Below, one piece after another: positions 1-64,000 of a stretch of DNA of 64,000 nucleotides. Position 1 is the first letter of the stretch. Each line of letters starts with the position of its first letter. The notes beneath the pieces were generated by a model. That model worked only from the letters and a program-made list of their open reading frames with translations. It was not told the DNA's origin and searched no databases. Origin of the DNA: Monosiga brevicollis MX1 (Eukaryota; Opisthokonta; Choanoflagellata; Craspedida; Salpingoecidae); the NCBI RefSeq assembly GCF_000002865.3, contig NW_001865042.1:223447-287446 (forward strand), given 5' to 3'. Both the position numbers and the translations under genes were made by a program.

Positions 1-862
1 GGTGACGTCATCCTGCGTGCCAATACCGGGGCCGAGGCCATTGCCGTCGATGGCTTTGCCTACACCCACCCAGGTCTCATTACAGGAGTCGCACCCTCCG
101 TCGGTGTGATGGGCACTCGTGTCACGCTTAGCGGTCGAGATCTGCTGGGCGGTGGTGCAAGTCTCGCCGCCGTCACGCTGGCGGGCGTGCCCGTGGCTAA
201 CGTGCGCTTTGCCAACGAATCACTCGTGATTCTGACAGCCAGTGGTCATGCAGTCGCAACCGCCCCTGGCATTGTCGAGCTGGTGGCCTCGTCCGGTGCC
301 ACACACACCACGTACAACGCCTTCCGCTACGCCTCCCCGCCTGTCGTCACCGCTTTCGAGCCTTCCCAGGGGTTTCGCGGCACCATCATCACTGTCACCG
401 GAAGCAATCTCTTGGCCAGTGGTGCGGCCATCCAGTCCGCCACGGTTCCGGGGGCAACCAATCTGACCGTGATTTCGGCCAGCTCTAACCGCCTCGAATT
501 GCGCGTCCCCCCCGAGCACGACGTGTCTGCTGCCGCGGGTCCCATTGCCGTTGTGGCTGACACCTTTGGCGCCTATGCTTCAGAGTTCAACTTCACCTTC
601 CTACCACCGATGGCCATCACTCAGGTGACGCCCACCGCGGGTAAAGTTCGCGACATTGTGGTTATCCAGGGCGAGCGTTTGCTCGGCGGCGGTAACGTGT
701 CCCTCGTCGAGGTGGCCGGCCGCCCTGTGCTTGTTTTGAACGCGTCGGACGATGCCATTACTGTACAGCTGACACTTAATGAGCCACAGACAGGTGACGT
801 TGTGGTGCATTCCACCACTGGCGCGCTAACGTCGGCCTCAGATGCCTTCACATATGCCGCCG
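1..862 (+). other. C-terminal end of an IPT/TIG repeat array in giant gene 1
   Basis: Three complete IPT/TIG repeats and the tail of a fourth. Each begins with a P-x-x-G-x-x-GT-x-V-T-x-x-G core (for example near bases 90, 360 and 625), continues with LLGGG-like and AGVP-like strands and ends with an SGA-type turn. IPT domains are immunoglobulin-like folds of cell-surface receptors and some transcription factors. The same repeat type makes up almost all of the neighbouring gene at 36271-53920. More repeats probably lie upstream of base 1. Confidence 0.85.
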
Positions 863-3800
863 TCAACAAAGCTCCCGTGCTGGTCATTGCCAACGCCAGC
901 ACTCCTGAAGACACACCACTGGCGTTGCTGAATCTTTCAGTGTCCGATGCCGACCTGGCCGATTCAGCTGGGCGCCTCTCGCTTACGCTCAACGTGGACG
1001 CTGGCCAGTTTGTGTTTGACGCCAACGCTGTTGGACCCATGCTACAACTCAACGGAACTGTTCCCGAGCTCACTGCGTGGCTCACTGATCTCATCTTTGT
1101 GCCCGCACCGAACATGTTCGGTCCCGTGCATCTTGTTATTGCTGCCAACGATAATGGTCACACGGGCAGCCCCGGCCCTCGTGAGACCATGGCCGCGGCT
1201 GTGATCCAGGTCACACCTGTGAATGATCCGCCAATGCTGCCCAACACTGTGATCCAGCTACCAGCCGTGGCGGAGGACACGGCCGCCAACGACATTGCTG
1301 GTATATTCGTCAGCCAGCTCGTGGCTTTGGCGACGGATGTGGACTCCTCGCCCCTGGGCGTGGGGTTGACAGGTCAGACCGGGCAAACCGGCGGCCTGTG
1401 GCAGTATCAGCTGGACGCTTCAAATTGGACCGCCCTGGGCAATCTGTCTGACAGCTCGGCCTTGCTCTTGCCTGGCCGCGCGCTGATGCGCTTTGTGCCT
1501 GGGCCCAACTTCAACGGCGAGGTTGAGCTTGCCTTTCGCGCCTGGGATGGCTCTGCTTACGCAGAGTTGGCGCGGACCTCCATCGAGTTTTCGCCGAGTG
1601 GCTCTGTCAGTGCCAATGTCACCAGGGCACGGTTGGTGGTTGAGAGCGTCAACGACGTGCCAGTCGTCACGTCTGCAGTGACGCAAGGTACTTTTGGGGG
1701 TACTTTCCCCGTTGTGTTCTTGGAAGGCGGTGGCGCCACTCAGGTGTTGCCGCCCGACTTGCTGATCGAGGATGCCGACCATGCTGCCCTGGCCTCGGCG
1801 CAAATTATTCTCTCTGGGGCAAGGGATGGCAATGATGAACTTGTTACACTCGATGCCGTTGCCCTTGGCATCAGAGGTCTACAGGTTATTTCTGATTTGA
1901 ATGGCTCGCAGCTCACTGTCACCGTGCGACCTCGCACCGGTGTCGCGGTGAGCATCTCCTCTCTAACAGAGGCATTGCTGACAGCCCAATACCGCAATCA
2001 AGCCGATGAGCCCACGCTGGGCGCTCGCCTGCTGCAGCTCGTTGTGTTTGACGGCTTGGATTGGAGTCAGCCACTTTATTCCGAGGTGACCATCACACCC
2101 ATCAATGACCACGCCCCCGTGCTTGCCTTGTCTCCAACCGCACCACGCGTTGCGGTTGTCGAGGATACGGGACCGCTGGCCATATTTGATTCTGCCTCCA
2201 CTGGTGTCTCTATCAACGTTTCGGATGCCGACCACACGGGTTTCCTGCTCCAGGCCGCCGCCGTCGAAGTGCGCAGCACTTCGTCTACTGCGCTCGATGA
2301 AGTGGTCCTGCTCGTCAATGCGACGGGCACAAATCTCAGCTATTCTTATGATGCCGGTAATCACACCCTGCGCGTGACAGGTGCTGCCTATCCCGAAGTC
2401 TATGCCCAGGTATTGCGTTCGCTCACCTACAACGATGGCGCTTCCGAGCCCGTGGATGTGGCCCGATCTCTCCACATTCAGGTCTGGGATGAGAGTTATG
2501 CCTCCAATAGCGTTGTAATTGCCGTCGACGTGACCCTCATCAATGACCAAGCCCCCGAAGTCTACCTCGGCCCCGGTGGCGTTGTCAACTTTTCCACCAC
2601 CTTTCAAGAATCGGGCACGGCTGTGCCACTCGTAGCGCTCGATGCTGCGGTGGTTGATCATGACTCGGGCTCGTTCTCTCTCACCGGGCTCCATGCGACC
2701 ATCCTCAACGGGGTTGATGGCGTCCTGGAGCAGCTTGCCGCCACAGGCTCGGCAAACATCTCGGTCAGCTATGATGCGGCAACTTACGTGCTGACTGCCT
2801 CTGGCCATGCGACCGCGGCCGAATATACCTCAGTTCTTCGCAGTCTGAGCTACACCAACCTTGCAGACCGACCTTCTGATGCCAGCGGGCGTTTGATTCA
2901 GGTGCAGGCTTTTGATGAAGCCTTTACAAGCAGTCCAGCTGCCGTGAACCTCAGCATCATCTTCATCAATGACCCACCACAGATTTTCGTCGGACCTCCT
3001 CCAAGTGTTGAGATCGAGGGCCTGTACGTGGAGGGCGACAATGGCACCCTTATTTTTCCAAACGGTTCCTTGACCATCACGGATGAAGATCATCTGATGC
3101 TTACCAACGCGACTCTACGCCTCATCAACGCGCCCGACTTTGAGGCGGAGACGATTGAGCTTGATGTTCTAGACACGGGCTTGATGTACGTTTACGAAGC
3201 CCTTGTCAATCACAATCGTGGGCCGGGCGAAGGTCGCGTTGCCGCACACGCCACATTGCGCGTACCCGGTGTTGCGCCGAGTTCTTGGCGCAGCAGTGCT
3301 GAGGCCCAAGCTACCTGGGCTGCGGTTTGGAGCGAGCTTTTGGGAGCTCGGTTGGGTGTGACATCAGCATCGATCGAGGTCACCAACGCCACAGCAACGG
3401 CGGATGTCAATTCCAGCGCGAGTGAACCCATTACTGCGTTGTCATTCGTGCTGGTTGTCCCCGATAATTTTACGTCTCAGCTTGCGGCTGACGTGTCAAC
3501 AATCGTGGCTTCGGGCGATTTGCTCACCCTTTTGCAAAGCCGCAGTGGTGCATATTACTACGCCACAAACGTGTCGTTTGCCGCAGAGCCTGTGATCCAA
3601 GAGTTTGATGTTGTGGAATTTTTTGGGGTGGCTCACCTTACAGGTAGTGCTTCGCTCGAGGACTATCGACGGGTTTTACAGACAGCACGTTATCGCAACG
3701 CTGTTGCGCGACCCGGGTTACCGGACGGCCGTCCTCGTCAGTTTGAATTGCGCGTGTCCGACGGTGCGCTGGAGAGCAATGCGGCACACTCGATGCTGCT

Positions 3801-6232
3801 GTTCCAGCGCGTAAATGATGGCCCCTTCTTCCGGCTACGGGCGCCCAATGGTCAGCCCTTTACGGCAACCTTCCGCGAGGAATCTAGTGGCGTACATGTT
3901 GTCTTGGGCAACGCCTCGGTCCTGGACGCGGACAATACAACCTTGGTCGCACTGACCATAACGCTTTTGGGGGCACCTGATGGTGCTGCCGAGGGCCTCC
4001 GAGTGAACGCGTCTGGCCTCGACATCACGTCTAGCGGTGCGGGCCACGTACTCAACTTGACTGGTCGAGCGTCGTTGGCGCAATACACCGAGGCATTGCG
4101 GCGCATCGAGTATTTCAACGAGGCCGACGAGCCGGTTGACGTAGTGCGGCAATTGCATTATATTGCCGACGATGCCTTGACTCGGGGCCTCGCTGCCAGT
4201 AGCTTTGTGCGTATTCAGTTTGTCAACGATCCGCCCCGTTTGAGCCTGGGCACCGACCCTTCCGGCAATTACTCAACATCTTATGAGGAACAAGCCCTCA
4301 ACGTCGCTGTGGCGGGTCCTGGCGCGCTGATTGAAGATGACGATGATGCGCGTCTGTCGCGAGCCATTGTCACACTGCTGAATCCACTCGATGGCTCGGA
4401 CGAGTTTCTCTATGCGGCGGGCACGGCTCTGTCGGGTCTATCCATCTCGGGCAACAGGAGCACCGAGGTACTTTTGTCTGGCAACGGCACCCTTGCCGAC
4501 TGGACCCTAGCTTTGCAGTCTGTATTTTACGTTCATTCGTCCAACAATCCCACAGTGACTGCATCACGCATCGTGAAGGTGGTGATTTGTGATGCTTCAA
4601 CTATTGCCGAGGCCGCGGCTCCCTCGGAACCGCGTTTCGCTCACTTGGACATTCAGCCCATCAACGACGCCCCCTTTGTCAGGAGTCCATTGGCTGAGAG
4701 CAGCGGCGCCACCATCTTCTTTGAGGGTCGCGGGCCTGTGTTCATCGCCGAGGACTTGTCGGTTCATGATGATGACAGCTTGATGCTCACCGAGGCCACA
4801 GCTGTACTGCTCAATCCAGTTGACCGCGATGTGGTACAGCCAGAGTTGCTGGCCGTGAACACCACCGGCAGCGGTCTCGCTTTCTCATACAGCGTCAACG
4901 GTCTTCTGCGCCTCAGCGGGCCTGGCAGCACGGCAACCTACACGTCCGTTCTGTCCACGCTGACTTATGAAAATACGGACGCCAATCCCTCTCATGTCCA
5001 GCGCCTGGTCGAGGTCCAGGTCTCGGACGGCGCGTTGAACTCGATGGCCCTTCAACTGCGCGTCAACATTTCAAGTCGCAACGATGCGCCAGTCATCGAT
5101 CTCAATGGCGCAGACGCGGTGGGTCTGGATCATGCTACAGTGCATCTGCAGGGTAGCTCGGGCGTGCCTCTGATGAATGCGGCGACCACTCTCTTGTACG
5201 ATCCAGAGGAGGATTTGTTGGAGCGCGTGGATGTGCAAATCGATCCGCTTCTGGATCAACCAGCAGAGTGGCTAGTCATGACGTACGAGGAACCCTCGGT
5301 TGGAATCATGCTGGCTGACCGCATGGCTGTTAACACTCCCATCACGTCAAGCTGCGGCGTGCAAGGTCACTGCGTCAAGGCCACTCTCTCCCTCCCGGCC
5401 GGCGCCGGCGAAACGGTCGCTGATGTGGCCGTACACATGGTTATTGAGCACCCCAACTTGAATGACCTGGTGGTGTATCTGGTTCACGAGGCCCGGCGGA
5501 TTACCCTGCTGTCCAACGTCATTGATCCGTCGCAGACAGGGGTCAATCGTTTCTGCTCTGCCGCCAACTATCAAAGCGTTGTCTTGACCGACGATGCTGC
5601 AACGGCCATTCAGACCACATGTGCCAACAATCTTCGCGGTGCTTTCCTACCGCTCAACAATTTGGCGCAATATGCTGGGCTTTTGGCTGGCGGAGATTGG
5701 ACTCTGGAGGTGTACGACACCAACACGGGATTCTCGGTTGGAACGTTCGTGTCGTGGGGGATTGTCGTTGCCACGGGCTCTCGCACGACGTATACCCAGC
5801 AAGCTACGCCATTTTCTGCTAGCGAAAGCCCCATGGAATTGATCTTCAACGTGGTCGAAACGGGTCTGGTTGAGGACTTGGACATTTTTGTCCAGCTTAG
5901 CACCGATGACGCACATGGCATGGTTCTCGAATTGGAGAGTCCCAGAGGGGTGATTGTGCCGCTGTGGGCTGCTGTTGACAACTGTGGCCTCGACGCGACA
6001 GCTCTTTATTTCGATAGTGCTGGCGTGCATGACAATGCGTCGGTCTGTTTGCATGGCGCTAGAGCCTTGCTGGACGTTGGGTTTGGAGCAGCGCTGGTGA
6101 GTGAGCAGGTGGCAACTGGTGCTTGGACCCTTCGGTTGACGACTGCGGCTGCCGGTACCCTGGATCTGGCGCAACTCAGATTCAAACTACGTACGTATTC
6201 TTTGCCATCGCTGTCGGCCTCTGACGTGGGGG

Positions 6233-6283
<51 letters not shown>

Positions 6284-9200
6284 CCCCTCGTTTGGTTTGT
6301 GTGCTGCCCCGTTCTTGCTTGCCGGCTCAACTCCCATTTCTTGCTCTGTCCTATTGGCCTCTACTGGCTTCTTCTTTTTGGCGCCTGTTTTGAGTGCCAT
6401 GATGTGGTACAGCCTCACAAATGGATGGATTGCGGCCCTGGTTCAAATGTAGGTCCCAACATTGAGTCTAGTTTCTCGCCCGCGACGGGCCTGCTGTCTT
6501 TGACGGGGCGTGACACGGCTGCAGCCTACCTTCTGCTGCTTTCTTCCTTGGTATATGTAAACAATCAAACAGTACCAACCGATGTCACACGCAACATCAG
6601 CATCGTGGCCACCGATGCCAGCAACAGCTCTGCACCAGCCATTGCCTTTGTTAGCATGCACAATGCTCCCCTGCTTTTCCTAAATGGCACTGGCTTGGGT
6701 GGTCAGCGCGATCGTTTTTTGACGTATTCGGAGGACGTCGGCCCTGCTTCTTTGCTATCCTCAAATAGCTTGTATGGCTACGCTGACGATCTCATCCAGA
6801 GCGCCACGGTGCGCATCGAGAATGCCTTTGACGCCACCAATGAATCTGTGGCTCTCGATGCAACCACTACTGGGGGCGCCGTGTCCGTCACCGGGAGCGG
6901 ATCGCACAGCATGCTTGCGTCAGGCGTGGCACCCATCACGACCTACCTGGCCCTGCTAGCCTCATTGAAATATGATAACGTTGCGCAGAACATGACAGGC
7001 ACTGAGCGTCTCATCTCAGTCGAACTGAACGATGCTGCGGGTCTCCCCTCCATTCAAGCTTTTATTCGTGTGAGCATGGTGCCCGTCAACGACCGACCCC
7101 ACATCTTGGATCCGCGGTTGCTTGGGGCAGGGCCTCGGGTTTCCTGGACCGAGAATGCAAACGCCACCGCGCTAGCTCCTCAGGCAGCGATTTTTGATGA
7201 GGATGACACTGCGTTTTCGCGCATTGTTGTCAGCATTATGCCCCCGCTGGATGGGTCGGCCGAGGTGCTCACGTTTCTAAACGGAGCTGGTATCGTGGCC
7301 AGCAACACCTCACTCGTTGGAGATGCACTTGTTTATGACTACGACGTCACAGGCATGGCCACCACTCACGAGTCAGCCTCGGAGCTGATTCAGGCCTTGG
7401 CTTACCATAACGCGGCAGATGAGCCAACTGCAGGCTCGCGGAACGTTACGATCGTGGTCTACGACGCCCAGGGATTGGCAAGCGCACCGCTTCACATTTC
7501 AATCGCTGTTTCACTCGTCAACGACAATGCGCCTGTGCTCGCACTGACGCAATCGGTCGTTGAGTTGGTGGAGGATTCGGGTGTTGTAAGTGTGCTCGCA
7601 GGCTCACTGGCAGCCACGGATGCGGACGTGCACGATCTTTTCCCTATGACTGCAGCTACAGCTGTTCTGAGTAGCCCGGATGCCGCATTTGAGCGTCTTG
7701 TTGTCAACGCGTCTGCAGGAGCCCCTTCACTCGCTCTGATGTACGACAACAATACACACACACTCTCAATTCAGGGCCAAGCTGAGCTTGAGGTATACGA
7801 AGCCCTGCTCAACACGCTCACGCTAGTTTCGATGATTGAGGAGCCGTCGCCTACAAACCGTACCGTGGCTATTACCCTCACTGATCAGGCTCACGTCAGC
7901 AACCTAGTTCAGGTGGTTGTTACCGTCCGCCTGATCAATGATCAAGCCCCCAAGCTAGATCTCAATCCCGTGTCAAATTCCAGCGATGGCTCGGTCACTT
8001 TTATTGAGGAGGGCACTGCTGTTGATGTACTGCCTGGTGGCACACGTCTCACTGATGCGGACAGCGGTGAGCCTGGGCAGTATCCACGCCTGCTACATCG
8101 TGTCGTGTGTCAGCTTGCTGCTCTTGATGGTGCGTCGGAAGGGCTGATCGCCGGTAACCACACCGGCAGTGTGGCCATAGCGGCTGGCAACAATTCTCAC
8201 GAGATTATCTGGGAGGGACCAGCCATGCCGGCGCAGTTTGAGCCAGCCTTGTCGACCATGGCGTACTTCAATTATGCTGATGAGCCCGCCTATCCCCGGA
8301 TGCGCACCATCAATTGTACCGCTTTCGATGCCTCTCTGGCCTCGGAGCCTGCTTTTGTGACTGTAACCATACAATCGGTCAACGACGCCCCACAGCTGGA
8401 CTTGGATCCCCTAAATACAGGCATTCACAAGTACAGCCAATACGCTGAGGGCGGGGGTCCTATGCTACTCCTTGTTGATGGGGTCACGCTTGTCGATGAC
8501 GACGACCTCACCTTGACATCGGCGTGGGTGCGCCTGCTCAACGCCCCCGATGGATCGGAGGAGATGATTTGGATAAATGAGACTGCGACTGTCAGCGTGC
8601 ACCCCTATCATCACGGGCTCGTGTTATCTGGCAATGCAAGCTTGACGGAGTATGCCAATGCGCTGGGGACTCTCGGATACACTCACACCAACGCGCATCC
8701 CGGAAATCCTAGTGCGGGGGTACGTGAAGTACACGTGGCTGTCTCTGATGGTCGCCTCAACGCCTCTACAGCTGTCATCTTTCTCGACTTTGATACGGTC
8801 AATGACCCCCCTATTGTGGATCTCAGCCCGGGGGATGAGACATTTGACTTTGCCACCTCATTCATCGAGGAAGGTAGCCCAATTGCCATTGCAGCGGCCG
8901 ATGCGACCGTCATGGACATTGACAGCCCGCTGTTGCAACGTATCGAGTTTGTCATCACCAACGGCGCTGATGGGAATCTGGAGGGCTTTGACACCGATAA
9001 CGCGACGCTGCTGTCTGAATTGGAGGCGCTCAACTTTACCATAGACTATAATGAGGCCTCCTACACGCTCACCCTGCAAGGTGAAGCAACGCCGGTCAAG
9101 TTTTCCAGCATTTTGCGCTCAGTGCGCTACTTTAATCTTGCAGACGAACCCAACTTTTCGACTCGTGCCGTGGAAATCCAAGTCACTGATGTGCTTAATG

Positions 9201-12200
9201 CGACATCCGTCTCACGTTACGCCATGATTGAGATGGTGTCGGTGAATGATGCCCCACGCTTGACCACTGCTAGTGTCAATCCTTCGAGCTTTGTGGAAGA
9301 CGCTGGTCCCATTACTTTGTTTACAGCTGGAGTTGTTGCCCAGGACGATGATGGAGACACCTATACGGTGATCAGCATTGCGTTGAGCCCTTTGCTCGAC
9401 AGCGATCTACACGAGGTGCTCTCGATTAATAATATGACAAGCCAGGGCCAGAGTGACGCACTAAGCTTGACGCTGACAGGTGCGCGATCGGGAGCGGAGG
9501 TTGAAGCCTTACTTGCCAGTCTGCAATACGTTAATTTGGCAAACGCTCCTCATGAGGCTCCGCGCCACGTAAGCGTTCGCGTCATGGACGAGTTTGGAGC
9601 TTGGTCCAACGCCCTGAACGTTTCATTCACTGTTGTGGCCAGCAACGATGCTCCCTTGCTTGTTGCCACAAATATCTCCTTGCCTGCTGTTGATGAGGAT
9701 GGTCAAGTTGTGAATGCTGATTCGAACACCCTTTGTCTCCCTCTCATCACCGAGCCAGACCTGCAGCCTCTGCGCGGTGTGGCCATTGTTGCTGCTGATA
9801 CAGCAAACGGGGCTTGGTATGCGACTCTCAGCAACTCTAGCAGTTTGCTCATCGAGAACGTTGGCGAGACAAATGCCCTCCTCATACCCTTGAAGTCACA
9901 CAACGTGACTGTGCAATTCGTTCCTCGACCAGACTTTTATGGCGAGGCCTCCCTGGCCCTCAAGGCCTGGGACCAGACGAGCGGCGCCCCGTGGGCGCCA
10001 GGGGCCGACACCAGATACAGCAGCAATGGTGCATTCAGCTTGAATCAAGTGCATATCGTCGCGACAGTGTTGTCTGTCAACGACGCGCCCGTGGTACAAC
10101 TGCAGGGTGCGCTCGGGGTCAACAACAGTGCTGCCTTTGTGGAGGAGGCCGGTGCCGTGTCGGTGGTCAATGCGTCGGCACTATCACTGACAGACGTTGA
10201 TCACTACCAACTGCAATTTGTGGACGTGACACTGCAGAACCCGATGGATGGCGCGGCCGAGCAGTTGCTGGTGGACGAGGGCGTGCCTGGCTTGCTCGTG
10301 ACGGAGACACGGAACGCGAGCATGGTACATCTGCGTTTGCAGGTGGGCAACAACGCGTCAGACGCCTCACACCCGCCTGATTATGCGAATCTGGCACAGC
10401 GAGATGATCAAATGGTAGCACTGGAGACGGCGCTGCGATCGCTGCAGTACAATAACACGGCGTTGGAGCCGACCCTGGCAGAGCGAGTCTTGATGGTGAC
10501 TGCGTTTGATGGAACTGCTTGGAGCACACCGGCCTGGATCGTGGTCACGGTTGAGCCAGTGAATGACAATGTACCCGTATTGGTGATGGGTGATGCACCG
10601 GCGGCTTACGTGGAGAACCAAGGGCCTGTGACATTGGTGAACGGGACGGCGTTTGCGTTGCACGACGCGGATCACAATGACGTGTTTATGCTTGAGGCGG
10701 CTTCTGTGGCGTTGACAGCAGGTGCCGTGGATGGCGCAGCAGAGACGTTGAGCGTTGTGTCCCAGGGCAACGTGGAGGCGATGTACAATGCCAGCACGCG
10801 TGAGCTGGTGTTGAGTGGCGCGGACAGCGTCTCGACGTATGCGGCAGTGCTGGCGAGTTTGACATACAATCATACCGGCGCAGAGCCCACGCCCGGCGTG
10901 CGTGAGGTGACGGCGTCTGTGTTTGACGGGGTGTTTGCATCAAGCCCGGCGGTGTTTTCGCTGGTGGTGGAGGTCATCAACGACCGACGGCCGGCGGTAT
11001 TGTTGAGCGGTGTCGCGCTGGATGCGGCGGCAACATTTGTGGAGGAGCAAGAGACGTTTACGAGTTTGGCTGCGTCTGCGACGGTGACAGATGCGGACAG
11101 TGGTGCGTTGAAATTGGTTGAGCTGCGTGCGCGGATCGAGGATGGCCTGGACGGGGCGCTGGAGGAGTTGCGCGTGGCCGACGGTGGTGCCCTGTACTCG
11201 GTGGCGTATAATGCGACTGGTTACGAGCTTGTCGTTCGGGGAGAGCTGAGCGTGAGCGAGATGGAGGGCGTGTTGCGGTCGCTGTCGTACATTAATCGGG
11301 CAGACGAGCCCTCGGGAGCGGCTGTGAATTCGCTGGGCGCCGATGGGGCAGCCTCACGCAGTGTTGTGGTGACGGTGGACGATGGCGCACACGTCAGTGT
11401 GCCGGCCCGCGTGAACCTCACCATTGACATGGTCAACGACCTTCCCGTCTTGGATGCCAATGGGCCCATGCCTGGCGTTGACCATCTCATCGTGTTTGTC
11501 GAGGAATCTGCAGCGCTTTCGCTGTTATCGTCTGATGCCTGGCTGTACGATGCTGATGACAGTCTTCTTGCTGATGTCACCATTGCCGCAACTGGACTGG
11601 GTGACCTTCCCATGGAATACCTCAATCTTTCAACGAGTGGAACAATCATTTCGGCGTTTAACAACGGCAGTTTCGTTCGTCTTGAAGGACCAGCCCCGCT
11701 GGCTGACTTTGATGCGGTGCTTCGCAGCGTCACGTACTTTAACGGGGTTGTCGACCCCTTGCTCCCGTCGGCAGGCGCTCGCGTCTTCGAGATCACAGTC
11801 AACGATGGACAAGGCACTGCGGTCACTAGTGTGGAGGTGGAGTTTGTACGTATCAACAACCCACCCCGTCTCGACCTGAATGGTCTGCTCGTGGGTTTTG
11901 ATAACGCTGTTGCCTTTATAGAGGAGGGTGCGCCCGTCCTCCTCGCCCCAAGCGCCAATCTTAGTGACAGTGACAACGCCACACTCAGCTGGCTGCAGCT
12001 GTCCATTGTGGACTCCCCCGACATGGGTGCTGAGCTCCTCAGTGCTTCGCCTCCCTCTGGCCTGACCGCAGTGTGGGACCCGTCATTGGCGCGGTTGACC
12101 GTTTCTGGTACCGGCACGGTAGCCGACTATCTGCAAGCGTTGCGGGGCACGGCATTTGTCAATTCTCAAGACGAGCCTGCTGCACCCTTTTCGAGGGTCA

Positions 12201-15200
12201 TTGAAGTGCGCGTATCGGATGGCCTGGCCGTCTCGGTTGCACGCACTGTGGCTCTTGAGATCGTGATGATCAATGATCCTCCTCGCCTGCTGAATGCTAG
12301 TGCATCAGTGGACTACATCGAGGACGGTGCCCCCGTGCTCTTGTTTGACCAGGAACTGATTTTGGAAGATGATGATGACACTGCCATGCAACTCGCGCTC
12401 ATCACAATCGAAAACGTTCTGGATACGGGCGACGAGCATCTCGTGCTACTCGGTGCTCACCCAGCCGTCCAGACATTCATGACAAACGCCTCCGCGCAAT
12501 TGACGATTGCTATGATTGCACCAGCATCAGCCTACGCTGCAGCACTCAAGGCAGTGGCCTACGTCAATTCAGATCAGGCTCCTTCGTCAGCGAGCCCACG
12601 AAACGTCAGCCTTGTCGTGACTGATGTCCAGGGCGGGCGCAGCAATCGCATCGAGTCAACAGTCTACGTCACGCGCGTCAATGACGCACCTACGTTAAAG
12701 GCGTTGACGTTTGTTTTACCCATGCTTTCAGAGGACGTGTCATCTTCTGACAATACCGGCCTAGCTCTGGCTGCTGAAGTGTGTCCAGATATCGACGACG
12801 TCGATGACAATGCTCTCTGTGGTGTGAGTATTGTTGCTGCCGACAACATGCACGGTCAGTGGCAGTACAAGATGCCAAACGGCACGTGGGCTGGGGTGGG
12901 TGATCCAGACGGTGGACATGCTTTGCTTCTACCCTCGGCGGCTTTCGTTCGCTTCGTGCCACACCAGCATTACCATGGCTCAGCGTCAATCAACTTTAGA
13001 GCCTGGGACCAGACGACAGGAGTTGCATACACCACAGCAAATGTATCGGCTGCGCCACATGACGGCACAGGTGCTTTCAGCTCACATATTGCTTCAGCAC
13101 AAGTCGTGGTGCAGTCCGTAAACGATCGACCTTTCTTCTTGGCGAGTGCTGCGCGCAACCTGTCCGACATTTATGAAGATATCGCTGAAGAGTTCAACCA
13201 AGGTGATTTGCTTGCAGATATGCTGCTTTCGGCATGGTCAGATGATGACTTGCTGTTACATCAGAATCAGCAGTTGACGGATCAGTCCGTGCCGGGCATG
13301 CTCGTCGTGAATGCCGATAAGAATTTAGGTACCTGGGAGTTCAAACAGCAAGGCATTTGGGAGTCTCTTATGGGTGCCACGCCGGCCGCCGCCATTGCTC
13401 TCGCCTTGGCAAATAACACAACGGTTCGCTTGGTGCCGTATGCCAACGCGTACGGCACCGCTTGCTTGCAGGTACTCCCTTGGGATCAGACGGACAATGC
13501 CGCGCCCGGATCGGCCATCGACACGCGCACCCCGCAGACAGACGCTGCTTTTGGTAACGACACTCTATCGGTGTGCATCACCATTCAGCCTGTCAACGAC
13601 CGGCCTGTCTTGCTGGCTTGCCCGCAACCTCTTGCCGTACTCGAGGACGCCGATGCCGCACTGAACGTCGGTGTGTCGATAAATCATCTGGTTGCTGAGA
13701 CGTGGGATAATGACACGGCCTCAGCATCTGGCGTCGCCTTGTTCAATGTCAGCGTTGATCACCTCGGTACCCTCGAGTACTCGACTGATAATGGGTCTTC
13801 GTGGCAGGCCTTGCCTCACTTGACCATGGGCGAGGCTTTCCTTTTACCGGCTAACAACGAAACTCGAGTGCGAATGAACCCGGGTCTAAATCTTTATGGT
13901 GAAGGCCGTTTCCATTTTCGCGCTTGGGATCAGACTCAGGGTACATCTGCTCAAGTCGGGTTCATTAACCTCAGTGCAACACCCACCTTCGTCCCAGCTT
14001 TTTCGTTGGAATATTGCTCCGTGCCCGTCCACGTTCTTGAGGTGAATGATGAGCCGCTCATGCAGGAAGGCACGGTCACACTGCCGGCATTCCCAGAAGA
14101 CGGCCAAGGCGATTTCAGTCACCTCTTGGCCAGCGTTGTTGGCAACCGTACGCATGACGTCGATGACAACACGACACTTGGGATTGCTGTTGTCGCAGTC
14201 GATGCTCACAATGGAGCCTGGCAATATTCCTTGGGAGGCATGTGGAAGATTATCTCAGATCTACGCAACGAAACATCTGCCTTGCTGTTGCCATTGAACG
14301 CCAAGGTCCGCTTTGTTCCTCGACCAGACTTTTATGGCGATGCCTCCCTGGCCCTCAAGGCCTGGGACCAGCGTGGTTCAGGCACGGTTGAAGACAGCAA
14401 TGTAGACACAACCTTTGTTCAGCATGGGTACTTTAGCCAGGATCAAACAGTCCTCACGCAGCCAGTGTTGTCTGTCAACGACGCGCCCGTGGTACAACTG
14501 CAGGGTGCGCTCGGGGTCAACAACAGTGCTGCCTTTGTGGAGGAGGCCGGTGCCGTGTCGGTGGTCAATGCGTCGGCACTATCACTGACAGACGTTGATC
14601 ACTACCAACTGCAATTTGTGGACGTGACACTGCAGAACCCGATGGATGGCGCGGCCGAGCAGTTGCTGGTGGACGAGGGCGTGCCTGGCTTGCTCGTGAC
14701 GGAGACACGGAACGCGAGCATGGTACATCTGCGTTTGCAGGTGGGCAACAACGCGTCAGACGCCTCACACCCGCCTGATTATGCGAATCTGGCACAGCGA
14801 GATGATCAAATGGTAGCACTGGAGACGGCGCTGCGATCGCTGCAGTACAATAACACGGCGTTGGAGCCGACCCTGGCAGAGCGAGTCTTGATGGTGACTG
14901 CGTTTGATGGAACTGCTTGGAGCACACCGGCCTGGATCGTGGTCACGGTTGAGCCAGTGAATGACAATGTACCCGTATTGGTGATGGGTGATGCACCGGC
15001 GGCTTACGTGGAGAACCAAGGGCCTGTGACATTGGTGAACGGGACGGCGTTTGCGTTGCACGACGCGGATCACAATGACGTGTTTATGCTTGAGGCGGCT
15101 TCTGTGGCGTTGACAGCAGGTGCCGTGGATGGCGCAGCAGAGACGTTGAGCGTTGTGTCCCAGGGCAACGTGGAGGCGATGTACAATGCCAGCACGCGTG

Positions 15201-18200
15201 AGCTGGTGTTGAGTGGCGCGGACAGCGTCTCGACGTATGCGGCAGTGCTGGCGAGTTTGACATACAATCATACCGGCGCAGAGCCCACGCCCGGCGTGCG
15301 TGAGGTGACGGCGTCTGTGTTTGACGGGGTGTTTGCATCAAGCCCGGCGGTGTTTTCGCTGGTGGTGGAGGTCATCAACGACCGACGGCCGGCGGTATTG
15401 TTGAGCGGTGTCGCGCTGGATGCGGCGGCAACATTTGTGGAGGAGCAAGAGACGTTTACGAGTTTGGCTGCGTCTGCGACGGTGACAGATGCGGACAGTG
15501 GTGCGTTGAAATTGGTTGAGCTGCGTGCGCGGATCGAGGATGGCCTGGACGGGGCGCTGGAGGAGTTGCGCGTGGCCGACGGTGGTGCCCTGTACTCGGT
15601 GGCGTATAATGCGACTGGTTACGAGCTTGTCGTTCGGGGAGAGCTGAGCGTGAGCGAGATGGAGGGCGTGTTGCGGTCGCTGTCGTACATTAATCGGGCA
15701 GACGAGCCCTCGGGAGCGGCTGTGAATTCGCTGGGCGCCGATGGGGCAGCCTCACGCAGTGTTGTGGTGACGGTGGACGATGGCGCACACGTCAGTGTGC
15801 CGGCCCGCGTGAACCTCACCATTGACATGGTCAACGACCTACCGTTTTTTGATGCCGACCCAAGCTCGCCGAACTTCAACGCTGCCTGGCGTTACGTGGA
15901 AGGCGACGGGGAGCGTCCCATCTTCATGACTGGCGCCGCCTTTTTTGATATTGACGACTCCTTGCTCGAGAGCGCTTGGCTTCGTTTGCTCGACGCGACA
16001 GATGGCTTGGCCGAACGCATTGAGATCGGTCCCTTGTCCTCAAATATCACAGTCATTGCGGACGCACACTCCATCGTTCTCTCAGGCCCAGCCACATTGC
16101 TCGAGTTTTCCCAAGCCCTCTCCTCTGCTACATACATCAATACTCTTGCTCTGCCTGGGCGACCTCGTGTCAACACGCGCACAGTCGAGGTTGCGGCCTT
16201 TGATGCGCAAGGAAACAGCACGACGACTTCCGTCTCAATCGTCTTCAGTCCTGTGAACGACCCTGCCCAATTGGATCTCAACGGTTTGTCGGCAGGTGTC
16301 AACCACTCCGTTTTGTTTTCGGAGGAAGGCGGCGCTGTGCCACTGGTTGCAGCCTCTGCTTCGCTGGTTGACATTGACAACACGACGCAGGAATGGGCTG
16401 AGGTATCGTTGCTCAATCCCATGGATGGTATGGAAGAGCGGCTGCAGGTTGTTAATTTTAGTTCTCCTGCCATATCTTTCAATACATCCCTGAATGGGCA
16501 CGTGGTACGCTTTTACGGCACTGGAAACGTCACCGAGTATCTAGCCGCGCTGCAGAGCGTGCACTACATAAATGAACTCGATGAACCTTCTTTTGCTGAT
16601 CGGATGGTGCGTTTCGTTGTGTCTGATCGCGAGGCGAGCAGCATCCCACGCACGACGACCATTTCTATCGTACCACGCAATGATCCTCCCTTTATCGACC
16701 TCCACCATGATGCAAGCGTTGCGCTGCCGTCTTACTCGGTCGACGACCATCTGCCAACAGCGTCCTTTATTGCCAACTTTTCGGAGAACAGTGCGGGTGT
16801 GCATATTGCTGGTCATGTCGAAGTGGGCGACGACGACTCGGAAGACGCGACGATGACCTTGGTTGTGGAGCTGCTGAATCCCATGGATGGAGCGAACGAG
16901 TCACTTTACGTGGCTGGCGCACCACCTGCTCTCTTCACCGGCAACAATAGCCATACCCTCATGGTCGCCGTTGAGACGGGTTTCTCAGCGGTGCAAACAC
17001 TCTTAACCAACACGTTTTACGTAAACACGGACAAGAGCCCAAGTGTTGTGCAGCGGCGCGTTCGTGTGACCGTGCGCACTCGCGGCGATTTGGTGGCCAC
17101 CTCTCAACCGACTTTGATAAACATGTTGCCAGTAAATGACCCTCCACAGCTTGTTGATGCCGCCCGGCACCTCGTCTTTGCTGATGTGCCCGAAGATCAT
17201 GTCACCAATCTGGGCACTTCCATGCTTGAGGCGCTTGTACATCACCCTTTTACCGACCCGGATGAGTCCACAGTGCAAGGGCTTGCCTTCGTTGCTCTGC
17301 CCGCTATCAACGGCGCGTGGGAGTATCAGCTGAGTGGAGCTGGTGCATGGATCACCATCGTTGACGTGGTGTCGGAGAGCTCGGCCTTGTTGCTTGCAGG
17401 CAACGACCGCCTCCGCTTTGCTCCCAACACCGATTATTATGGTGAGGTTGAGGTCCGCGCGCGAGGTTGGGATCAAACAGCCAGTGCCAGCGGGGTGCGG
17501 TTAAATGCGTCCGAATTGACCTACGGTTCTTCTGCTTCAGTTTCTTTGAATTCTGCGGTGGGTGTCTTGACCGTGACACCAGTCAATGATGCACCTAAGC
17601 TCCTGTGTGTCGATCCCACTCTGACGATGCTTGAGGACTCTGTGCAAGTGCTGCCCAGCATTGTCCTGTCAGATGTGGACGCCAGCAATCAAGAGCTTCA
17701 GCTTACCATTGAGCCTAGCTTGGGCACTGTTCACCTCGATGGTGTTATTTCTGATTCCCTTGTACTCGTGGCTAACTTGAGCGCCCTCAATCTTGCTCTT
17801 AGCCGCGTGCAGTACATGCCTTCGACAAATTTTGAGGGCTATGCCAATCTAAGTGTCGTGGCAAGCGACCTTGGTCATTTTGGTGCCGGCGGACCGCTGA
17901 CAACGAGGTTGAACATCAACATGACGGTTGTGGCCGTCAACGATGCACCTGTGTTGCGGGATGCGGCGACCGTCATGGAGGGTACAGATGAATTGAACCC
18001 AGTGGTGCCACATGTGTTGAACCTGTCCCTCATGGATCTGGCAGCCCGGTTTGTGGATGTGGACACCGGCCTGTCCCCACCTGGTCTTGGCATTGTGGGT
18101 GGCACCACATCGCAGGGCGTGTGGGAGCTGTACAACGACACCAGCGGTGCCTGGGGCATTGTGGATCTGGACACCTCGCCTCTCTTGCTTTTGATCGACA

Positions 18201-21200
18201 CCAGTACCTCGCTCCGGTACCGCCCTAAAGCTTATTCGTTTGGCCAAGATGAGCTGACCCTCGTGGGCTGGGACCAATCCACCTTGGTTGCTGGCAGGCA
18301 GTCTATTTTACCAACAGGTCCAGCTCTTACAGCGCTAAGTGCGGCGAACCTGACACTTGTGGTCATGATTGAACCTGTCAACAATCCACCGAGTGTCAAT
18401 CTCAGCAGCGTTGCCATCAGTGTTGGTGAGGACCGCCAAGCACCATTGCCAGTTGCAGTGGTATTCGACATTGACGCAGATGTTAGCGGTGGAGTTGAGC
18501 TACTCGTTGAAGCTGAAGGTGGGCGCTTAGTCCATAATGCCACCGCAGTGGCTGCTAGCTTCCTTTTGCGGGGCAACACCAGCGTCGTTTCAGCTCAGGC
18601 GTCAGGCCTCTCCTTTATGCCCTCGCCGAACTACCATGGTGTTGCACGCATTTGGTACAACGTGAGCGATCTGGGGCACTTTGGTCGCGGCGGAACTTTA
18701 GTCGACAGTGCTGAGTTGACGATAACGGTTACACCCAACAATGATGCTCCAAGCGTAGCCAGCGCATCTGGCGTGTTGAATGACATCATCGAGGACGTAC
18801 GCGAGGCTGCCAACTTTGGCACGTCTGTGTCAGACCTCGTGTTGGGTGCCGCAGACATTGATGGGGACGATCTCGGTCTTGCGCTCGTGAATCATCACTC
18901 AGTGCACGGTTCATGGCAGTTTTCCAATGGTAGCATCGGCGCAGCTTGGGAGACGGTTCCCATTGTTGCCGGTAATGCGGTCTTCTTACTGCCCTCGAGC
19001 GCGCGACTGCGTTTTGTGCCCGTGAGCGATTTCAATAGTGCAGTGACGAGTACAGCTCTAATTTGGGATGGTCACTCGGGCAGCGCATTTGCGCAAGCGT
19101 CTGTCCCTGCAAGCTTTGATGAGGAGGGTACCTTCAGCAACGACTACCTCAATTTGACTGTGATGGTGATTCCCGTGAACGATGCACCCGTGGCCAACTC
19201 GATTCGAAACGGGGTGCGTCAAGCTTGCCTTGAGGGGTCCTCTGGTTGCATTGTCTTTGACGATGCGACCGTATCGGACATTGACAGCGAGCGCGCTCTC
19301 GGCTTGGACCTGAGATTGAGTGGGGTGCGCGACTGGCACGATGAGGCGCTTCGATTGACTGCTGTGCCCGCTGGCCTGAACGTGGGCATCTCAGTGTCAA
19401 CGAACGGCTCCGCATATGAGATGCAGATCCGACCGACGCCAGGGCAGACGGCGCCATCCTTTGAGCAACTTTCAGCGTTGCTTCAGGCCGTGACATACGT
19501 CAACACCAAGGACGAGCCAACGCGCGGCGATCGCCTCATCGAGTGCTGGGCCTTTGATAGCGCCGGCGTCCCGTCAGCATCCATCTTCACCACGTTCGGC
19601 CTCAGCATGATAAACGATCACGCACCCATCTTGGACACGGTCGTAGCCAATGCCACTTTTGTGGAGGAGGGCGCGGCCGTATGGCCCTGGGCTGTGGTCA
19701 TGCTTAATGACGCTGATCATGGTGACGAGTTCAATATGACCAACGGCACGGTGGCACTCACTTCGCCTGGTGACGGAATTCATGACCGTCTTAGCGCCTC
19801 GGCGCTGCCCGCGGGCCTCACATCTTCGTACGATCTGATTGCGCGTCGGCTCACAATCGTCGGATCAGCATCCACGTCTGCTTACGGCGAAGCTTTAAAG
19901 GGTGTGCAGTATTGGTCAACGGCGACTGAAAACGATCTCGCGGCACGCAGCCTTGAGATGTGGGTGCATGACGGTCTGCACAAGAGTAATGTCGTCACAG
20001 CTGTGGTCACCATCACTCCCGTCACAGATTCACCTCCAAGCTTTGTTGGAAGCACTTTGTCCGATGTTTTTGTGGAGAATGGTGCAGCCGCCGCCCTTGC
20101 ACCCAGCGCCTCGCTTGCCGACGCCGACTCGGACGGCTCTCATCTCGAGGGTTTGACTGTCGCCTTTGAGGATCCTGTAGACTTGGTTGCCTGGACGGTT
20201 CCCCCGCTACCCGCGCTCGTCACACAGGAATTGCGCGAAGGGCGCCTCGAGTTTTCGGGTCGCGCGACCCTGGCCGAGTACACAAATATCTTGACAGGTT
20301 TGCGCTTTGCCAATGTGGCTGTGCAGCCAGCCCTGCCATATGAGCGGCGCTTCAACGTGACCATTTCGGATGGAACTCTCGCGTCGACAGCCACGTTCAT
20401 CATGGCCATTGAGCCTCGCAACGACGCGCCACATCTGGATCTGAGTGGCAACAGTACCTCCAGTGATAACTTTCACGTTTTGTATCGTGAGGGCAGCGGT
20501 AACGTGTCTGTGATCGACCCCTCAGCGCACGTGACGGATCTGGACAACGCAACGCTTGAGTGGATTGAGGTGGCGCTTTCGGCACCGGATGCAGCAAGCG
20601 AGCACGTGTACGCTACTGCCGTAGGCCATGCCATGACGCTTGTACACATCAACACCACGGCGCTACGTTTGCAGGGTCCCGCAAGCGTCCTCAACTTTTC
20701 AGAAGCCCTGCGGTCCTTGACCTACGAACATCGGGACGCTAATCCTGGCAATCCCGACCTCAGGAACCGGGTCATTTGGATCGTAGCTCACGATGGGATC
20801 GATGCGTCGGCTGCAGCCAAGGTAACCATCCACTTTGGCGCTGTGAACGATCCTCCTGAGGTTGACCTCACTTCTCCCGGTGAGGCGTCATGCCAAGTTG
20901 TCTTCGTGGAGGAAGGGCCTGCGATCCCGGTGGCCTGTCTGGGTGCTACTCTGCATGATATTGACAACACCAGCTTGGCTGGGCTTGAAATCGAGTTGAT
21001 GCATGCAGCAGGTACAGAAACACTACAGGCAGTAGTTGATGGCATGGTACAGGCCAGTGAGGACGGCGTGCTTGCGCTCACAGGCTCACGCAGCTTGGAT
21101 GCTTACCAAACTTTGCTGCGCAACGTGACTTACCAAGACCGTGCCGACGAGCCCGAGCATGCGTCACGCACAGTACGTGTGCGGGCCTTTGACGGCCTGG

Positions 21201-24200
21201 CTTGGGGTCCTACAGCTGAGACCACAGTACTGATCAGCCCCGTGAACGATCCTCCGCGTCTTGTGCTCCACGCGGCCGAGTCGGCTGCAAATCGCTCAAC
21301 TGTGTTTGTTGAGGGCACAACGGGCGCCGCCCTTGTCGATGCGAGCGGCGCACATCTCGAAGATGACGATGACTCCTTGTTCTTTGTCGTGCATGCTGAA
21401 ATTATGAACGCAGCCGATGGCAGCGCTGAGCGATTGGTCTGGGCTGGCGACGACGAAGCCACCATGGCTGGTTCAAATCGATCTAGCGTGCTCCAGGTTG
21501 CCGTGAGTGGCGGTAATGCACTCAACCAAAGCCAAGCTCTGGCTCTGTTGCACCAAATGCGCTACATCAATCTAGATCCGGACATGACGGTTGGGTGGAC
21601 GCGCACAGTCGCAGTTTGGGTGCAGGATGCGGGTGCAACGGGGCCTGCTCAACGTAGCAATGCATGCTACGTGGCCATTGATGTTGTGCCCGTTAATAAC
21701 CCTCCCACGGTCTCCACTCACGCAAGCATCAGCTTCACTGAGGGCTCTGCGCCCGTTCCTGTGGATCCCATGCTCACCCTTGAGGACCTGGACGGCGACA
21801 CGATCACCGTTGCCGAAGCGCGCATCAGTGACGTGCATGATTTCGGAGACGTTGCGCCGTATGAGGTCCTGTCCGTGGATACTGGGTTGACGCAGGGCGC
21901 TGGGTTGGTCGTCGACTTTGATCCGATAGGAGAGCTACGCATCACGGGCGCCGCATCTGTTGCAACATACCAGACCGTGCTGCGCACGCTGGCTTACGTG
22001 AATCTAGACCAAGACCCCAGCAGCGCTGCGCGGACAATCGATATTTACGTAGCCGACTTGTCGGACAACGGCCCAGCTGCAGTTGTGCAGCTCACAGTCT
22101 TGCCCGTCAATGACGCACCTGTCGTTGCGGTCACCGGCAGTGCTGTTTACGTTGAAGGGGCCCATGCTTCGACCATCTTTGACACTGTGGTTGTAACCGA
22201 CCCAGAGCGTGATCACTTGGTCAACGCCACGGTGCAGTTGATACCCGCACCAGATGCTGCGCTTGAGACACTGTCCGTGGAGATTGAGTCTCCCATTCCA
22301 GCCCTTTCCATCGGGACTCGGCACCTTGGTCTCAACTCCTCCATTACAACGGCATGCGAGCATGAGACCGCGTACCTGTGTAGCCAAGATACCATCACCC
22401 TCTCTTCTACTCCCGGTGACGCCTCTGGTGCCGCTTTGACCCGTCTGACCATATCCGTCGATCTTTCTCACGAGCATGTGGGTGATCTGCAAGTGTATCT
22501 CTATCATGCTGGTACCACGGCATTGCTGATGGACCGTCTGGCCAGCTCCAACCGCGCGCGAGGATCCTGTGAACTGGGCAATCTGACTCTTGTATTCTCC
22601 GATGATGCCAGCACACCTGTCGTTGAAGCTTGTGCTCTTGGCAACCAAGGGCTGGTGCGCCCAGCCACTTCGTTGCTCGAAAGCTTTGCTGGTCTTCCCC
22701 GCGACGGTGAATGGACCATCATCGTGGTGGACACGTATGCAATGTTCCGCTTTGGTCAGCTCAAGAGCTGGGCTATTGTCACCGAAACTGACGCGCGCCA
22801 AACGGCCCTGGCTGAGGTGTCAAGTGTCGTGGCGGTGGGAGAGACACTCAGCGCGCCCGTTGAGGTTCCGTATACGGGCCGCATCGTCGACCTTGACGTG
22901 GTTCTCTACGGCCAGGTCAGCGCTACCTTTGAATCCGCCACCATTGAGCTGATTAGTCCAGCCGGAACAACCGTTCGTCTTCTTCGCCAGGCCGGCGTGC
23001 GTTGTGCCCTCGAGGGCGCATCGTTCCTCGTGTTTGATGACCAGGCCGACAGTCCTGTCACCATTAATGCTGTGTGCACCAACCCCGAGGGCATGACTTT
23101 CCAAGCTGGAGACCGACTGCGTGCCTTCAACAACTCGTGGATGTTCGGAACCTGGACGTTGCGAGTATCCCAGGTCGTGGGCGGCCCCCTCACGCTACAC
23201 GCTGTGGCTCTCAAAGCCGCAACACGGCCCAACATTGCATCCTTCTACAACACCGACACGGCCACATTGACATTGCGCGGCGCTGACAGCAGCGCTGCAT
23301 ACGCGATGGTGCTCAGCACTGTTCGGTATCTCAACACCGCTACACGACCCAATGGCATCAACCGCACCGTTGTCGTCGCTGTGGCCGATGCAAATGTCGG
23401 TCCTCCGTCCAGCGTCCCCCTGCTGGTGCACATCAGCCCTGCTGTGAATTCACATCCTCCCAACACCAACGGCTCAGTCGACTATGTCGAGCAAGCGGGC
23501 GCCATCGCCCTGATGCCCAGCGCTGCGGTTGCGTTTGACAACTTGTTCTCGTTGACAAATCTCTCCGCCTCTCTGGTCGATCCTGAAAGTGATGACCGAC
23601 TAGTAATTGCAGACGAAGCGCTGTCTTTGGCCCTGCTTTTGAATCTCGACGTTGTGCAAACAAACCACGCGGTAGCGGTGTCGGGTGAGGCCACGGTGGC
23701 CGAGTACGTCTCGCTCTTGCAAGCGCTTTCCTTTGATCACACAGGACGGGACCCGGCCCAATCAGCACGCGTTGTAGCCGTGTGGCTGGGTGACTCGAGC
23801 CCCCGACGCGGCCCCACCAGTTTTGTCACTATTGCCATGACAACTATCAACGATGCCCCTTACTTCAGCGCCGCGCGAGAGCTCTCCACTTTTGTCGAAC
23901 AAGGCCCACCTGTCGAACCGGGCATTGGACTAAGCATACTTGATGATGACGACCGCTACTTGCAACGCCTAACTGTGAGCGGTTTGGTGCCTGACGCCAC
24001 CGAGCACCTCCGGGTGAACGTGGGGGGCTTGGCGGCCACAGTGGACGAACAGCTTGTAGTGGAACCCTGTGTGCCCGGCTCAACGTTTTGCTCCGTGAGC
24101 CTGGATGTAAACCGCTTGACACTCACCGTAAGCGGCAATTTGACGACAAGTGAGTTTACGGGGTTGCTGCGTGCCGTGCAATACACGCATGATGCCGACG

Positions 24201-27200
24201 AGCCCACGCCAGGCGTACGCGCCTTTGACGTCGTGGCCTTTGACGGTCAGATCAACGGAACTGGTTTGGAGCTTTTGGTCAACGTAACGCTGATCAATGA
24301 GCACGCTCCTGTCCTTGATGAGGGAGCTTGTCAATGCACTGCTTTGCAATGCGACGTGCACCCTGGCTTCCTGCCGACACGGCCCTGGTGCTATGTGGAC
24401 GCACTACGCTGTGCCGACACGTTTGGTTTTGAGAACAATCAACACTACTGCACGCCTCGGATCTTCAATGAGAGCGGCGCGCCACTCGTGCTGGTCCCCG
24501 ATGTGATCCTCACCGATGCTGATGAGCATCCCAGTTTCATGATGCACGAGGCCACGATTACGCTCTCCCGATCAACCGAGGCAATGCTCGCTAATGATAA
24601 CGAAGTTCTTTTGTTTGTGAACCTTCTGCCGCCCCAATTATCTTTCAATTGGAATGCTAGTAGTGCGCAGTTGCGTCTTTCTGGTCCCGGATCAGTAGCA
24701 GAGTATCAGCAAGTCCTTCGCACCGTGGCCTACCTGAATTCCGAGGATGAGCCGACCCCCGGTCCGCGACAGGTTTCAGTCCAGGTCTACGACGGTGCAG
24801 CTTGGTCCAACGGGCTGACTGTAGAGCTCAACATATCTCTCATCAACGACCAGCAACCGGAGGTTTACTTTGGCTCCAATGCCTCCTCCGTGGAGCTGGG
24901 CCCCATGATTGAGGAGGGCCCAGCAGTCAGTTTGGCCGATAGCGGTGTGCGTGTTGTTGACGCCGATTCGGGCAGCTTTCCTATTCTGGGCGCCACGCTG
25001 GTGATCACAAATTGGTTTGATGTTGAAGAAGATCTTTTCCTAGACCCCACCGTCGCGACTGCTGCTGGGCTTGACTTGATGTACAACGCTTCAATGAAGC
25101 GAATGGAGCTGGTGGGGCCCGCCGCGCCTGCTACTTACACCGAAGTCTTGGCGCATGTTGCTTACCGCAATTTTGCAAACGAGCCATCCTCTCCCGATCA
25201 CACACGCCATATCGAGGTCGTGGTCCAGGACGCAGACTATCAAAGCCGCTCGGCTGTGGCCTTTGTTCCTATTGTGATGATGAACGACGCACCACGCGTT
25301 TTGCTGCACAACGGAACACAACACGCTATTGCTGTGACCCGCAGCTACGCCGAAGGTGATGCCGCTGCGGCCATTGTCACTTCTGAAGCGCGCATTGAAG
25401 ACGACGATGATGCACGGCTTGTCACCATGAGCATAACGCTCGATGACTTTGACGTCGGCGCTAACAGCGAGCATCTCGAGTTTGGATCAGACGTGGCCGC
25501 TGCGGCTCTGGACGCGGGCCTCAACTTGTCGTCCACGCTCAACGGCACTCGTCTCACGGCACATGGCTTGGTGGACTTGACTGTTTATCAAAACTTACTT
25601 CAGGGCTTGCAGTATGTGAATGCGGATACGCGCAACCCATCTCGTGGTGTACGTCGCGTAGTCATTGTTGTTACGGACCCGGCGGGTAACGAAAGTGCCC
25701 CAGCGACAATCTTTGTCAAAGTTAGTCCTGTGAACGATGCGCCCTGGGTCGATCTCAACGGCGAGGTGACGGGCACAGACACTGCTGTCACGTTTCTTGA
25801 GGAGGGGCCGCCTGTGGTGCTGGCAATGCACGCCAATGTCCTCGACGTGGACAACGATACTTTGAGTGAGTTGACAGTCCAACTTAATGTCAGACCTGAC
25901 GGAGCCCTGGAAGGCCTCTCCGTAGGCAATGCCCACGGTTTGAATGTGACAAACACGACCCTGGGGCTCATTGTGCAGGGACGAGCAAGCGTAGAGACAT
26001 ATGCTGCGGTCCTACAGTCGATCATGTATTACAATCTGGCTGATGAGCCCATCTCCACGCCTCGTGTGGCACGTGTGAGCATCACAGATGGCTTGGCTAC
26101 GAGCCTCGTGCGCAGTGTTACGGTTTCCATCGAAACTTTCAATGATGCGCCCATCTTGACGCAGACGGGCCCGAGCATGCTTAATTACATTGAAAACGCC
26201 GAGTCAGTAACTTTATTCCCAGGCGTGTTCGTCTCGGACACGGACAGTGCCGTTCTTACGGAGCTGCGAGTGTGGCTAAGCAATGTGCAAAACGATGGTA
26301 GTGAATCCGTCTTTTCCGACCCCTCCGCAGCTACGCGCTACACAGAGAGTGCAGTCAGCAATGCGACAGCTCGTGTGTATCTTCGAGGCACGGCCTTGGC
26401 CAATTGGCAAGCCTTTTTGGCTCAGTTGCTGTACACCAACTTTGCAGATGAGCCGGTGGCCTCGGAACTCCGAGCCGCTCACCTTTCCGTCGTCGACTCG
26501 GGCAATGCTGTGAGTAACGTCGTGACTGTTTGGATCAATGTCACAGCGCGCAATGACCCGCCTATGCTCTCAGCTGGTACCGTGGTTGACATGTCAACTC
26601 TTCTCGAGGACGATACGGCTGCAGCTGGCGACACTATTGCGCAGCTATTCATGGGCGTGACCAGTGATCCGGACGCCAATGCCCAGCTGGGTGCTGCCAT
26701 AGTAGCCGCGGACAATGCACATGGCGTTTGGCAGGTATCCTTCAACACCAGTGGGTGGATGTCGCTGCCGGAGCTTGTCGCCGGTGATGCGTTTCTTCTC
26801 GGTGCTGCCGCGCGTGTCCGCTTTGTACCGCACCAAGACTTCACGGGATGGGCCAGCTTTTCGGCACACGCTTGGGATCGTACGGATGAGCGCCACGTTG
26901 GTTCCTTGGCGCAAACGTCGGACCTGTTGGCACCCACGGGATCTTTGAGCAGCATGACGGCAGAGATCCGCGTGCATGTCTTGCCGGTCAATGACGCACC
27001 CGTTCTTCATCCGACCGCTCTGCTACCCTTGCCCGTGGTAGAGGAGGACGTGCCGCTGGTGGCCAATTTGGGTGCAGCAGTTGGCGAGTTGCTCGGTCCT
27101 GCTGCAGTGGGCGACGTCGATGCCAACGCCACCCACGGCCTTGTTGTAACGTCTTTGTCTGGTGCTGCGCAGAGTACCGGTGAGTGGCAGTGGCAGCGAG

Positions 27201-30200
27201 CCCGTGACGCGGGTCAAAACTGGTCAAGCGTTGTCGTTGGTTTGTACCTGAGCGAAAGCGCCCGCTTGCGTTTCCAACCTAGCCAAAACTTTTACGGCAA
27301 TGTCACGCTGGGCGTGCGGGCTTGGGATCAAACCATGGGCGTGGAGGGGGCAGTTGTCAACACGTCAGATCTTTCAATTGGCGGCACAGCTGCGCACTCC
27401 CTTGCATGGGGTGAAGTGGTACAATCAGTCCTTCCCGTCAACGACGCCCCTGTCTTGCGGTCCCCTCAGCCGTGGAATCTGGCCGCGATCTTGGAGGACG
27501 TGCACACCGATGCAAACCTGGGCTTTGTAGTTGGTGAGATGGCCGCTGCACGTTTTGCGGATGCTGACAACCTTGACGTGCTGGGCGCGGTTGCGTTGCA
27601 CGTCGACAACCGTCTAGGGAATTGGCAAGTGCAAAGCACAGCCAACGGCTTGTGGACCGCGCTGTCAGCTGGCGACGCGTTGCGCCCCGATGCTCGTGTC
27701 CGCTTTGCACCTGCTCTCAATGCTCACGGTTCGGCGGAGCTGCAGGTGTTGGGCTGGGATCAAAGTCGCACCCCCACACTGGGTGGCTCTTGGACCGCCA
27801 TGGACAGTACATCGGTCGAGAACATTAGCATTGTTGCGACTGTTTTGGCCGTGAACGATGCACCCGTCCTGCTTGACGACTTGATGCTGGACTCGATTGC
27901 GGAGGATCTTCCATCTAACGTGAATCCCGGCCGCGCCGTGCGAGAGCTCGTCGTAAGCAGTATCACGGATGTGGACGGCGACACCTTGCTGGGACTGGCC
28001 GTCGTTGGCAGTGCCTGTACCACGGGCACTTGGCAGTATCGCCTCAGCAATCAGTCTGCTTGGACGCCATTCTTCGGCAACGTCCTACCCAACGGTGCCT
28101 TCTATCCCGCCGATGCCACCCTTGAAGCAGCTACGCTATTGGGCCCCGCTGCGTGGATTCGTTTCGTGCCCCATCAAGACTTTTTCGGTGCGGCAGCGCT
28201 CCGCGTTCGCGCGTGGGACATGACAACAGGATATTCAGGTGCATACGCTGTCAACGCTTCTGAGGCGTCGTCGGCCTTTTCTGTTGCCTTGGCCAACGTC
28301 ACGGTCATTGTGCAGCCGGTCAACGACCCACCCGTGCTGTCGGTTGGCGTCAGCAGCTCAACTAGCCTATCTTATGTCGAGAACGATGGGCCCTTATCTA
28401 TCGCACCCCACGCCGTGCTTCGGGATGTCGATGATGCGGTCATGGAAGTCATTCACATTGTGCTCGAAGGCAATCTGGATGGCTCCGAGGAAAACCTTAA
28501 AGCGGATGCACACTCGGCGTCAGGGTTTGTCTGTACGGGTTTCGGGGGTGCATCTGACCTCTATTGCTCTGGTGCAGCCACTCTCTCGGCAGTTCAGGCT
28601 CTACTGCAAAGTGTGCAATATGAGCACCACGGCGTGGAACCCACTCCTGGCCGACGCATCGTTGTGCTCGCTGTTTCGGACGGGTCTGCGGTGGTCAATT
28701 TGACCGTGACAATTGATGTGGCGACCATCAACGACGAGACGCCGCAAATTTGGCCATTACTGTTTGAGCACGAGCTGTCAGAAGGCTCTCCGGCCTTTGC
28801 ACCCTTTGCCTCGGCCACCCTCACGGACTTGGACGACAATGCCGTCTACCAGTTGGCCAGCCTAGAGTTTGAAGTCTTTCCCCTTTGGGACTCGGCGCAA
28901 ATCCAGCTCAACGGATCCGTTGTTGTGCCATCGCGGTATGGTTTGGTCTCAGTGGACTCACCCATGACCGTCGCCTCAGCTCAAGACCTGTTACGCTCTT
29001 TGACCATCATTGATACCAACACGCAATGGCAGCCCCGCAGCGTCAACGTGACGGCCGTGGCGTTTGACGGCTTACATCGCTCAGTGCCCGCCGTGGCTGT
29101 TATTCAGCTGCTGCCAGTCAATGATCAAGCACCCTCTGTATTTTTGGCGGGGTCCGTGCTGGAGCAGAACGCTTCTTCCAACCCGTTTGTGGAGGAAGGC
29201 GCGGCGGTCGTTCTGGTACCCGAGGCTGTCATACAGGACGAAGACACGGGTGATTTTCCAATCGTTGAGCTTGGCGTGCGCCTTCTCAACCCCGTGGATG
29301 AGAGCGAAGAAGGACTGACGTTGGATATCGGCTTGGCGCAAGGCTTTGGCTTGGCCGTGGTTGCGGACGGACCCGTTCATTCCAATACGGGCACCGCCCA
29401 TGGATGGCTCACAACGGGACCGGCCACCCCCGCCACATACCAGGCAGTGCTGCGCACACTGCAGTACCGTCACGCAGGCGAGGAAATGTCCGAGCCCATG
29501 GAACGCCTCGTCGAAGTCTGGGTACGCGATGAGGACTGGACCAGTTCTGTGTCGGTTGTACTTGTACCACTCCAGCCCATTAACGATGCGCCGTCCATCA
29601 CCTTTGCGGACCAAAACTACGTGCGCGTACTGGCGTACGTCGAGGGTGATGGGCCCGTTGCCATTGCAGATGAAGGAACGGTCATCACCGATGCTGATAA
29701 TCTGCGGTTGCAGAGCTTGTCCGTGCGTCTGGATGCCCGTCCAGACGGTGAGGCCGAATTTCTGTTCCTGGAATCCACTCTGGCGAGTGCTGTTGGGGTG
29801 GAGGTTAACAATTTGGGGAGTGAGGTGATACTTTCAGGCCCCGCCACGCTGGCCGAATATGCAAGCCTCTTGCGTCAGGTCACGTATGAGCACGGGGATG
29901 CACATCCAGGCAATCCCAACTGGTCCGCCCGCCGCATTGAAATTACGGCCATGGATGAAAATGGTGGCATGAGTTTGGAGGCCGTTGTGCATGTGAGCTT
30001 TGAGGCGGTGAATGACGCGCCCATTCTTGACTTGAACGGCCCTCAACGCGGCACCAACTTTTCGGTTGACTTTGTCGAGGAAGGGCCTTCCGTGGCGATT
30101 GTGGCAGCAGATTCCATGACCTTGGTCGATGTGGACAGCGAGCGTCTGACCTGGGTAGAAATTGAGCTCATGAACATGCCCGATGGTGAAGCCATGGAGG

Positions 30201-33200
30201 CCGTTTACGTGGATGCACCCCGCTCCCTGACTGTGCAGCGACATGGCGCGCTCCTGCGTGTCGAAGGCAACACGTTTACCTCAGTGTATCAAGACGTTCT
30301 TCGTACCGCCCGTTACGAAAATCTGGCTGGCGAGCCATCTGAGGAGACGCGCGTCATTGAGGTCCGAGCAAGCGATGGCGTGGCCGTGAGCGTACCTGCG
30401 CAATCCATGGTGCGTATTGTTTTGGTCAACGACGCCCCCGTCTTGACCAATGGAATTGATACCCTGACCGTAGCAGAGAATAGTGAGATGTTGTTGTTCA
30501 GCACTCTAGTGATCAGCGACCCCGATGACCTCTTCCTTCGCCGTGCCACCGTCGTCGTGACTAATCCGCTGGACGGGCTACTGGAGAGCGTGCAGCTAGC
30601 CCCGGACGTTTCTCTTCCTTCGGGATTGTCCTTGACGGTGCAACACGAACACTTGCTCGTGCTTGAGGCCACGACCGCCAACATCACTGTTGACACCTGG
30701 CACCAGGTGCTTTCTCAGGTGCGATTCGTTACTGACAGTGACAAACCCCATCCCGAGGCGCGCGACATCACGTTGCAGGTCGAGGATATCGCCAGTTCCT
30801 CCAGCAACCTGTTGCGCGTAGATGTCTCGGTCCAACCCGTCAACGATGCCCCTCAGCCACGCGCCTCCTACCCATACGCACATGGTGTCATAAGTGTCCC
30901 GGAAGACGGCCTCCGCGTTTTGCCTATCCTTGCTCATCTGATTGATGCAGACGACGTACTGACGGCCGAGCATGTTTCCATCACAGCACCACCCTCGAAC
31001 GGTCAAGCTTCCGTGCTTCCCGATGGGTCCATTCAGTACACCCCTCATCCCGACTACTTTGGGTCGGATGCCCTGGCTTTTGCAGTCTGCGCCCGCGACG
31101 TTTGCTTTGATGATTCCATTGCTCTGAACGTAACAGCCATCAACGACCCCGTAACCGCGAGTCCTGTCCAGCTCGTGTGCACCGAGGATGACCATGTTGC
31201 CGTTGATCTTCAAATGCACATTTTTGATGTTGAAGACAGTCCGTTGGCCCGTGTGCACGTTTGGGTAGACTCGCCTCAGCACGGACGTGTCTACTGGGCC
31301 GCAACCAATCTCGGTGAGGGAGAAGATGACGACGACGAGGATGTGGCCAGTGGTAGCGGCAGCGGTGACGTTTCCATGCTGGACAATGACGATGAAGGCA
31401 GTGGAGACAGCCTCTTCCCGGCGTCCACTTCGGTCCCGTCGGATGATCAGTATGATCTGACGCTAGTCTATGTGCCCAGCCCCAACTATGCGGGAACGGA
31501 TGGCTTCAATTACACGGTCTGTGATACGGACGGCGCCTGTGCCACGGCAACCATCACAGTGGTGGTAGTAGGCGTGAATGACGTGCCCGTTAGTACGAAT
31601 GCCACCATTACGGTGGCTGAGGACGATGAGGGGGCGTTGAATGTCACTGGCCTCGTTTGGGACGTAGAAGAGCCAGCTTCAGCTCTGACTGCCAGCATCG
31701 TACAAAACCCGACCCATGGCACGGCCACCCTTTCTGGGCCCTGGCTAATCTATCTGCCAGCGGTCAACTTCTTTGGGACCGATGTCATCGTGCTTGAGTT
31801 TTGTGATGCTCAAATGGCATGCTCGCGTGCACACGTGCTTGCAGCCGTGACCCCGGTCAACGACGCACCTGTCGCTCGCAATGCTTCCCTGTGGGTGCGT
31901 GAGGACGAGCAGCTACAGATCAATCTACTTCAATATGTGGAGGACGTCGAAGACCAGTTGACAGGGGCGGCCGTGACCGTCGTTGATGGTCCCGCCCACG
32001 GCGCACTTGCATACACGGCAGCAACCGGCACAGCCATGTACACCCCCGAAGCCAACTACCATGGCCCGGATATGGTTGTGTTTGAGGTTTGTGACTCGAT
32101 GTCAGCATGCCGCCTCGGGCACTTAGCCATTAATGTCACGAGTGTCAACGACGTGCCTCAAGTCAATGATACCTCCGTCCAGATTATTGAAGATGGAGCT
32201 GCCACTGTGGCTCTGGCACCCCTGGTTTGGGATCGCGAGTCAGGACTCGCGGCCATCTCATTCGGCGTTGCACAACCGCTGGCACACGGTCAGGCCACCA
32301 TCAACATTGAAAACCAATCTGTTTACCTCATGCCCACAGCAGACTTTGCTGGCACCGATGAGCTCATCTTTGAGGCGTGCGACTCGCATGGCGGGTGTGC
32401 CGTTGGTCGGATCACGATTGAAGTACTCCCAGTCAACGACGCGCCCGTGGCGCTCAACGCCAGTGTCAGCACCAACGAGGATGAACCTTTCCTCTTCCTC
32501 ACTCGCGACTACGTTGCGGACGTGGACAACACGGACGCTGAGCTAATCGTGTCGATTCATACACGTATGTTGGCCCACGGTCAGCTGGAGGTGGATCAGC
32601 GCACGGGCATCATCACGTACACCCCCACGCCTAATTTCTGGGGTGAGCAGTGGTTTACCTATCAGGTCTGTGATCCTGCTGGCCTGTGCGACTCTGCTTG
32701 GGTCAATGTCACGGTGACGAGCGTGAATGACGCCCCCGTTGTGACGTCGTATGAAGGTCGTGTGCTTGCCGGGAGTGATTTGATCATTGACGTGCTGTCC
32801 TTGACCGAGGACCGCGATGAGCTTGCACCTTCAGACGCAGCACACGTGCGTGACACGGCGTCGGTGGGGCTTGTGCGGTCACCGACCCACAATACCGCGG
32901 ACGTTTTGCTTGTGGATGAGCGCTGGGTTCTTGTATATCATGCGCAGAATGCAACCTCAGCATCAGGCTTTTATGGTACCGAAACATTTGAATTCCAAGT
33001 GTGCGACTTGGCCGGTGCATGCGACAATGCGACTGCCCTGGTGCATGTCGACATTCTTGGTCCGGCGATCACATCCGTGCTGATCAGCGATCCAGATGAC
33101 TCTGATTTTGTCGCCTCGGTGGGTGACATCATCACAGTCACCTTTGCGGAACCCACGAGCATGGTCGCAGGAACGGTGTGGAATCACGCAGCCTTGCAAA

Positions 33201-35026
33201 CCAAGCTAGATTGGCCCGAAGCCTTCTGGGAGACGGCGGTCTACAGGGGTGTCTGGAACACCAATCAGACGTTGCGCATCGAGCTGGTGGAATGTACGTT
33301 GTGCGAGCCGACGGTGGTTGCGACACAAACACCGAACGATGTGGCATTGGCGGTTCCACGTCGCCTCGAGCTACAGCTGCTTCCTGGTGCTGGTGTGCGC
33401 AATGCAGCCAATGACTCCTTGGCCAGCGTGGCCTTGGCTCCCTTCCAAGGAAACTGGGGCCGGGCCGTACCGGGTGTGAAGAACATCATCATTGACTTTA
33501 GCAACGCCGTCACCGACGAGCCCGACCGCGCCTTCCCAACAGGCACTCGCATTGTCATTGTTTTTACGGGTCCTCTGAACCAGCCTTTGTGTGACGAAGT
33601 GCGCCAGGTGGTGATCGAGGCCATCATGTCGTTCGGCGAAGGCGAGTCATTGGGAGAGATCAAGGGCATGTGGGGCCAATCCACGGGGGATAATTGCCCC
33701 GTTCTGGTCGCTGATCAGGCGCGCCGCCGGCGCAGCTCCGCGGGCTCGCCAAACCAGTTGACCATTGTGATCGTGGACAGCGGCTCCCAGACGATTCAAG
33801 ACCAGCAGAGTCTGGCCGATGCATTGCAAATAAGCAATCAAGCTCTGGTGGATGGACTCATCAACGCATATCACAACCAGTCGCTTGCCAACCTCACGGA
33901 CGGTCAGGACCCAAGCCGCAACCCCTTGACCGAGGGCTCCACCAGTGTGGGCCCGTTTGTGGTCTCCCTGATTGCGGCCGATCCAGATAACCGTGATGCC
34001 ACGTACTCGAGCGGTGACACCATCACGGTGGTCTTTTCAGACGCCGTGTCCCAGGTAGACGTAAGCACCAAGGCTGCGGTGGACAACGTGCTGCAATTTG
34101 TGCAGGACAATCAGGAAGTATCACTGGGTGTGGCGTATTACGGCGGCTGGGCGGCACAGGATACCCTGGTCATCACCTTGACGGATGTGACGGATGCAGC
34201 ACCCACCCCCGCAGTAGGCGCACTACGCGTGCGCATTCTGCCCAACCGCCTTTCTCTGGCCTCTGAGCCAAACATCACCAACTCAGAGTTGGTGAGTCGA
34301 GAGGCTCTCACGGGAAATTTCGGCCGCCCGCACCGGACATCGAGCATCATCTACATTATTCCTATCATCTGCTTCATGGCTGCGCTACTGTTTGCGCTTG
34401 TGGCACTCTTGAAGCAGAAGGCCACTTCGCGTCGATCGACGCCCAAGAAGCAGCCGCTCGTGGACTTTGAATTCAAGGCCCCGCCGGCGGCCGCTTCTAT
34501 GCGCGCCAATCACGATCCTTTCGCCATGGTGGAAACGCGTCACCCAAGCGAGACCACAACGGTTGGGTACGACACGTTAGCCCCCGCATCGGAGGTTATG
34601 AGCACGCCTCGCGCGTCCGTTTTTGGGGACCCGCGGGGCTCAATTGCTACCGATGCCGCGCCCATTGCAGCCAGCCTCCCACCACTGCGATCACCAACCC
34701 AAAAAGTGGCTCGCACGGGAGCCCTGCCGCCGTTGAGCATGCCTGCTGTGCGTCGATCCACGCGCACGGCCGCACCCTTTCCTCAATTGAAGCCCGTGTC
34801 TTTCAAGGGTGGCCCTCCCGGTGCATCTCCAGACCCCTTCCGAGCGGCTGGACCGGGTTTTCAGCCCAAGCGGCCCTCGCTGCCCAGCATGGGCAGCATG
34901 CCCCCTCTGCGACCGGCCATGATGCCGCCCTTGGCGCGCGCACCTGGTTTGCCTCGTCCTGCCGTGATGCCGACACTCAACTTGCCAAAACGTTCAATCA
35001 CTGAAGAAACAGAGGGAGATAACTAA
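1..35026 (+). CDS. Giant IPT/TIG and cadherin-like repeat transmembrane protein (5' partial)
   Basis: Probable cell-surface adhesion or matrix protein; exact role unknown. The frame is open from base 1 with no start, so the gene begins upstream. Joining 1-6190 to 6453-35026 gives 34,764 bases, exactly 11,587 codons plus TAA. In order: three and a half IPT/TIG repeats (residues 1-290), about 70 cadherin-like repeats ending in VNDAP, INDPP or similar linkers with acidic DxDN-type motifs, two P-domain modules (about 1771-2064 and 7350-7650), seven tandem-95-like repeats (about 10200-10930), two DPDN-type domains, a transmembrane helix (11362-11383) and a Pro-rich tail. N-x-S/T sites are very frequent. 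The architecture predicts a type I membrane protein with a huge ectodomain. A bacterial-style adhesin ancestry is possible because several repeat types resemble those of large bacterial surface proteins. The join is well supported; the function is inferred. Confidence 0.9.
3234..3605 (+). other. Unassigned domain inserted in a cadherin-like repeat of gene 1
   Basis: About 125 residues separate the two halves of one repeat: the DFEAETIELDVL strand before it and the AHLTGSASLEDYRRVLQ stretch after it. The insert contains a Ser/Ala/Trp-rich helix, a LLGARLGV segment, alternating strands rich in Asn and Thr, and a second amphipathic helix. The alternating helix and strand pattern suggests a ferredoxin-like or SEA-like fold, but I cannot assign a family. 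Confidence 0.4.
5310..6190 (+). other. P-domain (Homo B)-like module 1, nested in a cadherin-like repeat
   Basis: Residues about 1771-2064 of the fragment. The first half has the P-domain signature: V-x-V-x-I-x-HPN-L-x-DL-x-V-x-L strands, a CANNLRG segment and a GGDWTLEVYD strand followed by G-x-F-x-SW. A second, more divergent P-like fold follows to the splice donor at 6190. P-domains accompany proprotein convertases and also occur alone in large extracellular proteins. No protease domain is visible. The module sits in the loop between the DG-x-x-E-x-L strand and the L-x-L-x-G strand of one cadherin-like repeat. Confidence 0.7.
6191..6452 (+). other. Intron (262 bases) joining the two giant reading frames
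   Basis: Donor GTACGT at 6191, acceptor TGTAG ending at 6452. Phase 1: the C at 6190 plus GT at 6453 make an Arg codon followed by Pro-Asn-Ile. The equivalent place in the second P-domain module (near 23222) reads Arg-Pro-Asn-Ile without interruption, which confirms the junction. Without splicing the upstream frame runs through poly-Phe and stops at 6393. Confidence 0.92.
6240..6283 (+). repeat. Poly-T tract of 44 bases inside the intron
   Basis: Uninterrupted run of 44 T. It lies about 170 bases before the acceptor, so it is unlikely to be the polypyrimidine tract itself. Its exact length in the assembly should not be trusted. Confidence 0.97.
10065..11442 (+). repeat. Internal duplication, copy A (1,378 bases)
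   Basis: Matches 14463-15840 with a constant offset of 4,398 bases, an exact multiple of three. I found no mismatch, and the encoded residues are the same throughout. It covers three complete cadherin-like repeats, from a VLSVNDAP linker to a DMVNDL linker. Identity stops abruptly at both ends. Confidence 0.95.
14463..15840 (+). repeat. Internal duplication, copy B (1,378 bases)
   Basis: Second copy of 10065-11442. Upstream, 14316-14371 also matches 9921-9976 with one mismatch, but at an offset of 4,395. The roughly 90 bases between that short block and the exact block are unrelated in the two copies. Confidence 0.95.
22308..23220 (+). other. P-domain-like module 2, nested in a cadherin-like repeat
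   Basis: Same arrangement as the module at 5310-6190. There is an NSSITTACE start, V-x-LSHEHVGDL-x-V-x-L strands, a CALGNQGL segment, a DGEWTIIVVD strand, and then a second divergent P-like fold ending in GTWTLRV. It leaves the repeat at an Arg-Pro-Asn-Ile junction near 23222 with no intron. The host repeat resumes with a TLTLRGADSSAAY stretch. Confidence 0.7.
24329..24451 (+). other. Six-cysteine insert in a cadherin-like repeat
   Basis: Cysteine spacing is C-x1-C-x4-C-x12-C-x6-C-x12-C with a PWCYV motif in the middle. It lies between an INEHAPVLDEG linker and a FNESGAPLVLV strand, so it is a small disulphide-bonded module placed at the start of a repeat. The surrounding repeats have almost no cysteine. 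The PWCY motif recalls kringle or fibronectin type II modules, but the spacing is different, so I leave it unassigned. Confidence 0.55.
30862..33055 (+). other. Seven tandem-95-like repeats with conserved cysteine pairs
   Basis: Each repeat has an early acidic ED motif, a G-x-A-x-hydrophobic strand, a Y-x-P-x-x-N-x-x-G motif and an F-x-V-CD-x-x-G-x-C end, closing with VNDAP or VNDVP. This is the repeat plan of many large bacterial surface proteins. Six of the seven have C-x5-C at the end strand and the first has C-x4-C (31088-31105). The pair probably forms a local disulphide. Confidence 0.75.
31313..31440 (+). other. Acidic Ser-Gly insert, candidate glycosaminoglycan attachment site
   Basis: A low-complexity insert inside the second tandem-95-like repeat. 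It has seven consecutive acidic residues, then three Ser-Gly pairs in a row (31349-31366) followed by Asp, and a further EGSGDS at 31394-31411. Ser-Gly flanked by acidic residues is the classic xylosylation context for chondroitin or heparan sulphate chains. Attachment itself is inference. Confidence 0.5.
33061..34330 (+). other. Membrane-proximal region: two DPDN-type domains around a middle domain with an RRRR site
   Basis: Two related domains start with DPDD-S-D and DPDN-R-D followed by a GD-x-I-T-V-x-F strand (33085-33470 and 33980-34330). Between them lies a domain of about 150 residues containing a four-arginine run at 33722-33733 followed by Ser-Ser. This could be a furin-type processing site. 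I know similar DPDN modules from protist surface proteins but cannot name a family. Confidence 0.5.
34346..34411 (+). other. Transmembrane helix of giant gene 1
   Basis: 22 uncharged, mostly hydrophobic residues (Ile-rich first half, Ala/Leu-rich second half) flanked by Arg-Thr-Ser-Ser outside and Lys-Gln-Lys plus several Arg/Lys inside. This is the only strongly hydrophobic segment near the C terminus and predicts type I orientation. Confidence 0.9.
34412..35026 (+). other. Cytoplasmic tail with DPF, Yxx-hydrophobic and proline-rich motifs
   Basis: About 204 residues, rich in Pro, Ser, Arg and Met. It contains two DPF motifs (34514-34522 and 34832-34840), one YDTL (34568-34579), and repeated LPPL, MPPL and PPLRP stretches. 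DPF binds the AP-2 appendage and Yxx-hydrophobic binds adaptor mu subunits in known eukaryotic proteins. The Pro-rich stretches could bind SH3 or WW domains. No kinase or other enzyme domain is present. Confidence 0.7.
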
Positions 35027-35576
35027 CATGACCCTTGCCACTTTTTTTGTTCGTACCTTTTGTTCGTACCTTTTCCCGTCGCATGTGCTTCTTTTGACCT
35101 TTGCTTGTGAAGCTGCTCGAGCAATGGAATCGCCCGTTGCCCAACGCGTTTACAACTTTGTTTGTATATGCTTATGTCATGTGTGTTTTTGTGTTTTGTG
35201 TCTGCGCGCGTGCGCGCAAGTGATTTGAGCGCAACCAATTGATCTTCTGCTCGCTATATGCGAATGCACCTCCAGAATGTTCATGCATCACCTGCGCATT
35301 TGAATCCCGTGTATCATCTTTGGCAGCGATCCAAACTCATCAGCAGTCAAGTCACAGGTGTTCCATTATGTGCCTTGCACAGATTTGTCAGAAAGTCTTC
35401 CAGCTTGACGAGGGACAAATTTGAGTATTGTTTTGCGCTTACTTTCTCATCCTGACCTTCAAGCTTTATTTTTATTTGCATGCATGCAACATCGGCGACT
35501 GTCAAGTCAGCCTGTAGCAACACCCCTGGGCTGCATGGCTACGAGCGTCAACCTATTTCTCTTGTTCTCTGTATCC

Positions 35577-35692
35577 CTGTCTCTCTGTCTCTCTGTCTCT
35601 TTGTCTCTCTGTCTCTCTGTCTCTCTGTCTCTCCGTCACACACACACACACACTCTCTCTCTCTCTCTCTGTCACACACACACACACACACA

Positions 35693-35747
<55 letters not shown>

Positions 35748-35773
35748 TCTCTCCGTCTGTCTCTCTCTCTCTG

Positions 35774-35846
<73 letters not shown>

Positions 35847-35855
35847 CTCTCTCTG

Positions 35856-35892
<37 letters not shown>
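35577..35892. repeat. Compound CT/CTGT/CA microsatellite
   Basis: About 315 bases made of CTGT-CTCT units, two CA runs and long CT runs. The + strand is almost purely pyrimidine apart from the CA stretches. The length is probably unreliable because an assembly gap follows about 40 bases later. Confidence 0.97.
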
Positions 35893-35897
<5 letters not shown>

Positions 35898-35933
35898 CGT
35901 CTTTTGTTTGATGAGGTGGTGATGATCTGCCAA

Positions 35934-35983
35934 NNNNNNNNNNNNNNNNNNNNNNNNNNNNNNNNNNNNNNNNNNNNNNNNNN
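35934..35983. other. Assembly gap (50 N)
   Basis: Exactly 50 N, probably a default placeholder. The true distance between the two giant genes is therefore unknown. The gap most likely reflects difficulty crossing the adjacent microsatellite. Confidence 0.98.
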
Positions 35984-36270
35984 ACTTGAGTATTTTTTCC
36001 CGGCGTGACCGGCTTCGGGCTGCCATTGCACCTTCAGTCACAAAGTATAGCAGATAATCGCATCAAAGAACAAGACTGGCCCATTGTGGGCCCCTCTCTT
36101 CGCCATCCTTGTGACGGGGCGGGGTATCCTGCTGATCGGCGGGCTGTCATCTTGTCTGACGAGCTGCTACGTGAGCGCGAGCACTCAAAGAGGGCTTGAC
36201 TTGCTTTTTTTGCTTTTTTGACCTCGATCGGCTGCGGTCGACCGAGTCCTTCCTTCCGGCACGCAGCAGG

Positions 36271-36430
36271 ATGGCAATGTATTCTTCGAGTAAGCTTTGG
36301 CTTTTGGCACGAACCCATGTAGGTCAAACCTGTCTTGTGTTCTTTCTTGTGCTGACGCCCCTGTGCTATGCCAACTCTATAGGGCCGGCGGCATGGTGCG
36401 CCGCACTTGTTATATTTTTTCTGACCAGCG
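36271..36430 (+). other. Signal peptide, split by an intron
   Basis: Splicing 36290-36382 joins MAMYSSR to PAAWCAALVIFF and LTSAPTQAQD. This gives a short basic n-region, a hydrophobic core and an Ala-x-Ala-like cleavage site. If the intron is retained, the frame stays open but the peptide carries 31 extra residues with a second hydrophobic stretch, an unlikely signal sequence. Confidence 0.7.
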
Positions 36431-39400
36431 CACCCACCCAAGCCCAAGATTGCCTCGATGCTTCGAGTCCTGCAAGAGGCCAGGTTTGTCGCGAAATGTC
36501 TAGGCTGACGTATCCAAGTTCTGATACCTTCATCGCAAAACTCAAATCTGTTCGGCTCGACGTGGCGTGTAGGTCGGCACTCGAGTCACAATTGCCGGCG
36601 AGCGACTGCACGGCGAGAAATATGGCGCCGCAGTTGAGAGTGTGCTTTTAGCTGGAGTGCCTGCCACCATCGTTACCGACACTGATAGTGAGGTGGTTGT
36701 AATTGCTGGCGACGGGGCCGGTGATATGCAAGGTGATGTTGTGCTCGTGGCCGACTCAGGTGCCCAAGCCGTCATGTCAAACATCTGGTACGCCCTCTTT
36801 GCTACCTGCTGAATCCCTCCAGGGTTTTAAATCTTGCACATTGTAACGGCCATGAAGCTCCACCCAAGACATACACATCAAACGTCTCTTTCATGGTCTC
36901 TTATTCCCGCTGTCTTCCTGATGCCACCACCGTAGGCAATATTACCCGTCCGGCCGCGTGGAGAGTGCCACGCCGTCCAGTGGGGTGAGTCTTGCCTTTG
37001 CTAGGGACATACAGTTTTGCAGCATCATGTGGCCGGCACCCACGATGCGACCGCGCACTTGAGCCTCTGCCCTTCTTTTGATGCTTCTTCGGTGCTGGCT
37101 CACTCCCGTCATGATCCTACTGTGTGCGTCCCCTTCAACAGACACAAGGAACTCGTTTGACGCTGCACGGTCAAGGCCTGTTGGGCGGCGGCACGTCACT
37201 GGCGTCCGCCACCCTCAATGCGGTGCCAGCCGTCGTAATGCAAGCGAATGCCTCATCTGTTGTGCTTCAAGTCCCGGCTTTCAACCACACAAGCACGCTC
37301 AATGTGTCTTTGGTGGCCAACACTGGCGCTGTGATCTCTCAAACAAACGTTTTTGAATATAAAGCGGACGCGACCGTCGCTGATGTGACCCCGACTCGCG
37401 GTCAAATATATACGCAGGTTGTTATTCAGGGCACGAACTTGCTCTTGTATGGCAGCGAGGTAACCTCCGTATCGCTCGCCGGACACGAAGCCTTGATTCT
37501 GTCGTTTACGAATGAGAGAATCGTGGTCACGCTTCCCAATCACAACAACACGGTTGACCTCGAAGGCCCCATACGCATTAGCAATGGGGCAGGCGCCTAC
37601 TTGGAGGCTGAACAACGATTCACCTTGCAGACCAAGGGTGTCATCAGCAGCCTGACGCCGAGCAGTGGGCGGTGGGGCACGATTGTGACAATTGCGGGCA
37701 GCAACCTGCTGGCCGCGGATGTGGCCCTGTCCTCGGTGTCCTTTGGTGGCCGCTTGGCCACAGTGCTCAATGCCAGCGACGAGGTCGTCACCGTCACAGT
37801 GCCACAGGGCCCACAAGACGCCACCTTTGCCACTGTCGAACTGAAGGCAACCACGGGCGGTGCGGTATCACTTACCGATGGATTCCGCTACCTGACGCCC
37901 GGTGAAGTGGACTCGGTTACCCCAAACTCGGGTCGCGAGGGCACCCTGGTGACGATCCGGGGCCTCAACCTGTGTGGTGGTGGCAGTGCCATCAGCGATG
38001 TCACGCTTGCTGGCTTTGCGGCCGTGGTCAATCCCTCAACCACATGCAGTCAGATTGTTGTGACGGTTCAAGACTACGGGGCTTTGAAAACGGGCCCCGT
38101 GGTTGTCCGCGCCAACACGGGCGCCCTGCTGCAGTCGGACCGCTCTGACACCAACTTTACGTACATTGCGGATGGCAGCGTCACAAGCGTCACGCCAAGC
38201 GCCGGCACCCAAGGAGATCTCGTGACGATTCGGGGCGAGCGCATGCTGGGCGGTGGTAGCTCAGTTACTAGCCTAACGCTGGCCGGTCAACCAGTCGTGT
38301 CGGTTGTCTTTGCCAATGATAGCCTCATCACGGCCTTTGTCGGTAGCGGCGCCGCTGCGCCCTTGGGCGTGGCCGACGTGGTCATTCGCTCCAATACGGG
38401 CACCACAGTTCGCGGCGTTGAGGCGTGGACCTATGCCCGCATCACCAATGTGAGCCCCGCACAGGGTCAGGAGGGCACTCGTGTCACCATTACGGGTGTC
38501 GCACTGGCGGCAGGCGGAAGCACCATCACGGCCGTACGCTTTGGCGCAGCCGCCGCCAGCATTGTGGAGCAATCAAATGCTAGTCAGGTGATTGTGCGTG
38601 CACCCAATGCGATTGCCGGTGATGTGGCCATTGTTTTGACCAGCGACTCGGGCCAAACGCTCACCCTCAACCCGGGGTTTGAGTACTTGGCGCGCGGCGC
38701 GATTGACAACGTGGTCCCAGCTCAGGGCATGTACAAGACGCGCATCACGGTCACGGGTAGCCGGCTCCTTGGCAATGGGGTGACTCTGGCTGGCATGACC
38801 GTGGTCGGGGTCCCTGTACTGAGCATCCTCGAGGCAAGCAACACGCGCGTGGTAGCCATTGTGAATGCCAGCGCGTCGGCGCAGGGTGGTGACATTGTTT
38901 TAACCAGCGACACGGGCGCCGTGGTGGACATGACCACCGGCCAAGCCCAAAACACCCTGCCAGACGGTGAATGGAAGTATGTCCAGCCAGGCGTGATCGA
39001 CAGCGTAACCCCGGGCTTTGGCCAGCTGGGCACGCTCGTGACGCTGCAAGGCACTGGCCTGCGCGGCGGTAGCACCGGCGCCGTTGTCAGCGTGGCGCTC
39101 CACGGCGTGGCTGGAACGCTTGAATCGGAAAGCGACACGTCTGTGGTGGTTGTGGCTGGGAACGGCGATGCGGCCTTGGGCCAGGGCGACGTTGTGCTGA
39201 CGGGTGCTGATGGCGCTGAGATTACCCTGGCTGGCGGCTTTACGTACCGAGAACAAGGCCAAGTTGCGACAGTGACGCCGCGTTCCGGGCAAGAGGGTAC
39301 GCGGGTGACCATCCGTGGCACCAACCTCCTGGCACACGGTACCAGCTTGAGCAGCGTGACTCTGGGTGGCGTATCGGGCACGATTGAGAGCCAGAGCAAT

Positions 39401-42400
39401 GAAACGGTGGTGGTTGTGGCCGGGCCCGGCGTTGTGACTGGCAACGGAACGGTGGAACTGGTGGCCGCCTCAGGGGGCATTGTAACCCTGACGACCGGCT
39501 TTGAGTATCTGCCTGCCAGCAACGTGACCGCCGTGGCACCGGCCACGGTCCATGCCGGTGTGTTAGTTACAATCAGCGGCCAGCGTTTGCTGGGCGGTGG
39601 TGCCTCGATTGCCAGTGTTCACCTGGCAGGCGTTGCTGTCGCGACAATTGAAAGCGGCGGCGACAGCGAGATTGTGGTGCATGCTGGCGCCTCTGCAACG
39701 GCCTTGGCGGCTGGTGATGTTGAAATCGTTGCCGATACGGGTGCCGTTGCCCTGCTGGCAGATGTTGTAGCGTATGCAGCGCCGGCCGAAGTCGAGCGTT
39801 TGGAACCGGCCACGGGACGTCGTGGCACGCGAGTCACGGTGTTTGGCCAGAATCTGCTGATGGCCGGCACGAGCGTGGCAAACGCTTGGCTGGGAAGTGA
39901 TGCAGTGTCGGTGCGCTTCAACAATGACAGCGTTGTTGTTTTGGAGGTGGGCCCAGCCGTGGGTGGGCCCGTGGGCACGCCCGTGGCCGTTCGTCTCGAG
40001 GCTGACAATGGTGGTGCCACCACCTCTGCCGCTCCGCTCTGGACTCCCTACCCCCCGGGCTCCATCACCGCCGCTTTTCCGTCCTCGGGCTCGGGTGGCA
40101 CCGTTGTCAACATCTCTACCAATAATCTGCTTGCCGGCGGCGCTTCACTGGTGCACGCCTCAATTGCGGGTGAGGAAGCCGAGATCATTGATGGTGTGCA
40201 TGAGGGCTTTGCTGTAGTGCTTGTGCCATTTGTCTCCGCGGTGTCCGGTCCAATCCGGCTTGAAGCCGACAACGGCGCGTACGTGAGCAGCGTGTTCAAT
40301 TTCACCGTCCTGACACCAATTCAGCTTTCCGCAGTGGAACCGATCTTGGGCTATGTGGGCACAAGAGTGCTCATATCTGGGAAGTTTTACTTTTTGCAAA
40401 CGGACGTTCAGGAACTGTACTTGGCGAACGCCGCTGCAGAAGTCTTATCCGTCAATGCGACCCATCTGAACGCACGAATCATCAGCGCGGGTTATGCGCC
40501 CGGGGCGGGTCCAATTCGAGTTGTGCTCAAGTCGGGTGCATACGCATCTTCAGCCCCGCAATTGAATTGGACCGGCACCTCCGTTCCAGTCTTTTCTGGT
40601 AGCAATGTGACCCAAGCCACGTGGGGGACATTCATGTCCCTCGTCGGCTCTGACCTTCATCTCGGCAGTCAGCTTGCTGAGGTGTTCCTGGGGGGTCAAC
40701 CCGTCCTTAACCTTGCTGGAAGCAATGAAAGTCTCGACTTTCGAGCTCCCAAGAATATGGTGGCGGGCATGGTCGACGTGGAGCTGAGAGCCTTATCGGG
40801 AGCATATCACGTGTTCAGCAATGTAACCATGTCGGTTGCTCCCGGCGCCATTGAGGACATTGCGCCTGCAGTTGGGCAGAAAGGCACAATTGTCACCTTG
40901 ACGGGCAAGCGCCTCCTCGGCTTTTCCGAGACGTTCGGAGCGGCCTGGCTGGCGAACCGCCCTGCTAATGTCATTTTTGCCAACGCGTCCACTGTTATGC
41001 TTCGCACTCCAGATGAGCCGGTGTCCAGTGATGTAGCCCTTCTTCAAGCTTCCGATGGCTCTTTTGCTGAGTCTACCGTCACCTTTGAATTACGCACCGC
41101 CGGTGCAATTAGTCAAATTAGTCCGCTCGTTGCTGGGCCTGGTGCGACGGTTTACATTGTGGGTACCAATCTGCTCGGATACGCATCCGCCCTGCACCGC
41201 GTTCTCTTGGCGGGTCAAAAAGCGGACATATTGTATGAGAGCGACAACCTGGTGCGCGTGGCCGTCCCGAGCGGCTATGGGTCAGGCCAGGTGCTCATTG
41301 AGGCGATGTCAGGCGCTACCATCTTTTCCACAAGCAACTTTTCTTTTGTTGGCAACGCAACATTGAGTTCTGTGGAGCCAGCGGTTGGTCAACAGGGCAT
41401 GTTGATCACGCTTCGTGGTGAAGGGTTTTTGCAAGGCGCCGCTGTTTTATCGAGCGTTCAGTTCGGTGATTATCAAACGCGCATCGTCTTCTACAATGAC
41501 TCCGCTGTCCTTGTGCGCCTGTTTGATGGACCAACCTCGCCCTCGACCGTTGACGTGGCTTTGGTCGCGCAGTCTGGCGCGACGACTGTGTTTGAGGCGG
41601 CATTCTCGTTTATTGCACCCGTAGATATCGATGCCGTCACGCCTGCGTCAGGTCAGCAGGGCACTCTTGTCACCATTCGTGGTGCTCAGCTTCTGGCGGG
41701 AACCGGCGATTCTGCTACAATTGCATCTGTTACTCTTGCTGGTGTGCCAGCCGAAGTGCTGCACGCAAGTGATCTGTCGCTTGTGGTACGCGCTGGTGCC
41801 TTGTCTGTTGCAATCACCGGCGATGTTGTCCTCTCCTTAGCAATTGGCGCCGAGGCTCGCCAGTCAGGTGCCTTTTCGTACGTACCTCTGCCCAATGTGA
41901 CGAGCGTTCACCCTGCAACTGTGCAGCGAGGCACGTTGGTCACACTTGTTGGTACACGCCTGCTGCTCGGTGCGCAAGAGATCATCTCGGCCACTTTGGC
42001 GAATCAGTCGGCTGAAGTTGTCTCGTCGAGTTCCTCGCATGTAGTGCTGCGAGCTCCCAATGGCACTGGCGCTGGCTTTGTGTCATACACCGTCGATTCT
42101 GGTGCATTTTACAGCCCGATGCAACCCATCACCTTTGCCGCGGAAACACGCATTCTGAGCGTGAGTCCAGCGAGTGGGATGTATGGCACACGGGTGACAC
42201 TGGCCGGCGTAGGCTTGTTCCAAGGGGGTAGCGTTCAGGCCGTTTTGGTGGCTGGGGTAGGCGCGATTGTGCTGACAGCCAACGCATCCCATCTTGTGGT
42301 GGAGTTGGTCAATACCATGCCAGCCAGTGCTCCTATCCAGCTATTGGGCTCGACCGGCGCCGAAACGTGGTCCGAAACCAACCTGACAGTCTTGACAACG

Positions 42401-45400
42401 CCCCTGGTGACCACCGTGAGCCCCGCTCGGGCACAGCAGGGTACACGAGTCACCTTGCAAGGCAGTAACTTGCTGGGTGGAGGAAACACGATCAGGGAGG
42501 TTCTATTGAACGGTGGAAGCACATGGACGGTGGAATCTCTTGCCGCTACCAATGACGCGGTGATATTCGCATTTCCAGCTGGCGTCACAGCAGCCACCAT
42601 CGCCGTGACGCTTGTGGCCGACACAGGCGCTCGCATGGACAGCATTGCCAGTCTGACTGCGCTCGGTGATGGTGCCGTATCCACGTTTTTGCCGGTGCGC
42701 GGCGTGGAAGGCACCGTGGTGACCGTGGTCGGTACGGGTCTACGAGCTGCGGCACCTGAAGGTGCGACCTTATCGGCATCGGTCGCTGGCACGGCTGCTC
42801 ATGTGCTCTTTAGCAATGACACCATGGTCGTCCTGGTACTGGGAGACGCTGGGATTGCAACGACTGGCCCCATTGTACTCAAAGCCAATACGTCTGGCAC
42901 GATTGTGTCCTTGACCAATTTTACCTACATGCCACCAAGTCGCATCGATACTGTCACGCCCGCCAGTGGCCAGGAGGGTACATACGTAACTATCACAGGC
43001 AGCAGCCTGCAGGGTGGTGCCAATCTGAGTCAAGTTGTCATTGGCAACGTAACGGCCAGCATCATGAGTGAGAGTGCACATCTGGTGGTGGTCCGGCTAG
43101 GCTATGCCGCAGACATGATTGGTGATGCCACAATCAGCTTGTCCAGTTTGACGGGATCCGCTATTCAAGCCAGCGGTGTCTTTTCTTATCTGAGCCGACC
43201 CACGATTGCAGTCGCCCCAACGAGTGGTAACCAAGGCACTCGAGTCACGCTGATGGGTCAAAGCTTGCTGCTGGGAGCTGACGACATTGAGCGCGTGTTA
43301 TTGGGAGGCCTTGAAGTCAGCAATATTACAGAAACGTCAGACACGCGCGTGGTAGTGCTTGCTCCCTATCGCGCTTTGGCCATGAACAATGCTTCGCTCC
43401 GCGTTGAACTCACGTCCGGCGCCTTTTACGAGCTTGCTGGCGCATGGTCCTTTGTCGATCACCCCACCGTGTCCAACGTGGCCCCGCGTCGATGCAATCG
43501 TGGCTGCCGTGTGACATTGACAGGCACACATCTGCTAGCCGGTGCAGCCGACCTGTCATATGTCAACGTGGGCGGTCATGTGGCCGTGCCAGAGTCGGCA
43601 TCGCAGACGACAATCGTGTTCCGGGTCCCTGTGCAGGACGTGCAAGAAAACGTCACGCTCCGTCTCTCGGCGCCCACGGGTGCTTGGTATGATGTCGCCG
43701 AGGCTTTCAGCTGGGGTTCGACGCCTAGCATAGCCCCACTGGTGCCATCATCGGGGCAAGTTGGCACCCGCATCGCTGTGCAGGGAATCAGCATGCTGGG
43801 CATCGCAGGAACAAGGTTTGCACGCATATCGCTTGGGCAGACAAACGTCACTCCCACCTTTGCCAATGCAACGTCCATCGTGTTTTCTGCCCTCTCGCAC
43901 CCCGCTGGCAGCGCAATGCTCGAACTTGAAGCGGACAGCGGTGAGCTCGTGTCGCTCACAGACGCCTTCAACTTTACACCAGCCAGCCAGATTCACCGTG
44001 TGGTACCAGCGTCGGGCCAGGCGGGGACTCTTGTCACTGTATCTGGCTCTCGTCTTCTGGGTGCCGGCCATCGTGTGGCAGCGGTTGTGCTAGATGGTAT
44101 GCCGGCTCAACTCGTCTCTTCGGACGTCAATGCTACGTTTCTGATCGTGGAGGTCCAAGCTCGAACGGACGGCAACGTCAGCAGGCCAGCTGGCAATGTC
44201 GAGGTCATCAGTGATACGGGTGCCACGGCGGTCTTTGTGGCCGGTTTCAAGTATCGCACCCCGAGCGCGATTACACAGGTGCAGCCACTGCAAGGTACCG
44301 AGGGGACCATTGTGTCTCTGTTTGGTACAGGTCTCTTGGCAAACGCGTCCGGCTCGCCCACCGTGGAGCTTGCTGGCTTGACCGCCGGCGTGCTGACCTT
44401 TAATGACACCGTCGTTCGTGTCCAGCTTCCCCGCCATGAAGGGCCGGAGCTGGTCGGTTCGGTGGTGCTGCGTGCTGCAGATGGCTCGCGCGCTGTCTTC
44501 AATGACAACTTCACACTTGCCATTCTGCCCAACGTGACAAGTGTTCAACCAGGTTTGGGCCAACACGGCACCAAGGTGACTCTCACTGGCACAAACCTGC
44601 GTGCCTACGGCGCGGACGTGGAAGCAGTGACTTTTGGTGGAATCATGGGTGAGCTGCTGTTGGCCAATGACAGCTTTGTTGTTGCCCGTGCGCCAAAGCG
44701 CGCCGTCTCCGTGGATACGGAGGTGGAGGTGGTATTGCAGAGCACATCGGGCGCTGTGGTTCGTACCAGTTGGATCTATCGCCGTGCCGGCGTTGTCGTT
44801 GGAACCGACAGCCAGGTGGTTAGCCCGGGAGCCATCGTCACTGTCAGTGGTCTCGATCTCTGTGGGCACGGCACCCGCGTATCCCAAGTACGTCTGGCAG
44901 GGCAAGAGTTTGAGCCTTTGGCCGGTGCCTCGTGCAATCAGGTGCGATTCACCATGCCCGTTGGCATGAACCACACCGAAGCCATCAATGCCACGTTTGA
45001 GCTGGAAGCCGATACTGGTGCTCTTGTGAACAGTGATGAAGTTTATCTCACCATCCTTCCCGAGGGTCGCATCGATCGCGTGGAGCCCGAGGCCGGCGTC
45101 CGAGGCCAGATTGTCACCCTCTATGGCGCTTTCTTGCCAAGCGATGGTGTGGCGCTTGATGTCTCGATCGCAGGAGCAGCGACACGCGTATTGTCTAGCA
45201 ATTCAACCTTTGTGCGAGTGGAGATCCTAGATCAGGGCACTGGTACCGGCAACGTGGTGGTCTCGGCCTCGAGCGGAGCCGTAGTGGAAGCCACGTCTGC
45301 ATTTTCATTCGCCGTCATGTCTACTATTACTCCCGCGTCGGGCCGCCATGGCACCCGTGTCACTGTCAATGGCGAGCACTTACTCCGAGATGGCAATTTG

Positions 45401-48400
45401 AGTGCCGTGTACTTGTGCGGCGCTGAGGCTATCCTAGAGTCGGCCACCGACGAAACTGTAATCTTTACCGCACCTGCCCCCCCGACTGCGATTAATCCAC
45501 CGGCCCTTTGCACTCTGCAGCTTCGTGCTGGCTACACTCTGGTGGATTTGACGCGTTCAGATGCCTTTACCGTATTGCAGCCGGCAACTTTAACGAGTAT
45601 GGCGCACAGCGATCGCTTCCACAATGGCGTCAACACGACTCTGGTGGGAGAGCGTTTGTTGGGCGGCGGCAGCGCCGTAGCAGAGCTTTGGCTTCAAGGC
45701 AATGTCCGCGTGGCGGTGCTTGACACGGGTTCGGACAGCGCTCTGTCCTTCCAAGTTCCAGCAGGTCTTGTCGCGGGCAGTGGAGATGTGACCATCGTCG
45801 CTGACACTGGGGCAATCAGTACTTTTACGGGAGCTTTTACGGCCGCACCGCAAGCCAACATCAATAGCCTTAGTCGCATTAATGGCACAAATGGCACCGT
45901 AGTGAGCCTCTTTGGCACAGATCTGCTCATGGGTGATACAGTGGTGCGCGTCGAGGTGGCAGGTGTGGAAGCAGAAATCCTGGCGCAGTCCGCTGCAAAC
46001 GTGACTTTCCGCGTGGCAGGCGCACTCGCAATCCAAGGCGATGTCTTTGTGCAGGCCTCGACGGGTGCCTTTGTGGAGCTGCTGAACGGCTGGAGCTACG
46101 GCACGCCAGCAGTCATAACGGCCATCGTCCCCAACCGAGGGTTTACCAACAACACCGTCACGGTCCACGGCGAAAATTTGCTTGCACATGGCGAGGCTGT
46201 GGTCAGGGCCACCCTGGCAGGCGTCCCCGCCGCAATCCTGACCTACAACAACACCCAGGTTGTACTGCGTGCCGGTCAGCCGATGGATCCGTTTGCCGAA
46301 ATCAGCGGGCGCGTGATTTTACACTCCAACAGCGGAGCACATGTGACGCTCGGAGGCGCTGCCTTTACTTACCGCCAGGCTGGACAGATTATTGCAGCGA
46401 CTCCAGCTCGGGTGCGAGCGGGCACGCGCTTGACGATCACAGGCCAAGAGCTCCTGGGTGGTGGAGCTTTGCTCTCACTGGACATTGGTGGTGTGGCCTG
46501 GACAGACATCAACCTTGCCAACGACAGTGTCATTGTTGCTCGAGCGCCCATCACCATGGCCGGTGTGGAGCCAGGCCCCGTGGCCATCACCATCGAAGCC
46601 ACGTCAGGATCACGCGTCCACGTTTTGAATGCCACGACTGTTGTTCCGCCTGGAGCTATCATCAGCATGCACCCTGCACGCTTAGCCACAGGTACAATCG
46701 TGACTCTGCAGGGCACGCAATTGTTGGGCGGTGGCTCGACTGTATCCCACTTGCTATTGGCGGGCGTCAACGCCTCGGCGGTGCTACAGGCCAATGATAC
46801 TGTTATCACGGCTGTGGCGGGACCTCGCACTCAAGAGGCAGCCAGCGTTTCCCTATTCATGGAAAGCGACACGGGCGCGCAATTGCACGCCAACCTCACG
46901 GACGGGGCATACGTGGTACCCACGATATCAAGCATCTCGCCACGCGTTGTGCAAGTGAACACAATCCTGTCGATTAGTGGCCGGGCTCTCCTTGCTGGCG
47001 GCACCGAAGTTGTAGACCTGCAGCTTGGTGCGCTATCCATTGAGCCAACTTTTGCAAACGACACATTCATGCTGCTGTCTTTGCCGGAAGCGGCAGTTGA
47101 CGCCGTCAACAGTGCGACTCTGCGTGTGACAGTCAACACGGGTGGCAGCTGGGAGCGCTCTGACGCTGTTGACATCCAATTACCGGGCGAGATCTCAAGC
47201 GTGCAACCTACTCGTGGTGCGACGTCCACTGTCGTGACCCTCACCGGCTCTCGCTTGCTGGGCTCCAGCGCTCTGCCTCTGCGGGAGGTATTGTTTGGAG
47301 ACGTTGCGGCACAGGTGCTGTCAGCCTCATCAACCACCGTGGTGGTGCGCCTTGTTGGACTCATTACGACGCCCAGCAATGTTACCGTCACACTCATCTC
47401 AGAGAGCGGTGCAACCGTGCACTCGGCCAGCAATTCCTTCGAGCTGTTGCTGGCCCCCGATATCACTGTTGTGCAGCCGAGCGTCGCCTCGTACGGCACT
47501 CGCGTCACTCTCCAAGGCACCAACTTGCTTGCGGGTAGCGCAAGCAATCCCAGTACTGCCTCATTAGCAGGGGTTCCTGCTGATATTCAAAGCTACACGG
47601 ACGAAGCGATTGTGCTCGTTGTTCGTGGAGGCGTCGGTTCCAACGTGTCGCTCAACATGACCTTGCCAAACGGGGCTTTGCTGGCGCGTCCGGCTCTGCC
47701 GCTGACGCTTCTGCCTCGTCCCCTTGTGCAAACCGTGACGCCATCAAGTGGCCGCATCGGCACGCGTGTGACCCTGCTGGGCCATGGCCTGACTGGTGGT
47801 TCGGGCGCCGTCGCTCGCGCAGCACTGGCTGGCGTGGACGCAGCCATTGAATTTGCGAACGACACTATGCTTATCCTGATTGCTAACAATGAGGAGGATG
47901 CCGCTTCAACAAGCGTTTTGGTGGAAGGAGCAACCGGCAGTCTCAGCGAGGGCGGAAGCTTCACCTGGGTGGCATCGGAAGTGGAAACAGTGCTGCCCGC
48001 ACAGGGTACACGAGGCACTCTTGTGCGCATCTATGGCCGTCGTCTGTTGGGTGGTGCCACGAGTGTACGAGTATTCTTCGAGAATACCGAAGCTACAATC
48101 GTACCCCCTGCTTTTGACTTGTTTATTGAGGTCGCAACGCCTCTGACCATGGTGGAAGGCGCTGCCAACATTACTATCTTGGGTGACACGGGCGCCAGGG
48201 TCCGTGTCGTGAATGCCTTCAACTTTTTACCGCCTGCTGACATAACCAATGTCGCGCCTACTTCTGGCCAAGCCGGCACGCGAGTAACCATCTCTGGCAC
48301 AGCACTTCTAGGTATGTGGTCATTTGTATTGAATTCATGTGGTCTACCAAGTCTTGCTGTGCTGTGCTGTTAACGTTTGTGGCTCGGCTGGAGTGTGCAG

Positions 48401-51400
48401 TCCCAAATAAGTATCGATGTTGAGCAAGGGCGATACCCCATGTAGGAATATACTGAGATAATGAGCTGAAAGGATGTGGTCGTGTGAGGAGGCCATGTAG
48501 TTGGGTGGGGGACAACGTTGTATAGATCGCCATCAGACTCACTCACGCGCTGTCACCATGACTTGATCCGATTAGGTGGAGGAACGAGTTTGTCGTCGGT
48601 GACTGTGGCCGGAGTCGGCGCAGATGTGCTGTCAGCCAATGACACCCAAGTCGTTGTGTCAGCCAACTCGGGTCAGCATGGAACGACGGGTAGCGTCACT
48701 CTGCGCGCCAACACAGGAGCCTTTGTGGAGTCGGTACAGACCTATACATACACAATTGCGGGGCAAATTGACAGCATCGTACCAAGCAGTGGCATGTATG
48801 GCACGCTTGTCACCCTCCGTGGTCGCTTCCTGTTTGCGCACAGCTCTGGGTTGGTGCACGCTTCATTGAATGATGTCGAGGCCGAGATTGTCAACGCAAG
48901 CAGGACAGTTGTCGTCCTACGTGCTGCCGTTGGCGTTCCGGGCGTGGGTGATGTTGTGCTGACGACGGAAAGTGGGGCTGCTGTGATGATTCCGCTTGCC
49001 TTCAGCTACGTGCCAGTACCCATCGTGGCATCAGTGACACCTCGCTACGGCGTACAAGGCACACGCGTGACTCTCACGGGCTCTCATCTATTGGGTGGAG
49101 CCTCGTCTTTGGCATTGGTGCGCGCCGCGGGCGTTCTTGCGGAGCAAATCTTGAGTGCAAGCAACACGAAGATTGTGCTTGCGCTGGCTGCAGCCGCCCC
49201 GAGCTCGGGTGTGATTGAGATTGCAGCGAGCTCGGGTGCCAAGTACAACTCTTCACAGATTGTTGAATACTTAACAGCCCCGGTGATCGATGCCGTCAAC
49301 CCGAGTGAGGGTCAGCAAGGCACCACGGTTACCATCACAGGCACTCATCTGCTGGGTTATGGCCTCAACCTAACCCAGGTGAGCCTGGCAGGCGTATCCG
49401 TGGAAAGCGTTGCACTCCAGAACGATACTCACGTTATTGTACAAGCCGGGCATGCGGTGGAGGCCGCCCAGGGTGACGTGGTTCTCACTGCTGACTCGGG
49501 AGCGCGCACAGCGCTGTCTAATGGCTTCACGTATCACCCTCGCGGAGCCATTCTGCAAGTGTCGCCCTCAACAACCTACTTGGGCAGCCGTGTCGTACTC
49601 ACGGGTACAAATTTAACAGCGCATGGGACCAGTGTAGCCCATGCGTATGTGGGGTCTGCTGAGGCAGAGGTGCTGCCCGGCAGCAACGCATCGACGGTGG
49701 TTATTCGATTGCCGCTGAGTGGTGTGTCTGCTGGGCCACAAACCCTGGTACTTCTAAATGAACACGGTGGCCGTGTTGAGCTGGCGGCAGGCCTAGTCTT
49801 GGCTCCCACTCCCACCGTTGAACGGATCTTCCCTGCCGTGGCGCAAGAAGGTACTTACGTGACGATCTCGGGTCGCGACCTAGGCCTCGGTGTTGGGGCG
49901 TTGAATACCTTGAGCGTGAATAACGTCAGCGCTTCGAACATCCTTGGCCAGAACGCAACGCAAGTGGTATTCCGCCTAGGACCAAGCCCCGCCGGCGCAG
50001 CCAGTTTAGTATTATCAACCGCCGAGGGTGGCACGTATGCTTACTCGGCCACATCAGCAGAGCTGGACATTCTCGAGCCTGCGCAGGTGACGGCCATCTC
50101 GCCCGATCGTGGTCAAGAGGGCAGCTACGTCACCATCGCAGGGCACAACTTGCTACTCAACACGTCGGTGATTGATGTCACCTTGGCCAACGTAAGCGCT
50201 GTCATTGTGCGTGCAAGCTCGACGGAACTTGTTGTGCGTGCTGGCCTGGGGGCGGCAGGTCGAGGTGACGTTGTGCTGCGCGGCGCCTCTGGCGCCTTTG
50301 TTCGCGCCGATGGCTTTGAGTACGCCTCGGTGGCTATAATCACTGCTGTCTCACCCTCGTACGGGCGACGCGGCACCTGGGTCACAATTACTGGCTCTGG
50401 TCTCCTAGCTGGGGGAGCCTCTATCGCCGATGTGCAGCTGGGCAACGTCTCGGCAACGGCCATCCGCCCAGCATCCAATGATACGCATGTCGTGGTGCGC
50501 GCCGCGGATCAAGAGCCTGCTGCCAACCTTTCAGTGGTGGTGGTTGCAGATTCGGGCGCCATCAGCAAGGCGGTGGGTGTATGGACACAAGACACGCGTG
50601 GCACGATCACAACAATCACGCCGAGCAGTTGCCAGTCACACACTCGCGTTACTCTTACTGGTGACAACTTGCTGGGAAGTGTTGCCCTCGATGCACATTT
50701 GTTGCAGCTTGAGGTAGCGGGATCCCCAGCTCTGATTGCTGCGGCGAACAATACCGTCGTGGTATTTGCCTGCCCAGAGCTGTCCGCAAATGTAACAGTC
50801 GCGGCTGATATTGCGCTTTTGTCATCGACTGGGGCGCTGCTCGCTGTGCCAGCCCTTTTGACGGTTTTGCCCACCGGCATCATCGACTTGGTGCACCCGA
50901 ACAGCGGCACATATGGCACCACGGTCCGAATCTACGGCCAGCGCCTATTGACGGGGGCGGCCGTTGAGGCCGTCTTACTGGCTGGCGTGGCCAGCGAGGT
51001 CTTGACCGCCAGCGACGATGAGATTGTGGTTCGCGTTCTCGGGACGCCTAGTGCGCTGTCGGGCTCTGTGCGCGTGCAAGGCACACAGGGGGGAGAAATC
51101 GAAAGCGGAGTGGCAGCCTTCACCTACGTGGTCCCGCCCATCGTGACAGCTGTTGACCCCCCTGTGGTTCAGGCAACAACTGTAGTCACGCTGACGGGTA
51201 CGGGCCTCTTGGCCGGCTCCACTGGAATGCCTCAAGTTGAAGTAGGCGGCGCGCCCGCCTTGTCCGTTGAGGCTTACAGCGACGCCAGCATCGTTTTCGT
51301 GGCACCAGATCACGCCGCGGGCAGCACCTTGCCTGTTCATGTGACCGCGTCCAGCAACGCCACGTATGCCTTGGTCAATCTGACATACGCTGAGCGCATG

Positions 51401-53920
51401 CGAATCGATGCCGTCATTCCTGATGTGGGTATGGAAGGCGCTCTCGTGACCATCCGGGGCCAGCATTTGCTGCAGGGTTCGGAAGCCATTGCCAGTGCAG
51501 CGCTGGCCAGCGTTGCGGTCGATATTGTGCAGGCAGCGGACAGTGCAGTCGTGGTACGATTGCCCGCCGCCGGCCCGGCTGTTGGCAGTGTGCGCCTCGA
51601 GCTAGCCAGTGGCGCCTCCCAGACAGGCGCCAACTTTACCATCGGCCCCGCTCCGACCATTGAGAGCGTCACGCCTGCGTCCGGTAGTGCGGGAACACGA
51701 GTTACACTGGCGGGGCAACACTTGGACTTGTACAGCAATCTGTCAACAGTGCGCCTGGCGGGCGTGCCCAGCACAGAGATCATCATGGCCAACGACACGC
51801 TCTTGGTTGTGCGAGCCGGTGCGGCGGCAAGCGCTCGAAACGCTACCGTGCGCCTTGAGGCCACCTCGGGTGCCCACTTTGAGGGCGCGCGCTTCGCCTT
51901 TGTTACACCCCCCGTCATCTCCTTGTTGCAACCCGCCGCGGGTACAACCGGTACCGAGGTGAACGTCATCGGGTCTGGTCTTCGTGCGGGTGGCAACGCA
52001 ATTGTTTCAGCCACCATTGCCGGAGTGCCCGCGACTATCATCGATGGAAGCAACGACTTTTCAGTCACGCTCAAGGCCCAGGCGGCGACGGCCAGGAATG
52101 GTGTCATCGTCTTGGTGGCGGACACAGGTGCAACGGTTGCGAGTGGTCAGAGCTGGACCTACCTACCTCCCGCCGTCATTTCGAGTGTGTTTCCCGCTGC
52201 TGGCGCAGCCAGCACGGTCATCACCATTTATGGTCAGCATCTGTTGCAGGGCAGCTCCAACCCATTGACGCTAACGGTGGCCGGCGCAACTGCAGACGTT
52301 ACTTTCCAGAATGACACGGTAGTCGTTGCGACCACGGCCCGATGCGGTAGCTCCTGCTCCCGTGCAGGCCCGCTTGTTCTTGCTGCGCGGTCCGGGGCTA
52401 CAGTCTCCAGCAACTTTAGCTGGGTGTACGGTGAGATTACGGCCGTAAACCCGACCTCTGGGCAGCTGGGCACCCTGGTGACACTGGACGGTCGCAGCCT
52501 CTATCTTGACGGCACCCAAGTGACCAACGTACGCCTGGCTGGCGTGAACGTCGAGAGCATCGTCTCACAGTCGGACATGCGGGTCGTCGTACGAGCAGCG
52601 GCCGGCGTAGCAACCGGTGCCGCGGCTGATGTGGTGATTGAAGTGGACTCAGGCTCGATGACGGCCTTGAGCCAGGCATGGACCTATGCGCCATCATCCA
52701 TCATTACGGACGTGGTCCCATTGACAGGTCAGCTGGACACGCGCGTCACGGTCACCGGCCAGCGACTTTTTGGGCAGGGGTCCTCGTTGGTCGCGGCTCT
52801 CTTCAACAACGTCTCAATGCCAATTGAGGCTCAGTCCTCAACCCAAGTGGTGGTGCGCATTCAAACGGCTACGGCGGGCAGCAGCCTCCCGATTACGCTG
52901 ATTAGCAACACGGGGGCCCGCTCAGAGTATACCGGCTGGACACAGTTGGAGGATGGCGCCATTGAGCACATTGATCGAGAATTTGGTCAGTTTGGCACGG
53001 TCGTCACCATCCGAGGTCGTGGCCTTTTGGGTGGCTCTGCCGTCCGTTCTGTCACGCTGGTGGGATTGGAAGTACAAGAGATTCTGAGCGCCAATAATAG
53101 CATGGTGATCGTGGTAGCAGACAACCGCACCTCCAGTCAGGGCGATGTCGTGATCACGGCTGACACGGGTGCCACCGTTACGGCAGTTGATGGCTTCTTT
53201 TTCAATCGAACTGGCAACGTTTCGTCGGTGACCCCAGCTGTGATTCATGAGGGCACACGAGTGAGCATCCGAGGCGAGCGCCTTCGTTTATCAGCCGAGG
53301 CCGTGACTCGAGTTTGGATCGGTGGTGTGTTAGCTGCGATCGAATCAGAGAACAACACGCTCGTCGTGGTACGTGCCGGAGCGCGCCCGACGGCAGGTTC
53401 GGCCTTGAACGTCAAGATCGAGGCCAACTCGGGCGCCACCATTACAGCCCATGGCATTGTTGACTATGGTGCGCCAGGCGAGATTGAGGCTGTGATTCCT
53501 GGCAGCGGTGTTCAAGGTACCCAGGTGGTGATCGAAGGAAGGCACTTGCAGGCCCATGCCGGGGCCATCACGGCCGTGCTCTTGGCGGGCATTGAGGCCA
53601 CCTTGGTTGCTGCCAACGACACGAGCATCCACGTCATTGCCAACAGCCACAGCGTCGATGGTTACGGTGACATTAAAATTGAGACGAGCACAGGTGCTTT
53701 TGTTCTGGGCACAGTCGGCACTGGCATGGGCTTCCAATATCTCGAGGAGGCTCTGTATCTCGACGCGTTCCCCCCACAGGGACGCACGGGCACTTTTGTC
53801 ACCTTTTGTGGTGATGAGACCATTCTGGGTGGTGGCAGCCGCTTTGCAGAAGTCTACGTGGGAACTCGCAGTGTGAGCATTGAGGCCTATAACGCTACCT
53901 GTGTGCGCGTTCAGCTTTGA
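36271..53920 (+). CDS. Giant secreted IPT/TIG repeat protein (about 64 repeats)
   Basis: Probable extracellular matrix or adhesion protein. Model: exons 36271-36289, 36383-36483, 36573-36787, 36936-36984, 37142-48311 and 48576-53920, totalling 16,899 bases, or 5,632 residues plus TGA. The start has A at -3 and G at +4. After a signal peptide ending near TQAQD the first IPT repeat begins at once (SPARGQ joined to VGTRVTI). I counted 64 copies of the P-x-x-G-x-x-GT-x-VT-x-x-G core, about 87 residues each. No transmembrane segment, catalytic domain or other module is visible. All exon joins keep the frame and restore IPT motifs. The last repeat is cut short by the stop. The gene follows gene 1 head-to-tail and is probably related to that gene's N-terminal array. 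Confidence 0.88.
36290..36382 (+). other. Intron 1 of the IPT gene (93 bases, phase 1)
   Basis: Donor GTAAGC, a pyrimidine-rich body with a GCTGAC branch-like site, acceptor CTATAG. It is a multiple of three and contains no in-frame stop, so conceptual translation alone cannot reveal it. Confidence 0.65.
36484..36572 (+). other. Intron 2 of the IPT gene (89 bases, phase 0)
   Basis: Donor CAG|GTTTGT, acceptor GTGTAG. Splicing creates SPARGQ-VGTRVTIAGE, a textbook start of an IPT repeat in this protein. Confidence 0.8.
36788..36935 (+). other. Intron 3 of the IPT gene (148 bases, phase 2)
   Basis: Donor CTG|GTACGC, acceptor CCGTAG. The join completes a Trp codon and links the end of repeat 1 to a 16-residue exon carrying a GRVESATPSSG motif. 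Confidence 0.8.
36985..37141 (+). other. Intron 4 of the IPT gene (157 bases, phase 0)
   Basis: Donor GGG|GTGAGT, acceptor TTCAACAG. The join gives TPSSG-TQGTRLTLHG, the usual IPT core. The preceding exon is only 49 bases (36936-36984). Confidence 0.85.
48312..48575 (+). other. Intron 5 of the IPT gene (264 bases, phase 1)
   Basis: Donor CTAG|GTATGT, acceptor GATTAG. The join gives TALLG-GGTSLSSV, restoring the LLGGG motif of repeat 44. The unspliced upstream frame stops at 48373. Confidence 0.93.
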
Positions 53921-54423
53921 TGCCAATGTGCATGACTGTCAGTTGTTGGTGTGTGTGCATTGTGGATTTGGCAAAGTCTATGCTACATTTTGTGGTGCAG
54001 AGTCATGTCCGTGGGCTTTGCCTCGGCTTTGTGTGTTTTGTTTTCTTATTTCTGACCTGATCTGCTCAGGGTTAATGCGGTCAAGAGTGTGGTGGTATTT
54101 GACATTTGCGAGTGGGTTGGTAAGATTGCAAGAATTGAAGATCTTGTCTAACCGGTCGATTGCTTGACTGATGGGCGCATAAAGGGTGAGAAGACACAAA
54201 GGATGAGAAGACACATAGAGAGAGACAGGCAGGCAGGCAGAGAGTAGAGCTGTGCAGCGGCTCCGTCTGTGCTTTGGTGTGTCATCTCACACGCTTTTAA
54301 GGGCCTAATGATGGGTTGGCGCTCAAGAACTAAACACAGCGAGACATGACAGGCACTGTCTGGATGGGTGCTTTCGCTCATGCGTGTTTTACTTTGCTGG
54401 CTTTGGTCTGGGGGTGGAGCACG
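53921..54423. other. Convergent spacer between the IPT gene and the glycoamylase-like gene
   Basis: Holds both 3' ends. There is a good-looking acceptor (pyrimidine tract ending TGCTCAG at 54070), but the following sequence does not continue an IPT repeat in any frame I read. A short GAGA/GGCA simple-sequence stretch lies near 54216-54240. No other gene is seen. Confidence 0.7.
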
Positions 54424-56115
54424 TTAGCGGCGCCGCATAGCCAAGCTGGCGTAACTATGATTGGTCATGGTTTGGAAAAAGGTTGGTGGAAGAGTCAAAC
54501 TCGCCAAACCAAAAAACTCGGCGGAGAAGTCGACCATGGTCACACCATAACCCTGCGACCAATCGAGATCGAGCAACGCTTTTCGCCACAAAAAGTGATC
54601 TTGGTCCACACGCAAGGTCGTGATACCAGCCGCAGCCAGGGCCTGCAGGTCAGCGCGGACGGTCGAATTGGCGAGTGGCAGGTAGCCAGCGATCGAGTAC
54701 GGTGAAAACGTTCGACAATGAGCCAGGGATGCGTTGGTATTGATGCGATCAGCTTCATAAGTGGTACCGGCACACCAGTCAATGGTGGGCCCAGCGCCCA
54801 AACCGTAAATGCCCTGTTGGCCAGCATTAATGGCTGGGCTGGCATAGTAAGCTTTGTCTGCAGCCCAGTGTGAGCGAAAGAGACGCAGAAAATCAGCGTT
54901 GCCGTTGAAGGCATGGACCATGTAGTAGGGAAGCTGAACAACGTAAGCAGACCATTCGCTCAAGAGCGGCAAGCCTTCGAAGGCCTGATTTGGGTGTTGT
55001 GCGCGACCTTGCCAGCGTCGAAACATGGTGTCAAAAGCTGGGCACGCCAGAGTTTGACTCACAGTACAAGCCGCATGATAGGCCAACGCAACGGTGTAGT
55101 GGAGCTCAAAGAACTGATAATAGCCATCGCTTTCGGGGAACTCGACTGCTGAGCACCCATCCGTGGAGTCGAAAAGCATGGGCAACCCGGAGCTGTTTGA
55201 ATCAATGTGCGTGCCGTTGCAGAGCAAGGTGGTCCAGTCGACGGCTTCAAAGGCTTGCGTGGCCAGCTCAATAAGGACGGCGCCTTGAGCAGACGAGCAG
55301 AGTTGCGGATTGGAGAGCACATAAGTCCGGGCAAAGAGAGCGCCAGCGGTATCAAGGCCCGTAGCTAGGGAGGAATAGCGATTCGTATCATCCGGGTTCA
55401 TGGCAGCTCCGGTCCGGGTGTCGACGAATGTTGGAATCCAACCGTGGGCATTGCGGTCCAGCTTGAACCCTGTTGTCAGGCTCAGAATGGAGCGGAGAGT
55501 CAAGGAAACGCGCGCCAGAAATTGGTCATCGGAAATGTAGCCTAGCGCATGGGCTACGCATTCCGCGGCCATACCCAGGCCCGTGACGCCAATTGCACCC
55601 TGCTGCCAATCCTGGTCAGCAGGAGATCGAGTCAGGTCGACATGATCCAAGTAGATGCCCGTCTCGTTGTTTCGGGCCCGCATCCACAGCTCGTAGCTAC
55701 CACGTGAGAGGCTTTGTAGCAAAACACTTTGATTAGCATAGCATTGCGTGTGCAAGCAAGGCCCATCTTTGTCGGTGGAGTTGACACGCAAGGGCAGCGC
55801 AGGCGACGTGCAGGCGGGGCTACTCGAGCAAAGGCGCAGGCAATGTCCGCCTGCAAACTGATGGTCGTAAACAACGTGCTCGTTGGTGCTGTAGGACTGG
55901 CATACATGTCGGCCAAAGGGCACGTAACCTGGCAGGCACGTGTAGGCACACTCTGCCCCCAGCTGGCCGGTACACGGCTGGCTGTCGTTGCGATCGGAAT
56001 TGGCTAAGACACTCGGTGCACACGACTTGTCATTGGCTCCCAGGGCATGGTCGCCATTCACACTGTCCTGTTGGAAGATCACCAGCGTGCAAAGCAACAC
56101 GCTCCACACCCCCAT
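54424..56115 (-). CDS. Secreted glycoamylase/GH144-like glycoside hydrolase
   Basis: Predicted extracellular or vacuolar glycan hydrolase. I place the start at 56115 because the following MGVWSVLLCTLVIFQQ segment is a good signal peptide; an upstream ATG at 56208 would bury it. The protein is 563 residues. A Cys-rich stretch (C-x3-LGAECAYTC-LPGY pattern, sushi-like) follows the signal peptide. The rest resembles the glycoamylase family (PF10091/GH144): a NETGIYLD motif, GVTGLGMAAEC, a HGW strand with a D-x-RTG turn, a LDTAGALFA helix, a PYYMVHAF segment, GLGAGP, SPYSIAGYLP and a VDFSAEFFGLASL end. Characterised GH144 members cleave beta-1,2-glucans and are bacterial. Several N-glycosylation sites suit a secreted protein. 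The exact substrate cannot be read from the sequence. Transfer from bacteria is likely. Confidence 0.65.
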   Translation of the reverse strand: MGVWSVLLCTLVIFQQDSVNGDHALGANDKSCAPSVLANSDRNDSQPCTGQLGAECAYTCLPGYVPFGRHVCQSYSTNEHVVYDHQFAGGHCLRLCSSSPACTSPALPLRVNSTDKDGPCLHTQCYANQSVLLQSLSRGSYELWMRARNNETGIYLDHVDLTRSPADQDWQQGAIGVTGLGMAAECVAHALGYISDDQFLARVSLTLRSILSLTTGFKLDRNAHGWIPTFVDTRTGAAMNPDDTNRYSSLATGLDTAGALFARTYVLSNPQLCSSAQGAVLIELATQAFEAVDWTTLLCNGTHIDSNSSGLPMLFDSTDGCSAVEFPESDGYYQFFELHYTVALAYHAACTVSQTLACPAFDTMFRRWQGRAQHPNQAFEGLPLLSEWSAYVVQLPYYMVHAFNGNADFLRLFRSHWAADKAYYASPAINAGQQGIYGLGAGPTIDWCAGTTYEADRINTNASLAHCRTFSPYSIAGYLPLANSTVRADLQALAAAGITTLRVDQDHFLWRKALLDLDWSQGYGVTMVDFSAEFFGLASLTLPPTFFQTMTNHSYASLAMRRR

Positions 56116-56325
56116 CGAGGGGCCTCCTTTGTGCCTTGCCTGCCTCATCCTCCGATCGAAGCGATAATGTTTCAGCTGCACGACGTTGCCAGCTTTCCTA
56201 CATGACACACGGAGAGGCTCGCGTCATCAGCTTTGTTCTTGCACCAACACAGCACCACACCGACACTGGAACTCGATTCGGTCCAGACATCTCGCCCCCC
56301 CCCCAAACAAGCATCACGCCCTTCC

Positions 56326-56421
56326 CACACACACACACACACACACACATCCCATCCTTCATACCAAGACCGCCGGGCCCGCCCGGCGCAAGTCCATCGG
56401 GAACGACTGACCGACCTGACC

Positions 56422-56459
<38 letters not shown>
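56326..56459. repeat. CA and GA microsatellites
   Basis: (CA)12 at 56326-56349 and (GA)n at about 56423-56459, with a nine-C run just upstream near 56295. They are in the shared upstream region and not translated in either gene model. Confidence 0.95.
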
Positions 56460-56461
<2 letters not shown>

Positions 56462-56706
56462 CGTGGCCGCGATGTCGCAATCTAGCGTGCATAAAAGTAT
56501 TTTACATTCATCGCACTGTGGCTCGTCCAAAACGTGTTGTCAACAGGTATTTCTCACAGCTGTTTTCTGGATATTAACATGTTGGACATGGAATCGTTTG
56601 TGTATCAGTCGAACCATGAAAAACTGGCCAAGTTTAATACCTGTTCACGACATGTGTTTACCCAGGGATTTTATGTCAGACTTTTCATGCTTTCAAAATC
56701 GTTCTC

Positions 56707-56727
56707 AAAAAAAAAAAAAAAAAAAAA
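56707..56727 (+). repeat. Poly-A tract of 21 bases just upstream of a start codon
   Basis: Uninterrupted 21 A, followed by TTCGCTCGC and the ATG at 56737. It may be a 5' UTR or promoter poly(dA:dT) element. Confidence 0.95.
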
Positions 56728-56736
56728 TTCGCTCGC

Positions 56737-58395
56737 ATGTCGTCGTTTGAGGATGCAGGCGATCACGGCGGCGGAACCGTCAACGGCGCGGAGGCCGTGG
56801 CCTCGGCGGGCCCCGAGGCTACCTTGAAAAAGACGGATGATAGCCATGGAGGTCATTTGGACTCTGATTCTGTGCCAACGCCTTCCGTGGCCACCTCAGT
56901 TGCTGCGGTACCCTATGGCCAGAATGGCGGGGTACACTCGATGGGATCAAACTTGCTGCAAGCTGGTGTGGGCGTGAATGCAAACCCAGCTCTCATGAAC
57001 ATGAGTGTACCCATGGGCTTGCACATGGGTGCATCTGTACCTGTGGGGATGCCCTTTGGCATGCCTGTCAGCATGCCCGTAAACGGTGGGGGAGAACTGC
57101 AAGCCAATGCCTACCACCAGCTGCTGATGCTGGCCAAGGATCATCAATGTGTCAAGTGCACCTGCCCAGTCTGGACGCCTTGGCACCGTGGCAAGTCGCA
57201 CGAGTGCCAGGCAGCGCAATGTGGGCTACGCGTCATCGATTATGGCAGTGATCGAGCACGTGCTGCATCCTTGGCACAGGTCGCCTCCCTCATGAATCAG
57301 TACGTGTCCTGGGATGCCAAATCAAACTACAGCCACTTTTACAGCCTGAGCTGGGACAAACGCAAGCACGTTCGAACCAAGCTGGCCTCCTTCCCCCTTC
57401 TTGAGAAGATTTGCGATCGACTGCCCGAGCGCAAGAAGGTGGGCCGTCCCTCTCGCAAGAGCCGGGACAACCCCAGTGCCAGCAGTGGTGGCGCCTTGCT
57501 CTCATTGCCCAGCAGCACACAACTGTACCACCCACCAACGCATCCCATCACGTCAGTGCCGCATCATCCGCACCATCATCATCACCACCACCATCACCAT
57601 CACCACCATCACCAACCTCATCAACAATCTCATCAACAACACCACCAGCAACACCAGCAACAGCAACAGTCACCTCATCCAACGCATCACCAACCGAGGC
57701 CCCAATCCCCCCACCACGTGCTACGACAGTTACCACAGGTTCTTGGGCATAACAGTGCGCCTCCTAACATGACCCTGCTGCATCCCTATTATGCTCAACA
57801 CTCACACCAAGCACCGCAGTCCTCGCTACCCGTGCCCACCCTTTTACACACCCCTGCCGTGTCGGGTGCGCAACACGTCCATGAGTCCGCCGCCCACATG
57901 GCCTTGCTGCATGAAGGTACTTCCCCAGGGATTGTTGAGCTACCACCGGCCGCCCCAAATCAAGTCACTGAATCGACAGCCTCCACCACCTATCGAGCCA
58001 TCCCCATCATGTCGCCGACGGCATCTTCGAGTGGATCGCTAGAGCACCAGTCCCACCCGCCCCTCGGATCGCATCACCCATACCACCAGCATGGGCAAGT
58101 GACCCCTGCCAATCATCAACTAGGAGCAGCATCCCACCCACAGATACACGGACAAGGCACAATGACGCCATCGAGCTACTATGCTTCAACGAACGCGCAC
58201 CTGGCACCCCAACCCGTGAAAATGGAAAATCATCATGCCGCTGCCCATACCGTTGCTGCACCCCCCCTTGCAGCCGCAGCCACAGCAGCTCCTGCAGCTG
58301 AAGTGCAAACAGGGCCTGCAGCTCCCCCCGACCTTGATTCAGAAGACCTGGATACCAAGCAAGCCAAGCGCGCCAAGTTGGCATCCCGCCGCTAA
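56737..58395 (+). CDS. Putative nuclear protein with divergent GATA-like zinc finger and His/Gln-rich tract
   Basis: 552 residues, single exon as read, family not firmly recognised. Residues 138-166 read C-x2-C-x-C, then W-T-P-W-H-R-G, then C-x4-C-G-L-R. The first and last Cys, the central Trp and Arg, and the CGL end fall exactly where they do in a GATA zinc finger. The third Cys is two positions early, so zinc binding may differ. Basic KKVGRPSRKSR around residue 230 is AT-hook-like, and the C terminus ends in a KQAKRAKLASRR nuclear-localisation-type stretch. A Met-rich segment lies near residues 85-115, a His tract then Gln/His stretches at about 276-325. This suggests a DNA-binding or chromatin regulator. 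The start has weak context (C at -3, T at +4) and the frame is open upstream, so an earlier start or exon is possible. Confidence 0.6.
   Translation: MSSFEDAGDHGGGTVNGAEAVASAGPEATLKKTDDSHGGHLDSDSVPTPSVATSVAAVPYGQNGGVHSMGSNLLQAGVGVNANPALMNMSVPMGLHMGASVPVGMPFGMPVSMPVNGGGELQANAYHQLLMLAKDHQCVKCTCPVWTPWHRGKSHECQAAQCGLRVIDYGSDRARAASLAQVASLMNQYVSWDAKSNYSHFYSLSWDKRKHVRTKLASFPLLEKICDRLPERKKVGRPSRKSRDNPSASSGGALLSLPSSTQLYHPPTHPITSVPHHPHHHHHHHHHHHHHHQPHQQSHQQHHQQHQQQQQSPHPTHHQPRPQSPHHVLRQLPQVLGHNSAPPNMTLLHPYYAQHSHQAPQSSLPVPTLLHTPAVSGAQHVHESAAHMALLHEGTSPGIVELPPAAPNQVTESTASTTYRAIPIMSPTASSSGSLEHQSHPPLGSHHPYHQHGQVTPANHQLGAASHPQIHGQGTMTPSSYYASTNAHLAPQPVKMENHHAAAHTVAAPPLAAAATAAPAAEVQTGPAAPPDLDSEDLDTKQAKRAKLASRR
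57562..57720 (+). repeat. CAC/CAT and CAA/CAG coding trinucleotide repeats
   Basis: Encodes about 15 consecutive His followed by mixed His/Gln. These are unstable trinucleotide tracts within the coding region. Confidence 0.95.
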
Positions 58396-58433
58396 TCCCG
58401 ATACCATTTTGCTGACCTTGTTGCCCGCCCCCG

Positions 58434-58434
<1 letters not shown>

Positions 58435-58484
<50 letters not shown>
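58435..58484. repeat. (CA)25 microsatellite
   Basis: 50 bases of alternating CA starting about 40 bases after the zinc-finger stop codon, probably in its 3' UTR. Confidence 0.97.
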
Positions 58485-58486
<2 letters not shown>

Positions 58487-58968
58487 TATGTTATGCACAT
58501 GCCTTTGCTGTTATGCCTTTAAGTTGCCTTTTATCATTAATCGATTGATTTCAATTTGGTTTTGACATGATTTCATCCTTGTGTTTGTGTGCCGACGGCG
58601 GTGATGGTTGGTTCGGGCACTCTAAACACCTCAAGTTGGACGCCTTTCCCCCCACCCCCGTGCCGTTTGCCTCACCCCGCTTAGCCTCACAATTTTGAGT
58701 TTTGACTTCGAGATCTAAAGATCAAAACAGCAGAATTGCAGCACATTTTAGCTAGAACCGTGTTACTGTTTTACTCGATATTCCAGTTTTGATACGATTT
58801 ACATGTGGTGCTCGTTTTCTTTCACATAATAATATTGAACATCAATGGACAATGAACGTCCCAGTAACAGGCATACGCTCGAGCCCGTATACTCCCCCTG
58901 CTGCCATGTCAGCCCAGAACAAAATTTGTTCTTTAATGATCACAACAGTGAGAAGCACACATCTATGA

Positions 58969-58974
58969 AATAAA
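58969..58974 (+). terminator. Possible polyadenylation signal AATAAA
   Basis: Canonical hexamer 574 bases after the zinc-finger stop codon. It is the only copy I noticed in this spacer on that strand. Use is unproven. Confidence 0.3.
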
Positions 58975-59365
58975 AACTGAATTTTTTGTGCAAATTTCAG
59001 CGTCAATTTTCCCAATTTTCTTTTTGAATCGAGAATTCCAAACAGTGCATGGACGGCGAGTCGCACGATGTGTCACGCAAGAACAGACCAGAACCAAAAG
59101 TAACATCGACATGTAAGTTGTTGCTCAGCACCAGATGCACCGCACAGTCCAAGGGGACGACGGTACCGTCAAAACTCAGGAAAAAACACAATTGTGGTCG
59201 ATTAAAAGCAAGCAGCACCCAGGCACAAAACGCAACAGTGAAACGAAAAACCACAAACTTCACAAGCGCAACTCAAAGCGGCTTGTCCATATTATGTTTG
59301 TTTGCACACGGTGGAAAGGGGTTCACATGTCAATCACACGAGGTGCCGTCGTTTTGGGTCTCTGC

Positions 59366-62300
59366 TCAGTTGATCATCGCGCGCACCTTGTCAGTCATGG
59401 CCGCATGCGATATCAGGTCCTGGCCCAGTGCTGAATACAAGGCCTGCCACACCAAACCAAGTTGTGCGGCGAGACGTTGATCCTCAGAGGCACGCACCAA
59501 TGTCCGAACTAAATGCTTGCTTAATTGGCGACATGCCTTGGCGTCGGCTGCGCTAGCCTCGGCTGCGAGCGCCACAAACGGCAACAGCGCCTCTTGCACA
59601 ACAGGGTTGCCCTTTTTCATCGTCGTGCCGAGTGCTGGAATCAAGCTGGCGGGTTCGATGCATGAGCAACAAGTCGCCATGGCTTCGTTCGCGGCAGACT
59701 GAATGGATCCGTTTTTGCTTGCAAAGTTGTGCGCCAGCGCAGGCATCAACTCGGGCAGGACTGGCTCAAGCGCCGAGCCCAGCGCGGGGACCAGGCGGCC
59801 CAAGGCCTCGATTGAGTGCAAATTCACCTTGCTGTTGACGTCCGTGAGCAGAGGGGCAAAGTCAAAGAAGGCGTTTACGGCATCACCAAGGAATAGTGCT
59901 GGCTTGCTCTCGGCCAAGGCAACCAACTGGTCGATGGCTTCATCACGCACGCGAAAATCCTTCTGCTTGAATGCCTCTTGAATCTCCTTCACGGCCGCGC
60001 TTCCGCCTCCAACAGCAGCAGAAGACTTGGTCTTTGCTCCACGCGTCGCCGAAGATCGCCCACGCGTCGTGGATGCCCCAACCGCAGCCCCAGATCGCAC
60101 CGTCTGATCCAAGCCCCGCTTACGCAGGGATTCGGCAGCCGCCTGCATGTCGCGCAGCGCTGTGCCTGTCAGCGTTTTGGCCACTATGGCGTCAAAGTTA
60201 TCCAGCTGTACTAGGAGGAAGAGGACGCGCCTGGCATGTTGGCGCACTTCCGGGGCTGAGTCCTGGACAAATTGGGCCATCATTTTTAGAAGACGATCGG
60301 CGTCGCGAATGTCCAGCACTCGATCGCCAATGCGACCAACGGCCTCGCACATAAATTGCACCGCAATGGTGCGAACGTCTTTGTTCTTGCTTTCTGCCGA
60401 TGAAAGCAGCGCCCCCAGCGATTTGATGGGGTTGGCCGTGTATAAGATCACCCCGAGCACGCGCGTGACATCCTCACGGATGAAGCTCGAGGCTTCGGCG
60501 CCGACCTTCTTTTGCAGCGTTGCAATCACCTTGTCAATGTACTTTTCCATGGGTCGGGTGAGCTCCGCAAAAAGATCACCCATCATGAGAATGGCCAAGC
60601 GGGACACGGACGAACGCAGATTGCCTATTTGCGTGAGGGTAGCATCGACCGTCTCGCGCATCTGCGATGACAGCACTTCGGGAGCTCGCACGATCAAGCG
60701 GCGCAGCAGGTTGAGGCCCAGGCAGGCCTCGTTCCAAGTCTCTTGCTGCTTGCCACGCTCAAGCGACATGAGCGCCCGCTTGAAGGTTTCTTCGGGTGAT
60801 GCATCCAAATCGGGTAGATCATCCAGCGGGATGAGCTGGTCATCCCCAGCTCGACCGGAGCCTTTCTTTTGAGGTGTTCGTTCGACAGCGCTCAGCGGCG
60901 TGAGCGTTGTCTCAAACCCGGTCATGGTACCCAAAGATGGCAATGGCGTGTGGGTTGTCTTGGAGCGTGTTCGTGGTTTCCGGCTTCGGCTTGCCGTGGA
61001 CGCAGCACTCGACCGACTGCTCACACTGCGCGCACTGGGGGGCAACCCTGGCGGATGCGCCGAGCGTCTACCACTGCTGCTAGCACCAGATGAGTCTTCC
61101 CTGCCTAGATCCGCACCATCGGAAAGATCGGGCGAGGGACCAACGGACGGGCTGGGCAAAGGTGACGGCGGGCCCGACGCCTGGTTGGATGCAGGGGCCG
61201 AGAAGACACCGGGCACCGAGAGTGTGGCTGAGGAGCCACCTTTGGATTTAGCTGGCTTTTTCTCAGCGCCGGCAACCTCTAGATGGGAGGAACGGGAGCG
61301 TGCTTTCATCTGCGAAGATCCAGAAGTATGCTCGCCTTCATGGGAAGGGCCACCTTCTTGATCCAATGCATGGTCGTTGTTCTTTTTCCTGATGACCTTG
61401 CCTCGAGTTGATGTGGTCACAACGGGTTCGGGGTCTGGGCTTGAGGATAAGCCTGAACCCTGCTGAGCCGGCACTTCCGATTGGCTCTTGGACGAGGCCG
61501 CAGCATGTGGCAAGTGGCTGCTCAAAACGACTGGAGAGCCTCCTGGCATTGGTATGTGTGAGTGGGGCCGTGCTGGCCGTTGGGTAGCTGGAGGATGTGG
61601 CTGATGGGGCGGTTCAGCAATGACGGTAACCGGTTCGGGTGCAGACGGCTGCTGGGAGGTCAAGGCATCACCGGTGGGCGTTTTGCGTGTCCGGGGTACG
61701 CGTGGTGAACGCAAGCCCGTCGTTGAGCTGGAGTTCTTGCTGGGGGCATCGGGAAGGGCCACGTCCTCCTCATTATTAAAAGTTTGTGATGACGGTGCTT
61801 TGCTGGTGGGAACGTCGCTTGCGCGGTCGGGGGCGGCTGGTGGGTGAGCCAAACGGGGGCTGACAGGAGTAGAGGTCTTGGCAGCCAACATGGGCTCCGT
61901 TGCGTTCGCCGGGCTCGGTTGTTTGATTGATGAGGGGGGCAGATCGTCAGGAAAAAGCGATTTGGGCTTGGCCCGTGGCATGTTTGACATGGACACGTCC
62001 CGGGCCAGGGTTGCAGACACTTTGACCATGGGAATGGCGTTGGAGGTGGTATTTTCATCGCTGATGCTCGTGCCCGCCTTGTGATCGGCAGATCCGACTT
62101 TAGACGCACCGCCAGGCTGGTCAGAGCTGGTCGTAGCGGTTGTGGTGCTGTTGGTTGGGCCCCTCGATCCAGCAGCGCGGGTTGAGCTCTTCGAGCCAGA
62201 GGTTGCCGCTTGCTCTTGTTGGCGCTTTAGCATGGCCATGTGCGAGTAGCTTCCTTGTGGAGCAGAGCCCAGGGGTACGGGCTCGGCACGGGCGCTATCA

Positions 62301-63916
62301 GCCGAGCGGCTTGGGCGTGCATCCTCTGACCCGGGCAGCGCCATTGGGGCGAACGCAGAAGGTGGTTCCAGCGCTTTGGCGGCTACTTTCGGCGGCGCAG
62401 GCGATAGACAGCGTGAGCGGACACGAGAGTGCGGGTCTTTGTTTGGTTGCAATGAAGATGTCAGCGACGATTAATATGACCTACCTCCATCTGAGCGCGG
62501 TCGACGAGTTGGAGCGTTCGTCGATGGTACGTAGGAAGAGCTTTCCACGGGGTCACGATGAGCATAGCCGTGCCCGGGACGAGCGCCACCCTTATCATCC
62601 GTGGTGGCAGGAAGCACTGGTGACGAATTCGTCGGATAAAGCGCACCGGGTCCTCCCATTCCGTTGTGAAAAGCAGGGTCTGGACTCACACGTTTCAACG
62701 TGCGGCTCTGACTATCCTTGTTGTCTTCTCCTTGTTGACGCTTGGACGCCCAGAGATCCAAGTACGAAGACGCCGTGCTATTTGCGCGTGAGGGCGCCAG
62801 TTGAGCGCTCGATACCGACTTCTCCTTGAAACTAAGACGAAATGGGTGGGCAAGTACCTAGGTTTGAGAGCGAATGCACGGAAAGCCCAGCCACAAGGTT
62901 GAGCCGGTTGAGTACCTGTGCCGTTTGGAGCTGCGCGCCTCTAATTTTGCTTTGTACATATCGGCATATGAGCCGGCCGTGACGCTCTGCTCATTCTTGC
63001 GCAAAGCACGGGGCAGGGACGCCGTGCTGGAGGCAGACGAGAGGGCGGGCTGTGTGCTACCCATTCCCAGCGCTGAGTTTGCCACGGGTGTGGTGGATCG
63101 CGAGTCCCAGGGCAGTGACATCGAGGATCGACCGATGCTCATGCTCATGGCAGTGCTTGACGGTGTTTCCATCCGATGGGCGTGTTCCACCTGCCGTTGT
63201 TCATCAAGAGGGCACAAAAGAAATGAGTGCATGAAACTTGAAAAGTCACGGCGGAACACGGGAAAATCCAACAGCTGAAAATGACACCACCCACCAAACA
63301 AACAAGCACAAAATCAAAGAGAAAAAGCGTGATGTTCAAAAAGAAACGAAAAAACAAAAAGAAACAAACAAACAAACAAACACAAAAAACAGAAGTGCCA
63401 GAGCAGGGCGTGCATGGCACGTACAACACCATTGTTGACGACGGGCAGGGCACTCGGATCATCAAAGCGCTTGCGAAGCGCGGCCAGGGTCTTGGCAGGT
63501 AGGCCCAATGTATCGATCCATCCGTCCAGCTGCATTGCGCCGATGGATTGCCGAATGACGGCCAGGGCTTCAATCACCACGTATTGAACGCGCGACTTGG
63601 CATCGGTGAGCAAGGGCCCCATGGCTTTGACGACAGGCTGCAAGTCTAGTTGGGCAGAGGTAAAAGTGCTGATGGCAAGAATGATCGAGTTGGTGACCTC
63701 TTCCCGTACGCGCCAATTGCGATGTCGAAGGCTGCCGAGGAGAAGCTTCATCACCGGCTCGGGCGTCAGCGTCTGCATGAGCTGGACAAGAACCTTGGTG
63801 ACACTCTGGCGCACCACAATCTTGGCTTCTCCCAGCATGTTGACGAGCGTGGTAACCACGTAGTCAAGGTGAGATCGCAACGGCCAGCCGACTTTGGTCG
63901 AGATTTGGCCAATAGC
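59366..63916 (-). CDS. TOGARAM: TOGARAM/Crescerin-like TOG-array protein (5' partial)
   Basis: Microtubule regulator of cilia: TOGARAM proteins bind tubulin through TOG domains and control axoneme length. Visible exons in transcript order are 63916-63425, 63190-62916, 62831-62485 and 62436-59366, 4,185 bases or 1,394 residues plus TGA. The first exon begins after a TTTTATTTTAG acceptor and encodes HEAT repeats of an N-terminal TOG domain (MLGEAK, HRNWRVREEV, SRVQYVVIEALAV). Joining to exon 2 gives NNG-VVEHA, matching the end of TOGARAM1 TOG1. A Ser/Pro/Ala-rich disordered linker follows (to about 60840). Next is a TOG with the diagnostic NLRSSVSR and SSFIREDVTRVL motifs (about 60815-60110), and a last TOG (about 59995-59400) with FRVRDEAIDQL. 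The order matches TOGARAM. The 5' end is off the window. Confidence 0.85.
62437..62484 (-). other. Intron of the TOGARAM-like gene (48 bases, tentative)
   Basis: On the - strand, donor GAG|GTAGGT at 62484 and acceptor AAACAAAG ending at 62437. It removes an in-frame TAA and keeps the frame (SDG joined to DPHSRVRS, Asp codon split). The polypyrimidine tract is weak and the length very short, so the acceptor could lie elsewhere. Confidence 0.5.
62832..62915 (-). other. Intron of the TOGARAM-like gene (84 bases, phase 2)
   Basis: Donor CACAG|GTACTC at 62915, acceptor TTTCGTCTTAG ending at 62832. The join gives KRHS-FKEKSVSS in one continuous frame. Confidence 0.75.
63191..63424 (-). other. Intron of the TOGARAM-like gene (234 bases, phase 0)
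   Basis: Donor GTT|GTACGT at 63424, acceptor AACGGCAG ending at 63191. Its transcript strand is T-rich, made of TTTG and TTTGT repeats. The join restores the conserved end of the N-terminal TOG domain. Confidence 0.85.
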
Positions 63917-64000
63917 CTAAAATAAAATATTGAGCGCAAAGCCACATTAGGTGACAACAGAGCACAGGGGGGGGGGGGGGGGGGGGGGGATTATTTAAAG
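63917..64000 (-). other. Part of an intron upstream of the first visible TOGARAM exon
   Basis: The 3' end of an intron: a T-rich tract and TTTTAG acceptor at 63917-63927 on the - strand. It contains a 23-base G run (C run in the transcript). Confidence 0.75.
63967..63989 (+). repeat. Poly-G tract of 23 bases
   Basis: Uninterrupted G on the + strand, C on the transcribed strand of the TOGARAM-like gene. It lies in an intron, and its length is probably approximate. Confidence 0.95.

Follow-up and report, generated by a model that had tools for sequence, protein, structure and literature searches.

The window, a stretch of 64,000 bases of the Monosiga brevicollis genome (contig C53, 223447-287446; 39.5 Mb in 57 contigs), opens within a very large gene on the plus strand. 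Joining position 6190 to 6453, as the original prediction had proposed, yields a single frame of 11,587 residues inside the window that ends with the stop at 35026. The start, which had been reported as missing, was located outside the window: an ATG lies 1.8 kb upstream at window coordinate -1799 (locus L002), with an in-frame TGA 12 bases 5' of it, and removal of a 117-base intron completes the 5' end. The full gene model comprises three exons of 454, 7,419, and 28,574 bases, corresponding to a coding sequence of 36,447 nt and a protein of 12,148 amino acids. Exon 1 (-1799 to -1346), identified by frame analysis upstream of the window, carries the ATG, and its protein begins with MAFLVTAWRTVVALVTLLCATAHA, a plausible signal peptide. 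Intron 1 (-1345 to -1229; GTACGC...CACAG) was chosen over other donor-acceptor pairs that are also open in frame (12 listed), since no other pair restores the IPT motif GQHG/TYVTIRG across the junction of exons 1 and 2. Exon 2 (-1228 to 6190, of which 1-6190 lie in the window) is part of an open frame extending from -1289 to 6390. It is followed by intron 2 (6191-6452, 262 bases; GTACGT...TAG), which contains a long T run. Splicing at 6190/6453 yields ...LRPNIESSF..., compared to ...ATRPNIASF... in a second copy of the module; RPNI forms the end of both P-domain inserts of the protein, one of which needs no splicing. Since RPNI is rebuilt as in the unspliced paralogous module, the junction is supported from within the gene.

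Exon 3 (6453-35026) is free of in-frame stop codons until 35024-35026, whereas approximately 336 internal stops would be expected from base composition (log10 of the probability of none approximately -149). Chance was thus rejected as an explanation of this open frame, and the proposal of a 28,574-base last exon that needs no further intron was confirmed. Choanoflagellate genes are reported to contain many introns each (PMC5560861). A scan of 30 kb upstream with our own profiles recovered only exon 1, all remaining hits having E values of 0.3 or worse, and we rejected the occurrence of further IPT exons or repeat relatives in this region. By eye, an upstream open frame at about -10.9 to -7 kb reads as a cysteinyl-tRNA synthetase. 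Most of one intact, predicted three-exon gene of M. brevicollis is contained in these 35 kb. Internal promoters or poly(A) sites might instead give rise to several transcripts encoding shorter, IPT-only or repeat-only proteins. The adjoining locus harbors a second, IPT-only giant, demonstrating that such modules exist alone; nothing else points positively to such transcripts. As no internal stop occurs, and as a signal peptide is found at the 5' end only and a transmembrane segment with tail at the 3' end only, we regard this as very improbable.

Using our own iterated profiles for IPT/TIG (T), A, B, and C repeats, we obtained 9 IPT/TIG, 48 A, 13 B, and 10 C domains. The 71 putative beta-sandwich repeats of types A, B, and C match well the predicted "about 70 cadherin-like repeats plus an IPT array". 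The A profile (domain length about 125-150 aa) gave 50 hits, as two domains received two hits each and were counted once. The protein starts with the nine IPT/TIG domains (aa 46-845; 88-109 bits), the array ending within the window at 1-852, followed by one C and one B domain. Seven blocks of six A domains in register, delimited by profiles and linkers, come next. Block 1 (1708-7105) and block 5 (19217-23866) both contain three extra A domains, the second of which is interrupted by P-domain sequence. Block 1 is followed by block 2 (7136-9661), one B domain, block 3 (10127-12697), four B domains, block 4 (14525-17152), and an alternation of B, C, B, C, and B (17153-19165). Block 5 leads directly into block 6 (23882-26569), four B domains (26570-28309), block 7 (28364-30856), and seven C domains (30857-33070), which are followed by a membrane-proximal region, a transmembrane segment, and a tail. 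Gene structure, domain order, the six-domain block architecture, and a recent in-frame block duplication described below are computed results.

Of the model searches suggested along with the original prediction, those for IPT, P_proprotein, tandem-95, and Cadherin_4 gave scores above cut-off, but the cadherin model proper remained unmatched. Pfam PF01833 (IPT/TIG; cut-off 20.9) scored 68 bits in window positions 1-6189, and the upstream exons gave scores of 35.4 and 79.6 bits. Cadherin_4 reached 45.5 bits (cut-off 25.1) over 6455-20998, with its best stretch in the B/C alternation. Over the C-terminal 4,675 aa, Big_9 scored 238.6 bits and NCBIfam tandem-95 scored 291.9 bits (cut-off 90) in 7 stretches, and the seven C domains are accordingly of the bacterial Big_9/Cadherin_4/tandem-95 type. 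Elsewhere, tandem-95 stayed below cut-off with 53.5 bits (1-6189) and 73.5 bits (6455-13069). Cadherin PF00028 was absent from 1-6189 and 20999-35023 at E 0.01 and from 6455-20998, the upstream exons, and 33 A-A pairs at E 0.1; among the 150 cadherin places listed with scores in the genome, none falls into this gene. Since no part of the gene matched PF00028, "cadherin-like" appears to be the right term for these repeats and "cadherin" does not. No matches of this gene to Pfam EGF, LamG, Sema, kinase, G8, or PSI were reported. A sequence search of the PDB with one repeat as query and scans for Rfam families and tRNAs gave no match, nor did protein self-BLAST.

The register of the blocks is visible in the linkers. 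Those following block positions 1 and 2 have one additional residue and are of the NDxxP type in 14 of 14 cases, as judged by eye. The other A linkers are short, except that the hit at aa 8188 is followed by a linker of the long type and the hit at aa 2595 by an ambiguous one. The block register was set after the linker pattern had been seen. Domains at the same position in different blocks shared a mean identity of 0.299, compared to 0.264 for the remaining pairs (n = 102 and n = 513, respectively, from 38 domains), and none of 2000 within-block label shuffles reached this difference. This test left out three domains of block 4 that are exact copies, the fourth domain of block 1, which is interrupted, and all six extra A domains, three each from blocks 1 and 5. 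By position, mean identities were 0.287, 0.271, 0.322, 0.310, 0.346, and 0.257 from position 1 to 6 (0.264 for different positions); position 6 thus displays no excess and position 2 only little. The copied domains apart, each A domain is 29-43% identical to its best match. The P-domain inserts span approximately 5353-6189 (one P_proprotein match, 33.1 bits) and 22355-23224 (41.4 bits; cut-off 21 for both). Since blocks 1 and 5 both have three extra A domains with a P-interrupted middle one, an old multi-block duplication likely lies behind them. A second P-like half can be recognized in the first insert by eye alone. In a paralogue on contig C33, which contains two consecutive AAABBB units, an A domain is also interrupted, but without a Pfam P domain, and the presence of the same insert was rejected.

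A recent event is a duplication of 1,378 bases. The segments at 10065-11442 and 14463-15840 are identical and in frame at an offset of 4,398 bases; domain phase and frame are kept, and the flanks have diverged at both ends. DNA self-comparison covered four giants, namely this gene, the C33 paralogue, a giant on C55, and the IPT-only neighbor. The C33 paralogue carries an internal copy of 1,765 bases (99.77% identity) and the C55 giant one of 3,045 bases (99.80%), both at offsets divisible by three, while no block duplication was found in the IPT-only neighbor. Near-identical in-frame copies in three of the four giants suggest that recent in-frame block exchange is frequent in these genes. An exact repeat 4.4 kb apart and longer than a typical Sanger read might also be a source of assembly error, by which block order and number would be wrong or several genes would be fused, and 50 consecutive N (35934-35983) follow 0.9 kb beyond the stop. 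However, the diverged flanks, the conserved phase and frame, and the single frame from signal peptide through transmembrane segment all argue against an array that is partly an assembly product. Furthermore, the copies in the two other giants are 99.8% identical rather than exact, and the non-copied A domains are too diverged to be confused, which makes such an artifact rather remote. The array itself probably grew as blocks of several domains, free of introns, underwent unequal exchange or conversion; such growth would account for the giant exon without introns.

An AlphaFold2 model of an A-A pair from block 7 (29603-30445) had a pLDDT of 92; in single-sequence mode, the value was 43. Structural matches of the model included pairs of cadherin domains (EC pairs) alongside other beta-sandwich proteins. 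The acidic columns (E, DxD, D, ND) are retained in 42-45 of 45 A domains. These positions resemble cadherin calcium sites, a putative equivalence based on cadherin motifs. It is possible, though we propose it only tentatively, that the A domain represents an unmodelled, pre-animal family of cadherin-related calcium-binding domains and that its giant genes are length-variable adhesins in which ongoing conversion exchanges blocks of several domains, without introns and in frame.

Hydropathy analysis revealed four windows with Kyte-Doolittle values above 1.6. The protein maximum of 2.89 (aa 11,923) is located in the C-terminal segment, 1.82 was obtained at aa 1, and the values of 1.75 (aa 445) and 1.70 (aa 10,027) fall within repeats. 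The predicted transmembrane anchor (34343-34411; 2.89 across 21 residues) is clear from hydropathy; the putative signal peptide is plausible from its N-terminal position and appearance as much as from its score. By hydropathy alone, the protein combines an N-terminal signal peptide with a single transmembrane segment near the C-terminus, as in type I topology. The putative cytoplasmic tail of 204 aa (34412-35023) is proline-rich, and in a search for simple patterns no N-glycosylation sequon was found in it. The membrane-proximal region (33071-34342) displayed a weak match to Big_5 (E 0.016, below cut-off). It also contains the only furin-like RX[KR]R site of the whole protein, an RRRR at aa 11,715 (33722-33733), about 200 residues before the membrane, at which the product may possibly be cut to yield a released or two-chain form. 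Thus, the single-pass anchor of the original prediction stands for the encoded protein but may not hold for the mature one. If cleavage at this site mainly freed the ectodomain, the product would function in the theca or extracellular matrix instead of as an anchored adhesin. In shuffled sequences, RRRR is expected only 0.02 times; an RX[KR]R, on the other hand, is expected 0.68 times by chance across the ectodomain, and RRRR may sit inside a folded domain. We consider a mainly released or two-chain product of a real gene unlikely.

With a model of 12,148 aa, the gene belongs to the size class that the original prediction had described as among the largest to be expected in a protist, but it is not exceptional in its own genome. 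In searches by family and by protein, which were not exhaustive, its stop-to-stop frame of 9,628 aa ranked third among the matches listed, behind frames on C40 (11,470 aa) and C55 (10,648 aa) and ahead of those on C22 (7,963 aa), C40 (7,375 aa), C33 (6,256 aa), and C10 (5,934 aa); a size record was therefore rejected. A-type repeats also occur on C33, C10, C30, and C22, and on C10 both Pfam cadherin and A domains were found in an open frame of 5,934 aa. The C55 giant was rejected as a close relative, with 0 matches above 15 bits to our A, B, C, and T profiles; the Pfam TIG model matches three places near its end, and its repeats belong to another family. Elsewhere in the genome, a PDZ domain (locus L016) is identical in 105 of 105 residues to PDB 6x1n "mbDLG-3", an entry given among the M. 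brevicollis PDZ structures in PMC8512817, which supports this species as the source of the window. At least 146 PDZ places were counted, in line with the 178 stated there. Searches of open-licence literature gave no title or abstract opening that names the gene, although it may have been published elsewhere.

The protein resembles cadherins of choanoflagellates and animals (MBCDH, Fat, Dachsous, CDH23) in its long, single-pass ectodomain, a tandem array of putative beta sandwiches; its A domains keep acidic positions, and the A-A pair model aligns to EC pairs. In contrast to these cadherins, it lacks Pfam cadherin, EGF, and LamG matches, its A domains measure about 125-150 aa, and it is far longer. 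Similarity to calsyntenin is indicated by CLSTN_C matches of 51.7 bits (cut-off 27) within the last 4,675 aa and of 29.8 bits in 1-6189, and 8 of 33 A-A pairs match weakly. However, these are partial profile stretches alone, single pairs reach E 1e-4 at best, 6455-20998 gave no match at E 0.1, and the full CLSTN_C profile with calsyntenin architecture was not found. Plexin/Met/PKHD1-type IPT proteins also carry tandem IPT/TIG domains in the ectodomain, but no Sema, kinase, G8, or PSI match occurs here and IPT makes up 9 of about 80 domains. In giant bacterial adhesins (SiiE, MpAFP, tandem-95/CshA proteins), many calcium-bound Ig-like repeats extend a tip from the cell (PMC4083281, PMC5466336, PMC7493085). 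The C domains match tandem-95 and Big_9; unlike these adhesins, the protein has a eukaryotic type I membrane anchor and its gene has introns. MpAFP repeats are described there as identical copies, whereas the A domains mostly share 29-43% identity with their best match and are arranged in six-domain blocks.

Taken together, we consider it probable that this one intact gene encodes a type I surface protein of 12,148 aa (about 1.3 MDa) that acts as a calcium-stiffened adhesion fibre and whose array has grown by block exchange. The product would comprise a signal peptide, 9 IPT/TIG domains, some 71 beta sandwiches of cadherin-like or bacterial-Ig-like type, a single transmembrane helix, and a tail rich in proline. 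Calcium at the A-A junctions would stiffen the chain into a fibre. Cadherin domains are spaced at about 4.5 nm, and about 80 domains at this spacing would span approximately 0.3-0.4 micrometre, placing the IPT tip at a distance from the plasma membrane. The tip may bind prey bacteria, matrix, or a neighboring surface, and furin-type cleavage close to the membrane may free the fibre or leave a two-chain complex. The most likely function, based on these features, would be that of a calcium-stiffened stalk whose IPT tip serves to attach the cell or to capture prey.

Choanoflagellates are studied for the roles that the adhesion proteins of animals had before animals existed. This gene is one of several giant stop-free genes in its genome, and its predicted product combines IPT, calsyntenin-like, and bacterial-type Ig repeats, with a register of six. 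The A domain merits a domain model of its own, since its 48 copies score only weakly against Pfam. The gene provides a concrete, testable example of fibre growth by in-frame block exchange without introns, and its product is a candidate for a role in attachment or in capturing prey. If its A-domain giants are length-variable adhesins, the length of the fibre and the specificity of its surface would vary among strains or alleles, as in bacterial adhesins.

In the giant cadherin-like gene, one A domain of block 1, the first six-A-domain block of its main repeat type, is interrupted in exon 2. This domain lies at positions 3016–3867 of the window (+ strand; amino acids 1567–1850 of the full protein) and carries an insert of approximately 100 amino acids, which differs from the P-domain inserts of the same gene.

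The cadherin-like gene is separated by a run of 50 N (35934–35983), preceded by a low-complexity stretch (35558–35893), from a second giant gene on the + strand (about 36,200–53,920). This neighbour is composed of IPT/TIG domains only, with 63 TIG domains in 5,515 amino acids of exon sequence. Reading by eye indicated that it has several introns and picked out, near 36.27 kb, a candidate signal peptide. Its frame is ended within a TIG domain by a stop at position 53920. Further along the window, on the − strand, an open frame of 1,034 amino acids (59369–62470) matches the CLASP N-terminal/TOG domain with 42.8 bits.

Other giant frames occur elsewhere in the genome. A stop-free frame of 11,470 amino acids with Pfam cadherin domains (G000:C40, around 447,000–459,000) exceeds the longest one of the main giant gene (9,628 amino acids). 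On contig C55, a stop-free frame of 10,648 amino acids (G000:C55:714436-746379; loci L044, L043, L042, and L036) consists of repeats belonging to another family than those of the main giant gene, and Pfam TIG matches three places close to its end. Within this frame, a 3,045-base block is present as a 99.8%-identical copy. In an IPT array frame of 4,340 amino acids (G000:C54:1457289-1470176), identically scoring TIG places repeat every 6,978 bases, which suggests a further recent block duplication.
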